Shown here piece after piece: positions 1 to 64,000 of a stretch of 64,000 nucleotides of DNA; position 1 is the first letter of the stretch, and each line of letters opens with the position of its first letter. The DNA comes from Cliona cf. orientalis (lineage: Eukaryota; Porifera; Demospongiae; Clionaida; Clionaidae). The translations under genes and the position numbers were made by a program. Below the pieces are notes generated by a model, which was given only the letters and a program-made list of their open reading frames with translations, did no database searches and was not told the DNA's origin. The stretch spans positions 18,871,775-18,935,774 of the forward strand of contig OZ005689.1 of assembly GCA_963930775.1 (NCBI GenBank), in the 5' to 3' direction.

Positions 1-69
1 ATATACTAATGTACAGTAGGTGTATTTCATTCTGTTGTATCGTTGTGCAAAGAGCTTTTACTTGACTAA

Positions 70-519
70 GGGGCTTGTCCAAAGTCCTTGCGGAAAATTA
101 ATGTCATTATGACGTTGGGGGGAGGGGTCTTGGTCCATGGCGTTGCATTGTCAGCAGATTTTAGCTTCAGTTGCGATTATGCATTGTTGTGGTTGAACAA
201 GTCTAGACATGCCTCCAGCAGTGTCAAAATTTGCATTTTAGTGACAGCTGTGTCAAGCACTAGGTAGCTAAAAGTGTACATGTAGCTACAGACAAGCAAT
301 AAGCTGTCAAAGAAGTACAGGCATGCAATGAATCCATGAAGACATAGCTAGCACTGTAGAATGAATACCGAATGTGTAGGCTAAATGGATCGAGCAGAAT
401 CAGAGTTTCATTGTTGAATCTATGCTGAAATGCTGTGACGTTGAGGGGGGGGGGGGGAGTGGGTAATGTTAGCATCATAATGATGTTAATTTTTCCACAA
501 GGACTTCAGACAAGGCCCC
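70..519. mobile_element. MITE, PIF/Harbinger-like
   Basis: The two ends form an imperfect inverted repeat of about 45 bp; the left arm begins GGGGCTTGTCCAAAGTCCTT and the right arm, reverse-complemented, begins GGGGCCTTGTCTGAAGTCCT. The flanks carry a TAA duplication (67-69 and 520-522), the 3-bp T-W-A target typical of PIF/Harbinger elements. The interior has short G runs (about 117-125 and 445-458) and no credible coding sequence, so this is a non-autonomous copy. Confidence 0.7.
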
Positions 520-522
520 TAA

Positions 523-1550
523 ATACAAGATCCAAGCCACCTTTCATCGATATGCATACAAAAGTGTGATGCATCAAACTATAATGATTTATTGTTGATT
601 ACAAGTATGTTTGATGTCACAATCATGGGATAATGTGACTGAACACTACTAACAGCATGCTATAGTACAATCGAGTGCCAATTAGTATAGCGCGCATGCG
701 CAGATGAAGATCACACCCCTCACTGGAGGCCAAGAGTAGCTGATCAAACTCACCGTGTATTAAATGGCGACGTTCTCACTCCGCTCGAACGTCGAATCTA
801 CCACCAGACCATGACAAAGAGCAGACATCGCCTCTCGCTTCGCTCGAGGATCGGTGGCCTGCCGAGCAGGCCTGTCGAAACGTGCGGCGCTTGCGCCGCT
901 CGCACGAGCTCGAGAATGCATCTCTATAGCCCCTAGGCCTTGGCAACCTCGTTTATGTACACGGCACAACAATTCTGACCAATCGTGAGTCTTCTGAATT
1001 TGTAGGAGAGCGCATCTTTATGCCCTCCAGGTTAGGACACGGACTATATAAGAAAATTGATCGTCTGAAAATATTTTTCGTTGTATTATATATAAAAATA
1101 CATTGAACACCCGTAAAAAGAGCTCTTCAAGGAAAACGCTCACAAACAGCTGAAAACACCAATTATGTTTGCAGCTGATCACAGCATGGTTAAAACTGAA
1201 GCCAACATTCAAGCTCAGCTTAATAAGCTAGAAGAGGTTAAATTACTTCCTCTTGAGATAACAGGCAACAGAGGAGTAGTAAATCCATTCAGAGGATTTG
1301 TAGCAAATGATGCTCAAAGGCACGACTTATTAAATTACCGTCAAATTGAGTACTGAGATGTTTGAAATCAGAATTAAGGCTTACATACTAAGACCACAAG
1401 TGTTAAAAATTAATGCCACAGCGTCGAAAGCGACTATAAACATTCGGTACAAAATCCAAGGCCACCAAACAGAAAATAAATTCCTTAAAACAGGAAATAA
1501 AGAGAATACAAAAATGCATGAGACGCAAGATTGCATACCATAAACTATAA
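523..1550. other. No recognisable gene
   Basis: Nothing here can be assigned to a known family. A CpG-rich patch (about 760-960) has several short reading frames without familiar motifs. A 63-codon plus-strand frame at 1165-1356 matches nothing I recognise and lacks codon or splice context. Best read as old intergenic or transposon-derived sequence. Confidence 0.4.
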
Positions 1551-1948
1551 ACTCGGGTTATTAAGCGCATGCATGCTCTCTTCTTGTAACAAACTATTGT
1601 TTATTAAGTGCATGCATGCACTTAATAGGTGTGGCGTTCTATGAAGCTGACCTTGACCGGCTGGAAAGTATGTGGAGTCCAGATATCTTTGGAGAAATGA
1701 TGGCCATATCATGGAATTTCAGACAAATCGCCAGCACTGGTCGTCTTGAACGGCAGCTGTAAACGCAAAGCGCTCGATCGATCGAGCCAGCTAGCACTAG
1801 CGCGAGCGGGCCTTACATCCATCACGTGCCTAAACATTTGTGGGCGTGGTTATGTGCCATATAATATAAGCGCATATCCTTTATTAAGCGCATACTGTCG
1901 TTCCGTTTACCGCTACAAGCGCATGCGCTTATTAACCAGATTATACGG
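1551..1948. mobile_element. MITE, TTAATAAGCGC family, degraded copy
   Basis: The left end (GGTTATTAAGCGCATGCATGC) and the right end (GCGCTTATTAACCAGATTATACGG, reverse-complement CCGTATAATCTGGTTAATAA) form an imperfect inverted repeat matching the better-preserved relative at 4375-4915. The TA target duplication seen there is not clear here. The interior holds many GCGCATGCGC words and no gene. Confidence 0.5.
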
Positions 1949-2067
1949 CATGCTAACAAAATGGTAACAAAGCCAAATGTAATAGGGGAGCAATATATCG
2001 AGTTCCCCAGGGCTTTGTGCAACGTGAATGGTTTTCCAATCAAAGGGCAAGAGTGTTGCCACTAAAT

Positions 2068-2725
2068 GTGACCAGATTTGGGAAAACCCTCAGTATGGGA
2101 TTTTTTCAGAAAATTGAGTTTGATGCATGGTTGATAAGCTCTAGCATAGAGCTAACCTGCGTTCAAATCTTAGACCAATCGTGTGCTTTGTTGTTGAGAT
2201 ACAGCGCTTTGTTTGCGATCGCTCCACACCCCCAGTAATCAAGAAATTATGGTCTAAAGGCGTTGCTATGCACACGTATGGTGTTTACGCATACTACGCG
2301 TGACCCGAAAATCAATTAAATGGACCTGGGCGGAGCCATTCGAAATAAACGTAAACATCGAGCAAGAGTTGAATTTCGTTGATGACAGCCGATTGTTCTT
2401 AGATGCCTAAGAAGCTAAAAAGGTGAGCAAATATACAGTAGTTCGATGAAACTAGCTGTATCTAGGTAGAGAATTCTATTTAGCGCCCATAGCAACGGGC
2501 TCCGTGTACGGCAGCTGTGCCGACTAGGTGGGTCAAAATGAAGGCTTATTTCGCCTTCGTATAGCATGACTAGCTTCCGTATACAACGGCAACAGTTAGA
2601 AGGGTTGTTCGACATGTATATGACAAAATCTGGACTTCGACAAATTTCGACCTGAGCTACTAAAAATGCGCATTGCGCGAATCGCACGCAGATCCCATAC
2701 AGAGGGTTTTCTCAAATCCGGTCAC
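2068..2725. mobile_element. MITE with 28-bp TIR and 4-bp AAAT duplication (copy 1)
   Basis: Begins GTGACCAGATTTGGGAAAAC and ends with the complementary sequence ending in CCGGTCAC. It is flanked by AAAT at 2064-2067 and 2726-2729. A second copy of nearly the same length and colinear over the whole interior lies at 23922-24588 with ATTT flanks, so both ends are confirmed by comparison. No coding sequence. The 4-bp AT-rich duplication fits superfamilies such as Sola or Ginger, but family membership is not settled by TIR and TSD alone. Confidence 0.75.
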
Positions 2726-2783
2726 AAATTATATCAGGCAAGATATCAGGAATCCGATCTAATTTCCCATAATATTCCAGATA

Positions 2784-3262
2784 CCGTAAAGTCTGGTTAA
2801 TAAGCGCACATGCTTATTAAGTGCATGCTTCCTTCCTGTTAAGTATCGTCTAATAAGCGCATGCACTCAATAAAGATGACAGTAGTATTCACCGTTCGAT
2901 CAAGTGTTCCATGCTCTACATGCCTAGAACTAGTTTACCAATCTATTTTCGGATAGCCAGCTGTACGAGATCGGCTATACTCAACACTGTGATGTTTCAC
3001 TGAGAAGGGTTCGGATTCTTGACCTTGACTTCGAAGCGAGTCTCGCCAAAGAAATCGGCTATTTTTCCACTGTTTTCTTCCAGCGATGGCTTCCGATCAT
3101 ACTTCCATGAACTACTACAGAGCTTATTCCAAGAATCGCCGTGTTTTTAACTTGCTAGCTTTGTGATCGAGCGCTCGAACGTGCTGGCAGTGGGTGGGGC
3201 CAAAACTTCACTCTCTATTAAGCAGACATCGTCCAATAGGTGCATGTTACCACCGAGAGTGA
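2784..3262. mobile_element. TTAATAAGCGC-family element, one end only
   Basis: The terminus CCGTAAAGTCTGGTTAATAA (2784 on) and the following roughly 470 bp match, in opposite orientation, the interior of the complete 541-bp element at 4375-4915. Similarity stops near 3262, inside the reading frame at 3163-3531, and no second terminus follows. It is either a truncated MITE fused to other sequence or one end of a longer gene-bearing relative. Confidence 0.55.
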
Positions 3263-3531
3263 AGAATGGAGAAGTTTGTGGTCCAGGCTGCCAGTGTGTC
3301 AACTGCAAGAACGCTGAAGAAAGGCAAGAAACACAAAAAGTAGACAATATGGAAGACATGCATTATGATACTCTTCAGGATGACATCGGCACCATAATGC
3401 AGAACATTTTTGGATCACAAGAGTCAGACTTTACAGACGACAGTGAGAGCAGTGAAGGTGGTGATACTTGCAGCAGTAGCGATGTCGATGAACTCAGTGC
3501 CAGTCCAAATCCTGAGATAGATGATCAATAA
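3163..3531 (+). CDS. Small acidic protein with a CXC/CRC-type cysteine motif
   Basis: A 122-codon open frame. Around residues 37-50 it carries CGPGCQCVNCKN, the cysteine spacing of one half of the tesmin/TSO1 CXC (CRC) DNA-binding domain; the normal tandem second half is absent. The C-terminal third is very acidic and serine-rich. The first 30 or so codons overlap a TIR-element fragment, so the ATG may be spurious, the protein may be a transposon product, or this may be the last exon of a longer gene whose upstream exons were replaced. No polyadenylation signal or splice site decides between these. Confidence 0.4.
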   Translation: MIERSNVLAVGGAKTSLSIKQTSSNRCMLPPRVKNGEVCGPGCQCVNCKNAEERQETQKVDNMEDMHYDTLQDDIGTIMQNIFGSQESDFTDDSESSEGGDTCSSSDVDELSASPNPEIDDQ

Positions 3532-3985
3532 TTATATTTTTACAAGCTATGCAGTGATCCCAAGTAGCCAAACTCAAAGCATACACTTTGAATACTAGTA
3601 CTCCTTTTATAAATGTTCATAGCATATTAAATTACAAATTTATGATTGTTTAAAGCACTCATGTGCAGCTTAATTACATGTAAGTAACATGGCGATTATT
3701 CACACACTCCTGTATCCCGTAATACGCATAGAAAAATTATCTGTACCCGCTTACAATACATACTAGATTTACCTTTCAACTAAGCCTGATTTGGCCGAAA
3801 AATATTGGTCAGGTCTGCTGCTCGGTAGCATCTTGCAGCATCACTTTCATCGAGCAACATAAGAATACATCAACAAAAAGGACGCTGACGCTGCAGGTTT
3901 TCCTCTAGGTCACCAGATCAAGAGGTGGAGGGCACAAGGGGAAGCTCCTCTTTCAATTAGTTTTTGTTCGGGGACCATAGCTGCT
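3532..3985. other. No recognisable gene
   Basis: AT-rich sequence downstream of the CXC-type frame. No inverted ends, tandem repeats or conserved reading frame were noticed. Confidence 0.4.
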
Positions 3986-3989
3986 ACGG

Positions 3990-5523
3990 TTCCAGTGATA
4001 TCACCCGTGAAATTTGAGGTCACGAAAGTACACTTTTAATCTTTGGTGTACATGTCTACCTTGGACATCAGTGTATACATGCAGACATCTACTTTGGGGA
4101 ATGCTGCTATAGTCGCTAAAAATTCCCATTTTGCTAAATAGTCGGGACACCTCACATCCTCTAGTTCAACTGGCCTATCCACATATTCTCTCAATGAATC
4201 ACAAAACACATTACTACTTCCATGTTTTAGTTCACTAATTTCCTCCTTTTTTCAACGAAATTGGTATCCAAGAAAGAAACTTGCCAGTGGTAGGTCACAG
4301 TTATTATTCTCAATGGCAATCCTAGGATATTTCATATTGTACATTAATATTCTAAATTTCATGACCCAATCATACCGTAGTCTGGTTAATAAGCGCATGC
4401 GCTTATCACTCGGTGGTAAGGAAACATGCGCCTATTAGACGATGTGCGCTTAATAGAGAGTGAAGTTTTGGCCCCGCCCACTGCCAGCACGTTCGAGCGC
4501 TCAATCATAAAGCTAGCAAGTTATGAACACAGCGATTCTTGGACTAAGCTCTGTAATAGTTCATGGGAGTATGGATCGGAAGACATCGCTGGAAGAAAAC
4601 CGTGGAAAAGCGCCGATTTCTTTGGCGAGACTTGCTTCGGTCGAGGTCAAGAGTCTGAACCAGTCTCAGTGGAACATTGCAGTGTTGAGTGTTGAGTATA
4701 GCCAATCTCGTGCAGCTGGCTATCCGAAAATAGGTTAGTAAATTGGTTCTAGCCATGTGGAGCATGGAACACTCTTGATCGAACGATGACTATTACTGTC
4801 GTCTTTATTGGGCGCATGCGCTTATTAGGTAATGCTTAATAACAGCAAGGAAGCATGCGCTTTTTAAAAAAAATGCGCTTACTAAACATGTGTGCTTATT
4901 AACCAGTCTCTACGGTATGCAAAATTGGCCATACTTTGTCATGACGCCATCTAAGATCAGCATGCATCAATCTAATTTTTGCATACTGGTAATGAGTTAC
5001 CACCTTAACTGAAGATGAGCGAACAGTCATGTCTACCAAATAGATGAAGATGTGAAACAATTTCATCTCAATTTTGGGATCTCTTAAGTTCATTTTGTAT
5101 GACGTACTAAGGAGTTTCAAATCTTTATCACTAGCTATTCTCTACATCTACATCTTTGTACACCAGCATTATCCAAGTCATTTATCCCTTGAACCTGAGC
5201 ATTTGCAATACCAGCTAGTGGATCAGCTTCTATGGTCATTTCTTCACATTGCCCAAGATCGGCAGAAAGCTGTTTACTGGATACTATTTCAATATCACCA
5301 GTTTTCATAGGAAGAGGAAATTCATGGTTGTTGCTGGAAAGTAAGCATAGAGTGTTTCAAACTGAGCCATAAATTGTTCATATAAGGGATTATTTTTCTT
5401 TAGCCAGTGAAAGGCTTTCAAAACGGCTTCTCTGTCATAGGCTACAGTTATGTCTCCAATGTGCTTATGAAACTGAAGTATCCCTGCCGTGTATGGGAGG
5501 TCATCTATGCCAAAATTCATCAC
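3990..5523 (-). pseudogene. Helitron Rep/helicase-type gene relic, interrupted by a MITE
   Basis: Minus-strand translation in several frames recovers phrases characteristic of the N-terminal half of Helitron-encoded, PIF1-helicase-linked proteins: EAVLKAFHWLKKNNPLYEQF near 5400, a KIRLMHADLRWR block near 4970, FAYDWVMKF just left of the MITE near 4350, and LREYVDRPVELEDVRCPDY near 4180. These are in the order expected for one gene. The phrases lie in different frames separated by stops, and a 541-bp MITE (4375-4915) splits the gene, so it cannot be functional. No Rep HUH motif or helicase Walker motif remains in the window. Family assignment is from recall of motif style, without a search. 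Confidence 0.5.
4375..4915. mobile_element. MITE, TTAATAAGCGC family, complete copy
   Basis: Left terminus CCGTAGTCTGGTTAATAAGC, right terminus its near complement (GCTTATTAACCAGTCTCTACGG), flanked by TA at 4373-4374 and 4916-4917. This is the TA-target signature of the Tc1/mariner/pogo group or a similar superfamily. It is inserted in the Helitron relic. Its interior is shared, inverted, with 2784-3262. Confidence 0.75.
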
Positions 5524-5529
5524 ATAGAT

Positions 5530-5760
5530 TCTTATTGTGGGGTGGGGGGGGGGGGGGGTGGGCAGGCGGGCGGGTAGGGGGCGGATATGGGAGATTATCT
5601 ATTCTCTAGGTAATGATGGAGCGGGGGTAGGAGCCGGGTTTATGGTTTATGGTTTATGGAATGCGGAGGGGGGCGTTAATATTGTGTAGATTTGCGGGGG
5701 GGGGGGGGGGGGAGGGGGGTGAATGTTAACATGTTATGAGCGGGAGGGTCGCGTGCATCC
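5530..5760. repeat. G-rich low-complexity tract
   Basis: Two long G runs (about 5545-5560 and 5695-5718) with surrounding GGGCGGGC words on the plus strand. No gene. Potential G-quadruplex-forming DNA; assembly accuracy in such runs is doubtful. Confidence 0.6.
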
Positions 5761-6796
5761 GCCAAATAGTGGGCGTGGTTCAATGCGGTTGGATGTTTCT
5801 ATTTAATGCCCACTATTTAAAATGAACTGAAGATGAGCTCGTGGGCCATTGACACCCTAAGAAGGGTATCTGCTGAATTGTTTTCCCATCAAGATGGAAG
5901 ACGTATCTCTCCTGACTTACCTGAATCTTGTATATTGTCCCTTGAATTAGTGTACAGGGAGTTGCTAATTCAGCAGTCCTTAAATAATTTGGATGGTAAT
6001 GGTGACCAGGCGTGTGAGCTGGTAAGACAAGCACTCGTAACACTTCAAGATATCGATCATTTGCATTTGGCACAATCCGAACCTTCTGCTCCTGCAGTTA
6101 CACATGGTGGTGTTGGCAGACCTCGCTTTGAAATTCCAAGGGAACAGCTGCTCTTTTTGATTGAATCAAAATTTACTGTTCCACAGATTTCAGATATGAT
6201 TGTTGTATCTGTTGTAACTATTCATCAACGACTCTCTGAATAAAATCTGTCGATTCACTCCACCTATACGGATTTGACTGATGGTGAATTAGATTCCATT
6301 GTGTCTGATATCCACAAGGAGTTTCCTATGTGTGGGAATAAACAAATGAGTGGTCACCTAATCTCTCCGGGCATTTGTGTTCAACAACATAGAATATGAT
6401 AGTCTATGCATCAGGTTGACCCAGAGGGGACTATGGCAAGACGTCTGAATGTCGTTCATCGTAGATACTACAGTCTACAGTGTGCCTGCTCCTAGGTCAC
6501 TGTATCACATCGATGGCAACCATAAACTCATTTGGTATATCTAATTTGGGGTCCCACTTTGTTTCTCATCAGCCCCTGCACAGATTTAGGCCATGCAAAT
6601 GTACCACATCATGAATTAAATGGTCTGCGTAATTATATACCAGCCAGCTCAATTACAACATTTTTTACTGTTCACACAGTAACTAAATAATACAATGGTA
6701 TTATTGGGTTGAAACCATTATACTGATGAGAAAACCTGAATCAACTAATTGGGGCCTTGCTTATGACTGCTAAACCTAATTTCCTAGTTTAAGTGA

Positions 6797-6842
6797 ACCT
6801 AATCTAACCTAACCTAACCCTAACCTAACCTAACCCTAACCT
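6797..6842. repeat. Interstitial telomere-like repeat
   Basis: A run of CCTAA and CCCTAA units (reverse strand TTAGG/TTAGGG) within the intron at 6535-7007 of the transposase relic. The arm AATTTCCTAGTTTAAGTGAAC flanks it on both sides (about 6777 and 6848), so the short array sits inside a local duplication. Confidence 0.7.
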
Positions 6843-7372
6843 GAGCCTAATTTCCTAGTTTAAGTGAACAGTGATTCAGCAAAATTATTGTTGACCCAGT
6901 ACCACAATAGTGTGAGAATGCTATCACTTGGCCAGCAAATATTTAGGAATATAAATTTAATATGCATGTTGAAAGCAAATTCCATGTCTGAATGATTAAT
7001 TATCTAGATGGAAATTTGTCGTTCATGGATGCATTGACGGCTATAGCCGAAGAATAATCTACTTACACTGTGCGTGTAATAATAGAGCTGACAGTTTTAC
7101 ACCTTTTTCTGGAAGGTGTAAGGAAACATGGACTACCACAACGAGTAAGAGGAAACAGAGGGGATGAGAATGTTGCGATTGCCAGATTCATGTTGGAGCA
7201 CCCTCTTAGAGGTGTTGGCCGTGGAAGCTTTATATCTGGGAAAAGTGTGCACAATCAGCAAATTGAGCGATTATGGCGCGACCTGTTTCACCAGTGCAAT
7301 ATTCTGTATTACAAGCTCTTCTACTTTATGGAAGATTTGCAGATTCTTGACGTAAGTGTTGATACTCAACTA

Positions 7373-8167
7373 CCGTATTCGCTCGATCAGACGCCGCTCT
7401 CGAATAGTCGCCGCACCTCCGGAAGTGTTGAACGAAATAGTGGCCGCTCTCTAATAGTAGCCGCGCCACGCCTACTATTCGAGTATACCATGCAGCACGT
7501 GGACATATGCATGCCTCGCAACTCGTTTTCGATGGCAGGTACACGATAAACAGTCTAGAACAAGTTCTAACCTTCTTCTGCATCAGCAAAGGGGCCAGAA
7601 TCTCCTAGATCAGCGGTATCAATCGACCGTTTCTTTAAGGATTGCCTCTCCAGCAGCTACTGGTATTAATAAACGCCGCTCTCGAATAGTCGCCGCTCTT
7701 GAATAAACAAGGGCGGAGAGCAGGTAGCAAAAGTGGGGGGGCTCAGACCTTTGACTGTGTACTGGGACAACCATTAGGCTGCGGGCATATGCCCACAGCC
7801 CACCTAGGGGGGTCTGGGGGCATGCTCCCCCAGAAAATTTGGAAATTTCGACTCTCTGAGAGCATTTCTGATGCAATCTGGCACCAGTTTTTGGACTGAT
7901 TTTAGTAGCAGTTTTTACTTTAGCACTCTTTGCAAACAGCTAGAATTATGACAACTATGTTGCTGTAATTATGTAGTATGGGCATGTGATAAAATGGGGG
8001 GGGGGGGGGGGGGGGGGGGAGGGGGCTCAGCCCCCCCCCCCTGTTTCCAAAGTGGGGGGGGCTGAAGCCCCCCCTGCCCCCCCCTATTTCTCCGCCCGTG
8101 ATAAACGCCACACAAACTCGGGCGGAGAAATAAATAGTAGCCGCGGCGTTTGATCAAGCGAATACAG
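7373..8167. mobile_element. MITE, CCGTATTCG family, with a nested insertion
   Basis: Left terminus CCGTATTCGCTCGATCAGAC; right terminus is its imperfect complement (GTTTGATCAAGCGAATACAG). TA duplications lie at 7371-7372 and 8168-8169. The element lies inside the third domain of the transposase relic, and the surrounding reading frame is continuous across the empty site. It contains GAATAGTAGCCGC-type words shared with the 391-bp element at 10943-11333. Confidence 0.75.
7711..8097. mobile_element. Small element with GGGCGGAGA inverted ends, nested
   Basis: Starts GGGCGGAGAG and ends TCTCCGCCC. Inside are paired inverted blocks built on GGGGGGCT(C/G)AGCC and long G/C homopolymers (7997-8040). 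It sits within the MITE at 7373-8167. Target duplication is not clear, so the exact borders are uncertain. Confidence 0.5.
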
Positions 8168-8719
8168 TATTTGCTCTTGAGTATGTATTTCTACCACGCA
8201 TCAATTCAAGTCTCGAGAAGTTTATGTTTGCTTGGAATAATCACCCTCTATCCTCTGAGGGCAACTTGACTCCAAACCAATTATGGACTGTTGGTTTGGT
8301 ACAAAATAACGAAGATCCATTTATGGTTGAAGTATGTTTAAATATAGGTGGATGTGTTTTCAGTGTAACATTGCTATATTCTTGTAGGATCATCATCTGT
8401 ATGGTGTGGACTGGGAAGGACCATTGTCATTAGATGATGATGAAGGCACTGTTGTAGTACCCGAGTGTGTCTGTCCCCTTGCAGAAGACCAATTGGATGA
8501 ACTACGTACTATTATGTCCCCCTCAAGTTCCATCTCCAACTATGGTATTGATCTATACCAGTCAGTGCTGCAATGTATTATTGCTCAGCAACATCATCAC
8601 ATGGCAAGACTTCATGTAATTTATTACATCATAATAATATTGTACATTGAATTAGCCAGATTGTCATTGACTAGTTTCATAAATGCATTATCATTAATAT
8701 TATTTGTAAGTAATTGATT

Positions 8720-9630
8720 CCACATCCCTTGCCTAATAACTCCTGTGTATTATAGTAAATAGAGTACTAGTTATGAATGTGACAAAACCAGCTGTATAAT
8801 ATTATTGAAGCCCCAATTGTAATAATACTAAGTATTCAATAATAGGTAAGAGTAAGAGTCACTTGGGAGGTATGAGTGCAAAGGTGAAAGGTTGATCGCA
8901 AAGTGTGCAAGATCTATCGGATTATTAATCGTCACGTCACAAACAGTAATAATAAAATTTAATATATCGTACGCGAACATTAGTCCAATATATGTACACA
9001 TTTAATTATCGCGCATTATATTATGCAATTACGTATGCACTGTAGAGGGGAGCGCGCACACGTACACGTACGTAGCGCAGGCGCGCGGACGGATATAAAC
9101 TTGAATCTCGAGTTTGATAGACGCCGTGCTTCGAGACGGAAACGCTGATCATGAATTTAGAGCGCATCGACAACGTGACCGTTTATAGTGCAGCGTTGAC
9201 CACCAAAATCACGCACATACAAAATATTGTTCGTGGAACGCTATCTGCGATGTATTCACCTTGCACATCTCTGACTGTTACGTGTGACCATATTATAGAC
9301 GACTTAAGGCGTGAACGTTTATCTCATTAAAAGGTGTGAATCCGGCGCACTATATCACACGTATGCATACGCCCACTGGTGGTCAAAAATACTCTATGGG
9401 TATGGGAAGAAATGCTCTAAACATAAAATAGCAAGGACTCTTGCCATTCAAGCGAGGACTCTTGCCATTCATCTATCGCCACAATTAGTTGCCGATCTTA
9501 TCGCACTCGGGCTCTAGGGTGCTGCTCGATTTTTATCGCATTGTATAAGACGACTTAAGGCGTGACCGTTTAGCCCATTAACGAGGTATTATACTATAGC
9601 GATAAGTGACAAGGAACCGACGTATAAGGA
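8720..9630. other. No gene; two diverged direct repeats
   Basis: A block of about 40 bp beginning GACGACTTAAGGCGTGA occurs at about 9299 and again at about 9549. Between them is a tandem duplication of a CAAG-GACTCTTGCCATTC word (9433-9470). No reading frame with recognisable motifs. Confidence 0.5.
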
Positions 9631-9633
9631 ACC

Positions 9634-9936
9634 ATGTCGCGATCGCATTCAGCAATAACCGGTGGGCGTGGCATGTACGTGTTAGCTAGCGCCTCGCGCT
9701 ATAGCGCGGCCGCGGGTGGAGAGGGTACCAGCCGGCCGGGAACGCTGAACGATTTCTACATATTGAACTATGACGACCTCTACCCTAACGGAATTAAGCT
9801 CTTGCAACCTCCTTTCAGTAAAAAATATCGTGTGATATTCCTTCGTGCTCTATTGCAGGAAAATAAGTATAGATATCACACACTCTTCATCTCCATCCTA
9901 GCTGTCACCCTAGTGATCGGACGTCGACAATATTAG
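9634..9936 (+). CDS. Hypothetical 100-codon open frame
   Basis: An ATG-initiated frame of 100 codons in a locally GC-rich, CpG-containing stretch. The C-terminus has a short hydrophobic run (LFISILAVTLVIG, residues about 83-95) that could form one membrane helix. I recognise no family. It may be a chance frame; there is no splice or promoter evidence. Confidence 0.15.
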   Translation: MSRSHSAITGGRGMYVLASASRYSAAAGGEGTSRPGTLNDFYILNYDDLYPNGIKLLQPPFSKKYRVIFLRALLQENKYRYHTLFISILAVTLVIGRRQY

Positions 9937-10260
9937 TAATATTACGGAGGTAAGGATCGTATTCGAGTGTAAATCTTTCAACCTACGCTTGTATGTGTGT
10001 GTGTGTGCGTGTGTGTTTGTGTCTCCCTCCCTCCTCTCTCACTACTGAATAGCTGCTGGAAAGAAAGAAGAAACTACAAGTCTTCAGATGCTAAGGGAAT
10101 TTCCTTGTAAGAATCAGCATGCAATGTGGAAGCAATAATTATTAGGTCTAAGAGTTGGTTGTGAGCAAGCCTATTAACGGGTATTGGGTTATCAAGTCAA
10201 TAACCTATTTAAACTCCTTTATCAGTGTGTATTAATTTTGATCATAGCTATATCATACTA
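9937..10260. repeat. GT microsatellite and flanks, no gene
   Basis: An imperfect GT tract at about 9993-10022, followed by CT-rich words. Nothing else recognised. Confidence 0.5.
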
Positions 10261-10577
10261 GTCTCGTGCCCAGCCCCCTTCATGCGCTCGAGAAAGGGTC
10301 TAGTCAAAAGGGTCGCACTTCCTTGTCCTCAAGATACGTATGTTGCGGCCCAATCAGGTCACAGAACCATAGTCACATGACATTAGTGGAATGTAATTAT
10401 GCGTGGTCCGTACGTACACGTGTGCGCTTGGTATTGCACACGGTACGGAAGTGGCGGTTAGCTTCTATTTTACGCACACCGGAATTGTCAATTACTGCAT
10501 TCCAGCCGGACGCGTTAGTGTGACCCTTTTGACCAGACCCTTTCTCGCGCGTGCATGAAGGGGGCTGGGCACGAGAC
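10261..10577. mobile_element. MITE with about 55-bp TIR (GTCTCGTGCCCAGCC)
   Basis: Left arm GTCTCGTGCCCAGCCCCCTT and right arm AAGGGGGCTGGGCACGAGAC pair over about 55 bp with few mismatches. Flanking TA (10259-10260 and 10578-10579) suggests a TA-target superfamily. A related TAGTCTCGTTCCCAGACC end occurs in reverse at about 47385-47402. Non-coding. Confidence 0.7.
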
Positions 10578-10942
10578 TAATATCGTACTGTGATTCGATT
10601 GGTCTGGAGGAGGTATTTATTTCTCAAAGATACGTGTACCTACAAAATTCATAGCTTGAAGCTTGACACCGGTACCAAGCTTGGCTCTTGTACTATAATA
10701 TCTTGCCTGTCAATAGTCTGGTGGTACATGTAGATTCGACGTTCAAACCCCGTCGCCATTATGCTTAGTAGCAGCTGCTGTTGGTCAGCTACAGTGAGCG
10801 ATGTGGTTTAAAGTTTGTGCCGCATCTACACATGCACACTGTACTGACGGGGACATGCAGTTAGGGAGATAATCATGAGTAAGTGACCCCATGAAATATT
10901 AACGTTTCCTAGGGTTGATGGTCATGAAAATATCATGATATA

Positions 10943-11333
10943 CCGTATTTATTCGAATAGTAGCCGCGGCTACTATTAATTTCAGCCTTGCTGGAGTGCG
11001 GCTACTAATCAAAGGCGGCCTTTATTCGAGGACGGCTTTTATTTATTTCGGAGGGATACCTTTGCGCCGATCCGGTGGTATCTTGTTGTGATAGACTAGT
11101 TTTTCAGGACTGCTTTTCAAATAGACGAGTTATTATGATTGAAAAACAGCAGCAGAACCAAGCCAGGGACGTCTTCTGTCATGCTTTTGCCTCGAGCTGA
11201 TGGTCGTTTATGGCGTGCAAACGTGGCCACACACACTTTATTGTGTTCACGCATGCGTGCAGCTACTATTTCTTTGGTGGACCTCCAGGTGCGGCTACTA
11301 TTCGGGGTGCGGCTTCTATTCGAATAAATACGG
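10943..11333. mobile_element. MITE, CCGTATT family
   Basis: Left terminus CCGTATTTATTCGAATAGTA, right terminus the near complement (TTCTATTCGAATAAATACGG), TA duplications at 10941-10942 and 11334-11335. GAATAGTAGCCGC words repeat through both arms. Relative of the element at 7373-8167. Confidence 0.75.
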
Positions 11334-11384
11334 TATGCATGATATGAACATGAAATTATTCATGTGAATTTCATAGGGATTTCA

Positions 11385-11425
11385 TACAAATTAGTATGCT
11401 AATCCAACCCATTTATTCCTTGATT
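11385..11425 (+). repeat. Leftmost fragment of the 680-bp tandem unit
   Basis: The sequence TATGCTAATCCAACCCATTT through ATTCCTTGATT matches the segment just before TTTTCTGTCGCATCTGCATG in every other copy of the unit (for example 13160-13195). The unit resumes at about 12212 after the next insertion. Confidence 0.65.
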
Positions 11426-12211
11426 AACCCTCGGCGCATGCGCGAGGGTTACTGTAGTTGGTTTGTTTGTCTGTCTGTCTGTCTATCTGTTACCATGCTA
11501 GCTGCTACATACCTGTTTGCGAGTCCAATTTTCGGTGTTGTAAGGTTCCTTATGGCATTCCAAACGCATGATTTGTGTGGATTTCTTTGAAAACGCTTTG
11601 TTCGCCAGTTTTGGCGTCATTTGAGCTTCTTGACTTTGCCCGAGCTAGCGATGAGCATGACTTAACGTATAAATAGGTTGCGTGCTATATACGGTATGTA
11701 TGCCTATTTCACTCAGCCCATGCGCGGTTGCATCAATCCCTCCGCCAGTCCACTGGCGAGCTTTTGACGATCGTGGGATGACAGTGGCTTCTTTTCAACT
11801 CTGAGGCTTAGCTGCCTGTATTCTTGTGGTACCCTTGGAGTCTCTGGCTTGTATGCATGCATGGCACTAAATTTTAATACAGTGCTTGAACCCAAGTGAG
11901 TTGCGATAGTATTGGACATGCAATATTTCTCAGTGTACTTCAGTCTTGTGCCAAGGCCCAAGAATTGGAGGTTAGGCTACAGTTGAGTTGATGTCGATAC
12001 CGCAGTGTGGAGTTCGATACAACACACTAGGGTTGTTGCTGGTATGTGAGCCATTGAACCTTGAATAACACTGCTGTGCAAGTATAACATTAGCCTCATC
12101 CCTGTCTCGCCCCAGCTCCAGCCCTTTAGCTACCCCTTTTCTGCATGCAACTGTTGAAGCATGTAGTTAATGCCATGCAACGCGCCGAGGGTTTTGCGCT
12201 CGAGAGAGCTC
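11426..12211. mobile_element. Insertion with AACCCTCGGCGC inverted motif, splitting a tandem unit
   Basis: AACCCTCGGCGC starts at 11426 and its exact complement GCGCCGAGGGTT ends at 12193. The surrounding 680-bp unit is interrupted precisely between TTGATT and TTCTGT. The left part contains a GTCTGT tetranucleotide-like run. No coding sequence was recognised. Superfamily unknown; a related head (TAACCCTTGGGGCGTGCGC) occurs at about 35314. Confidence 0.5.
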
Positions 12212-12767
12212 TAGTTTTCTGTTGCATCTGCATGTAATAGTAAGGAACCATACTAGGAACCATTGCCATTTTTATAAACTTCTTGCAACCAATATTAAAT
12301 TCTTTGCACTAGATTTATCTAGACAATGGTGTGAATGAACTGGCATTCTGGAGATGCATGTAAGAATCATATTTACAAATACTTTTCTCTGTGATATGAA
12401 ACTCATTGTGTGTCTATCTCATTTTCTCTATCAGTCATTTTTAACTTTATACCTTTTTTTCTCATTTCCATAATTATGCTAAATTAAATCCGACCCATTT
12501 TATTCCTTTATTTTCTGTCGCATCTGCATGTAATAGTAAGGAACCATACTAGGAACCATTGCCATTTTTACACTTCTTGCAACTAATATTAAATTCTTTG
12601 CACTACATGTAGGTTGATCGTTTCTTGCGTGGAGATCTACTGTAACTTACTGAGAAAATACGTGCATTTCTTTGTCTCATTGTAAGGGACCATTCAAGGA
12701 ACTATCGTTCTACTATCCATAGGTAAGGATCAGACTACATGTGTATATCATACCTCGATCTCTCTTG

Positions 12768-12819
<52 letters not shown>

Positions 12820-13465
12820 TCTCTCTCTGTCCCTCTCTCTCTCTCTCTCGCTCGCTCTCTCTCTCTCTCATGCTTCAGTTGTACTCATACTTCGTACCTA
12901 TTTCCTTTATTCGCTTTAGATTCCTCTCTGTGCTTCTTATCTTGCCCCTAAGGAACCACATGATGTATCATCATCTGCGTGCAGGAGTGTGATGTCATCG
13001 ATAGTGACAATAGTGTGAATGAACTGGCATTCTGGAGATGCATGTAAGAATCATATTTACAAATACTTTTCTCCGTGAGATGAAACTCATTGTGTCTATC
13101 TCATTTTCTCTATCAGTCATTTTTAGCTTTATACCTTTTTTCTCATTTCCATAATTATGCTAAATTAAATCTGACCCATTTTATTCCTTGATTTTCTGTC
13201 GCATCTGCATGTAATAGTAAGGAACCATACTAGGAACCATTGCCATATTTACACTTCTTGCAACTAATATTAAATTCTTTGCACTACATGTAGGTTGATC
13301 GTTTCTTGCGTGGAGATCTACTGTAACTTACTGAGAACATACGTGCATTTCTTTGTCTCATTGTAAGGGACCATTCAAGGAACTATCGTTCTACTATCCA
13401 TAGGTAAGGATCAGACTACATGTGTATATCATACCTCGATCTCTCTTGTCTCTCTCTCTCTCCCT
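12212..13465 (+). repeat. Tandem array of the 680-bp unit, plus orientation
   Basis: The start word TTTTCTGT(C/T)GCATCTGCATG occurs at about 12213, 12514 and 13191, giving a near-full unit of 677 bp between the last two. Landmarks in order are: AAGGAACCATACTAGGAACC, TTGATCGTTTCTTGCGTGGAG, AAGGGACCATTCAAGGAACT, a CT microsatellite, CATGCTTCAGTTG, and GATGTCATCGATAGTGACAA. The third unit stops at its CT tract (13465), where the LINE begins. No long frame, but several segments look like exons (see findings). Confidence 0.85.
12769..12869 (+). repeat. CT microsatellite of the tandem unit
   Basis: About 100 bp of nearly pure CT dinucleotide with occasional interruptions. Equivalent tracts occur in the other units, and inside these tracts the LINE copies are found. 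Confidence 0.9.
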
Positions 13466-13746
13466 TATTTTTTTTTAACAACCTCAACATTAATAATTTG
13501 AGGGTTTGTACACCAGAGGAAGTGCCAAAATACATACATATCTATTGTATGGCACACAAACAATGCCTCCTAGTACAAAAACTTGTAGGATGATAATTGG
13601 AGTATAATGCAGTAAAAATTATAGTATGTATTATTATAAAGGGTGGAGAAAGGGAGTTAGTTATTATTAATGACATTTCTGCCGATCCAGATTTGAAATG
13701 ATCCCCTGATAGCTGCCTCTGATACCGATAACATTAGGTCCATTAG
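13466..13746 (-). mobile_element. R2-like LINE, 3' end (piece 3 of 3)
   Basis: The A-rich tail reads as T-rich DNA at about 13467-13480 and abuts the CT tract of the tandem unit. The last codons of the LINE protein (RGSFQIWIGRNV, stop near 13669) match RGSFQIWTCRNH in the independent copy at about 63580-63615. The piece is the direct continuation of 26477-27271; the frame is uninterrupted when the YR element (13747-26476) is removed. Confidence 0.8.
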
Positions 13747-13835
13747 CTCTCATCTAATGCCATGCACATGCATGTAACCCCCACCGCATGCATTCACAGT
13801 TAACTCTCAATGATTGGGTAATCATGGCAATGGAG
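13747..13835 (-). repeat. Split direct repeat B2 of the YR element
   Basis: 89 bp, starting CTCTCATCTAATGCCATGCA, identical to B1 (14481-14569) except about one base. Forms the left boundary of the element against the LINE. Confidence 0.85.
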
Positions 13836-14264
13836 TGCTGCCGAGCTGGCGATAGTTAGTATACAACAATGCTATGCAATGACAGAAATAGGCTGTCCGA
13901 AATTTGATATGACCAGCCGTATAACAACCATGAATACACAATTTGATATGATGATGACTAGTACTGCTTTTATTTAGGGTATGGCATCCATGATGTCATA
14001 CCCACGGGGAAAAAACCTCAGACACATAAAAAACCTCTTTGAGGAAAAACTGTCAGTGAGGAGAAAAAAACCGTTAGCTATGTAAGGCTCTGTATGCAGT
14101 GGCTCTGACTTGTATAGCCCTCGATATCTGATTTGCTGCGAGGCTTCTTATGGTATCAGAGATATGCTCGCCACCTGAGGAGACAGCTTACAGGGAAAGA
14201 AGATAATATACAATATTATTATGATATTATAGTAAGAACAATGCTCAATACTAGATGGAAGTTT

Positions 14265-14480
14265 ACCAGGGCTGGTTGAGGCTCTTAGTAGCTGAATTGC
14301 CGAGACTGCACTCGGATAGCCCGCCAGCCATTTAAATACCCAACCAACCAGATTGCATGCACATGCCTACCACGTATACGTGCGCCAATAGTCTGTCCCC
14401 AGCAGCGCATGCGCATTGGATGCAATCCATGAGAGCTAATTTTCTTTCTAATTCGCATGCTCAAACGATAGAAAATACAT
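14265..14480 (-). repeat. Split direct repeat A2 of the YR element
   Basis: 216 bp, starting ACCAGGGCTGGTTGAGGCTC, a near-identical direct copy of A1 (26262-26476) with a handful of substitutions and one extra T. It immediately adjoins B1. Confidence 0.85.
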
Positions 14481-14569
14481 CTCTCATCTAATGCCATGCA
14501 CATGCATGTAACCCCCACCGCATGTATTCACAGTTAACTCTCAATGATTGGGTAATCATGGCAATGGAG
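14481..14569 (-). repeat. Split direct repeat B1 of the YR element
   Basis: 89-bp partner of B2, joined without spacer to A2. The A2-B1 junction is the presumed crossover sequence recreated when a circular intermediate forms. Confidence 0.85.
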
Positions 14570-14649
14570 GCAACAAAGAAAGTCTTGGGTAGCTGGCCAT
14601 AGCTCAGCACTCACTTGAATTGACTGCTATAGTCGATACTTATTGACCT

Positions 14650-15600
14650 CTGAGTGGTCTATAGCCCGATTGCTTTTGAGACTTGCAGTCTGCTGGTAAG
14701 GGAATCCTCGACATATCCATCTTTAGCGTTTTCGCTGCGCCAGCGCCCGTGACGCTTAAACATACGATCGGGTACACCCACATTAGCAGCTGCTGAAGCC
14801 CCACTGGCTCTGAGGCTGTGTAGCCCGTACTACCTTTTATCGAGGCCAATAGCTCCAAATTTTTCAAGGACTGCCTCACGGACTGTAGTGTAACTCAGGC
14901 CTCCTTTGTCTCTTAATCTAGTCCCATTCTTAGTGTTGATAATCCCTCTAAAAAGGAAAGAGTCGGTGCCATCACAGGTGATATTGGCCATGCTCATGTA
15001 TCTCTAACATTGCAACCGGACACAATTCAGTACTGGTACGAGCAACTATTACACGTGCTCCTTGCCTCAGCTGATCTGTCTTGCTCGACTCGATGAATAA
15101 TTCCATGTGGTCACTGTAGATGGTGATATCGCATAACTTCAGCTTGGATAGTTCGTCGAATCGGAGAAATGCAGCAAACCCAAGGAGACAGACTGTTAGA
15201 GCCCTCACATCCGCAAGACTGGCATCTTTAGACCCGAATCTCTGCACCAATAGTGTCAGATGCTCCGTTGTTATTGGCTCTTTCTTAGTGGTTTTGTGCG
15301 CCAAAAGCCTTTTTGCTCCCGCCAACACTTGCACTACAATTGGATGATCTGTGATGTCTTCTACTGTAGCCATCCTATGCACCCAAGACAGGGCATTGAC
15401 TGCCTCTTTGAGTGGCGCTGCAGTTCTTGCAGTCTGTGCCAGGTAGCTCAGATACAGAGCAACATGTATAGGCTTAGCTGGCAGGGTCGGGACTTCCTGA
15501 CGGCTAGCTGCCCACTTCTTCCACCTACCAAAAGCGCCACTGTACTTCTTTATTGTGGCCGGGGCTTTCCCGTGCAATACTAAGGAAGGCAGTGAGCAGC
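14650..15600 (-). pseudogene. Tyrosine recombinase of the YR element
   Basis: The minus-strand frame from 15577 to 14972 holds the N-terminal core-binding domain (APATIKKYSGAFGRWKKWAA) and the first catalytic Arg in FAAFLRFDELSKLKL. Near 14985 a one-base shift moves the frame. The continuation contains LHSLRASGASAA (the H-x-x-R box), FKRHGRWRSENA and KDGYVEDSL with the nucleophile Tyr, so the R-H-R-Y set is all present. An in-frame TAG just before the H-x-x-R box (about 14835) and the frameshift inactivate it. The encoded enzyme would circularise and integrate the cDNA. Confidence 0.8.
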
Positions 15601-16242
15601 CAGATCCTTTAGGCTGGGGTCTTCAATGCTCTCGAGATCTACCCAGGCACCATGAGCAAATACATCTGCAATAAAGTAGTATGCCATGTTCTACACAACG
15701 CCTGCAATAATTATACATGTACGTACCAGAATATTATTATAATATTATTATTAATTTTACTAAGTGGAATTTAGTTCAGTTAGCTACCTAAAGTACGTGT
15801 ATAATACAATTCTACGATGCTCACCGAGAGCACTCACTGCCCACCGAGGGCATGCGTACTAAGAGGCACAAAAAAGCCCCCCAAGCCACTGCTTATAATA
15901 TTATTGCCATGCCGTCTGACAGCCAATATGTTGCCTAACAAGGCATACACACCCCCACAGGGATTATATATATCCTTGCCCACCGAGGGCCAACATAATG
16001 CCTACGAAGGTATATTACCCAACTATGGGTAACTTTAACAATCTTGCCCACCGAGGGCCAACAGCACAAAGGCATGATACCCACCTCCTGGGGTATAATA
16101 TTATTATTGTTTCTGCATAACACCGACCATAACTTGCTCACACATGCTTTACTCCTGAATCAACAATCAGTATAATGAGCAGTATATATAATCAAATATT
16201 ATGATAGGGCTTACATGGCAGATATTATTTATTATGCTATCA

Positions 16243-16497
16243 TGATAGCATAATGCCAGCACAGATAGGACAATTACCACCAATAGCTAGACAGAATCCA
16301 CAGTTATATAGCCTGGGAGGCTGAGAGAAATCAAAATAAACAACTAACAGCAAGGAGTCATCAGTTAGGGAATCGCCAAGGTTGCCACCTCTAATGCCAG
16401 GCCGAAGCAGACCAGAGTAGACCGGTTGTAGAAACCAGGCATAGATGAATGGAGCTAAGTGAATACCGTCTGGGCATAGCAGTGGCCAGAATACAGC
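16243..16497 (-). pseudogene. C-terminal part of the YR element RT polyprotein
   Basis: Open minus-strand frame (FWPLLCPDGIHLAPF and onward) that continues the frame ending at 22533 across the BEL insertion; the shared ACAGC is the BEL target duplication. It ends at a stop near 16243. The stretch 15610-16240 to its left has no clear domain and includes several TTGCCCACCGAGGGC repeats (about 15838, 15976 and 16043). Confidence 0.65.
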
Positions 16498-16670
16498 TGT
16501 TAAAGACTTATTGGTAATGATCGTTATTCCTAAAAATCATTTGTGCTAAAGCTGTGATGTTTAAAATTTTCTGTATGTATAATTAGAACGAGTCATGAAA
16601 TTTTTGAACACTTGGTAGTTTTGCATGCTGAGTGAATCTGTTTGCATCCAAGTAGGAAATCACATAAACA
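16498..16670 (+). repeat. BEL 5' LTR
   Basis: 173 bp, starts TGTTAAAGACTTATTGGTAA and ends CACATAAACA. No mismatch to the 3' LTR was found by eye. Confidence 0.95.
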
Positions 16671-16671
16671 T

Positions 16672-16689
16672 TGGTCCTTCGAGCCGGAT
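16672..16689 (+). promoter_or_regulatory. BEL primer-binding site, tRNA-Tyr type
   Basis: TGGTCCTTCGAGCCGGAT, one base after the LTR, is complementary to the 3' end plus CCA of animal tRNA-Tyr (17 of 18 positions against the human tRNA-Tyr tail as I remember it). It would prime minus-strand cDNA synthesis. Confidence 0.8.
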
Positions 16690-16801
16690 AAGTTGTTGAA
16701 CCATTTCGCTACCTCATTTCTCTACTTGGCACCCTCGTTCTCGTTATTTGTCGACCTCGTGGTGGCTCCATTTGCGGTGAGCTCTAATTGGAAATCGAAA
16801 A

Positions 16802-19800
16802 ATGGCTGAAGATCTCAACTTTCATAAAAAGAGAAGAAGAGTAACACGCTCATCCTTGACTAAGTTGAGCACAAAGGTAACTGAGCTAGAAGCTAACAGA
16901 TCAAGCCCCGACGCGCTCTACAATGCGCAAAATGTAGCATCTAAATTGAAGACACTTGATGCAGAGTTCAGGGACCATCAACTGAAGATCATGGACCTTA
17001 CCACTACTGAAGAAGCTCTCACTGAAGAGCAACAAGCCCTTGATGACCACGAAGATATCATAAGCGAGCTGAGCATTCGTGTTCAGCGACTGATTGCGTT
17101 TGTGACCCCCTCAGCCTCTTCAGATGCTCTAAAGCTATCTACCAAGCGGCTGACTCTTTTACAAGGAAAATTAAAAGACATCGACACGGCAGTGAAAGGT
17201 ATGGATGATGACGAGGATAACATCTGTGCTCTCGAAGAATACAGAGACCAAATCGCTGGGCTCAAAGGTGAATTGAGTGAAATAAAGACCGCAATCCTAG
17301 GCTCTGATGCAGGAACTGATGATCCCGTCATGAACGCACAAGCTGAAGTGGATAAACTAGCCTTTGAATGTCTGCTAGCCATCAAGAAACGCCTCCGTTC
17401 AAGCACGGTTGCTCATCCAGCCACCAGTTCCGAGACATCAGCGACAAAACTTCCGAAACTTGAAGTACCTGTGTTCCACGGAGACATTCTGCAGTGGAAA
17501 AGCTACTGGGAGCAATTCTCTGTTTCCGTTCATGATCGCTTGAATCTCACCAAAGCAGAGAAGCTGGTGTACCTGCAAAACTCCATCAAGGATAAAACCG
17601 CTAAGGGTCTCATCGAAGGTCTCACAAGATCCAGTGAGCACTATGACGAAGCAGTTAAATGCCTCCTATCCCGATATGATCGACCTCGCGTGATTCACCA
17701 GGCGCACGTTCGCCGTATCGTTGATGCTCCGCCGTTGAAGGAGGGTACTGGCAAGGAGATCCGTCAGCTTCATGACCTTGTAGTGCAGCATCTCAGGGCA
17801 CTCAAGGCATTGGGCCATGAGCCCTCAAAGCCCTTCATCACTTCACTCTTAGAGATGAAGCTGGATTCCACGACCATGTTTGAGTGGCAACGACACAGTC
17901 AGGAACACTCGGACGTACCTGATTACCAGATTCTCCTTGATTTCCTCAATTTGCGTGCACAAGCTGCTGAAGCCTCCTCCGATAAGAAACGACCCACTCG
18001 TGAACCCAGCAAACCTACTCGGCAAGTAACATCACTCGTATCTAATGCCACGCCCACAGACAGCAATTGCTTGTCGTGCAAGAATGAAAGGCACCCCCTC
18101 TACTCATGCTCCAAGTTTCGCTCCTTACCTCACGCTGACAAGGTTGACTTACTGAAGTCAAACAACCATTGCCTGAACTGCTTGCGTCCAGGGCACTTTG
18201 TGAAGAAGTGTAAATCTCTAAATCGCTGTAAGCATTGTCAAAGACCTCACCACACCTTACTGCACAAGGATGTCAGGGACGAGAGCAGTACGACACCTGT
18301 CCCAAACACAAGTCCGATTCCACCACAATCGAATTCCACGGTAGTACCCGCTAATCATGCATCCATCAGCTCTAATATGTTGCTAATGACATGTCGAGTC
18401 GCAGTCGAAACACCACAAGGGGCAGTGAATGCTCGAGCACTGTTAGACACGGGATCTTCCGCCTCATTCGTCTCTGAGCGTTTGGCTCAATCTCTTCGTT
18501 TGCATCGACACACCCAGAACGCAAGAATCTGTGGCATCGCAGGTCTCCCACACAGCGATGGCAAACAGTCTATCGCCAGATTCGCGATCCTCTCCACTGT
18601 TTCTCCGTCTAAGAGGTTCAACATCAATGCCATTATCGTACCGCAAGTGACCTGTGACTTGCCAGTACTCCCGATCACCCCCAACCAAGATTGGAAACAC
18701 TTGGAAGACATCCAGCTCGCTGACCCCGATTATGCCAAGCCCGGCAAGGTTGATATTCTACTTGGTGTTGAGACCTTTGTGGAGGCAATACGCCATGGCC
18801 GGCGGTCGGGATCTCACAATTCCCCTACCGCTTTGGAGACAGAATTCGGATGGGTCCTAGCTGGTAGTACGGGTGGCAACACACAAAGCAGAACCGTTGC
18901 TTCTCACCACGTATCTGTCCTTACAGGAGATGACATACTTCGACAATTTTGGGAGGTGGAGGAGAAGACGGTGGCCAATAGCACTCTCACTCTGGAGGAG
19001 CGCTCTGTCTTGGATCATTTCCAGTCCGCACATTCTCGTACCCCTGAGGGTAGGTTTGTTGTACCGCTTCCCAAACGGCCCATGACAGTCAAGTTGGGTG
19101 AATCCCGAGCCCAAGCAGTTCGTCGATTCTTGTCATTCGAGAAGTCTCTACATACAAGGCGTCAATTTCACGAAGTAGAGGAAGTCATCGAAGAGTACTT
19201 CATCAAGCGTCATGCAGAAGAAGTACCACTCACAGATTTGGAAAAACCACCAGAAGAAGTGTTTTATCTACCAATACACATTGTTCGCAAGGAGACAAGT
19301 ACAACCACTAAAGTTCGTGCAGTTTTCGATGCCTCGGCTAAAACCTCTACAGGAATTTCTCTCAATGATATCCTATTGGTCGGACCAACGGTTCACCCCC
19401 CACTACTCGACGTCTTAATCCGTTTCCGATTTCACCGTGTTGCACTCGTCGCTGATATCAGTCGCATGTACAGAGCTGTACAACTCTCTGAGTCTGACAA
19501 AGATCTCCATCGATTCGTTTGGCGCAAGGATCCTAAGTCTCCCCTCAAGGATTTTCGAATGACGCGTATCACTTTCGGTGTATCATCATCCTCCTTCATC
19601 GCTAATATGTGCATCAAGCAAAATGCACTGGACCTCGCGGCTGAATATCCAAACGCTGCCGAGGAGATTGGAAAGTCATTCTATGTAGATGATTGTCTGA
19701 CTGGATCAGACTCCAGCGAAAGAGCTGTTGCATTGCAGAAGGAGTTGCAAGAGCTATTAGGAAGAGGTGGATTCTTGCTTCGCAAGTGGAATTCGAGTGA

Positions 19801-22294
19801 GCCAGCTGTCATGACATCCATTGCTTCAGAGTTGAAAGACGCTCAATCCACCCTCCCGATCTCAAGTCCTGACAATTACACCAAGACACTCGGATTAGAG
19901 TGGAATTCCACATCTGATCAATTTCGGCTCACTGTGTCAGAACTACCACCGACTGAAGGCTTAACCAAGAGATTGCTCGTCTCTGATGTCGCCAAGACCT
20001 TTGACGTCTTAGGCTGGTACTCGCCCACAATCATAAAAGCAAAAATTCTTCTCCAGATGCTTTGGTCAGAGAAAATTGGCTGGGACGACCCAGTACCGGA
20101 AGCCATAATCGAGCAGTGGTCGCAGTGGAGGAAGCAATTGCCCCTACTTTCAAATCATTGTATACCAAGATGCTATTTTCCCAAGGATACTACTGTCATG
20201 TCAGTACAATTGCATGGCTTTTCAGATGCTTCTGAGAAAGCTTACTCAGGAGTTGTGTACCTCCGGATGGAAGACTCGAGCGGTACAGTACACACGTCAT
20301 TGGTGATGTCAAAAACCAGAGTTGCACCGATCAAGAGACAAACCATCCCACGTCTTGAGCTGTGCGGAGCACTCGTTTTAGCACAATTGCTGTCTCACTG
20401 CAAGGATGTTCTGAAGATACCAATGCAATCTATTTTTGCTTGGACGGACTCTACCATCGTGCTCAGCTGGTTGCAAGGCAATCCTCGCCGCTTCAAGGTG
20501 TATGTGGGCAACCGAGTCGCACAGATTATGGATCTAACCTCACCTGATTGTTGGAGCCATGTCGTTAGTTCAGAAAATCCAGCTGATTGTGCGTCTCGTG
20601 GTATCTTCCCCTCCGAAATTCTTGAACACAACCTATGGTGGAATGGCCCTACTTGGCTCAAGCTCCCGAGATCCTACTGGCCTAAACAATTTGTCGCATC
20701 ACCTGACCCCATCTCTGAAGAAATGTGCACAGTATCGTGTAATACCATTGTAACTACCGACCCCCTCATACCCTTTGACAGATTCGAGAGATTCCATCAA
20801 TACAAACGAGTTATTGCCTGGGTTATTCGATTCATCGATAACTGCAGAGCCAGGAAGCAAAGGCGGAGACGGGATAATGGTCCAATCACTACCATGGAGT
20901 TAAATCGAGCTGAGATCTACTGGTTCTCGATCATGCAACGCTCGCACTTCTACGACGAAATCGAGTATATGAAACGCAACAAAGAAGCGAAAAATGGAAA
21001 AATCCCCATCTCATCATCTAACGTCATCTCTACTCTCAATCCGATTTTAGATGACGATGGCCTTCTTCGAGTTGGAGGGCGGCAGCAAAACGCTAAATTC
21101 ACCTATAACAGTCGTCATCCCATCATATTGCACTCCAAGCATCCCCTCACAAAGCTCATGATACGATCTGAACATTTGCGTCTCCTCCATGGTGGACCAT
21201 TGTTGGTATCTGCGTCTCTCTCCCGTAACTTCCACATAGTTGGTGGAAACCGAGCCATTCGTTCAATCACTCGCAGCTGTGTCACTTACAGACGTAGATC
21301 AGCTAAGCCAAAGCCACAGTTGATGGGGCAATTGCCCGCTGAAAGGATCACACCTGATGCTGTATTCAGTCAAGTTGGAGTGGATTACGCTGGTCCAGTA
21401 TACCTGAAGCAAGGTTCAGTTCGTAAGCCAATCATAGTCAAGGCCTATATATGTGTCTTCGTTTCTTTATCAGTGAAGGCAGTTCATTTGGAACCAGTGT
21501 CTGACTTGACAACCGAGTCCTTCCTAGCCTGCTTGAGAAGATTTATCGCTAGGAGGGGTAAGCCTACACTAATGTGGAGTGATCACGGCACCAACTTCGT
21601 TGGAGCTAATCGTATTCTCAAGGAATTATTGGAATTTCAACACTCCCAGAAAACCAACGAAGTCATTTCCGATTTTTGTTCTAGCCAAGGTATTACCTGG
21701 CAGTTCATTCCTGAAAGGGCTCCTCACTTCGGAGGATTATGGGAGGCTGCAGTGAAGAGCCTCAAGACACACATGTCTCGAGTAGTTGGAAATGCCAAGC
21801 TAAACTTTGAAGAACTAACAACAGTGCTCTCACAGATCGAGGCATGCCTGAACAGTCGTCCACTTGGAACCATGCCACACAACGACGACGACGGCATTGA
21901 AGTACTCACTCCCGGACATTTCATCATCGGACGTCCCATGCAAGCTCTTCCAGATCATGCTCTCTCGTACAAACCCATGCCTATGTTACGCAGATGGTAC
22001 CTTTGTGAAGCTCTGGTGAGACATTTTTGGAACAGGTGGAGCTCCGAGTATGTAACCAGTCTCAGAAAGTACTCGAAGTGGAAGCAACCGAGCAAGAACT
22101 TGCGTAAGGGAGATGTGGTGGTTCTTAGAGAAGATGGCATGGTCCCCACTCAATGGCCGATCGCAAGGATCGTGGAAACACACCAAGGAAAGGATGGGCT
22201 AGTGCGTGTGGTTACCTTGAAAACAAAGAATGGTGTATACACTAGACCCGCTACGAAAGTCGCTCTACTATTGTCATGCGAAGAACATGATTAA
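16802..22294 (+). CDS. BEL/Pao gag-pol polyprotein, 1830 aa
   Basis: Domain order: basic N-terminus and coiled-coil gag (1-210), DUF1759-type gag core (about 222-370), zinc knuckles (CLSCKNERHPLYSC near 423, CLNCLRPGHFVKKC near 457, and a third CKHC-H set), aspartic protease ALLDTGSS (Asp549), reverse transcriptase with YVDD (961-964), RNase H (HGFSDAS, Asp1142; RLELCGAL; WTDSTIVLSWL), integrase zinc region (about 1450-1500), DDE core (Asp1528, Asp1594, Glu1648), then a DUF5641-like C-terminus. It acts in virus-like particles to copy and integrate the element. Oddity: the integrase HHCC motif reads CVTY (residues 1493-1496), Tyr (TAC) in place of the last zinc-binding Cys (TGC), one G-to-A transition. 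Otherwise apparently intact. Confidence 0.93.
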   Translation: MAEDLNFHKKRRRVTRSSLTKLSTKVTELEANRSSPDALYNAQNVASKLKTLDAEFRDHQLKIMDLTTTEEALTEEQQALDDHEDIISELSIRVQRLIAFVTPSASSDALKLSTKRLTLLQGKLKDIDTAVKGMDDDEDNICALEEYRDQIAGLKGELSEIKTAILGSDAGTDDPVMNAQAEVDKLAFECLLAIKKRLRSSTVAHPATSSETSATKLPKLEVPVFHGDILQWKSYWEQFSVSVHDRLNLTKAEKLVYLQNSIKDKTAKGLIEGLTRSSEHYDEAVKCLLSRYDRPRVIHQAHVRRIVDAPPLKEGTGKEIRQLHDLVVQHLRALKALGHEPSKPFITSLLEMKLDSTTMFEWQRHSQEHSDVPDYQILLDFLNLRAQAAEASSDKKRPTREPSKPTRQVTSLVSNATPTDSNCLSCKNERHPLYSCSKFRSLPHADKVDLLKSNNHCLNCLRPGHFVKKCKSLNRCKHCQRPHHTLLHKDVRDESSTTPVPNTSPIPPQSNSTVVPANHASISSNMLLMTCRVAVETPQGAVNARALLDTGSSASFVSERLAQSLRLHRHTQNARICGIAGLPHSDGKQSIARFAILSTVSPSKRFNINAIIVPQVTCDLPVLPITPNQDWKHLEDIQLADPDYAKPGKVDILLGVETFVEAIRHGRRSGSHNSPTALETEFGWVLAGSTGGNTQSRTVASHHVSVLTGDDILRQFWEVEEKTVANSTLTLEERSVLDHFQSAHSRTPEGRFVVPLPKRPMTVKLGESRAQAVRRFLSFEKSLHTRRQFHEVEEVIEEYFIKRHAEEVPLTDLEKPPEEVFYLPIHIVRKETSTTTKVRAVFDASAKTSTGISLNDILLVGPTVHPPLLDVLIRFRFHRVALVADISRMYRAVQLSESDKDLHRFVWRKDPKSPLKDFRMTRITFGVSSSSFIANMCIKQNALDLAAEYPNAAEEIGKSFYVDDCLTGSDSSERAVALQKELQELLGRGGFLLRKWNSSEPAVMTSIASELKDAQSTLPISSPDNYTKTLGLEWNSTSDQFRLTVSELPPTEGLTKRLLVSDVAKTFDVLGWYSPTIIKAKILLQMLWSEKIGWDDPVPEAIIEQWSQWRKQLPLLSNHCIPRCYFPKDTTVMSVQLHGFSDASEKAYSGVVYLRMEDSSGTVHTSLVMSKTRVAPIKRQTIPRLELCGALVLAQLLSHCKDVLKIPMQSIFAWTDSTIVLSWLQGNPRRFKVYVGNRVAQIMDLTSPDCWSHVVSSENPADCASRGIFPSEILEHNLWWNGPTWLKLPRSYWPKQFVASPDPISEEMCTVSCNTIVTTDPLIPFDRFERFHQYKRVIAWVIRFIDNCRARKQRRRRDNGPITTMELNRAEIYWFSIMQRSHFYDEIEYMKRNKEAKNGKIPISSSNVISTLNPILDDDGLLRVGGRQQNAKFTYNSRHPIILHSKHPLTKLMIRSEHLRLLHGGPLLVSASLSRNFHIVGGNRAIRSITRSCVTYRRRSAKPKPQLMGQLPAERITPDAVFSQVGVDYAGPVYLKQGSVRKPIIVKAYICVFVSLSVKAVHLEPVSDLTTESFLACLRRFIARRGKPTLMWSDHGTNFVGANRILKELLEFQHSQKTNEVISDFCSSQGITWQFIPERAPHFGGLWEAAVKSLKTHMSRVVGNAKLNFEELTTVLSQIEACLNSRPLGTMPHNDDDGIEVLTPGHFIIGRPMQALPDHALSYKPMPMLRRWYLCEALVRHFWNRWSSEYVTSLRKYSKWKQPSKNLRKGDVVVLREDGMVPTQWPIARIVETHQGKDGLVRVVTLKTKNGVYTRPATKVALLLSCEEHD

Positions 22295-22359
22295 CTGACT
22301 TAATGTGTAGTTGATTTGTACTCAAACTTTTGTAAGACACTAGGTCTTGGCCGGCGGTA

Positions 22360-22532
22360 TGTTAAAGACTTATTGGTAATGATCGTTATTCCTAAAAATC
22401 ATTTGTGCTAAAGCTGTGATGTTTAAAATTTTCTGTATGTATAATTAGAACGAGTCATGAAATTTTTGAACACTTGGTAGTTTTGCATGCTGAGTGAATC
22501 TGTTTGCATCCAAGTAGGAAATCACATAAACA
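22360..22532 (+). repeat. BEL 3' LTR
   Basis: 173 bp matching the 5' LTR. It is preceded by a G-rich GGCCGGCGGTA, the likely polypurine-like plus-strand priming region. Confidence 0.95.
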
Positions 22533-23503
22533 ACAGCGGACTTCCACATAGGCACCACTAAGGTGCCTTTAGCGTTACAGAGTTCTGCATGCCTCAATGC
22601 TCTACCAACAAGGTATAATGGTGGCACCAGCCAGCATACTTCATTTGCCCAATTAACTGTGAAGGTATCCACAGCCTCAGCACCTGGACACCAGAATCTA
22701 CTATGGAACCGTGCTACTTGACTGTTATGTGAAGTTGCAAAACAATCAAGCGTGTGGGAGCCCCAAGATAAATTGACAAAATCAAAGAAATCAGTATCAA
22801 TCATCCCATCGTCAAAATCTTGGATCCTACTGAGATAATCAGCTAACTCATTTTGGGATCTCGGAATCCATTCCATCTCCAATTTGATTCCATTCTGAAA
22901 ATAGATCTCATAAATAGCCATAGCACCATCTTGCAAGTGTGGCTTTTTACTGCCCGACTGCACTATACGTGTCACATTCTGGTTATCTGTAAACCACTTC
23001 ACGATATGGCCCCTCAACTTGGGAGCCAAGGAACACAACACCTGATAAACAGCCTTCAGTTCTCTCCAGGTGGAACTCAATTGGGCTTCATGCTGTGACC
23101 ATGACCCCTGCACAAACTCTGACCCTACTTCCACAGAATACCCACCATAACCATAACCAGAATCACTTGCATCTGAGAATACTACCCGAGTAGCTCCGGA
23201 CTTGAACCAAATAGGCTGACCATTTAAGGCAGCTACATTGCTCTGCCAGAAACGGAGTTCTTCCCTAGCATCCTCGGTGAGGGCAACCCAAACATTCCAG
23301 GAAAAATAACTATTGATTACAGCATACAGTGCCCTAGTACGCAGTCGAGCAATAGGACCCAAAGCCAAGCTCATGGACATTATCTGGCCAACGACACTAG
23401 CACTAGCAACAGCTCGTATGGGTACCCTATTAGGATGAGTGATACCAAGGGCGCTAACCTTTAGCCGCTCAATCTTTTCATCGGGAACATGGAAACATCC
23501 CAA
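22533..23503 (-). pseudogene. YR element RNase H and methyltransferase-like region
   Basis: Minus-strand frame with RNase H landmarks VFSDASDSGYG, STWRELKAVYQV, KWFTDNQNV and NELADYLSR (the D-E-D-D set). It is followed by HTLDCFATSHNSQVARFHSRFW and EVCWLVPPLYLV, the block that in DIRS-type elements is annotated as a Dam-like methyltransferase domain. This order supports the DIRS/PAT group over Ngaro. The frame is cut on the left by the BEL insertion. Confidence 0.8.
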
Positions 23504-23511
23504 AGCCAGAT

Positions 23512-25152
23512 CTATGGTAAACCCAAGCCAATTCCCGGATGAAGTTTGGACTTGCTCAGATTGAGTACAAAACCCGCCTCTCCAAGATCCGCTTGGATGG
23601 CTGTGCTATGCTTCTCTGCTTCCTCTAAAGTAGAAGCAGCACAAATGCCATATTCGATATACACAATGACCCGTCTACCTTTGGACCGCCAGAACTTTAC
23701 GAGTGGCCTGAGCAATTTTGTGAAAACATAGCAAGCTGTATATACTAAGGCCAAAGGGAAGGACTCGGAACATGAAAAATTGTCTACGCTGTCCAGGCCC
23801 ATTCCACGAGAAACCAAGATACGGCCAACAATCCTGATTAATGTCGACATGATGGTATCCTGACTTCAAATCAAATGTAATCATAAAGTCACTCTTCTGA
23901 GATAGTGATGGGATAACATTTGTGACCGGATTTGGGAAAACCCTCCGTAACGAATTTTTTCTGAAAATCAAGTTTGATGTATGGTTGATAAGCTCTACCA
24001 TAGAGCTAACCCGCGTTCAAGTTTTAGGCCGATCGCGCGCTTCGTTGTGGAGATACAGCACTTTGTTTGCGATCGCGCCACACCCCCAATAATCGAGAAA
24101 TTACGGTCTAAAGGCGTTGCTATGCACGCGTATGGCGTTTCCGCATACTACGCGTGACCCGGAAATCAATTAAATGGACCTGGGCGGAGCCGTTCAAAAT
24201 GAACGTAAAGATCGAGCAAGAGTTGAATTTCGTTGTTGATAACGACAGCCGATTGTTCTTAGATGCCCAAGAAGCTAAAAAGGTGAGCGAACGTACAGTA
24301 GATCGATGAATCTAGCTGTATCTAGGTAGAGAATTCTAATTACCGCCCATAGCAACGGGCTCCGTGTACGGTGGCTATGCCGACTAGGTGGGTCAAAATG
24401 AAGGCTTATTTCGCCTTCGTATAGCACGACTAGCCTCCGTAGAAGACGGCAACAGTCAGAAGAAGGGTTGTTCCACATGTATATGATAAAATCTGGACTT
24501 TGACAAATTTCTACCTGAGCTACTAAAAACGCGCATTGCGCGACTTGCGCGCGGATCCCTTACGGAGGGTTTTCCCAAATCCGGTCACATTTAGGCCCTC
24601 GTATTTGAACTTGTACCGGACCAAGTACTGATTTACATAGTGAAGATCAATGACAAGCCTCTGTTTCCCCTTAGCATTGGTTGCAACCTGGAGGGGACTA
24701 CATACCAAAGGACATTCATCACACTCTACTACACACCTGGCAAGCAGAAGCTCTCGAATGGAATCAGACACAAAGGCCGCATTATCTAGGGCAGAACGGT
24801 GATTCTGCATGCATACAGGTGGAGGTAACCTAATAAAGGGGAGTCGGTACCCGGAATGGATAATTCCTAGCACAAACTCAGACGCCTGCAACTTTTCCTC
24901 CCAGAATTTCAGACACTTCTTAAGCCTTCCTTGGACTGAAACAGGGGCTTGAACTAACTCAGCTGCACAAGACTGAGGGAGGGCATTCACTAAATCTGCT
25001 TGAGATGCTAAACCAGCTCCCACATTTGCCGTAAAATAGGGAGGGGCTAGAGAATGAGGATCCATGTCCATAAACCAGACATAGGCACCAACATCTGAAA
25101 TCAAGTAATACATTCTATGATAGCCATCCATATAATATAATGATGTAAGCAT
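23512..25152 (-). pseudogene. YR element reverse transcriptase, split by a MITE
   Basis: The N-terminal part (25152-24589) contains RLPPPVCMQNHRSAL and KGKQRLVIDLHYVNQY. After the MITE, the RT continues with FDLKSGYHHVDINQD and RVLPFGLSI. A frameshift near 23730 leads to the active-site block VIVYIEYGI, where DIRS-type RTs normally have Y-[IL]-D-D-G: both catalytic aspartates are gone. A second shift near 23515 leads to the RNase H frame. The gene is therefore catalytically dead irrespective of the insertion. Confidence 0.8.
23922..24588. mobile_element. MITE with 28-bp TIR and 4-bp ATTT duplication (copy 2)
   Basis: Termini GTGACCGGATTTGGGAAAAC and its complement, with a perfect TIR of about 28 bp; ATTT at 23918-23921 and 24589-24592. 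Colinear with the copy at 2068-2725. Inserted in the RT frame of the YR element, whose reading continues across the empty site. Confidence 0.85.
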
Positions 25153-25436
25153 CTTTTATACTACCAGTTAGCTATAGATCTACCAACAGGGAAAATGAAT
25201 CAGGTGCCAGGGAACTTTGATATTAACAAACAAATCAGGAAGCACAATAACCCGACATGCATGACCATGCAAATAAACACAACCAGACAGACTCTAATAC
25301 AGCAGGCACGTCGACTCATTAATTAGCCTAACATGACCCATCATGAACATCAAGTAAATCAGAAAATAGAAGCAAGTATGACAAATCTAATACTGCAGTC
25401 CAGCACAACAATTATTAATAGCTACATCATCCAGTT

Positions 25437-26228
25437 CTACCTGCTCACACCACCCGGAACTTTACCAACCAACTTCAGACAGTATTTCCTATAGTGGCCT
25501 GGCATGCCACACTCAAAACAAGGGCCAATCGCTGATGGGTTCACCCCGGCTTGGGTCTGGTTTCTGTTGAAACCATGCTGCGGAGGAGCAGCCACAGCAG
25601 AGTACATATTATTGGCAGGCTGAGGGATAAACTGACTGGCCCCTGCGGCCAAACCACCAGGAATATTTCTGGGCCCTTGAAAATTCCATGGATTCCGCCT
25701 AGGAAAATTCTTCCTGGCTGACCCTCTGCCCCCTCTCTGAGCAGACTTCAACTTCTTCCCTGCACGAGCATCCGCCCGCAACAATCGCTTCTCATCGTCC
25801 TCATTATCAGCCAACTCGTCCTCAACATACTCGTCCACCGTGGCCCACCCATTTTCAGACCTGTCCGCTATTCTTATGTGCTTCTAACGTTCATTAATTA
25901 ACTTCTCACCTTCCTCCAACAGTTGCTTGGCCTTCTCCACTGCCACACGCTGTTCATCCAAGGCGGAGCGAGCCTCCGAAAGCTTAAGCCGCACCTCTTC
26001 GTTGTGATGGAATTGCTTTTCGTGTCCCTTTTTCCCGAATGATGGAATTTTCTCAAGCTTAATTTTCTTGACCAACTTCTCATTAGCTGCCTCTCTCTCA
26101 GTGGATAGCTCCCGCTTCATCACCGCCAGCTCATCCTTCATTCCCTGCTGCATTGCCACCATCAACGTCGCCATTTGAGCGTCGGAAATTCCCGACGAGG
26201 AAGGCGGAGCACCATTACCAGTGGCCAT
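25437..26228 (-). pseudogene. YR element gag-like ORF1
   Basis: Starts at ATG 26228 with a 114-codon frame (residues 30-110 rich in Lys/Glu, predicted coiled coil), then in another frame (25838-25437) an acidic segment, an Arg/Gly-rich stretch and one CCHC zinc knuckle CFECGMPGHYRKYC. This is the arrangement of DIRS-like gag proteins, which package the element RNA. A stop/frame change around 25860-25890 separates the two parts, so it is either spliced or broken. Confidence 0.6.
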
Positions 26229-26261
26229 AACGGAGCGAGGAAAGACGAAGTGGACGAGTTC

Positions 26262-26476
26262 ACCAGGGCTGGTTGAGGCTCTTAGCAGCTGAATTGCCGA
26301 GACTGCACTCGGATAGCCCGCCAGCCATTTAAATACCCAACCAACCAGATTGCATGCACATGCCTACCACGCATACGTGCGCCAATAGTCTGTCCCCGGC
26401 AGCGCATGCGCATCGGATGCAATCCATGAGAGCAATTTTCTTTCTAATTCGCATGCTCAAACGATAGAAAATACAT
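26262..26476 (-). repeat. Split direct repeat A1 of the YR element
   Basis: 215-bp copy of A2 at the 5' end of the element; its outer base (26476) touches LINE sequence (26477). Confidence 0.85.
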
Positions 26477-27271
26477 TTCTTTCTTCGTAAGTATGGCATT
26501 AAGGTGGTAGAAACTCTCCTGGTTGACGAAACCTCTTGATCCTACTTCCATGGTGATAAGATCGACCACAAATCCCTTCTCTTCTATCTCTTCAACTAAT
26601 TCCATATACTTCTCCTCTTTTCTTAGCTGGGCATCCTTGAAGTTTGTCTCAAAGCATACTGTCAGCTCCACTATTGTGGCCGACATCGTTAGATTACTAC
26701 AGGCTACCAGGTCGGGACGTAGGTCAGAAAGGGCCAGGCTTGATGGGAGATGGTATTGGTCACTATTGGGTAAATCCGCCAGGACTGTGACATCCTCTGG
26801 AACTTGATTCTGGACGAAACTGGAGATGATCTGTAGGATTTTATCATGCCTATTGTTGTACCTGCGCAGATTTAATGCTACTTTGCAATTACTCAAAATG
26901 TGGCAAAGTGTTTGTCTCTTGCCACAGAGCTTGCATGCTGCCGACAAGTTGGCACTCTTCCTCCACAGGGACAGGTTTGTGTTATGTGGCAATGTGTCAC
27001 TAGCGGCATTGAGGGCAAACTTCATTAGTGTTGATGGTAATGATTGAGTGGATCTGGCCCATATGGATGCTGCATCTTGGTGGATGATCTTAAAGAGCTT
27101 GCCTTGGACTTCCAGGGAGAGGCTGTGCTTCATGCGCTCACTCTGAGTGTTGTTCTCAACCAAGCTCTTTGCCACTCTCGAGACTGCCTTCCGTGTTGCT
27201 CCAGGGTCTGTTGCGAAGGCCTATTGCGCAATCGTGTTGGGTCGGAACTTTGAGCGTTGTTGGTGTTGTTC
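26477..27271 (-). mobile_element. R2-like LINE, C-terminal domain (piece 2 of 3)
   Basis: The frame on the minus strand shows a CCHC zinc motif CKLCGKRQTLCHILSNC (C-x2-C-x7-H-x4-C, the spacing used by R2-type elements), then SDLRPDLVAC and IVELTVCFE, which look like the R/K-PD...(D/E)-x-K core of the restriction-like endonuclease, then KDAQLRKEEKYMELVEEI and VEVGSRGF-type ending. An in-frame TAG lies near 27222. The right border (27271/27272) is the insertion point of the Tnp2/BEN transposon; the frame goes on at 47870. Confidence 0.8.
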
Positions 27272-27470
27272 CCCGTATAAAACGTTCGGCGATCAATGTC
27301 AAAAAATCGCTCAAGAGCACAAACAGAGTTGCGCATCGCGATTTCAAGCGATCGTTCGCTGAAAATCGACCAGGATCGCCGATAATTGGAATGGCACGAT
27401 CGATCGCGATCATCAGCGAATCCCAAGGTCGTACGAGAATGCTAAAAAACGCAACTGAGACACCTCCACT
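27272..27470. promoter_or_regulatory. Left subterminal repeat region of the BEN transposon
   Basis: CGGCGATC, GCGATCGTTCGCT, GGATCGCCGAT and ACGATCGATCGCGATC occur within about 150 bp. Inverted counterparts (AGCGAACGATCGCG, CATCGGCGAT, GCACGATCGG) occur at 47695-47800. Clustered subterminal words are the usual binding sites of transposon-encoded proteins in CACTA elements; here that role is inferred. Confidence 0.5.
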
Positions 27471-27957
27471 ATATAGCCGAGACCCCCCCCCTACTATGCT
27501 GAGACTCACCATGTACACTGTCCCGGTGTTGTTGTTCGCCGGTCCCCTAACACTAAATAACCGCGCACCCATCCCGAGAGCACCTAGTTGAATTTTATCC
27601 TGACGAGACATACACTCGGGGGCAGCGCGCTAGCTAGACTTTTACAGCCGCCTGTTTTCATAGTATAGCCTAGTAGCCAGTGGAATACAAGGTTTACCGG
27701 ATTAATCAACAGCACACTATATGATCTAGCCTTGTACCCACGCCTGGGTACGCGGCTAACTATGATCGTACTCACAACTTCAATTTCCTCGACGTTCGTC
27801 TTCGTCTGCTATGGCCATAGTTACCAAGACTTGCCTGTCAAACCACACCCACTAGGCTACTGACATAAAATTAATGCAATGAACCCTGCCCTTCAATTCT
27901 GCTGCAGTATACAGATCTATCAAAGTTGCACTTACAAAAATAAAATTAAAATAATAC
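27471..27957. other. 3'-flanking region of the Tnp2-like gene, no gene
   Basis: Non-coding part of the BEN transposon between its left subterminal region and the gypsy insertion; a C run at about 27485-27492. Nothing else recognised. Confidence 0.4.
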
Positions 27958-28257
27958 TGTAACGTTCTCGTATAGTTACCAGTTATAAACCTAGTTGCTT
28001 GCTGCACGCGACGTATACTTCACTTAGCACACAGAACATATATTATTGAGACTCAAAGATAGAATAGTTATGCATGCACAATACACTATAATATGTGATA
28101 CAGAAGAACAAAAGAACCGGCTGCGCAGGGCGCTAGAAACAAAGGGACCGTATGCGCTAAGGCGCATGGCCCGAATGACAATGATTACATCACTAATAAT
28201 TACACCAGGAAGTAAATATAACTCAGGATGTAAACATGGATAATTGCAAACACTACA
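27958..28257 (-). repeat. Gypsy 3' LTR
   Basis: 300 bp; plus-strand reading starts TGTAACGTTCTCGTATAGTT and ends GCAAACACTACA. Confidence 0.95.
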
Positions 28258-28333
28258 ATCCTCCCTCCTAAGTTTACAAATAAGGGATCCACACAACTCA
28301 GTAACTAATCACAAAAATCAACTAAAAATAAGT

Positions 28334-31300
28334 TCAGTTCTCACTGTGGTATCCATACCGTTCTGGCGGTTTTCTGGAACGACCTGAACGACGAGGACCA
28401 GTGTTGTCCTCTGAAGCAGGATCAGTTGGATCCTCTGAAGCAGGATCAGTGGGATCCTCAGGAGGGGGACCAGGCAAGTTATCAGGTTCTGTATTCTCCG
28501 GAGGATCGGTCGATTCAGGTTCCTGTTCACTTGTAGTCTCATCAGGTGAAGGCGATTCCTGCGAGTCTTGAGTAACTGAGTATTCAAAATCGTCATTACT
28601 TCGTGCTCCATTTTCAGTAGCATTCTCGCTCTCTACTCGAGACCTTAATTGATCTGTGTGACGGCGAACACTTCGACCATCTCTCAACAAAACTGTGTGC
28701 AGAGTAGAGCCTTGAATATTCGTCACTTTGCCTGGCAACCACACTTCTCCAGGTCCATAGTTACGAGCATATACCGCTTCCCCAACAACAAAGTTTCTCT
28801 GTCTAGCATGACTATCTTGTCCACGTTTCTGTCGTTCTTGACTCAAGCGGACCTTTCTCGCCAGGTCTGGACGTAACGAATCCAAGTGTGTTCGAACTTT
28901 CCTTCCAAACATTAATTCTGAGGGAGACACTCCTGTGCTACTCTGTGGAGTGACTCTATAAGTGAACAGGAAACGAGCTACTTTTGTGTCAAGTGTGCCT
29001 TCCTTTAGCTTCCGCATTCCAGACTTAAAAGTCTGAACGGCCCTCTCCGCTATACCGTTCGAGGCTGGATGGTACGGTGGAGTCTTAAGGTGCTTAATAC
29101 CATTTTTCTTTAGAAAAATTTCGAATTCTTCACTGGTAAAGTTAGTGGCATTATCTGATACAATAACATCTGGCAAACCCAACGTGGCAAACGACTTTCT
29201 TAACAAGGAAATTGTAGTTGCTGATGTGGATGAACTGGTCATATGCACCTCTAACCATTTAGAGTGAGCATCAATCATTAGTAGAAACATTTTTCCTTGA
29301 TATGGGCCACAATAATCAATATGCACACGTGACCAGGGTTTGTTTGGCCACGCCCAAGGGTGTAATGGAAGTACTGGAGGTGTCTTACGATTAATTTGAC
29401 AAGTTCCACATGTTTTTACACACTCTTCCAGCTCCTGATCTACCCCAGGCCACCACATGTATCCCCTTGCCAGACGTTTCATTCTGTCTATTCCGGGGTG
29501 TCCCTGGTGCAGCATTTTCTTAACCTGCCCTCTTCCCTTACTGGGGATCACCACCCGACTACCCCATACAATGCAACCATCTTCTACTGTTAAGTCGTAC
29601 CTTTTCCTATAATATGGATGCAGCTCCTTCTCTCTCGGCTGTTCATCCGGCCATCCTCTTTGAATCCAGTATTTCACCTTTGACAGATGCGTGTCCTGCT
29701 CTGTCCAATTCCTGATCTGTGTGCTCGTCACAGGTGAGGTGTTGAGATATTCCATAAGGTGTACAACCTCTGCTGGGGCTGGAGGATCCTTGTGCCCCTT
29801 GTGCAATGGCAGCCTACTCAAGGCGTCGGCGTTTGCGTTTTCTTCGCCTTTCTTGTATCGGATAGTGTAGCTGTAGGCTCCTAAGGTGATAGCCCATCGC
29901 TGAATTCGTCCCGCGGCCAGAACTGTGGTAGCTTTTGTTTCGCTGAAGATGTGAACCAACGGTTTATGATCTGTTTTTAGCTCGAAATGTCTGCCATACA
30001 GGTACTGGTGATACTTGCGGACCCCGAATATCAAAGCTAGCGCCTCCTTGTCTAGCTGCGAATATTTTCGTTCAACTGTTGTGAGGGTGCGTGAGGCAAA
30101 TGCGATCGGTCTTTCGTCTCCTGTAGGCATTCGGTGCGACAAGACTGCGCCCACCCCATAGGGGGACGCATCACAGGCGAGGATAAGTGGCAACTTCTGA
30201 TCGTAGTGCACCAATACTTGAGGTGATCTCAACAGGTCTTTGACGGCTGCAAAAGCCTCTCTTTGTCTCCGGCCCCAAGTCCATTTCGTGGTTTTCTGCA
30301 GCAGCTCGTAGAGTGGAGACAGGGTCGTGGCTAGATCGGGGAGGAATTTCCCGTAATAATTAACAAGCCCTAAAAAGGACCTCAGCTCTCCCACATTCTT
30401 TGGTGCTGGTGCTTTGAGGATAGCTTCCACCTTTGCTTTTGATGTGTGTAAACCGTCTGCACTGATGGTGTGGCCTATGTAGTCGACAGATGGCAGGAAA
30501 AATTCACACTTTGCTCTTTTCAATTTCATCCCCGCCTTCTGGAGTCTGCGTAGTACTTCCGCCAGATGGTCCAGGTGCTCTGCCGATGTATGACCTGTGA
30601 CCAAGATGTCGTCGATATAAACACAGACACCCGGTATCCCCTGTAGGAGATTGTCCATTATGCGTTGGAATATGGACGGAGCCGATGCGATGCCGAACGG
30701 TAGTCTGTTATATCGAAACAGACCTTTGTGCGTACTGATTGTTGCGAATTGACGGGAATCCTCGTCCAGCTCGATTTGCTGGTATGCGTGCGATAAATCG
30801 AGTTTTGTGAAACATTTGCCGCCGGATAGTGACGTGAACAAGTCGTCGATTTTGGGGATAGGATACTTGTCCAATTTTGCGACACGATTTACCGTAACTT
30901 TGTAATCCCCGCAAATGCGGACGCTTCCATCGGGTTTTGTTACTGGGACTATCGGCGCAGCCCAGTCCGAGAACTGTATAGGCTCGATTATGCCTTGCTC
31001 TTGGAGTCTTTCGAGCTCCTTCTCGACTTTCTGTTGCATGGCGAATGGAACGGATCGCGCTTTGAAAAATCTCGGCATAGCGTCTGGGTCGACGTGGATC
31101 TTTGCTGTAGTGCCTTTGACTTTTCCGAGCTTCTCTTCGAACACTTCGCTGTGGGTCTCCAGCAATTCTTGCAGTGTGAGAGCCATTTTCACCTGGAAAA
31201 TACCGTTCCAATCCAGTTTGAGGGTAGACAACCAGTTGCGACCAAGCAAAGAGGGGCCTGAACCACGAGTGATAATGAGAGGTAGGGTAACAGTTTGACC

Positions 31301-31765
31301 GTTGTGTTGAACTTCCACATCTGCTGTTCCCACCACCTGAATGGCCTCCCCTGTGTACGTTGACAGTCTAATATTTGCTGGTCGTATTACAGCTCCTCTC
31401 TGCAAAAGTGTCTGAAACGACTCTTCCCCCATCAGTGACACCGATGCGCCTGTGTCAACTTCCATCCTCACTGCTTGTTTGTTGAGCGTAACTTCCACAG
31501 TGAGTGGTTTGGATGATCCACAGCTAACTCGGTATAACATGTACTCGTTGGGACTTTCGTCTCCCGTGCGTTCTTCTTCGACTCGATGAGCTCGTGCGTC
31601 TTGTTCCGACTCGCGTTTCGACTGCCTTTCTCTTTCGACACGCTGTGGCAATGTGTCCTTTTTTGTGGCAGTAGTGACATTCATAGCTCTTGAATTTACA
31701 AGTGGCAGGTGAGTGCTTCCCACCACAGCGGTAGCAATCGTTCTGTGTTCCTCTTGATGCTCCAC
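28334..31765 (-). CDS. Gypsy pol polyprotein, 1143 codons
   Basis: Domains: aspartic protease MEVDTGASVSL (Asp about 104), reverse transcriptase with KLDLSHAYQQ and VYIDDILV (YIDD about 383-386), RNase H (LACDASPYG, LDKEALAL, LKTDHKPL), integrase with HHCC zinc finger (HPGIDRM...CGTCQ), DDE core (VHIDYCGP, VSDNATNF, GIAERAVQ) and a C-terminal basic/acidic tail with repeated EDPTDPAS. The frame overlaps gag by about 240 bp and is in the +1 frame relative to it, so expression would need a programmed +1 shift (as in Ty3) or another mechanism; the first Met at 31765 need not be used. All catalytic residues that I can check are present. Confidence 0.92.
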   Translation of the reverse strand: MEHQEEHRTIATAVVGSTHLPLVNSRAMNVTTATKKDTLPQRVERERQSKRESEQDARAHRVEEERTGDESPNEYMLYRVSCGSSKPLTVEVTLNKQAVRMEVDTGASVSLMGEESFQTLLQRGAVIRPANIRLSTYTGEAIQVVGTADVEVQHNGQTVTLPLIITRGSGPSLLGRNWLSTLKLDWNGIFQVKMALTLQELLETHSEVFEEKLGKVKGTTAKIHVDPDAMPRFFKARSVPFAMQQKVEKELERLQEQGIIEPIQFSDWAAPIVPVTKPDGSVRICGDYKVTVNRVAKLDKYPIPKIDDLFTSLSGGKCFTKLDLSHAYQQIELDEDSRQFATISTHKGLFRYNRLPFGIASAPSIFQRIMDNLLQGIPGVCVYIDDILVTGHTSAEHLDHLAEVLRRLQKAGMKLKRAKCEFFLPSVDYIGHTISADGLHTSKAKVEAILKAPAPKNVGELRSFLGLVNYYGKFLPDLATTLSPLYELLQKTTKWTWGRRQREAFAAVKDLLRSPQVLVHYDQKLPLILACDASPYGVGAVLSHRMPTGDERPIAFASRTLTTVERKYSQLDKEALALIFGVRKYHQYLYGRHFELKTDHKPLVHIFSETKATTVLAAGRIQRWAITLGAYSYTIRYKKGEENANADALSRLPLHKGHKDPPAPAEVVHLMEYLNTSPVTSTQIRNWTEQDTHLSKVKYWIQRGWPDEQPREKELHPYYRKRYDLTVEDGCIVWGSRVVIPSKGRGQVKKMLHQGHPGIDRMKRLARGYMWWPGVDQELEECVKTCGTCQINRKTPPVLPLHPWAWPNKPWSRVHIDYCGPYQGKMFLLMIDAHSKWLEVHMTSSSTSATTISLLRKSFATLGLPDVIVSDNATNFTSEEFEIFLKKNGIKHLKTPPYHPASNGIAERAVQTFKSGMRKLKEGTLDTKVARFLFTYRVTPQSSTGVSPSELMFGRKVRTHLDSLRPDLARKVRLSQERQKRGQDSHARQRNFVVGEAVYARNYGPGEVWLPGKVTNIQGSTLHTVLLRDGRSVRRHTDQLRSRVESENATENGARSNDDFEYSVTQDSQESPSPDETTSEQEPESTDPPENTEPDNLPGPPPEDPTDPASEDPTDPASEDNTGPRRSGRSRKPPERYGYHSEN

Positions 31766-32477
31766 CTCGCATCTTTGTGGGCTTCGGGGTGACTTTCAGT
31801 ACTTCGGCTTTCTCTTGATGCGCTGGGGTTATTTCACTACTGGTCTCGTGCAAACGTTTTGAGTCCTTCTCAGCGGTCTCTGAGGCTAGAGCCATGTCCC
31901 TGGCAGTTGCATACGTCAGTGTTGATTCCTGGAGATAACGACGCTGTACACGTTCATCTGATGTTCCACACACAAGCCGATCCCTGAGCATGTCGTTTAG
32001 ACTCGAGCCGTAGTCGCAGTGCTCTGCGATCTTACGCAAGGCTGCTATGTATTCTGCAACGGATTCTCCCGGCTTCTGTTTGCGTGTGTTGAACTCGTAA
32101 CGCTTGATGGTGACGGAGGGCTTTGGGTTGAAGTGCGTCTTCACTTTCTGGACCAAGTCAGCGAATGAGAGATCACTTGGCTTCCCAGGCAACGATAGGG
32201 TCTTGATTAGACGATACGTAGAAGCTCCCACACAATTCAGTAGGATCGCTCGTTGCTTTACTGGGTCTTTAATATCATTTGCGATGAAATAGTTCTCTAG
32301 ACGCTCAGCATAGTCTTCCCACTCTTCCCTCGTCCCATCAAATGGCGAGGCCACTCCGTGTAATGCGATAGGTGCAGCAGCAGTCACCATAGCTCCAGAA
32401 CCAGACCCAGAGCCAGAGCCCGAAGAAGAGCTAGAGCTTGTCGCCGAGGGGTCAGCTGGTGGATCATCGTCAGACAT
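31524..32477 (-). CDS. Gypsy gag protein
   Basis: Starts at ATG 32477 (the frame is open further to 32489 but lacks an upstream ATG). A Ser/Gly-rich N-terminus is followed by a retrotransposon gag core (WEDYAERLENYF, FADLVQKVKTHF, ETVAEYIAALRKI-like) and two zinc knuckles, CYRCGGKHSPATC and CHYCHKKGHIATAC, near the C-terminus. It forms the particle and binds RNA. About 318 codons, normal for the family. It overlaps pol at its 3' end. Confidence 0.9.
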   Translation of the reverse strand: MSDDDPPADPSATSSSSSSGSGSGSGSGAMVTAAAPIALHGVASPFDGTREEWEDYAERLENYFIANDIKDPVKQRAILLNCVGASTYRLIKTLSLPGKPSDLSFADLVQKVKTHFNPKPSVTIKRYEFNTRKQKPGESVAEYIAALRKIAEHCDYGSSLNDMLRDRLVCGTSDERVQRRYLQESTLTYATARDMALASETAEKDSKRLHETSSEITPAHQEKAEVLKVTPKPTKMRGGASRGTQNDCYRCGGKHSPATCKFKSYECHYCHKKGHIATACRKRKAVETRVGTRRTSSSSRRRTHGRRKSQRVHVIPS

Positions 32478-32489
32478 CCTCGTCACCAA
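32472..32489 (-). promoter_or_regulatory. Gypsy primer-binding site (tRNA not identified)
   Basis: Directly after the 5' LTR (minus strand) comes T-TGGTGACGAGGATGTCTG. A TGG start next to the LTR is typical of a PBS. The first seven bases match tRNA-Trp-type PBSs, but the rest does not, so the primer is unsettled. The gag ATG lies within this segment. Confidence 0.55.
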
Positions 32490-32789
32490 TGTAACGTTCT
32501 CGTATAGTTACCAGTTATAAACCTAGTTGCTTGCTGCACGCGACGTATACTTCACTTAGCACACAGAACATATATTATTGAGACTCAAAGATAGAATAGT
32601 TATGCATGCACAATACACTATAATATGTGATACAGAAGAACAAAAGAACCGGCTGCGCAGGGCGCTAGAAACAAAGGGACCGTATGCGCTAAGGCGCATG
32701 GCCCGAATGACAATGATTACATCACTAATAATTACACCAGGAAGTAAATATAACTCAGGATGTAAACATGGATAATTGCAAACACTACA
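32490..32789 (-). repeat. Gypsy 5' LTR
   Basis: 300-bp LTR on the right side, 5' for the minus-strand element; no mismatch to the other LTR was noticed. Confidence 0.95.
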
Positions 32790-34084
32790 AATACTAATCA
32801 TCATATTTATAATTAGGTACAACAGCAACATACTGAATATCATCAACAATAAAAACACATTTTCTTTTGATTTGTGATACTGGTATACATTGTACAGGGC
32901 CCTCCTTTACAACCACTAGACCGTAATCTGTGGGAATCTTGTCCAGGCAATCATTTGTTAAATGAAAATGCTGCTGTAAACTTTCAATTTCATCATCTGA
33001 CACTAGCGTTGTTAACATAGCGTAGGTCTTCCTATTAGCGTGTACAAAATACCGAATTTTTCCAAATTTCTGCACTCCACACATGGAGTATTGCACAGTA
33101 AAGCTATTACGCAGTCTGACACGTGTGTATGATTCAGAATAAAGAATAGTCTGAACAGGTCTGTCGACAAAGATACGTTTGTACACAAGCAGCTTTTCTC
33201 TGTGACTCGGCAGGCTACATCGAATCATTTCTTGTACTTCCAGAACTGATGGTGAGATGTGGCAACTTTGTCCAAGTGCAACACAGTCCTCAAGGTCAAC
33301 GTTGAAATGAGACCTAAAGAATAGATTGTGTGTTCATGAGAGCATGGCAACATCCAGTTATAAGGTGGAGGTAATTGATTAATTTTTGGAACAGAAAAGG
33401 TGTTATAATACTATGATCAGTTACATAACAATATGAAACTGCACATATAATACCTTTTCTTTCGATTCAGTCTTTCCATCAAAAGCTGCACCCGATCTCT
33501 CCCACTACAGCAGCGGAGAGCTATAATGTTTGGTAGAGACTGCGTCACCAAATGATTGAATGCCAGCTGTATACCAATCAAAAAAAACTTCATAATTTTC
33601 ATATAAACAGATCTTATGTACTGTTTGACTCATATTTCTGCTGCCATGGAATAGACTCTTGATGTGATGGTTCATAGACTCAAACGAAAAGCATGAGTAA
33701 GCCCACACCGGACCCCAATTCTTAACACACTGACAAATATGCCGCAGAAGGTGAACTTTCATAGTGTTAGAACTTGATCCTAAAAATTAATAAGCAACAT
33801 AATATAATGTCTAGCATTCAACCACAATGATTACTGTATTAACACACCATAGAGAGTCGATATTTCTGAATAAAATTTCTCAAAAAATAGTTGAGCATTA
33901 GAAAGATCGGTAGGTGAGATAGCATCAGACATCACGATGTGGACTCCAGCAACAAGATAACAAAAGTGACTAAAATATGGTTCCTGCAATATCCCATGCA
34001 GCACTGGTAATGAGAAATAGAGCAGCCAGGAACGCAGTTGAGAGCCTAAAGATGAGAAAATATCCTCTAAACCTAATCTTTGTA

Positions 34085-34102
34085 CATACTAATACTAGAC
34101 AT

Positions 34103-34135
<33 letters not shown>

Positions 34136-34290
34136 CATGCACACGAATGCACCCCAATTACTGTCAGATAACTATTTTGTTGTTAGTGTGACCTCTGTTC
34201 ATCATTGGCCTACTTTATGATGACCCACCCCCTTCCCATAGCCGGCAAATTGCCTATAAAACTTTGGTTGCTAGGCAACTAGCGACAAAC
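34085..34290. repeat. AC microsatellite plus hairpin repeat copy 1
   Basis: An AC tract (34101-34132) followed by AATTACTGTCAGATAACTAT... through TTTGGTTGCTAGGCAACTAG, a reversed copy of the repeats at 37772-37945 and 46253-46442. It lies in an intron of the transposase gene. Confidence 0.65.
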
Positions 34291-34343
34291 TGTGATACAC
34301 ACACTACATGAACACACACAGTATTCTCCCTTGCAAATATAAG

Positions 34344-34484
34344 CCATGTCGGACCAACACGCCTTCAGTACAGAATTTGATGCGGGAGTAGAGATAATCC
34401 ATGTGCTTTATTGTGGTCACAGGCTCCACCCAAACTATGTCAATCTGTCATGCCTTGAATTTAGCCTGGGGAGAACACCGACAC
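34344..34484. mobile_element. CAGTGTTCTCCC MITE, degraded copy
   Basis: Matches the body of the 167-bp MITE at 43796-43962 (GCATGTCGG, TTCAGTACAGA, CAGGCTCCACCCAAACTATG, GGGGAGAACAC). The left terminus is lost. Located in an intron of the transposase gene, next to another AC tract. Confidence 0.65.
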
Positions 34485-36714
34485 ACACACACACACATGC
34501 ACACACACACACACTACACAATATATACCTTTCCAATGAGCATGATCAATTAAGGATCTAGGTGTTCTTGAAATTATGTCAGGAACACGTATCTTAAGTA
34601 GTCTGCTGTCACACTCTTTGATCTGGTAAGAAATTCAATGTAGAGCGTATACATGTATGTGTACGTACACAAAAGGAATGCACACTTCTTTACCTTATTT
34701 GCAATGCTATGAGGTTTTCTTTTGTGGCTATCACCAAACCAGTAATTCAACAGGTTTTCAGTGATTCCAAGAAATAGGATATGAAGGTCATCGATGGCAA
34801 ATCCTTTGGATAGATCAAACGGTTTATGCACACAAATATAGATGCTCCCTTAATTCCCTTCACCTAACAAGAATGAAACAATGATGAAACAATTTACATG
34901 TACATACATGTACCAACGTCAAGCTTACAGCAGATGATGAGGATAATGTATCTCGAGCATTTTGCATCATAGATCCATGAGACCGGGGCAGGCAGTTGAT
35001 CTGGTAGGGCCAATCTCGATGAAGATGGCATGAAGCTCGCGGCACACCTTCATCTTCACAATGAGCACAAGCAAATTTACCATTGTAACTTTTCATATTG
35101 ATCATCTTGGCTTGTGCTGGCAAATCTACACAAGCCAACAACAAAATTGCACGACACACACGTCTTGATTCCCTGGGGTGAATTCACACTTATACCTGCA
35201 AAATAACGATTTCCATACATTAGTTTTATTACTTTTGATTAATTAATCTGTGCTGTGAAACATCCTAGCATTAAGCTGCTTAGAGTGCAAATTTAGAACT
35301 AAAGGCCAATATCTAACCCTTGGGGCGTGCGCAAGGGGTACGGTAGTCGTTTTGTGTGTGTGTGTGTTTGTGTGTCTGTTACCACGCCAGCTGCTAGCTA
35401 CATGCACACAGTCTACTAAATTTACCAAGCTAGTGAGTAGCAGTCACAAGAAATAATTATTTACCTTGTGAATACAGGGTGTTGATTGATGCTAACATGT
35501 GAAAGAAAAACGTAGTCATTGTTGGCTTTTCCGAGTCAAACCATAAACCACCCAACAGCATATTACGCTTGGAGAATCTAGAAGAAAATTAGTGGTTAAA
35601 TACAATGAACAATAGTACTGTATGGCGGGGGATTCTTCATGGGGTGCTATTTTTCGCAATTGGTAGTGAGTGCACATAGTGTCCCTTGTCTGAGTTAACC
35701 ACATATACTGGTTGCTGTCATTAAATTAATTCTGAGGGCTTTCCTTGACTTCCCATGAAAATTAGCACCCCTAAAATTACCCCCCATAATTATGGTAATG
35801 TATCTGTGCATACCTTTGAGAGGGTGGTAACTCGTTAATTACTAGCCAAATAGGCCACAAGGAACACTTTGAAGATCTAAAGATGCTGACACCATCAGTA
35901 TTTACCAGCAGTGACACATTGGCAGGATTGCTCAAGAATCGACGATGTTTTCTATACTCCTCACCATCCCAAATATCTGATACCAAATTAGCAGTAGATC
36001 TAGATCTGTGTGTGAATCTCTGCTGTAATAGATTCCATATAGCAGGGTCTAAATGAAAAAAATTAATAAAGTTATGGATAGGGACAATACAAGATATTCA
36101 TCTTAATTACCTTCCAGTTTCTTCTTCAACTGCAAATCAATAGGTACAGCCACAAAGGTTCGAATTGTGGACTGGCAACCATTCTCACACCGATCACTCT
36201 CAGCTTCAATGAGTCGGTGACACGTATCACAATATCTGTGAACCTCCGTAGTGATTTCTAAACGTTGTGCAAAGTATTTTTCGAGGGTATGTAGTGATGT
36301 TGCTGCTTTTGAACTCCGAGGTAAGTGAGTTGACAACAGCCGGATCAGCTCATCTATTGCCATTTTTGACAATCCATGTTTGAGAGCAAATTGGTAAACG
36401 AGCAAGTAGCTGTCTAGGACCGAGACATCTGCGCCATCATAAAGTGGAGCTTTCAGTTCATCGTCTTCATCAAGTTCATGTGATACAGATGATGCAGCAC
36501 TAAAGCTCTCACTCTCAGAACTATCACCATCAGAACTATCGTAGTCGTAGCTGCCAGTTTCAGAACCTTCACTAGAAGAGCTGGTGTACCCGTCTTCTGA
36601 CGTGGACTCTTTGCTACACCCATCAGGAGAAGAAGTGGATCCCATCGATTCTTCAACGAGGCTGTCCTCGTCGGAGTGGCTCGAGTCAAACTCAGAAGAT
36701 GTTTCGCCATCCAT

Positions 36715-37015
36715 TCGGACCTGTGCAATTAGCACTCTGGCGTCGATTGGCGCGGATATACTAAATTATTATTATTGTACTAAGAGCGTACTGACGTGAT
36801 ATCCCGATACAGGATGCATAATAATACCACAAGCAATATTAAATAATTGGCGCGCGCGCGCGCGATCGCAACCGCCACGTGCTTGTGCTATTATTTTGGC
36901 ACTGGTAACTAGCAAGCTAGCTAGCTCGTTGGCTCTTTTGGCAAGCGACGTTGGCTGTATCAGTACGTGATTGAGTGGAAAGAAACAGTGCACACGACCA
37001 ATCCTCGAATCGATC
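36715..37015. promoter_or_regulatory. Shared divergent promoter region
   Basis: 301 bp separate the ATG of the transposase (36714, minus) from that of the BEN gene (37016, plus). The region holds a (CG)n run at about 36852-36864 followed by GATCGCAACCGCCACG. No clear TATA box. Divergent expression from one short intergenic segment is inferred from gene positions. Confidence 0.45.
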
Positions 37016-37692
37016 ATGGCAAGCCCAAGAAGCAGCAAGCGGCGTGAAGAACATGATAAAGCCAAGCGCTTGAAGAGTAAGTTTGTGTTCCGAGATTGTA
37101 AAAAATATTAAATAAGATTTGTTCATAGATCTTCATTTCCTAATAAAATGGATTGATGAACCCGATGCCATTGACGTAGTCCCTGCTAAAAAGATAGCTA
37201 TGGGAGAAGATGACCCTGACGATCTGAAGGAGGGATCAATTGCCTTATTTCATTTTGATGGAGATGGCAAAGCTTACCAGGCGCTAATTGTTGCTAAAGG
37301 TATGTCATCTCATTGAAAATTAAATGCAGCTGTATCTATGACCCCCCCCCCCCCAACACACACAAAATAAACAGTACCAGTTGTTACTGTTGGTATGCTA
37401 TATGTGATTGAGAGGGAACAAGCTAGGTTGGGAGCAGTGTCTATCATATGTTCATTGAATCTGCTTACATGTTTTTCTGGTTGTGACTCATGGTTTTTAA
37501 GACAGAATGCATTGGGGTGTTGGGTGCCTTGCCTGGAGAACCAGGAATGGTAGGTTCTTCCTCCCAGCCTACTATTTATGTTTTTATTTAGCCTTTATAA
37601 TATAGTTACAGTGTATAATACTATTGTAGGGTGTGTGTGTGTGTGTATGTATAATGTATAATGTGTGTGTGTGTGTGTATGTATAATGTATA

Positions 37693-37733
<41 letters not shown>

Positions 37734-40700
37734 CGCGCGCGTGTGTGTGTGTATATGTGCGTGTGTGTTTGTTGGTAGTTGCCTAGCAACCAAAGTTTAA
37801 TAGGCAATTTGCCGGCTATGGGAAGGGGATGGGTCATCATAAAGTAGGCCAATGATGAACAGAGGTCAACTACCAACAAAATAGTTATCTGCCAGTAATT
37901 GGGGTGCATTCGACCATGCATCTCGTGCACGCCAGATAACTATTATGTGTGTGTGTATGTGTGCACGCGGGGAGGGGGGTGGGGGTGGGGTGGTTGCGTG
38001 TGTCAATGCTAGTGCCTATATGAAAGATTAGTATTTTTATTTTAAAGCCTGTAAGCCAGGGCTAATGTCAAGTAATTAGATGGTGGCCTTAAACGAGCAT
38101 GTGTTGAATAAATATTCCGTACGTACGCGTTACTTTCGCGAATCGCGATCAATGAGGGCGGAGTATAAAAGGGGGGTGGTCAGGCCGGAAGTTCTTGACC
38201 ATGCGCATAAATATGGCGGATGAATTTCAAATTCAAAACTAGTCCAGAATGCCCGCGATTCTCTGTCTTTCGAGGCTACACAACACGCAAGCGCAACAGG
38301 ATCGGACACGCTCTGTTAGCTTAGACACGTGTTTACTCCAGCCACATGCACACAAACCAGAAGTCCTTCAACCGTCCTGTCACGCTGCCGCTAGTATGGC
38401 CTCATCAGCTGACAAGAGAGTGATTACAGTAAGATATTCATAGCAGTACTATCATATAACCAAGAACAATAATATAAACATAACACAAAACTACTAAAAC
38501 TAGGTGAAAGTAGAATATACACACACTCCTCCTCAAGTTTTTGTATCGCGTGTGAACCGTATGGTCCATGAAAGCCAGCTGCCTGCTTTGACGGTTCAAC
38601 TGAGATGGGTACGTCTCGAGGAGGATGAGCCACCATCCACTGACAATGAGACCCAGCAGCAGGGTAGCACAGGTAGCTACATGTACAAACTCAGTAAAAA
38701 TATACTCAAATATATGACACTTTAGGTGTTACCTTTCCGAGTCACCCCGAAGGCTATCGGCAGTCAAGCAGTTGTCCGATTCTTCGTGGCAGGAATAATT
38801 GCCCCAACTGTTTGTGTTCCCCTTGCGTCATTGCGTTGCCCCCTGACTTCCTGCGCGGCGCCTGCGGTCCCCATCCGGCGAATGATGAGAAGCGGTACAG
38901 ATTGTACAAAGCGTTTTGGAAGTTGCTCAACACTCTCGGCGTCTTCCAGGATGAGGAGTACCTCCTGAGAAAGGAGCGGAGAACTCTAAGGGCAGACAAG
39001 AGGGAAATAATTCCGAAATGTGTCATTACAGTAAGCAAGGATTGCACTGTATCAAATAGGTAATATAATGTTTCTGTCTATAGGAAATCAGAAGAAGATA
39101 TCCTAGCCATGATGGCGAATATAAAGATTATATGTCTACTTTCGAAGCTGAAAGTGCACTTGATTAAATTTAAGCAAGAGATATAATTATGGTAGTCACC
39201 GGGGAAACTGCTGGGGGAGACACACAATAAGAATATCATAACACTGTAATGGGGGGGACACACAATACGAATATCATAGCACGGGGGGGGGGGGGGGGGG
39301 GGGGGGCAAAATACGAATATCATAATAATATAGCACAGGGGGGGGAATACAAATATCATAGCACTATCCTGTGTGGATGAGATCAGCAATACTGTCCTGT
39401 GGGCAAGGAGGTCGGTATGGACTCGGTGAGAAAGTGAGGTCAGTGCACATACATATTACATAAACCTAAACAGCAACAAAAGTATATGCAAGTGGAGCCA
39501 GTAACACCATATCAGTCAGTGACAAAATATTATACATACATGTAGTCTTGTGAAATTGCTTAGTCGTCATCCGATTCTGCCTCGGATAAAAGTGTGCCAT
39601 CGTCAACTTCTCCATCTAGGTCACCAGTCTCCTCATCTTCAGTCTCCTCATCTTCAATCTCTCTAAAGATAAAAAACAATTTTCACATAATATATAAAGT
39701 ATAGGATGATGTACGATACATACCTGATGTCGGGTTTGTTGTCATCAACATATGCTGTCCACACAAGCTCAACAAACTTGAACGTCTTCTCCACTAGGAC
39801 CTTCATAGGTGTACGCCTGTCTGGTCGTCGAAGGTCTTTCACCTTGTGTACACTGGTATGAGTGCGATTCACATTCTCATTCTGCATAATTTACAATGAT
39901 ATAGATATAAAGATACAAACAGCATAAATCATGCATCTGACCCAGTCCATCACTGCGAGGTTCATTCTCATATTGAACACCCTGGTGGAAAAGTGAATCC
40001 GCTTCGGTAAGTATGTGAGCAGCTGGTGGTTGAAACTCTCCACCCAGTAAGTGTCGCGACACTGTATACATGTAATATAAGCTAAATATTGCAAGAGGAC
40101 TGACTGTGAAAACCATACATACCCGACAGAAGTCATCGGCATAGCGGTACACGTAGGTGTCCTTCAAACCTTTGAGCAGTGCCTGACATGCTTGAGGGTT
40201 AGTGAGCTCCAGCCTACTGGGAATGTATCCAGGATCATGACATGACGAACTTGGATGGCAGTCAGAGTGGATTCCCTGTAAGTAAATATATATACGTGAA
40301 CAGCTTCCATATTGTATGACGTAGGACGAACGACTGCTAATACCATATAATGGTTGGGTATGTTGAGAATGAGCTTGCGGAGAGCATCTGAACATCCACC
40401 ACAGTTTTTCATGGCCCAGTAGAGATGAATTTTAATACTTCTTCCTGAAAAAGTACACTACATTATCCACATAACTACACAGTACATACAAGTGGCATAC
40501 GTTTATCCGTAAGCTCAGTAAACCATGTCACATCACGATCTCTTACTCTGCCCTTGGTGATTTTGGCGAGCTCCTTGGCAACATTCTTGGTTCCTACACA
40601 CAATGGTGTAGTCGCATCAATTCAAATATAAAGTATACCATCCATTTCGTACCATGCCATGTGTCAAAGGAGTTGAGGAGCTTGAGATCTTGCTTCACAT

Positions 40701-43700
40701 AGCGTCCAACAGCAAGCTGCATATCATGTGCAATCTCAACGATTTTCAAACCTGGATGGACATACACAAATTTTATACACATACACACAACACATTATAG
40801 TATACATCACATTGTATATAACCTACCTCGAGCAATGACTTGGGGCACAACTACCTTAGTGCATTCAAGTTCACGAGTTTGGGCCACATGATGTTCACTT
40901 CGCGAAATGGTAGAAATGCCAACAATCTTCATGGTACTGTATGTACATAGGGTACAATAGAAACAATTAGTATTGTCAATGAAAAGCATTGTCACCTTCC
41001 AGAAAGGCAAGGCACAGTGGCGTGGTAGGCATTAGCAGTTGAGTCATGTCTGGCGTCGGTGATGACCCACTGTGAACATAGAACATCACTCATTTGTATA
41101 CATGTACATGTACGTTTATACAAACCTCTCCCTTTGTTACATAGTCTGGGAGGGTCTCCACCTCTTCCACTGCTTTCTTCATGAATTGCTCGGCCAAACG
41201 ATCCACTATGCCAATGTACCCACGGCGATTGTATACTGAAATGTTATTGAATTCTTGAAATAAAGCAGTGTATATGCATGACAATTACCTTGTCTGATGT
41301 AGCCATGTCCAACACTGCCCATGCCTGAAAACTTGGAAAAGTTGATGTACTGAGTAGGCAACACACCAGCGCAAGTGAAACCATGAACCAACCTACAACA
41401 ACACAAACGGTAATATAACCACTCTACTCGACACTAAAATTTACTTCTGATTAGCTAAGTAGAGCCCACTGAGTACTCTTGAACTTGACCATGTCCTCCT
41501 TTGCCGATGGCAACGGCGGCAAGAGAACAGCACACGCAACACATGACCTTTCTATGGGACAAGAAGATCATGACAAACAGCTTGCTATACTTGACGCTAC
41601 AATATTGTAACCTGTTTGATAGACTCCACAGCCCATGGTTTTATTGTCAGCCCACAGGGACATGGGGAGCAGAGTCCTTCAACCAGGTCAGAAAAACAGC
41701 ACTCTTCGGTCACAAACAATGCTTGGTCTTCCTGGTGCTCATCACTTACATACACTCCTATGTGATGCATACACACTTGAACATAGCTATCATATATAGT
41801 CTGCACATACTCAGCCTTACCACTGTTTCGTAGAAAGCTCCTTGTTTCCACGCGCTCATTACCCGGGGAATTGTCCTGTGGTCTCGCATTCCGTTCTACC
41901 GCATCCAACAAGGCGCATAACACACCGTGATTGTCTAGAGTGGGGGCTCCTACGGGTTGTAGGAGCTTGCAAACGGCCTCAAATCGACGCTCAAAGGCTT
42001 CCTTCTCCCGGTAAGTCGAGAAAGTCGCTTGTAGAGTGAAGCGATGACGCTTCCGGGAGGAATTAGAACTCGACATAATATCACAGATCAGCTTCGAAAC
42101 AAATAATATGCGAACACGTGCAAAAAGTTCTATTTGGAGCGCTCTTGCTTTTATTCGCGTTTTTGACAGTTGTTAGCGTGTGTCTATGGGTGTAAAAGTG
42201 CGAGAACGGTCACTTGGCAGAAGGCAGCCATTTTGTAAGTTCAAAATTTTAGCGAATGACATTTTTTGGCCTGACCACGCCCCTTTTATACGGCGCATGC
42301 TCGTTTAAGTAGGCTTGCATGAACTTGCCCAGGCCACTGTTTGTGATATATAGGATAATGAAATTCTTGTGTGCATTCAAGGCCACAACCATAGATACAA
42401 CTTAGATAGCCATGTGTCACATTACTGTACTTTGTGTGTACACAGGCCTCTACAAAGATTTGAAGCTATTGCAAAAGAGAAAGGAAAAAGAACTGGAATT
42501 GGAGGATGATCAAGGTTCAGTCATGGATGACGAAACAAAGGGTGCGCTAGTGTGTGTTACCTGTTACTTAAATGGCTAGCCTTGCACCACCCAATATCTA
42601 TACACACAAGCAGCTCAATTTATGCTTATTTGCATACCATGCTTGATTTTAGCGCCTCATCAACATAGGGGACTTTTGCTTGCTAAACTACATGCGGCCT
42701 GCATACTTTCATTGAATGGTGTGTGTGTGTACTGCTTTCCATTGTCAGTGTCATAGGTTTCCAACATTACATTTGAATGCTAATTAATGTAGGAAAGGAA
42801 AACGAAAATACTAATGAAAGTATTGTTGAAACAAAGTCAAAAACGAAGAAAAGAAGTGAGAAAACTCCAAGAATAAGCCCCAAGAAGAAACCTGCAACTA
42901 AGAAGGTGGTGAAAGCTAGAAGGAAGCTGAATTTGGCTGCCGAAGGTATGCTGAACCTGTCACTGTCATGGATACCCACCTCCTTGCATGGGATCCAGTC
43001 CCCAGTACTAGACATAAGGCCCAGCCCAGGTGTCTGTTTGCAAAACCACCAGTGCTGTGTGATAACCTCAGTGGCATGTAATTGAATGGTGGTACTATAA
43101 TGTTGTACTTCAAAAAAAGAAAAAGAACCAGACCACTATATACAGTGGTCCCTCCTTTGAGAGACCCCTCTAGTGAGAGACCACCTCTTATTAAGAACCA
43201 TAAAGTGTATGCACAAAACCACTCTACATATAAACAGCCCTCTGGTCAAAGACCACCTCTAGAACCCAACCAAAGACCACCAATTATGTGGAAATTAAAG
43301 ACCATCACTGATCTCAACTAGAGCTCTGTAGATCAAAATTACCCCACGTGCACATTGCATAATCTGTAGATCTACTTTGGAATGTTGCCATAATAATGCG
43401 CCCCTGGAAAGAGAAAAGTTCTCATATTGGAAGAGGAGTGATTCATCGGACTAAAAATATCCCTGTGACTGACTGGAGGTTGAAAAGTAGTAAACACTCA
43501 TTTCTTTCTTATGAATATGGGTACCAAGCAACTAATTTCCACATAAATTATATACGGCATAATACAACCCACTCTTGCAAAGCTCCACCTATTGCTCCAC
43601 CCTCCTCTGGTGGAAGACCACCTCGTTTGGGAGACCATTTTTATTTGGATTCAAGTGCGGTCTCTCAAAAGAGGGACCACTGTACATATATTAGCCTTGG

Positions 43701-46700
43701 TGTGGTTTGTAGAGCAAAACTGAGTGGGCTGAAATCCACAGTACTACAGCTCTCATTGGCATGTCCCCAGACAGATTGGAAATTGTATTACCCTCCAGTG
43801 TTCTCCCTAGCATACCTAAGGCATGTCGGCTCAACAAGCCTTCAGTACAGAGTTTCCTTTGGTGTGGGAATAGGAATTATCCATGTGCTTTGATGTGGCC
43901 ACAGGCTCCACCCAAACTATGCCCTCCCATCATGCCTTGAATTTAGCTTGGGGAGAACACTGCCCTCTATTGCTGACTAAGTAGTTACCTGGTGGATGTA
44001 GTTGGCTAGAAAAACTTAAAATTCACCTATACAATGCAGTAAAATTATTAATTGGAGTAAAATTATTAATTGGGCTTGCCATAAGTTTGAGACACGTGTA
44101 CAATGTTCTGCATTGTGTGTGTACATGTATACATAGATGGTGAGGGATCTCCACCAAAAAAGCAGAAATCGGCTAAATCATCCTCTGTAAGTACAAGTAA
44201 CAATTGTACGTAGTTTGTTAGTGGCTAAACATAATAAAGTGGTAGATTCTTCTAGTGAGTATCATATCTATTAATGCAGAGTTCTCCCTAGTATATATAC
44301 CTAAGGCATGTCAGCCCAACAACCATTAATTTTACTACAAAATTCCCTTTGATGTGGGGAATGGGATAACCCAAAAGTTTAATTTGTAGTGGTCACAGAC
44401 TCCACCCACACCCCACACTTGGCCCTCTTATCATGGAACACTGCTGAGTGTATGTACATGTATTGTTTTATTTGGTTTTGTGTATGTACTTGTGGGTACT
44501 TTTACTGCAGAAAGATAAGGCCAAAGATTCTGAGGCGTCGAGGATGACAGCACTACTCGTGGACGATAACTTGAGCTTCTCTGACCCTGAGCTTATTGAC
44601 GATGGTGGTGATGACCTACTTGACCTTCCTATTACTAGTTCTGAGGAGCTTCCCTCTACAGCATCATCTATATCTCCAACATTATCTTTGTCTGGCTCGG
44701 GGGCTAATTCATTGCCCTGCGTAACACCCAAACTTTCTTGGACATCTCAAACCTTTCCCAGTCCTTTTGAAACATCAAGAATAGGAAGTAACAAATGGGG
44801 AGTTCCATGGGGGTCTAGAGGTGGACGAGAGTTTGGTGAAAATGGATATAGGTCCGGATATGGTGGATATGATGCTGGAGACAATTATGGTGCTGGTGCT
44901 GGGGCTGACCACTATTGTCCTAGAAGTGGTTTTGGTACTGGAGCTGGCTGTGGTAGTTATGGACCTTACAGTGCTGAACCCTATTGTGGCAGGCTTGGAG
45001 AATTTGGATCTGCAAATGGTGTGGCTGTAAGTATCGTACACATGTAGATAGCTGCTCAGTGTGTACCCAGTTGCTAATTGCATAGCTACCAGTGTTCTCC
45101 CCAGAATACTTGAGGGATAGGGGCCCCCCATCCCTTCAGTGCTGATTTATCTTTGAAGTGGGATTGGGGTGGAGCCAAAATCTTTGATGTGGACACTAGC
45201 TCCACCAAAAATAATGCCTTCTGCTACGTCTTCAATTTTGGCTGGGGAGAATACTGGCTACATGCATAAGGGTGAAGCCTCCCCCCCCCCCCCCCCCCCC
45301 ACAAAAAAAGCGCCGTTTGAGGTGAAACTATACTATTATAGGATTGTTGAATTTAGATGAAATTCTATTAGTTTTGTAGCCAAAAATGTACGACAAAATT
45401 GAGATGATATTGCTAATTTTAATGCTGCACAGCAGCACAATAGGATTTCAAAACTAATTTTGCATGCAATTATTGCAAGCCCCCCTCTCACATCTGTGCC
45501 CTTGTATTAATTGTAGCTTGTGTAATTCCTCCAGGAGGAGATGATTCGGCTAAAGTCATTTGTGTTCGAGGGTATCCATGGCATCACAGATCAACTGAAG
45601 ACACTAAAGGAGGAGATTAAGAGATCCAAATCCAAGAAGGTACATGTATATAATATGTTGAAAGATTTTAAGTGGCCATCCATACTGCTATTGAGCCCAA
45701 GTGCATGCATAGATGTGCATATAGCCCTTATTTGCAGGTCGTAGGTCACATTACATCATTGACTTTGATATAAGCCACCCCCACGCTATATCAAGAACCC
45801 CTGAAAAGAGGACACTTTGATAATCCAGCCATCAGCACCCAAGGTTTAGATTAGTGGGGCTCCACTGTGTGAATTGTCTATCTTGCGCTTGAACATACAT
45901 AATCTGTAGCTCTCGTGATTATCGACAAAGGCTAAATAATGCCTATGGTCAACAATTTTTAATGATATGTTGTTATTATGTGTAATTGTACAATTATGTG
46001 TAGAGTCGCCTCAAGAGGGAATTGTCGTCTGAAAGTTTGGGGGAGTCTTCTGCAAGTGCAAGTGGGCGAGCAACACCTGTTTACAGCTCGAGTAAGCCTC
46101 CTGTATGATATAACCTGCATTTGGTTTTCACTTGGGATAAAATACACTATGGTATCATTTTACCTCACATGGAAGGAGTGAGAAGTCTTCCGAGGGTATA
46201 TAGTGAAGCTGGTTTTTCATATTTAATTATTCATCCAACTGCTACTAATATTGTTTGTTGGTAGTTGCCTAGCAACCAAAGTTTTTGTAGGCAATTTTCC
46301 GGCTATGGGAAGGGGTTGGGTCATCATAAAGTAGGCCAATGATGAACAGAGGTCAACTACCAACAAAATAGTTATCTGCCAGTAATTGGGGTGCATTCAA
46401 CCATGCATCTCATGCACCCCAAATACTGGCAGATAACTATTATGTGTGTGTGTGCGCCACTGTGTACGTGTGTGTGCAGTGTGTATGTGTGTGTGTCTAC
46501 TGCTATAACCACATTAAAAGGTTTAATAACTACTGTTGGGAGTGGGCAGGTATACATGACCCCACACACCTCTAAATCCTGTGAATTTTATGATGGATTA
46601 TTATACATTTTTACATAATATACATATATAGGTGGTGCTATTTTGGGAGATCCAAAAGGTCAGCATATGGTGATACCTGGCTTTTCACAGAGGGATGTGA

Positions 46701-47113
46701 GAGCAGCTGAGGCTGTATCGTGTGATGCTGATAAGTTGGCGCTAAATCTTCTGGACATATTCTTTACTAAGGATGTGCTGTCAACATCACTGGTCACTAA
46801 GTGGGATGGGCGTGAGATGTTGGACCAGGATACCATCGAAGGAATCCGCTGTGAGTGCTTCTTAATTAGTGTCGTGTGCACGTTTAGGCACTAGTGTACT
46901 TTATCAATATGTGAGTGTGTGTGTGTGTGTGTACAAACGGTGACTGGAAGCCATGATGAATTTGACTTCACTAATATTTCTGCAGTGCACGTCAGTTACC
47001 TGTATCCAGACCCGAATGACAAAGCCCGATGGAAAGCTATTATTAAGAAGATAAACAGTAAATGCAGAAATATAAAGAACAGAAACAAGAGTGCCAGGAG
47101 TGGATCACTGTAG
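37016..47113 (+). CDS. BEN-domain protein, 10 exons, 528 aa, intact
   Basis: Exons: 37016-37076, 37129-37299, 42446-42541, 42793-42945, 44137-44186, 44511-45026, 45535-45639, 46004-46091, 46632-46850, 46986-47113. All junctions are GT-AG and all phases match, giving 1587 coding bases with no stop. The N-terminus is basic, then a WIDEPDAIDVVPAKKI segment; residues about 120-170 are Lys-rich; exon 6 has an acidic patch and a Gly/Tyr-rich stretch (GYGGYDAGDNYGAGAG). Exons 9-10 form a BEN domain (VIPGFSQRDVRAAEAV, LALNLLDIFFTKDVLS, MLDQDTIEGIR, YPDPNDKARWKAIIKKINSKCR). BEN domains bind DNA or chromatin. It lies inside the transposon, head-to-head with the transposase; the likely role is binding the element's ends, or a captured or exapted factor. 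ATTAAA at 47204 may serve polyadenylation. Intron 2 holds a Kolobok element. Confidence 0.8.
37621..37771 (+). repeat. GT microsatellite
   Basis: Interrupted (GT)n with GTATAATGTATAAT spacers, in intron 2 of the BEN gene. Confidence 0.9.
37772..37945. repeat. Hairpin repeat copy 2
   Basis: TTGGTAGTTGCCTAGCAACC... with TCAACTACCAACAAAATAG downstream and ATAGTTATCTGCCAGTAATT pairing with CCAGATAACTATTATG. Two overlapping hairpins as in copy 3 (46253-46442). Confidence 0.65.
38249..39168 (+). CDS. Kolobok accessory protein, cysteine-rich, P2X7-C-terminus-like
   Basis: Approximate exons 38249-38428, 38504-38671, 38728-39030 and 39085-39168. The conserved part reads CPNCLCSPCVI, LPPDFLRGACGPH, NDEKRYRLYKAFWKLLNTL, REIIPKCVI and then EIRRRYPS after the last intron. 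The Cys cluster followed by IP-x-CV...IRxxYP resembles the short cytoplasmic domain of P2X7-like proteins, also found in many invertebrate transposon-linked proteins. Function in the element is unknown; DNA or metal binding is a guess. Exon 1 and its ATG are uncertain, and the junction around 38671-38728 was not proven by phase. Confidence 0.45.
39262..39346. repeat. Poly-G tract and short tandem copies
   Basis: Copies of a GACACACAATACGAATATCATA-like word alternate with G runs (39245-39345). Low-complexity spacer between the two convergent Kolobok genes. Confidence 0.6.
39560..42076 (-). CDS. Kolobok-type DDE transposase, multi-exon
   Basis: Starts at ATG 42076 (MSSSNSSRKRHRFTLQ) and reaches a stop at 39560 after an acidic tail (EIEDEETEDEETGDLDGE). 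Exons on the minus strand near 42076-41830, 41400-41300, 41235-41115, 41070-41000, 40930-40835, 40755-40660, 40590-40505, 40440-40345, 40275-40130, 40065-39940, 39890-39725 and 39664-39560 carry, in order, DAVERNARPQ, WVITDARHDST, KIVGISTISRSEHH, LKIVEIAHDMQ, LLNSFDTWHGTKN, CRDTYWVESFNHQLLTY, PKRIHF and NENVNRTHTS. DARHDS, D-x-WHG-x-K and W-E-SFN match the DDE framework of Kolobok transposases. No disabling change was noticed, but exon borders were not all phase-checked. Confidence 0.6.
43143..43682. mobile_element. MITE, pogo-like (CAGTGGTCCCTC TIR)
   Basis: Left terminus CAGTGGTCCCTCCTTTGAGA, right terminus its complement; TA at 43141-43142 and 43683-43684. CAGT... termini with TA target suit pogo/Tigger. 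The interior repeats GAGACCACCTC words. It lies in intron 4 of the BEN gene. Confidence 0.8.
43796..43962. mobile_element. MITE, CAGTGTTCTCCC family, complete copy
   Basis: 167 bp, CAGTGTTCTCCC...GGGGAGAACACTG, flanked by CCCTC (43791-43795 and 43963-43967). BEN gene intron 4. Confidence 0.75.
44277..44443. mobile_element. MITE, CAGTGTTCTCCC family, diverged copy
   Basis: CAGAGTTCTCCC...GGAACACTG of the same 167-bp length, more diverged inside; target duplication is not visible. BEN gene intron 5. Confidence 0.65.
45090..45256. mobile_element. MITE, CAGTGTTCTCCC family, complete copy
   Basis: 167 bp, CAGTGTTCTCCCC...GGGGAGAATACTG, flanked by GCTAC (45085-45089 and 45257-45261). BEN gene intron 6. 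A poly-C run follows at 45282-45300. Confidence 0.75.
46253..46442. repeat. Hairpin repeat copy 3
   Basis: TTTGTTGGTAGTTGCC pairs with TCAACTACCAACAAA, and ATAGTTATCTGCCAGTAATT pairs with TACTGGCAGATAACTAT around a GGGGTGCAT/ATGCACCCC core. Lies in intron 8 of the BEN gene, followed by GT-rich DNA. Confidence 0.7.
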
Positions 47114-47869
47114 ACTCACACAACGAATGCTCTCTCTCCTTTAGCTATATACCTAGACTCCATTTAATTGTACGTGTATTCACCTCCTTTTCATGCTGTT
47201 CTAATTAAAGGATAATGTAAATTTGAAGGACAACGTTGCATGCAGGCCTCTGGGGTATAATAATACCTCTGGCCTGGGTAGGCATGTCTGAATTCTGTGT
47301 GGCTTATATGTGATTATCATGTGATACTGCACCATAGCTAGCTCGCTATTGCTGCTCGTAAGAGCAGTTGATGCGTGCGTGGTGGGGTCTGGGAACGAGA
47401 CTAACTGGGAGGCAGTGCTGTAATATGAAATTTCAACATGATGTATCCGGCTGAAATGGGAGCAGTAGTTAAATACTTCAAAGCACACACCAGGTTAGAG
47501 TTATAGGCTTACGAAGAATGCCACGGTTATAACGCCGGGTGCCATAGTCTGTACGTAGCACGCTAGCTATTATAAAACGCCCCGCTCTGACTGCACAAGA
47601 AATGTGGATACATGAACGTCGTTCAAAGCTAGGGTGCCGGCCTAGCTTCAAGGGACGGTGTTGGTCGGACCCAGACCGCTAGCACTCCCAATCGCAATAG
47701 GCGGACTGGCACGATCGGTCGGTAATGGACAGTGGCGAACAACAACGATCATCGGCGATTGACAGCGACGCGTTCGCGAACAAAAGCGAACGATCGCGAG
47801 TTGGTACAGCGCAATTGTTCGCAATCTTGCGCAGTTGAAGGCACCAAATCGCCTTTCCATTTACACGGG
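47114..47869. promoter_or_regulatory. Right subterminal region of the BEN transposon
   Basis: 3' flank of the BEN gene, with a reversed fragment of the GTCTCGT MITE family near 47385-47402. From about 47690 to 47840 GCACGATCGG, CATCGGCGAT, AGCGAACGATCGCG and similar words cluster, mirroring the left end. Terminates in ACACGGG at 47869. Confidence 0.5.
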
Positions 47870-49056
47870 TCCTTCTTCAAAGCTTCTCTAACGGTATGGC
47901 TTTTTCCTGCATCCCTTGATGTGATCAGAAGACTAGCCTTTCCCACTTGTAATTTCTGGTATAGGGTAGAGGGGAGGGGTAAATTGAATCCACCATTAGC
48001 TTGTGGTAGGTAGAGCCTGGCAGGGTCTGCTGGTCTTGCTAAGCCAGCCCACTTCTTGAGATAGCAGGTCACCATTGAATCTAGTGTCTTTTCCAACCAG
48101 GAGACTGAGAATTCTGTGATGGTAAGCTCCCACGACAGCCTAGGGCACACACCCAGTCGGTACAGTTTTAGCTTCTGCTTTCTGGTGACTGGGACTGCAT
48201 CCACTCGTTCTAGCAGTGTTTCTAGCTTCCCTTTGATGGCATCTCTTGCTGAGGCATAATTCCGTGGGACTTGGATTGTTCCTCCAAGGAATCTTACTGG
48301 GCGACTTCCAGCAAAGGGGATTTTCCCGCCTGCCACGGATAGATCTGGATCATAGACGCTCCCCGTAGAAGCAGCAATTGCTAGTGCTTGACATTTACTC
48401 ACTTTTGCTTTCATCAAGGACCAGTTTAGCCATTTGTCAGTGAAGTCCAGCATAGCACGGCAGGAGGCTGGTCCATCTGTCACCAGGCATGTGTCATCTG
48501 CATACTGCAGCACATGTAGCATCTGAATTGAATTTGAAAATTTGTAGCCTAGACTTCGTAGGTCCTTAAGCCCGTCCAGGTATGTATTCATTACGGTGTT
48601 AAAGATGGTAACTGATAGTGGATCCCCTTGGTAAAGGCCGATCTCCAGTTGGATAGCTTTCGATCTTCCGTTAGGGGTGGAGATGGATGCCCTTAAGTCA
48701 CTATAGAAATTGCTAACCATATGTTCACAAGTTTGGATGGAGCGTGGTAGTGGTTGAGGGAGAATCTGATGAGGTCGTGATGTACGCTTCTGTAGGCATT
48801 GGCCAGGTCCAGCCAGCATGCACAGAGCGACTTGTGTTGAGAGTGGGCTTCATTGATGGCTGCAGCCAGTTTCGTGTAGTGCTCAATGCAACCTGATACT
48901 GATGGCATGAACGCTTTCTGGATGCTGGTGTCAAAGTACTTGTTGGATCTCATAAAGGCCAGCCATCGATCCTTGATGATAGTAGTGTAGACCTTCCCTA
49001 TGCATGACGTAAAAGCGATCGGGCGGTAATTGGTTGGACTTGACGGCTCTTTCGAA
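47870..49056 (-). pseudogene. R2-like LINE, reverse transcriptase (piece 1 of 3)
   Basis: Minus-strand frame starting in RT block 1 (PTNYRPIAFTSCIGKVY), with FMPSVSGCIEH, WLDLANAYRSV, IGLYQGDPLSV, LQYADDTCLV (active site YADD, both aspartates present) and the thumb region VTRKQKLKLYRLGVCPRLSW. One frameshift lies near 48745. The 5' end of the LINE is missing: sequence begins at about 49056, directly against a CT tract of the tandem unit (49063-49087). The frame continues at 27271 across the BEN transposon. Confidence 0.8.
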
Positions 49057-49455
49057 GCACTTTTCTCTCTCTCTCTCTCTCTCTCTCACGCTTCAGTTGT
49101 TCTCATACTTTGTATCTATTTCCTGGTTTCCCCCTCTATTCGCTTTAGATTCCTCTCTGTGCTTCTTATCTTGCCCCTAAGAAACCACATGATGTATCCT
49201 CATCTGCGTGCAGGAGGGTGATGTCATCGATAGTGACAATGGTGTGAATGAACTGGCATTCTGGTGATGCATGTAATATTCATATTTACAAATACTTTTC
49301 TCTGTGAGATGAAACTCATTGTGTGTCTATCTCATTTTCTCTATCTGCCATTTTTAGCTTTACACCTTTTTTTCATTTCCATAATTATGCTAATCTGACC
49401 CATTTTATTCCTTGATTTTCTGTCGCATCTGCATGTAATAGTAAGGAAACATACT
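49057..49455 (+). repeat. 680-bp tandem unit, second half after the LINE
   Basis: Resumes at the CT microsatellite, then CACGCTTCAGTTG, TAGATTCCTCTCTGTGCTTC, GATGTCATCGATAGTGACAA and TTTTCTGTCGCATCTGCATG as in the other units. It is the right-hand partner of the unit that stops at 13465. It is interrupted at 49463 by the KDZ element. Confidence 0.85.
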
Positions 49456-49579
49456 AGGAACCAGAGTGATGTCCAGTGTTGCCTTCAACTGTCTAGGATA
49501 GACTTAGGATGTCCGGGATAATTCACAGAGCCTATAGACCCAAGATTCATAGGAAGTACTAGGCTAATCCTGGGCCTCC

Positions 49580-50790
49580 TTCACATGCATGTATTCACCC
49601 TAAAGTTAGAGGATCCTACTAGGGAGAACATACCTACATGCCTGGAGGATCCCCATAGATAGTCCCAGGATCATCTTAGCTCACATCCGCGGAAGGACCC
49701 CAATAGCAAGTCCCAGGATTGTCCTGGGACACACCACATAATACATGCACCTATAGCTCACATCCGGAGGATCCCACTACGCAGTCCCTGGGACACCCTA
49801 CATATTACCTAGACCTCACGTCCGGAGGATCCCACTAGGAAGTCCCAGGATCCTCCTGGGACACCCCACATATTACACCTATAGCACGCGTCCGGAGGAT
49901 CCCACTAGGAAGTCCCAGGATCCTCCCGGGATACCCTACATATTACATCTATAGCACACGTCCAGAGGATCCTCCTGGGATACCCCACATATTACACCTC
50001 TAGCACGTGTCCGGAGGATCCCACTAGGAAGTCCCAGGATCCTCCTGGGACACCCCACATATTACATCTATAGCATACGTCCAGAGGATACCACTAGGAA
50101 GTCCCAGGATCCTCCCGGGACACCCTACATATTACATCTATAGCACACGTCCAGAGGATCCTCCTGGGATACCCCACATATTACACCTCTAGCACGTGTC
50201 CGGAGGATCCCACTAGGAAGTCCCAGGATCCTCCTGGGACACCCCACATATTACATCTATAGCATACGTCCAGAGGATACCACTAGGAAGTCCCAGGATC
50301 CTCCCGGGACACCCTACATATTACATCTATAGCACACGTCCAGAGGATCCTCCTGGGATACCCCACATATTACACCTCTAGCACGTGTCCGGAGGATCCC
50401 ACTAGGAAGTCCCAGGATCCTCCTGGGACACCCCACATATTACATCTATAGCAAACGTCCGGAGGATCCCACTAGGAAGTCCCAGGATCCTCCTGGGACA
50501 CCCCACATATTACATCTATAGCACACGTCCGGAGGATCCCACTAGGAAGTCCCAGGATCCTCCTGGGACACCCCACATATTACATCTATAGCACACGTCC
50601 GGAGGATCCCACTAGGAAGTCCCAGGATCCTTCTGGACACCCCACATATTACATCTATAGCACACGTCCGGAGGATCCCACTAGGAAGTCCCAGGATCCT
50701 CCTGGGACACCCCACATATTACATCTATAGCACACGTCCGGAGGATCCCACTAGGAAGTTCCAGGATCTTCTTGGGATACCTCACATACT
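49580..50790 (+). repeat. KDZ left subterminal array, 70-bp units
   Basis: About 17 units built on GTCCGGAGGATCCCACTAGG then AAGTCCCAGGATCCTCCTGG then GACACCCCACATATTACATC. A 49-bp short unit lacking the middle alternates with two long ones in a roughly 190-bp higher-order pattern at about 49958-50440. Each unit carries the near-palindrome CCCAGGATCCTCCTGGG. Confidence 0.85.
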
Positions 50791-51358
50791 ATCTATGTGT
50801 GATCACATTATGAAGGCTCTGGATAGCAAGACTTCGTCGCATACAACCCAGGACTGATATCCAAAGAATTCCACATACCGGTAATACTCTCACATACAAC
50901 CTCTATGTGACAGCCCCATCTCGCTCAAATAGCTACTACCCACTGCTGGAGTGAAGTGTTGGGATCATACCAAGATAATCATCACTCGATGATCATGTAA
51001 GTATAATATTATTGCCGGGATAAATAATACTGTAACTACAGCTATAGTTAATTCAGTCATAGGGGGTTAATAAATATATGATCTTGCCGGCTGCTGAGTA
51101 AGTGTTGATTGGGAAAAATGGTTAAATAGGTGATCATCTGTGTTGTAGCAAATTCTAATTACGATAAATGTTGACTCATTGTGGCTGGTTTTTCCTGGGT
51201 GATCTTCGTAGTTGCCTGCAGTGTATTACTTTAACATCACAGTGCTAGTATACTAATACACCATTACCATGGATGGTTGCCGTCTTCAAATGCAGCTACG
51301 TATTCTGGGTATGGCACACTATATAAGTGAATGGTCATGTTTTTATTTCATTTTATAT

Positions 51359-51772
51359 TTCCATTATAAAGTTTATTTGTTATGATGATGGATGCCATCT
51401 CAGGAAATATGCAAGAAATCCATTACGACAAGGCTTAACACCAACAGCTACTTTGTTGTCATCACTAGAAATAGTGGTTGACAAAATGCACATTAAGGGG
51501 CATGTCGACCCATGGTGCTTAAAGACGTGTGATGCCCGGAAGTTTAAAGCTCTAGAACAGGTATACTGATCAGTCAAGCATAATAATTATCGTATGTAAA
51601 CATAATCTATTATTATTATTATTAGGTTGATACGCAAGTTTGCGAGCAAACCTTTTCATGGCTGTCAAGGTATGCCAAAATCACCAGGCACATGAAACAA
51701 GAGCACTTCCTCTTTTTTATTATTTACTTATGTGACCTACACAATAGACGGCTAGAGAAAAAGCTTCATTAA
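51359..51772 (+). pseudogene. KDZ transposase, C-terminal fragment
   Basis: Two exons (about 51369-51560 and 51626-51772; intron donor GTATAC, acceptor TTATTAG). The first reads CYDDGCHLRKYARNP, LSSLEIVVDKMHIKGHVD and WC...CDARKF; the second VCEQTFSWLSRYAKITRHM and LCDLHNRRLEKK up to a stop. The D-D-G-C-H and C-E-Q-x-F-S-W motifs are signatures of the Kyakuja-Dileera-Zisupton superfamily. Most of the protein (cysteine cluster and first catalytic region) is absent, so the copy cannot move itself. Confidence 0.8.
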
Positions 51773-51869
51773 TTATTTGAACATTATGATAAGATTACTG
51801 TATACCACAAATTATTATTATGTCAGAAATTCTTGGAAACATACAGATACTATAATAAATAAATGTATT

Positions 51870-52440
51870 TTATAGGACATCCCAGGACCATCCTGGGATG
51901 TCCATAGGGAATCCTCCGGAATACAGATAGCTGGAATGTAAGGACATCCCAGGACTGTCCTAGGACGTCTACAGGGAATCCTCCGGAATACAGATAGCTG
52001 GAACGTAAGGACATCCCAGGACGGTCCTGGGATGTATACAGGGAATTCTCCGGACCACAGGTAACTGGAATGTATAAGCTAGGACATCCCAGGACCATTC
52101 TCGGATGTCTACAGGGAATCCTCTGGAATACAGATAGCAAGGACATCCCAGGACTATCCAGGGATGTACATAGGGAATCCTGCAGACTATAGGTAACAGG
52201 ATGTCCCAGGACCATCCTGGAATGTCTACATGCAGGGAATCCTCCGGAACACAGGTACATGTACATGTAACCGGAATGTAAGGATATCCTAGGACCGTCC
52301 TGGGACAGTCATCCCAGGAGTGTCCTGGAACTTCAGATCAGCAGCCAGAGTATAATATGATCATCCCAGGACAGTCTTAGGATGTACAAAGGAAGTAATT
52401 AGTGGCATAAAGAATATCCCAGACAGATCCTGATACAGGG
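51870..52440 (-). repeat. KDZ right subterminal array
   Basis: About 8 units of roughly 65-70 bp, containing GGACATCCCAGGACCATCCT, GGGATGT and AGGGAATCCTCCGGAATACAG. Compared with the left array the orientation is inverted (GGAATCCTCCGGA versus TCCGGAGGATCCC), as expected for subterminal sites of one element. Confidence 0.8.
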
Positions 52441-52506
52441 TACTGAGGACTATCTTGAGACCATCCTAGACAGTTGAAGGCAACACTGGACATGAGTGAG
52501 GAACCA

Positions 52507-53246
52507 TTGCCATTTTTACACTTCTTGCAACCAATATTAAATTCTTTGCACTAGGTTGACAGGGGCGTAGCTTAGTTGTTTCCTTGTTGCCCGGAAACCC
52601 CCCCTGGCAGTCAGATTCAGTATTATCTGGCATGATTTAGCTATCAGGAAACTCCCTTGGTTTCCAGATTCAATGTGCAGGCACTAAAATCTCCTAAAAC
52701 TTAGCCTAGATCTCCTCCTTTTGTGCTTTTCTCTGCCAAATCTCGAGAATCCAGCAAAATCTTGCTGAAAATGGCGATCGTTAATTAGAGGGCGTGGCCG
52801 AAAAGTGGGCGTGGTCTTTAATTTTTTTTTACACTTCTTGCAACTAATATTAAATTCTTTGCACTACATGTAGGTTGATCGTTTCTTGCGTGGAGATCTA
52901 CTGTAACTTACTGAGAATATAAGTGCATTTCTTTGTCTCATTGTAAGGGACCATTCAAGGAATTATCGTTCTACTATCCATAGGTAAGGATCAGACTACA
53001 TGTGTATATCATACCTCGATCTCTCTTCTCTCTCTCTCTCTCTCACTCTCTCTCTGTCTCTCTCACTAAGGCAGTCGGCAATTATAATAATTGTACCACT
53101 TGATTTATTGCTATAGAAGAAAGAAAGAATCCAAAGGAAATTGGACTTTCAGGAGATCAGTCAAGACCTTAAGGTATCATGCATACACAAATTCAATATC
53201 TGGTACCATGGTGCTTGTACGGATATTATTGAATAGGTAGTGGACG

Positions 53247-53280
<34 letters not shown>

Positions 53281-53868
53281 GCTCTCTCTCATGCTTCAGT
53301 TGTGCTCATACTTCGTACCTATTTCCTGGTTTCCCCCTCTATTTGCTTTAGATTCCTCTCTGTGCTTCTTATCTTGCCCCTAAGGAACCACATGATGTAT
53401 CTTCATCTGCGTGCAGGAGGGTGATGTCATCGATAGTGACAATGGTGTGAATGAACTGGCATTCTGGAGATGCATGTAAGAATCATATTTACAAATGCTT
53501 TTCTCTGTGACATGAAACTCATTGTGTGTCTATCTCATTTTCTCTATCTGTCATTTTTAGCTTTACACCTTTTTTTCATTTCCATAATTATGCTAATCCG
53601 ACCCATTAGATATTCTGTCACATCTGCATCTGCATGTATATGTAATAGTAAGGAACCATACTAGGAACCATTGCCATTTTTACACTTCTTGCAACCAATA
53701 TTAAATTCTTTGCGCTAGGTTGATCGTTCCTTACGTGGACATCTACTGTAACTTACTGAGAAAATACGTGCATTTCTTTGTCTCATAGTAAGGGACCATT
53801 CAAGGAACTATTGTTCTACTATCCATGAGATAAGGATCAGACTACACGTGTATATCATTCCTCGATCT

Positions 53869-53910
<42 letters not shown>

Positions 53911-53962
53911 ACTAAGGCAGTCGGCAATTATAATAATTGTACCACTTGATTTATTGCTATAG
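52507..53962 (+). repeat. Tandem 680-bp units with a duplicated SET-gene exon
   Basis: Three partial units follow one another (CT tracts at about 53028-53070, 53248-53290 and 53874-53902). The block from 53073 (CACTAAGGCAGTCGGCAATT) to 53248 is repeated at 53909-54093 and contains a 57-bp exon of the SET gene plus its next intron and the first 12 bases of the following exon. The first copy breaks off into a CT tract after GTAGTGGACGTC. Confidence 0.8.
52557..52832. mobile_element. Insertion with T-rich end, SINE-like, unclassified
   Basis: About 275 bp beginning AGGGGCGTAGCTTAGTTGTT and ending GGTCTTTAATTTTTTTTT interrupts a tandem unit; the segment ACACTTCTTGCAA(C/T)(T/C)AATATTA flanks it on both sides, either as a long duplication or as a unit boundary. 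Contains a paired GGAAACC/GGTTTCC block. Not coding. Confidence 0.45.
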
Positions 53963-54574
53963 AAGAAAGAAAGAATCCAAAGGAAATTGGACTTTCAGGA
54001 GATCAGTCAAGATCTTAAGGTATCATGCATACACAAATTCAATATCTGGTACCATGGTGCTTGTACGGATATTATTGAATAGGTAGTGGACGTCCCTGAT
54101 AAAGGGAAAGGAGTAGTTACTCTCATTGGTGTGGAAAAGGATGATCTAATTTGTGAGTATTATTGTGGTGATCTAGTAACATATCAGGAAGCAAAGCAAA
54201 GTGAAGAAAGGTATCTGGAAGAATATGGTGATTCCGAGTACCAAGGTTACATGTTCTTCTTTAATTATTCTGGAAACAAGTTATGGTATGTATATTATCA
54301 TACCTATAACATTACAATGTATATTAATTATGATAATAATTTATTATATTATAGTACTAGTATTGATGCAACAATGGACAACAAAAATCAACCTGGGAGG
54401 TTCATTAATCATTCTAAACAGCACAACATAAAACCAAAGTTCGTGGTACTAAATGATGAACCCAGAATCTTATTTTTTGCAACCAGAGATATTGATAAAG
54501 GGGAGAAACTCCTTTATGATTATAATGACCGCAGCAAAGAGGCAATGTTGGCTCACCCATGGCTTTCTACTTGA
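53963..54574 (+). CDS. KMT5A/SETD8-like SET-domain methyltransferase (3' exons)
   Basis: Three exons with matching phase: 53963-54019, 54083-54285, 54355-54574 (introns 63 and 69 bp). The first encodes a helical ERIQRKLDFQEISQDLK linker. The others give the SET domain: DKGKGVVTLIG, LICEYYCGDLV, GYMFFFNYSGNKL, IDATMDNKNQPGRFINHSK and LLYDYNDRSKEAMLAHPWL, ending at the C-terminus as in KMT5A, which mono-methylates histone H4 Lys20. FINHS and YDYNDRS hold the cofactor-binding and catalytic residues (Asn, His, Tyr). No upstream ATG exon was found; upstream DNA is the tandem array, so the gene may use a distant exon or be a truncated or transposon-borne copy. The 69-bp intron is also open in frame. 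Confidence 0.75.
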
Positions 54575-55320
54575 AGTTTTAGCCATAATACCATGGCCTC
54601 TAATGACAATCTGCTTAATTCATTGTTATCATAATTCTAAGTACCATTACTATACATCATAATTGCTTGATACTTATGGTTCACACTTGACAATCTACGT
54701 AACTGTTAAATATTTACATCTGTGTCCTTTTTTAAAGTACAATCAACAGCCTGTCAAAATTAATATGGAAGTTGACATGCTTAATTATCTTGATGCTACA
54801 CACATAACATACTTAGACCATGTAACCTGTCGATGAGACATAGGAATTTATGACTACTAGCATAAAAAACGAAGTTAAGAATCATGTTTAGACCTTCAGA
54901 GATGAAGGGTGCAGAATTGAGTGCTAAAAGCTTTGAAACGATTCTGAGCGAAGCGAGGGTCCCACCTGGGTCATCATTGCACTTGTGTGTGTGTGTGTGT
55001 GTGTTTTTTTTTTTTCAAACATGTCGCTCTTGGCCATCAGAGCACCTTAGGTGAGCCATCAGATTGCTAACCTGATATCAAGTGTACAAGGCCCTATAAT
55101 GCTCCATCTTGCCTAACGGGATCTGCCGATTTCTACATATCCTGTTGAAAAATTGTGTCCTCCTTAAATCCAGCACTCCACTGTCACCGTTGTGGCCCCA
55201 ATTACATTATCACTCAAACAATAGCTGACAATTGACACACACTCTGGATTTTTTTCAAACTGGCTAAGAATTGGACTTAATGTGTGGGTATAATGTTGCG
55301 TCTGTGGTTTTATTCTCGCA
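54575..55320. other. 3' flank of SET gene and entry to satellite
   Basis: AT-rich flank; 54825-54935 is a strongly diverged satellite monomer (GATGAGACAT..., GAAGTTAAGAATCA). From 54946 (GAGCGAAGCGAGGGTCCCACC) to about 55320 other sequence intervenes, with a GT tract and T run near 54985-55016. No gene. Confidence 0.5.
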
Positions 55321-58300
55321 TCTCCCTCATTTTCACACATGCAGAACACACATCAACCATGTCACCAGTCAGCGAGACATAAACTTATCAGTATTAGAAA
55401 TAAGACGAAGCTGAGAATCAAATATACAGTACGTTTCAAAGACGGACGGACAGTTATGATAGAGAGCCAAAAGCATTAAAATACATGTATGCACACTGTT
55501 TACTGTACGTACACATTACACTCTTATTCTCCCACGTAGAGAACACACGTCAACCATGTCACCAATTAGCGATCGAGACTCAAATGTACATGTATGACTA
55601 TTAGCATCAAGACGAAACCAAGAATCAAATACAGAGTTTCAAAGACGGACAGTGTATGATAGAGTGCCAACAGCTTTGAAATACATGTATGCACACTATT
55701 CACTGTACATACACATTACACACTCATTTTTACACATGCAGAACACACATCAACCATGTCGCCAGTAAGCGAGACATAAACTTATCAGTATTAGCATCAA
55801 GACGAAGCTGAGAATCAAATATAGAGTTTCAAAGACAGGACAGTTACGACAGAGACAAAAGCATCGAAATACATGTATGCACACTGTACGTACGCGTTAC
55901 AACCTCATTCTCACACATGTAGAACACACATCAACCATGTCACCAGTCAGCGAGACATAAACTTATCAGTATTAGAAACAAGACGAAGCTGAGAATCAAA
56001 TATACAGTACGTTTCAAAGACGGACGGACAGTTATGATGGCTAGAGAGCCAAAAGCATTAAAATACATGTATGCACACTGTTTACTGTACGTACACATTA
56101 CACTCTCATTCTCCCACGTGTAGAACACACGTCAACCATGTCACCAATTAGCGATCGAGACTCGAATGTACATGTATGACTATTAGCATCAAGACGAAGC
56201 CAAGAATCAAATATAGAATTTCAAAGACGGACAGTGGATGATAGAGCCAACAGCTTTGAAATACATGTATGCACACTGTTACCGTACAAAACACATTACA
56301 CCCTCATTTTCACATATGCAGAACACACATCAACCATGCATGTCGCCAGTCAGCGAGACAAACTTATGAGTAATAGCATCAAGACGCAGCTGAGAATCAA
56401 ATCTAGAGCTTCAGAGACAGACAGTGTATGATAGAGAGCCAAAAGTTTTATAATATCCAGTTTACTGTACACATTACACCTTTCTCACACATACGAAACA
56501 CATATCAACCATGTCATCAGTCAGCGAGACTTGAATATATGACTATTAGCATCAAGACAAAGCTAAGAATGATTCAAAGACGGACAGTGTATGATAGAGT
56601 GCCAACAGCTTTGAAATACATGTATGCACACATTTACTGTTACCGTACATACACATTACACCCTCATTAATTTTCACACATGCAGAACACACATCAATCA
56701 TGCATGTCGCCAGTCAGCGAGACATAAACTTATCAGTATTATAGAAACAAGATGAAGCTGAGAATCAAATATGCAGTACGTTTCAAAGACGGACGGACAG
56801 TTATGATAGCTAGAGAGCCAAAAGCATTAAAACACATGTATGCACACTGTTTACTGTACATACACATTAATTACACTCTCATTCTCCCACGTGTAGAACA
56901 CACGTCAACCATGTCACCAATTAGCGATCGAGATTCGAATGTATGACTATTAGCATCAAGACGAAGCCAAGAATCAAACATAGAGTTTCAAAGAGAGGAC
57001 AGTTATGATAGTGACAAAAGCATCGAAATACATGTATGCACACTGTACGTACATATTACAACCTCGTTCTCACACATGCAGAACACACATCAACCATGTC
57101 GCCAGTCAGCGAGACATGAACTTGTCAGTATTAGCATCAAGACGAAGCTGAGAATCAAATCTAGAGCTTCAGAGACAGTGTATGATAGAGCCAAAAGTTT
57201 TATAATATTCAGTTTACTGTACACATTACACCTTTCTCACACATACGAAACACACATCAACCATGTCATCAGTCAGCGAGACTTGAATACATGACTATTA
57301 GCATCAAGACAAAGCTAAGAATGATTCAAAGACGGACAGTGTATGATAGTGCCAACAGCTTTGAAATACATGTATGCACACATGTACTGTTACCGTACAT
57401 ACACATTACACCCTCATTAATTTTCACACATGCAGAATACACATCAATCATGCATGTCGCCAGTCAGCGAGACATAAACTTATCAGTATTATAGAAACAT
57501 GACGAAGCTGAGAATCAAATATGCAGTACGTTTCAAAGACGGACGGACAGTTATAGCTAGAGAGCCAAAAGCATTAAAATACATGTATGCACACTGTTTA
57601 CTGTACATACACATTAATTACACTCTCATTCTCCCATGTGTAGAACACACGTCAACCATGTCACCAATTAGCGATCGAGACTCGAATGTATGACTATTAG
57701 CATCAAGACGAAGCCAAGAATCAAATACAGTTTCAAAGAGAGGACAGTTATGATAGTGACAAAAGCATCGAAATACATGTATGCACACTGTACGTACATG
57801 TTACAACCTCGTTCTCACACATGCAGAACACACATCAACCATGTCGCCAGTCAGCAAGACATGAACTTGTCAGTATTAGCATCAAGACGAAGCTGAGAAT
57901 CAAATCTAGAGCTTCAGAGACAGACAGTGTATGATAGAGAGCCAAATGTTTGATATCCAGTTTACTGTACATATTACACCTTCTTTCTCACACATGCGAA
58001 ACACTCATCAACCATAATATCGTCGGTCAGCGACACTTGAATATACATGTATGACTATTAGCATCAAGACGAAGCTAAGAATGAAATATAGAGTTTCGAA
58101 GACGGACAGTGTATGATAGAGTGCCAACAGCTTTGAAATACATGTATGCACACTGTTTACTGTACATTCACATTGCACCCTCATTTTCACACTTGCAGAA
58201 TTAACACACATCAACCATGTCACCAGTCAGCGAGACATAAACTTATCAGTATTAGAAATAAGACGAAGCTGAGAATCAAATATATGCAGTACGTTTCAAA

Positions 58301-59262
58301 GACGGACGGACAGTTATGATAGCTAGAGAGCCAAAAGCATTAAAATACATGTATGCACACTGTTTACTGTACGTACACATTATACTCTCATTCTCCCACG
58401 TGTAGAACACACGTCAACCATGTCACCAATTAACGATCGAGACTCGAATGTATGACTATTAGCATCAAGACGAAGCCAAGAATCAAATATAGAATTTCAA
58501 AGACGGACAGTGGATGAGAGAGCCAACAGCTTTGAAATTCATGTATGCACACTATTACCATACATACACATTACACCCTCATTTTCACACATGCAGAACA
58601 CACATCAACCATGTCGCCAGTCAGCGAGACATAAGCTTATCAGTATTAGCATCAAGACGAAGCTGAGAATCAAATATAGAGTTTCAAAGACAGGACAGTT
58701 ATGATACAGACAAAAGACATGTATGCACACTGTACGTACTCATTACAACCTCATTCTCACATGCAGAACACACATCATGCAACCATGTCGCCAGTCAGTG
58801 AGACATGAACTTATCAGTATTAGCATCAAGACGAAGCTGAGAATCAAATCTAGAGCTTCAGTGACGGACAGTGTATGATAGGGAGCCAAAAGTTTTATAA
58901 TTTCCAGTTTACTATACACATTACACTTTCTTTCTCACACATACGAAACACACATCAACCATGACATCAGTCAGCGAGACTTGAATATATGACTATTAGC
59001 ATCAAGACGAAGCTAAGAATGATTCAAAGACGGACAGTGTATGATAGAGTGCCAATAGCTTTGAAATACATGTATGCACACTGTTACCGTACATACACAT
59101 TACACCCTCATTTTCATACATGCAGAACACACATTAACCATGTCACCAGTCAGCGAGACATAAACTTATCAGTATTAGAAACAAGGCGAAGCTGAGAATC
59201 AAATATGCAGTATGTTTCAAAGATGGATGGACAGTTATAATAGAGAGCCAAAAGCATTAAAA
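55321..59262 (+). repeat. Satellite array, 170-205-bp monomers in A-B-C-D order
   Basis: About 21 monomers, each with a (CAT/CGT)CAACCATGTC start (for example 55349, 55547, 55750, 55929, 56130, 56330, 56506, 56692). Four types alternate: A (CACCAGTCAGCGAGACATAA), B (CACCAATTAGCGATCGAGAC), C (CGCCAGTCAGCGAGACAT) and D (ATCAGTCAGCGAGACTTGAA). B recurs at about 55569, 56150, 56932, 57674 and 58435, giving a repeat period near 750 bp once D is present. Short open frames within it are by-products of the repeat. Confidence 0.9.
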
Positions 59263-59339
59263 TATATAATTATGATAACTACAACACCAACAATTACACA
59301 CAATGTGTCCTGCTATTCTATCAGCCGCAATAAATAAGA

Positions 59340-59860
59340 AATAATATTGGTTGTAAGAAGTATGAAATGGCAATGGTACCAAGTATGGTTCCAACAGAAA
59401 TCAAATGTAAGTTATGATCTAATCTTTATATGTACCTTCAGATAGTAAAAAGATAGTTTCTTGAATGGTCCCTTACAATGAGGCATATATTTCTCAATTA
59501 AGTTAGAATGTCCACACCAGAAACGATCCACCTAGAGCAAAAATATTGATTATAAGAGTATGAAATGATAATGGTTCCTAGTATGGTTCCCTACTATTAC
59601 ATGCAGATGCGACAGAGAATCAAACAGAAAATGAATTCAATTAGCATATGAAAGTGAAAGAAAGACAAGGAGTAGAGGAGAGGCTGACAGATAGAGAAAA
59701 TGGGATAGACACACAATGAGTTTCATCTCGCAGAGAAAAGCATTTGTAAATATGATTCATACATGAATCTCCGGAATGCCAATTCATTCATACCATTGTC
59801 ACTATCAATGACATCACCCTCCAGCACGCAGATGAGGATACATCATGTGGTTATGACGGA
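59340..59860 (-). repeat. 680-bp unit, inverted orientation, diverged
   Basis: Reverse-strand landmarks in order: GGTTCCTAGTATGGTTCC, TACATGCAGATGCGACAGA, AGACACACAATGAGTTTCATC, CATTGTCACTATCAATGACATCA and CAGATGAGGATACATCATGTGG. More diverged than the units at 61-62 kb and lacking a clear GA tract. Confidence 0.75.
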
Positions 59861-61010
59861 CCTGTATAGCAAAGATAGGCATGTGTGTGTGGGGGGAGGG
59901 AGGGGGAGGGTGGTTAAGTCACTGGAGCGGCAGAGAAGCTAGTGTTTACATCAGATGTTATAGGGAGTCTATAATACCTACAATATTATTATTCGTATCA
60001 TACATTTTGTGGGGCAGACGCTAGCAGCTAGCTCATACCAGCACTAGCCAAAGTACACCGCAATTCAACTGCAGAGGTTTCTATTTTTTTAACCAACAAT
60101 GGGTACACGTACATTGACTAATATTCAATTTTCCTTCACCCGAGGCAAGGAGGTTAGTGTGTGTGTGAGAGAGAGAGGTTCTCACTCTATGTATATACAC
60201 CACACTTTTCCCCCAAACACTCTAGGAACATGCTCCAGCACCATGCCATCGGAGGAGCAGCTGCACTGATTGGGGTAATGAAATTGGCAGGCAACCAACA
60301 CCCAGCCCACAAAATGCACAAAAATACCAGATATGGTCCACTGCAGACATGATATAAGCTTCATTGGTGTGAGGCTAGGCTAGGCTAAGGATAGGCACAA
60401 AAACAGTCAAAACACTGACATCCCCCCCCCCCTCTCTCTCTAATCTACCTAGCTGAGTGGGTGGGTGAGAGGATGTAAGCATGACCTGTGTTTGTGTGTG
60501 TGTTGCTCCCAAGGGCTGGCCAGTTGCCACAATGTAGATGATACTAAGTCTAGCTTTAATATAGGCCTAGCTATAATATTACAGAGTATTAGTAAGCATG
60601 TTTCAAGAAGTCAGAAGAAGACTTACATGTACGGAAACTAGGACAGACAGGAGATGTCCATCCCTTCATTCTCCCATCACGCACATGTACTGACTGGACT
60701 ACATCCAGGCAGACTGACCTTTCACATGCATGTAATATGCATGCAACCTTAATGTGACCATTTTTACGTAATTTTCTGTGGACTGGTCCCAAAAACAGAA
60801 TTTTTTGACCCTATACTTTTTCTTCGTAAAAATACTAAAACATTTAGTACTCACAGAGTGCATAAAAAAGTGCCTGCAAATACTACTTGTCACCTTAACA
60901 TATACACTATCATGAAATTGCTCCTACCTTGGGACACAACTCCCTCATAGTGTTACGGGCTGACGCACACACAATCGTACTTGAGGTTGAAAGCATACTA
61001 GCAGAATTTG
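59861..61010. other. Unique sequence between inverted units, possible exon
   Basis: A plus-strand open segment about 60205-60352 (RNMLQHHAIGGAAALIGVMK) lies downstream of a pyrimidine-rich CTTTTCCCCCAAACACTCTAG that could be a splice acceptor. No family recognised and no further exons found. A C run is at 60422-60431. The rest shows nothing. Confidence 0.3.
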
Positions 61011-61019
61011 GTATGGCAT

Positions 61020-62323
61020 ATCTTGTTCCAGAGAAGAAGCACAGAGAGGAATCTAAAAAGTGAATGGAGGGGGAAACCAGGAAACGGATACAACGATGAA
61101 CACAATTGAGAGAGAGAGAGAGACAGAGAGAAAGAGCGTGAGATAAGAGAGAGGTATGATATACACATGTAGTGTGAACCTTACCTATGGACAGTAGAAC
61201 GATAGTTCCTTGAATGGTCCCTTACAATGAGACAAAGAAATGCAAGTAAGATGTCCACACAAGAAACGATCAACCTAGTGCAAAGAATTTAGTATTGGTT
61301 GCAAGAAGTGTAAAAATGGCAATGGTTCCTAGTATGGTTCCTTACTATTACATGCAAATGCGACAGAAAATCAGGAATAAAATGGGTTGGATTAGCATAA
61401 TTATTATGGAAATGAAAAAAAAGGTGTAAAGCTAAAAATGACAGATAGAGAAAATGAGATAGACACACAATGAGTTTCATCTCACAGAGAAAGTATTTAT
61501 AAATATGATTCTTACATGCATCTCCAGAATGACAGTTCATTCACACCATTGTCACTATCGATGACATGACACTCCTGCACGCAGATGAGGATACATCATG
61601 TGGTTCCTTAGGGGCAAGATAAGAAGCACAGAGAGGAATCTAAAGCAAATAGAGGAGGAAACCAGGAAATAGGTACGAAGTATGAGCACAACTGAAGCAT
61701 GAGAGAGAGAGAGAGATAGAGAGAGAGAGACAAGAGAGATCGAGGTATGATATACACATGTAGTCTGATCCTTACCTATTGATAGTAGAATGATAGTTCC
61801 TTGAATGGTCCCTTACAATGAGACAAAGAAATGCACGTATTTCTCAGTAAGTTACAGTAGATGTCCACGCAAGAAACGATCAACCTAGTGCAAAGATTTA
61901 ATATTGGTTGCAAAAAGTGTAAAAATGGGAATGGTTCCTAGTATGGTTCCTTACTATTACATGCAGATGCAATAGAAAATCAAGGAATAAAATGGGTCGG
62001 ATTAGCATAATTATGGAAATGAGAGAAGAAAGGTGTAAAGCTAAATATGACAGATAGAGAAAATGAGATAGACACACAATAAGTTTTATCTAACAGAGAA
62101 AAATATTTGTAAATATGATTCTTACATACATCTCCATAATCAGTTCATTCATACCATTGTCAATATCGATGACATCACACTCCTGCACGCAGATGAGGAT
62201 ACATCATGTGGTTCCTTAATTTAATCGGTGAGGAGCAAGGGAAGAAGCGCAGAGCGAGATGAATCTAAAGCGAATGGAGGGTGAAACCAGGAAATAGATA
62301 CAAAGTATGAGAACAACTGAAGC

Positions 62324-62394
<71 letters not shown>

Positions 62395-62413
62395 TGAGAG
62401 AGTGAGAGAGAGT
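61020..62413 (-). repeat. 680-bp tandem units, inverted orientation
   Basis: Two near-complete units in reverse complement of those at 12-13 kb. GA tracts are at about 61108-61135, 61700-61735 and 62322-62412; AATGGTCCCTTACAATGAGACAAAGAAATGC and TTCTTACAT(G/A)CATCTCCA recur at about 61214/61807 and 61510/62122. The last GA tract is where LINE copy 2 begins. Confidence 0.85.
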
Positions 62414-63837
62414 GCCAACACAAGTAGACGAAATCCCAGTAACGAGGAAATAAAAGCTTAAATTGTACCGTCTGGGAATATGCCCAAGGCTCTCATGGGA
62501 TCTGACCATTTTTGATTTCCCTGTCTCCTGGATAGAGAAGACCTTGGATGCAGTAACTACTCGTTTCCTTAAGAAATGGGCTGGATTTGCGAAATCAGCT
62601 GACCCAGCCAGATTGTTTCTGCCACAAAATCTTGGTGGCCTTAATCTATCCTTGCCATCCACTCTACCAGAAGCTTCAGGTTGGAAAAGCAAGCCTCCTG
62701 ATTACATCTCTGGACAGAGGAGTCAATCATGCAGTGAGAGAGAGCCTCAAGAAGGAGATAAACCAAAAACGAGCTAAATTCCATCCTTATACTGTTGCAC
62801 AAGAGGCTTTTGCCTCAGATCCAGGAGCCCCGTGCAAAGTGGTGTCCAGTAAAGCTAAACGTGTAGTGGTAAGCAATGTAAATAGTAAACGATTGGAACA
62901 TAGCCTTTCACTACCAACCCAGGGCAAGCTCTTCAAGCTGGTGGATACTAATGCAGCTACGATTTGGGCAAAGGCATGCCAATCCCTGCCATCTGCATAA
63001 ATGAAGTTTGCACTGAACGCTTCAAGTGGCACCCTGCCCCATAACGCCAATCTGGCCCTAAGGAGAAAGAATGAGCACTTGTCAGCAGTGTGCAAATTAT
63101 GTGGGGAACGATAGACACTATGCCATATCCTTAATAATTGTAAGGTAACCCTGGAACTGCGGAGATATAACACCAGACATGATCAGATTCTGCAGATCAT
63201 CGAAGAATTCATGAAGCAACAAGTCTCAGAGGATGTTGTGGTTGTTGCTGATCTGGCAGAGCAGTACCAATTCCCAACCAGTTTGGCTTTCACAGACTTG
63301 CGACCAGATCTGGCGGCCTATAGCTGTCTAGCCAAAACAGCTATCATTGTCGAGCTAACTGTTTGTTTTTAAGGATGCGCAAAAGAGAAAAGAAGCCAAA
63401 TACACTGAACTTGTTGAAGAAGTGGAGGAGAATGACTTCGTTGTGGACCTCATCACACTCGAGGTTGGCTCGCGGGGTTTTGTAATTTATGAGTTTCCAT
63501 CGTCTAAGAGAAGTGGTTGGGGCTACCCCCAAAAAATTAAATGACTTATTATTGTCGGTATCAAAACTAGCAATCAGGGGGTCCTTTCAAATCTGGACCT
63601 GCCGCAACCACCAAAGTACTATGTGAACATGTTCTATCTCTCCCTCTCATATAATATTATACTACACGTTTCATAATATTAGTATGTATGTCCATTATTA
63701 AATTTTGTCTTCACTCAGTCACCAAACTTACAAGTACTAGGAGATTTTTTTTGTGCGCCATATAATAGCTAATCATGTTGGCCCTCTCCTTGTATGAAAC
63801 CCTCATGCAAATCAATGAATGTTTGAGCTTGAAAAGA
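62414..63837 (+). pseudogene. R2-like LINE, second copy, 5'-truncated
   Basis: Starts abruptly in the thumb region of RT (VDEIPVTRK, then KLKLYRLGICPRLSW) just inside a GA tract and ends just before another GA tract (63838 on). It contains the zinc motif CKLCGER-stop-TLCHILNNC, FTDLRPDLAAY, IIVELTVCF and RGSFQIWTCRNH. At least four in-frame stops (about 62459, 62998, 63111 and 63369) and a frameshift near 62680 make it non-functional. Orientation relative to the tandem unit is the same as in the first copy: the LINE sense strand reads into GA. Confidence 0.8.
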
Positions 63838-64000
63838 GAGAGAGAGAGAGAGAGACAGAGAGAGATAGAGATAAGAGAGAGATATGATATACACATGTAG
63901 TCTGATCCTTACCTATGGATAGTAAAACGATAGTTCCTTCTGAATCAATGGTCCCTTACAATAAGACAAGAAATACCCGTAGTTTCTCAACAAACTACAT
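63838..64000 (-). repeat. 680-bp unit resumes after LINE copy 2
   Basis: GA tract, then ATATGATATACACATGTAGT, CTGATCCTTACCTATGGATAG and GGTCCCTTACAAT as in the units at 61-62 kb. Continues past the window end. Confidence 0.85.

Follow-up and report, generated by a model that had tools for sequence, protein, structure and literature searches.

A CACTA-type transposon of the sponge Cliona cf. orientalis with a divergent BEN-domain gene, a candidate TnpA-like partner

Within a 64,000-nucleotide stretch of the Cliona cf. orientalis genome (contig OZ005689.1, positions 18,871,775 to 18,935,774; hereafter the window, in which all plain coordinates are given), a transposase gene lies back to back with a gene whose product ends in a BEN domain, which raises the question of whether the second gene belongs to the transposon and, if so, which role it plays there. 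We identify the element as an animal CACTA (TRC) transposon of the cut-and-paste type, whose own two genes diverge from a shared middle, and we give a probability of roughly 0.6 to the overall reading of a two-part system in which the BEN protein is an end-binding partner similar to TnpA.

The insertion and its two genes

The whole element occupies 27272..47869 (20,598 bp, no strand assigned) and has inverted ends CCCGTATAAA and CCCGTGTAAA and a duplicated TC target, the two copies of which lie at 27270-27271 and 47870-47871. The left junction, at 27272, reads TTC followed by CCCGTATAAA, and the right one, at 47869, TTTACACGGG followed by TCC, in agreement with the CCCGT-type inverted ends and 2-bp TC duplication reported in the initial annotation. 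When the element and one TC are excised and the in-window sequence is joined, the LINE frame is restored, translating as KKEQHQQRSKFRPNTIAQ*AFATDPG against KKEINQKRAKFHPYTVAQEAFASDPG of the second LINE copy in the window, and its single stop (27221-27223) belongs to the LINE itself. Bases 1-320 of the joined flanks are matched at 94-95% by three LINE copies elsewhere in the genome, each 10-12 bases shorter than the query, and one of the three, C10, runs without gaps across the joint in the 81 bp read, being identical over 33 bp to the left and 20 bp to the right. This uninterrupted LINE copy shows the empty site of the insertion, base for base, and together with the restored frame it confirms that the 20.6-kb element was inserted in a LINE frame. 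Once two nested elements are subtracted, about 11.4 kb of the 20.6 kb remain. One is a Ty3/gypsy-type LTR retrotransposon (27958..32789, minus strand) inserted at the stop codon of the transposase gene, with LTRs 100% identical over 301 bp aligned and an AATAC target duplication; the other is a DNA transposon (38070..42400, ends approximate, no strand assigned) in the second intron of the BEN gene. Both stand outside the two-gene system.

The transposase gene (32794..36714, minus strand) comprises 10 exons, 36714-36111, 36048-35814, 35577-35465, 35195-34929, 34863-34694, 34622-34529, 34045-33848, 33779-33622, 33566-33454 and 33313-32794, and its spliced product matches the Pfam family Transposase_21 (Tnp2) with 50.1 bits, above the cut-off of 28.6 and in line with the type of protein first proposed. 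Relatives carrying PF02992 are found in Branchiostoma, Porites, Littorina, Mytilus and Alosa. Two breaks interrupt the frame, in exons 35195-34929 and 34863-34694, a defect that escaped the first reading of the locus, and because of them the window copy is probably dead.

On the plus strand, the BEN gene (37016..47113) also comprises 10 exons, 37016-37076, 37129-37299, 42446-42541, 42793-42945, 44137-44186, 44511-45026, 45535-45639, 46004-46091, 46632-46850 and 46986-47113, joined by AG acceptors and GT donors into a 528-aa frame that is open throughout, with no stop. The last two (46632..47113, plus strand) encode the BEN domain (PF10523, residues 448-515), the sole domain matched in a Pfam scan, and the score of 34.1 bits against a cut-off of 23.2 bears out the annotated divergent 10-exon BEN protein. 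In a set of 5.8 billion proteins, no match to the BEN protein at E 1e-3 was obtained among the 8000 candidates scored. A PDB search with the domain returned BANP, which binds CGCG and is its closest solved relative (1.2e-7), then BEND3 (0.063), and no others at E up to 1. The window protein has SKCR at the position of BANP S313-K314-C-R316, in which S313 and R316 contact bases, and all 9 of the transposon BEN domains aligned by eye retain the arginine equivalent to R316, in the DNA-contacting helix 5. Among the 10 transposon BEN loci scanned, the Pfam cut-off was exceeded in five (the window, B, L053, C13 and C11); D (19.7), F (21.8) and H (19.7) fell within 3.5 bits of it, E scored 12.9 and I gave no match.

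Pairing of transposase and BEN genes across the genome

Searches with the element ends yielded no second full-length DNA copy of the window element, and DNA searches for further copies, which skip very common words, returned the window itself and short repeats only. Relatives were examined instead. Two of these relatives, F (C1:3924096-3930336) and G (C10:9052637-9058844), about 6.2 kb in size and each with a transposase and a BEN match, align from inverted end to inverted end over 47 bp at 97.9% and 6,188 bp at 99.4%. Since these close copies are nearly identical end to end, yet have different flanks and different 2-bp duplications (TA and AG), the pair of genes moves as one unit, and did so recently in F and G. 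Another relative, B (C1:35885625-35897381), has CCCGT ends and a TA duplication, its left end having been picked among three CCCGT sites in the first 9 kb partly by the TA flank, with the CpG block measured afterwards; its transposase exons show 32-61% identity and its BEN-domain exons 48-49%. Between B and its close copy C, the BEN-domain exons differ by two nonsynonymous changes in 277 sites within surrounding DNA that is 95.7% identical, and BEN exons thus show apparent signs of constraint. In all four copies with both ends found (the window copy, B, F and G) the termini are CCCGT and the duplications 2 bp long (TC, TA, TA and AG, respectively). At three of the 11 BEN loci read (C13, I and C11) a CCCGT end was not found within 1.5-2.1 kb; the left ends of D and E were not found, nor was a transposase beside their BEN genes in the 15-16 kb read upstream.

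Genome-wide, a BEN-like exon lies within 10 kb of 28 of the 92 detected transposase loci, and random placement, in which some contig sizes were guessed, gave a mean of 1.5 pairs and a maximum of 8 in 1000 trials. Confinement of the pair to the window copy is therefore rejected. All 28 pairs are divergent (26 of 26 in an earlier count), although they are not independent, since several are almost identical to one another (F/G, for example, or the C6/C11/C1:24262653 set), and three of them rest on BEN matches with E of 0.04-0.24 (C1:31127806, C3:9992507 and C1:3417550). The BEN queries H and I were chosen for their adjoining transposases, and the I-type exon, for which Pfam gives no match, is linked to the BEN of C11 at E 0.0057. 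With the best 55 of 422 candidates scored, the counts are lower bounds. When loci are classed by one match row each, exon by exon, a BEN lies within 10 kb of 23 of the 31 transposases at least 30% identical (window included) and beside 0 of the 16 below 30%, a class in which a BEN list built from the window clade could miss some. Co-occurrence, which the initial annotation had proposed to test in full-length copies, holds within 10 kb for most close transposases, always in divergent order there; for six of the 31, search matches gave no BEN within 30 kb (C1:18282389, C1:30246708, C1:36771478, C1:19892217, C6:5996097 and C10:2213611), and the refuting condition of transposase copies lacking the BEN gene is answered only in part. 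Conversely, for 42 of 68 BEN clusters a transposase was not detected within 10 kb, and two same-strand pairs appear at distances of 18 to 24 kb. The divergent arrangement has nevertheless been kept in many copies. Based on the recently moved F/G unit and the 28 divergent neighbours, the BEN gene belongs to the transposon, as first claimed and now strongly supported, and the two genes are almost certainly the element's own unit.

CpG-dense ends and the proposed role of the BEN protein

The left subterminal block (27272..27471) holds 22 CpG at an observed/expected ratio of 1.92 and the right one (47670..47869) 24 CpG at 1.59, neither with an assigned strand and both with the repeats ATCGCGA, GCGAAC and CGATCG. 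In the outer 200 bp of the window copy, B and F the ratio is 1.43-2.07 against 0.45-0.58 in the interior, and at the right ends of C, D, E and H it is 1.55-1.99 against 0.15-0.42 just outside. The subterminal repeats differ by family, and repeated 6-mers (pairs statistic) in the ends of the window copy, B and F exceed those of 1000 out of 1000 dinucleotide shuffles; the commonest single k-mer at the ends (equalled by 10-227 of 1000 shuffles) and k-mer sharing between both ends of B (14-354 of 1000) are weaker signals. Nevertheless, the ends are not distinguished by CpG, because the stretch between the genes (36715..37015, no strand assigned; 25 CpG, ratio 1.52 over 301 bp), presumed to be a two-way promoter, has about the same CpG density in the window (1.80 in the 200-bp bin at 36672), and in B and F its ratio is likewise elevated (0.97-1.26).

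From the CpG-dense, repeated ends and the BANP-like BEN domain it may fairly be inferred that the BEN protein takes the role of TnpA at the ends. We hypothesize that, at both ends, it would bind the CpG motifs repeated within the outer 200 bp and would mark or pair these ends for the transposase, like TnpA in plant En/Spm, in which subterminal DNA is repeated; the CpG-dense stretch that separates the genes would probably be a further site of its action. Protein and motif would be matched in each family, with the CpG-reading arginine fixed and the residue reading the neighbouring base varying with the family's repeat. Binding to the ends is likely, and for a requirement of the BEN protein in transposition we see even odds.

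The same CpG-dense stretch may suggest that the BEN protein is rather the element's own regulator, which, by binding unmethylated CpG at the ends and in the promoter that separates the genes, would keep the element expressed or unsilenced, or else repress it. Such a reading, possible though doubtful, agrees with the preference of BANP and BEND3 for unmethylated CpG (in the available part of PMC11472053), with the TET/JBP genes carried by fungal transposons (in that of PMC12730594) and with the action of plant TnpA on a methylated promoter as well (in that of PMC1636069), but the blocks of repeated CpG motifs at both ends, about 4.6 and 6.5 kb away with nested inserts subtracted, would be needless for a pure promoter factor. 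The regulatory and end-binding roles are compatible with each other.

BEN proteins can also bind CpG islands, according to the available part of PMC11472053, and could steer integration by tethering the complex to CpG-rich targets; insertions were instead observed in a LINE frame and at TA or AG sites, CpG is scarce in the 200 bp just beyond four right ends (0.15-0.42), and this role is very unlikely. A host gene captured as a passenger, or an element that landed beside one, would have an obvious source in the 25 other PF10523 BEN loci of the genome, one of which (C1:36769677) has a transposase on the same strand within 10 kb. This origin is more improbable still, given that divergent order is kept in every pair over very divergent families, that the recently moved F/G unit holds both genes and that BEN exons appear constrained. 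In particular, a host BEN gene merely adjoining the insertion is rejected, both genes lying inside the ends and within the F/G unit.

Relation to known systems

A BEN partner for a CACTA-type transposase was not found in the literature searched, among the matches listed: no paper was found on the BEN domain together with CACTA and EnSpm, and the available text of the matches listed for the BEN domain and DNA transposons gave no BEN gene in a transposon. The recurring back-to-back pair points to a two-part mobility system. The fold of its candidate partner is known, BANP structures have been solved for comparison, and the partner recurs beside transposases in one genome, which provides proteins and end motifs in matched sets for binding and excision tests. 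The pair also suggests that animal BEN genes may have a mobile source. More speculatively, and with rather low confidence, a whole clade of animal CACTA elements may work with a BEN protein of its own, in which the helix that reads DNA has diverged along with the CpG motifs at the ends of its element, and some BANP/BEND3-like host BEN transcription factors may be domesticated descendants, or relatives, of such transposon proteins.

The termini do lack the canonical CACTA, being CCCGT in the four copies with both ends found, but this is not new, since the available text of PMC1636069 already describes animal CACTA (TRC) elements with CCC termini and duplications of 2 bp. There, SmTRC1 of Schistosoma mansoni resembles the present element in Transposase_21, CCC termini and a 2-bp target duplication, and its additional proteins are the products of alternative splicing, with no conservation reported by the authors; a TNPA-like DNA-binding role was in 2006 only proposed for its unconserved second protein, and a BEN gene is not mentioned in that text. 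Plant En/Spm, in the same source, likewise joins a transposase to a DNA-binding partner, but TnpA and TnpD are spliced from one transcription unit, whereas here two genes diverge, and its ends are CACTA, whereas those of the window element are CCCGT and the partner has a BEN domain. Fungal transposons that carry TET/JBP, EnSpm and others, also combine, in the available part of PMC12730594, a CACTA-type element and a chromatin-related second gene; that gene encodes an enzyme and not a BEN DNA-binding protein, and no word in the main text begins with BEN. BANP and BEND3 share the BEN domain, and the base-contacting serine and arginine of BANP are kept in the window protein; they are host chromatin factors, whereas the BEN gene of the window sits between transposon ends.

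Structure of the window element

The CACTA-like element of the window, hereafter W, spans 27272 to 47869 and has the ends CCCGTATAAA and CCCGTGTAAA, flanked on both sides by TC. Deletion of W together with one TC restores the LINE reading frame, which then aligns with the second LINE copy of the window. In a search of the 216.8-Mb host assembly (G000), where the window lies on contig C1, the joined flanks align over bases 1 to 320 with three LINE copies at other sites (94-95% identity), and matches to the window's own flank halves stop at the joint. The copy on contig C10, the sole one read at the joint (81 bp), carries a single TC and is gap-free. W is an insertion that duplicated 2 bp of its target, and the restored frame and uninterrupted LINE copies bear out its initial annotation as such, with inverted ends and a TC duplication in a LINE frame. 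The two nested elements proposed within it were likewise found: a Ty3/gypsy-type element at the stop codon of the transposase, flanked by an AATAC duplication and with LTRs identical to each other, and a DNA transposon with two opposed genes (38070-42400) in intron 2 of the BEN gene. The minus-strand gene of the latter includes the stretch TDARHDSTANAYHATVPC and its plus strand a Cys-rich ORF (CPNCLCSPCV...GPHPANDEKRY); two pieces scanned with Pfam gave no match above the cut-off. A short high-copy repeat occurs three times in the introns of W (34145-34290, 37767-37912 and 46253-46398) and at no fewer than 40 places in the genome (the best 40 of 2838 candidates).

Pfam searches of the spliced products recovered both domains assigned to the divergent gene pair. 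The plus-strand gene (37016 to 47113) has ten exons encoding a stop-free protein of 528 aa, with a BEN domain at residues 448-515 (34.1 bits), and the ten-exon minus-strand gene (36714 to 32794) matches Transposase_21 (50.1 bits) and DUF1258 (52.4 bits). Exons four and five of the transposase gene each carry a frame break, so that W is probably inactive if these are not assembly errors. Elsewhere in the window, inspection by eye identified an apparently recent BEL/Pao-like LTR retrotransposon at 16498-22532, whose termini match directly over 173 bp at 100% and which has an open frame of 1837 aa. The open frame at 54083-54574 looks by eye like that of a SET-domain histone methyltransferase.

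Related copies and the pairing of transposase and BEN genes

When used as a DNA query against the genome, the left end of W had no other match, and the right stretch (47100-47869) matched at full length only in the window, the remaining matches being short repeats. Diverged relatives were found with the W BEN protein. Element B (11.76 kb, within C1:35882000-35899999), bounded by TA|CCCGTCAAAAAG and CTTCTTCACGGG|TA, reproduces the layout of W, with a minus-strand transposase relative (exons 32-61% identical) and a plus-strand BEN relative. Element C (C1:18588000-18606999) has its BEN half and right end in common with B at 93-97%, its left half being missing at a 200-N gap. Element F (C1:3924096-3930336; 6,241 bp) contains transposase and BEN matches, inverted ends agreeing at 19/20 positions and a TA duplication; G, on C10, matches it end to end (99.4% in the main block of 6,188 bp) within different flanks and an AG duplication, and accordingly the two genes moved jointly. 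Element H holds a transposase and a weakly similar BEN, with a CCCGTG end 876 bp past the BEN match. Loci D and E retain BEN and a CCCGTG right end; the search for their left ends was negative, as was that for a transposase in the 15-16 kb upstream. Of the 11 BEN loci with sufficient sequence, a count that omits L053, which has too little, eight (W and B to H) have a CCCGT end beyond BEN; none was present past BEN in the sequence read for C13, I and C11. As expected at the outset, further copies with such ends exist: B, F and G have both genes, CCCGT-type ends and 2-bp duplications. The DNA searches found no second copy of W itself.

Transposase matches clustered into at least 92 loci and BEN matches into 68, to which five rows were later added. 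Among the matches listed, 28 pairs lie within 10 kb (26 before the addition), and 28/28 (earlier 26/26) place BEN on the opposite strand and upstream of the transposase; out to 30 kb, before the addition, 30 pairs were divergent and 2 same-strand. In 1000 trials with the 68 BEN loci placed at random on their own contigs, the number of pairs averaged 1.5 and never exceeded 8. When 47 loci among the matches listed were classed by identity to the W transposase, a BEN neighbor was found within 10 kb for 23/31 and within 30 kb for 25/31 of those at 30% or above (window included), and for 0/16 of those below 30%; loci detected by the Pfam model only had BEN within 10 kb in 5/45 cases. The divergent arrangement and the joint movement of F and G agree with the predicted co-occurrence; for six of the 31 close transposases no BEN was detected within 30 kb. 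Judging from these sequences, BEN pairing looks like an inherited trait of one clade, one branch of which is rich in introns (the window, B, F and H); in the other, which is intron-poor and includes C11:3111639 (BEN exon 24.6 bits), element ends were not found. A PF10523 BEN exon at C1:36769677 and a close transposase relative 1.1 kb away (C1:36770992) are on the same strand, possibly as an independent pairing. Contig C1 (37.5 Mb) accounts for a large part of the transposase and BEN matches listed, in raw numbers rather than relative to length.

CpG blocks and the putative role of the BEN protein

CpG observed/expected in the outer 200 bp is 1.92 and 1.59 in W, 1.90 and 2.07 in B, and 2.07 and 1.43 in F, with interiors at 0.45, 0.48 and 0.58, respectively; the right ends of C, D, E and H reach 1.55-1.99, and the sequence just outside 0.15-0.42. 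In 1000 dinucleotide-preserving shuffles each, the repeated 6-mer pairs of the ends were reached by none in W, B or F, and the 7-mer pairs by 0, 0 and 6, respectively. Overlap of the two ends in 7- and 8-mers is strong in W (1 and 0 per 1000) and F (0 and 0) and weak in B (39 and 14), and the count of the commonest single k-mer is less marked (10-227). The motifs are family-specific: GCGAAC and ATCGCGA in W, ACGAACG in B, and CGCGCG (13 left, 1 right) with CCGCG-type words in F.

The W BEN domain matches the PDB structures of BANP (1.2e-7) and BEND3 (0.063). S313 and R316 in helix 5 of BANP touch the bases of CGCG DNA (PMC10206803), and unmethylated CGCG is selected by oligomerised BANP and hardly by the lone BEN domain (PMC11472053), a difference that explains the disagreement of the two papers on methylation. 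W has SKCR at the S313-R316 place. An alignment by eye of nine transposon BENs shows an invariant Arg, with S, D, N, T, D, M, A, A and Q at the position of S313. This fits transposon BENs that, in these nine sequences, would all read CpG and differ in the neighboring base, as the end motifs do. B and C differ in their BEN-domain exons by 2 nonsynonymous changes in 277 sites and 2 synonymous in 77, within DNA 95.7% identical, which in such small numbers is a hint of constraint. Among other BEN loci, L009 has a long SLTLGQQPQQ-type repeat in its frame, and L010-L012 are three separate loci with one identical score, which suggests recent duplication.

The gene content, the ends, the joint movement of F and G and the conserved divergent pairing are established, and we take W as a two-gene transposon of the TRC type, the animal CACTA group. 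We hypothesize, with a probability of roughly 0.6, that its BEN protein binds the CpG repeats of either end and assists the transposase, a part played by TnpA in En/Spm; a part in synapsis and a requirement for transposition would follow the same model. The main alternative, less probable, is that BEN serves promoter or anti-silencing control of the element. The stretch between the genes is also CpG-dense (best 200-bp bin 1.80 in W; 0.97-1.26 in B and F), which leans somewhat to such control, and this may be a second role of BEN alongside the binding of the ends.

Comparison with known elements

The ends without CACTA were confirmed but are not new, because CCC ends with 2-bp duplications were already described in 2006 for animal Transposase_21 elements (PMC1636069). 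Among the open-access papers listed, none was seen to describe a BEN gene inside a transposon, and Repbase might hold some unremarked. A TNPA-like role was also proposed in PMC1636069, for a second protein that is unconserved; in the clade of W the candidate partner is a BEN protein in a conserved divergent pairing with the transposase.
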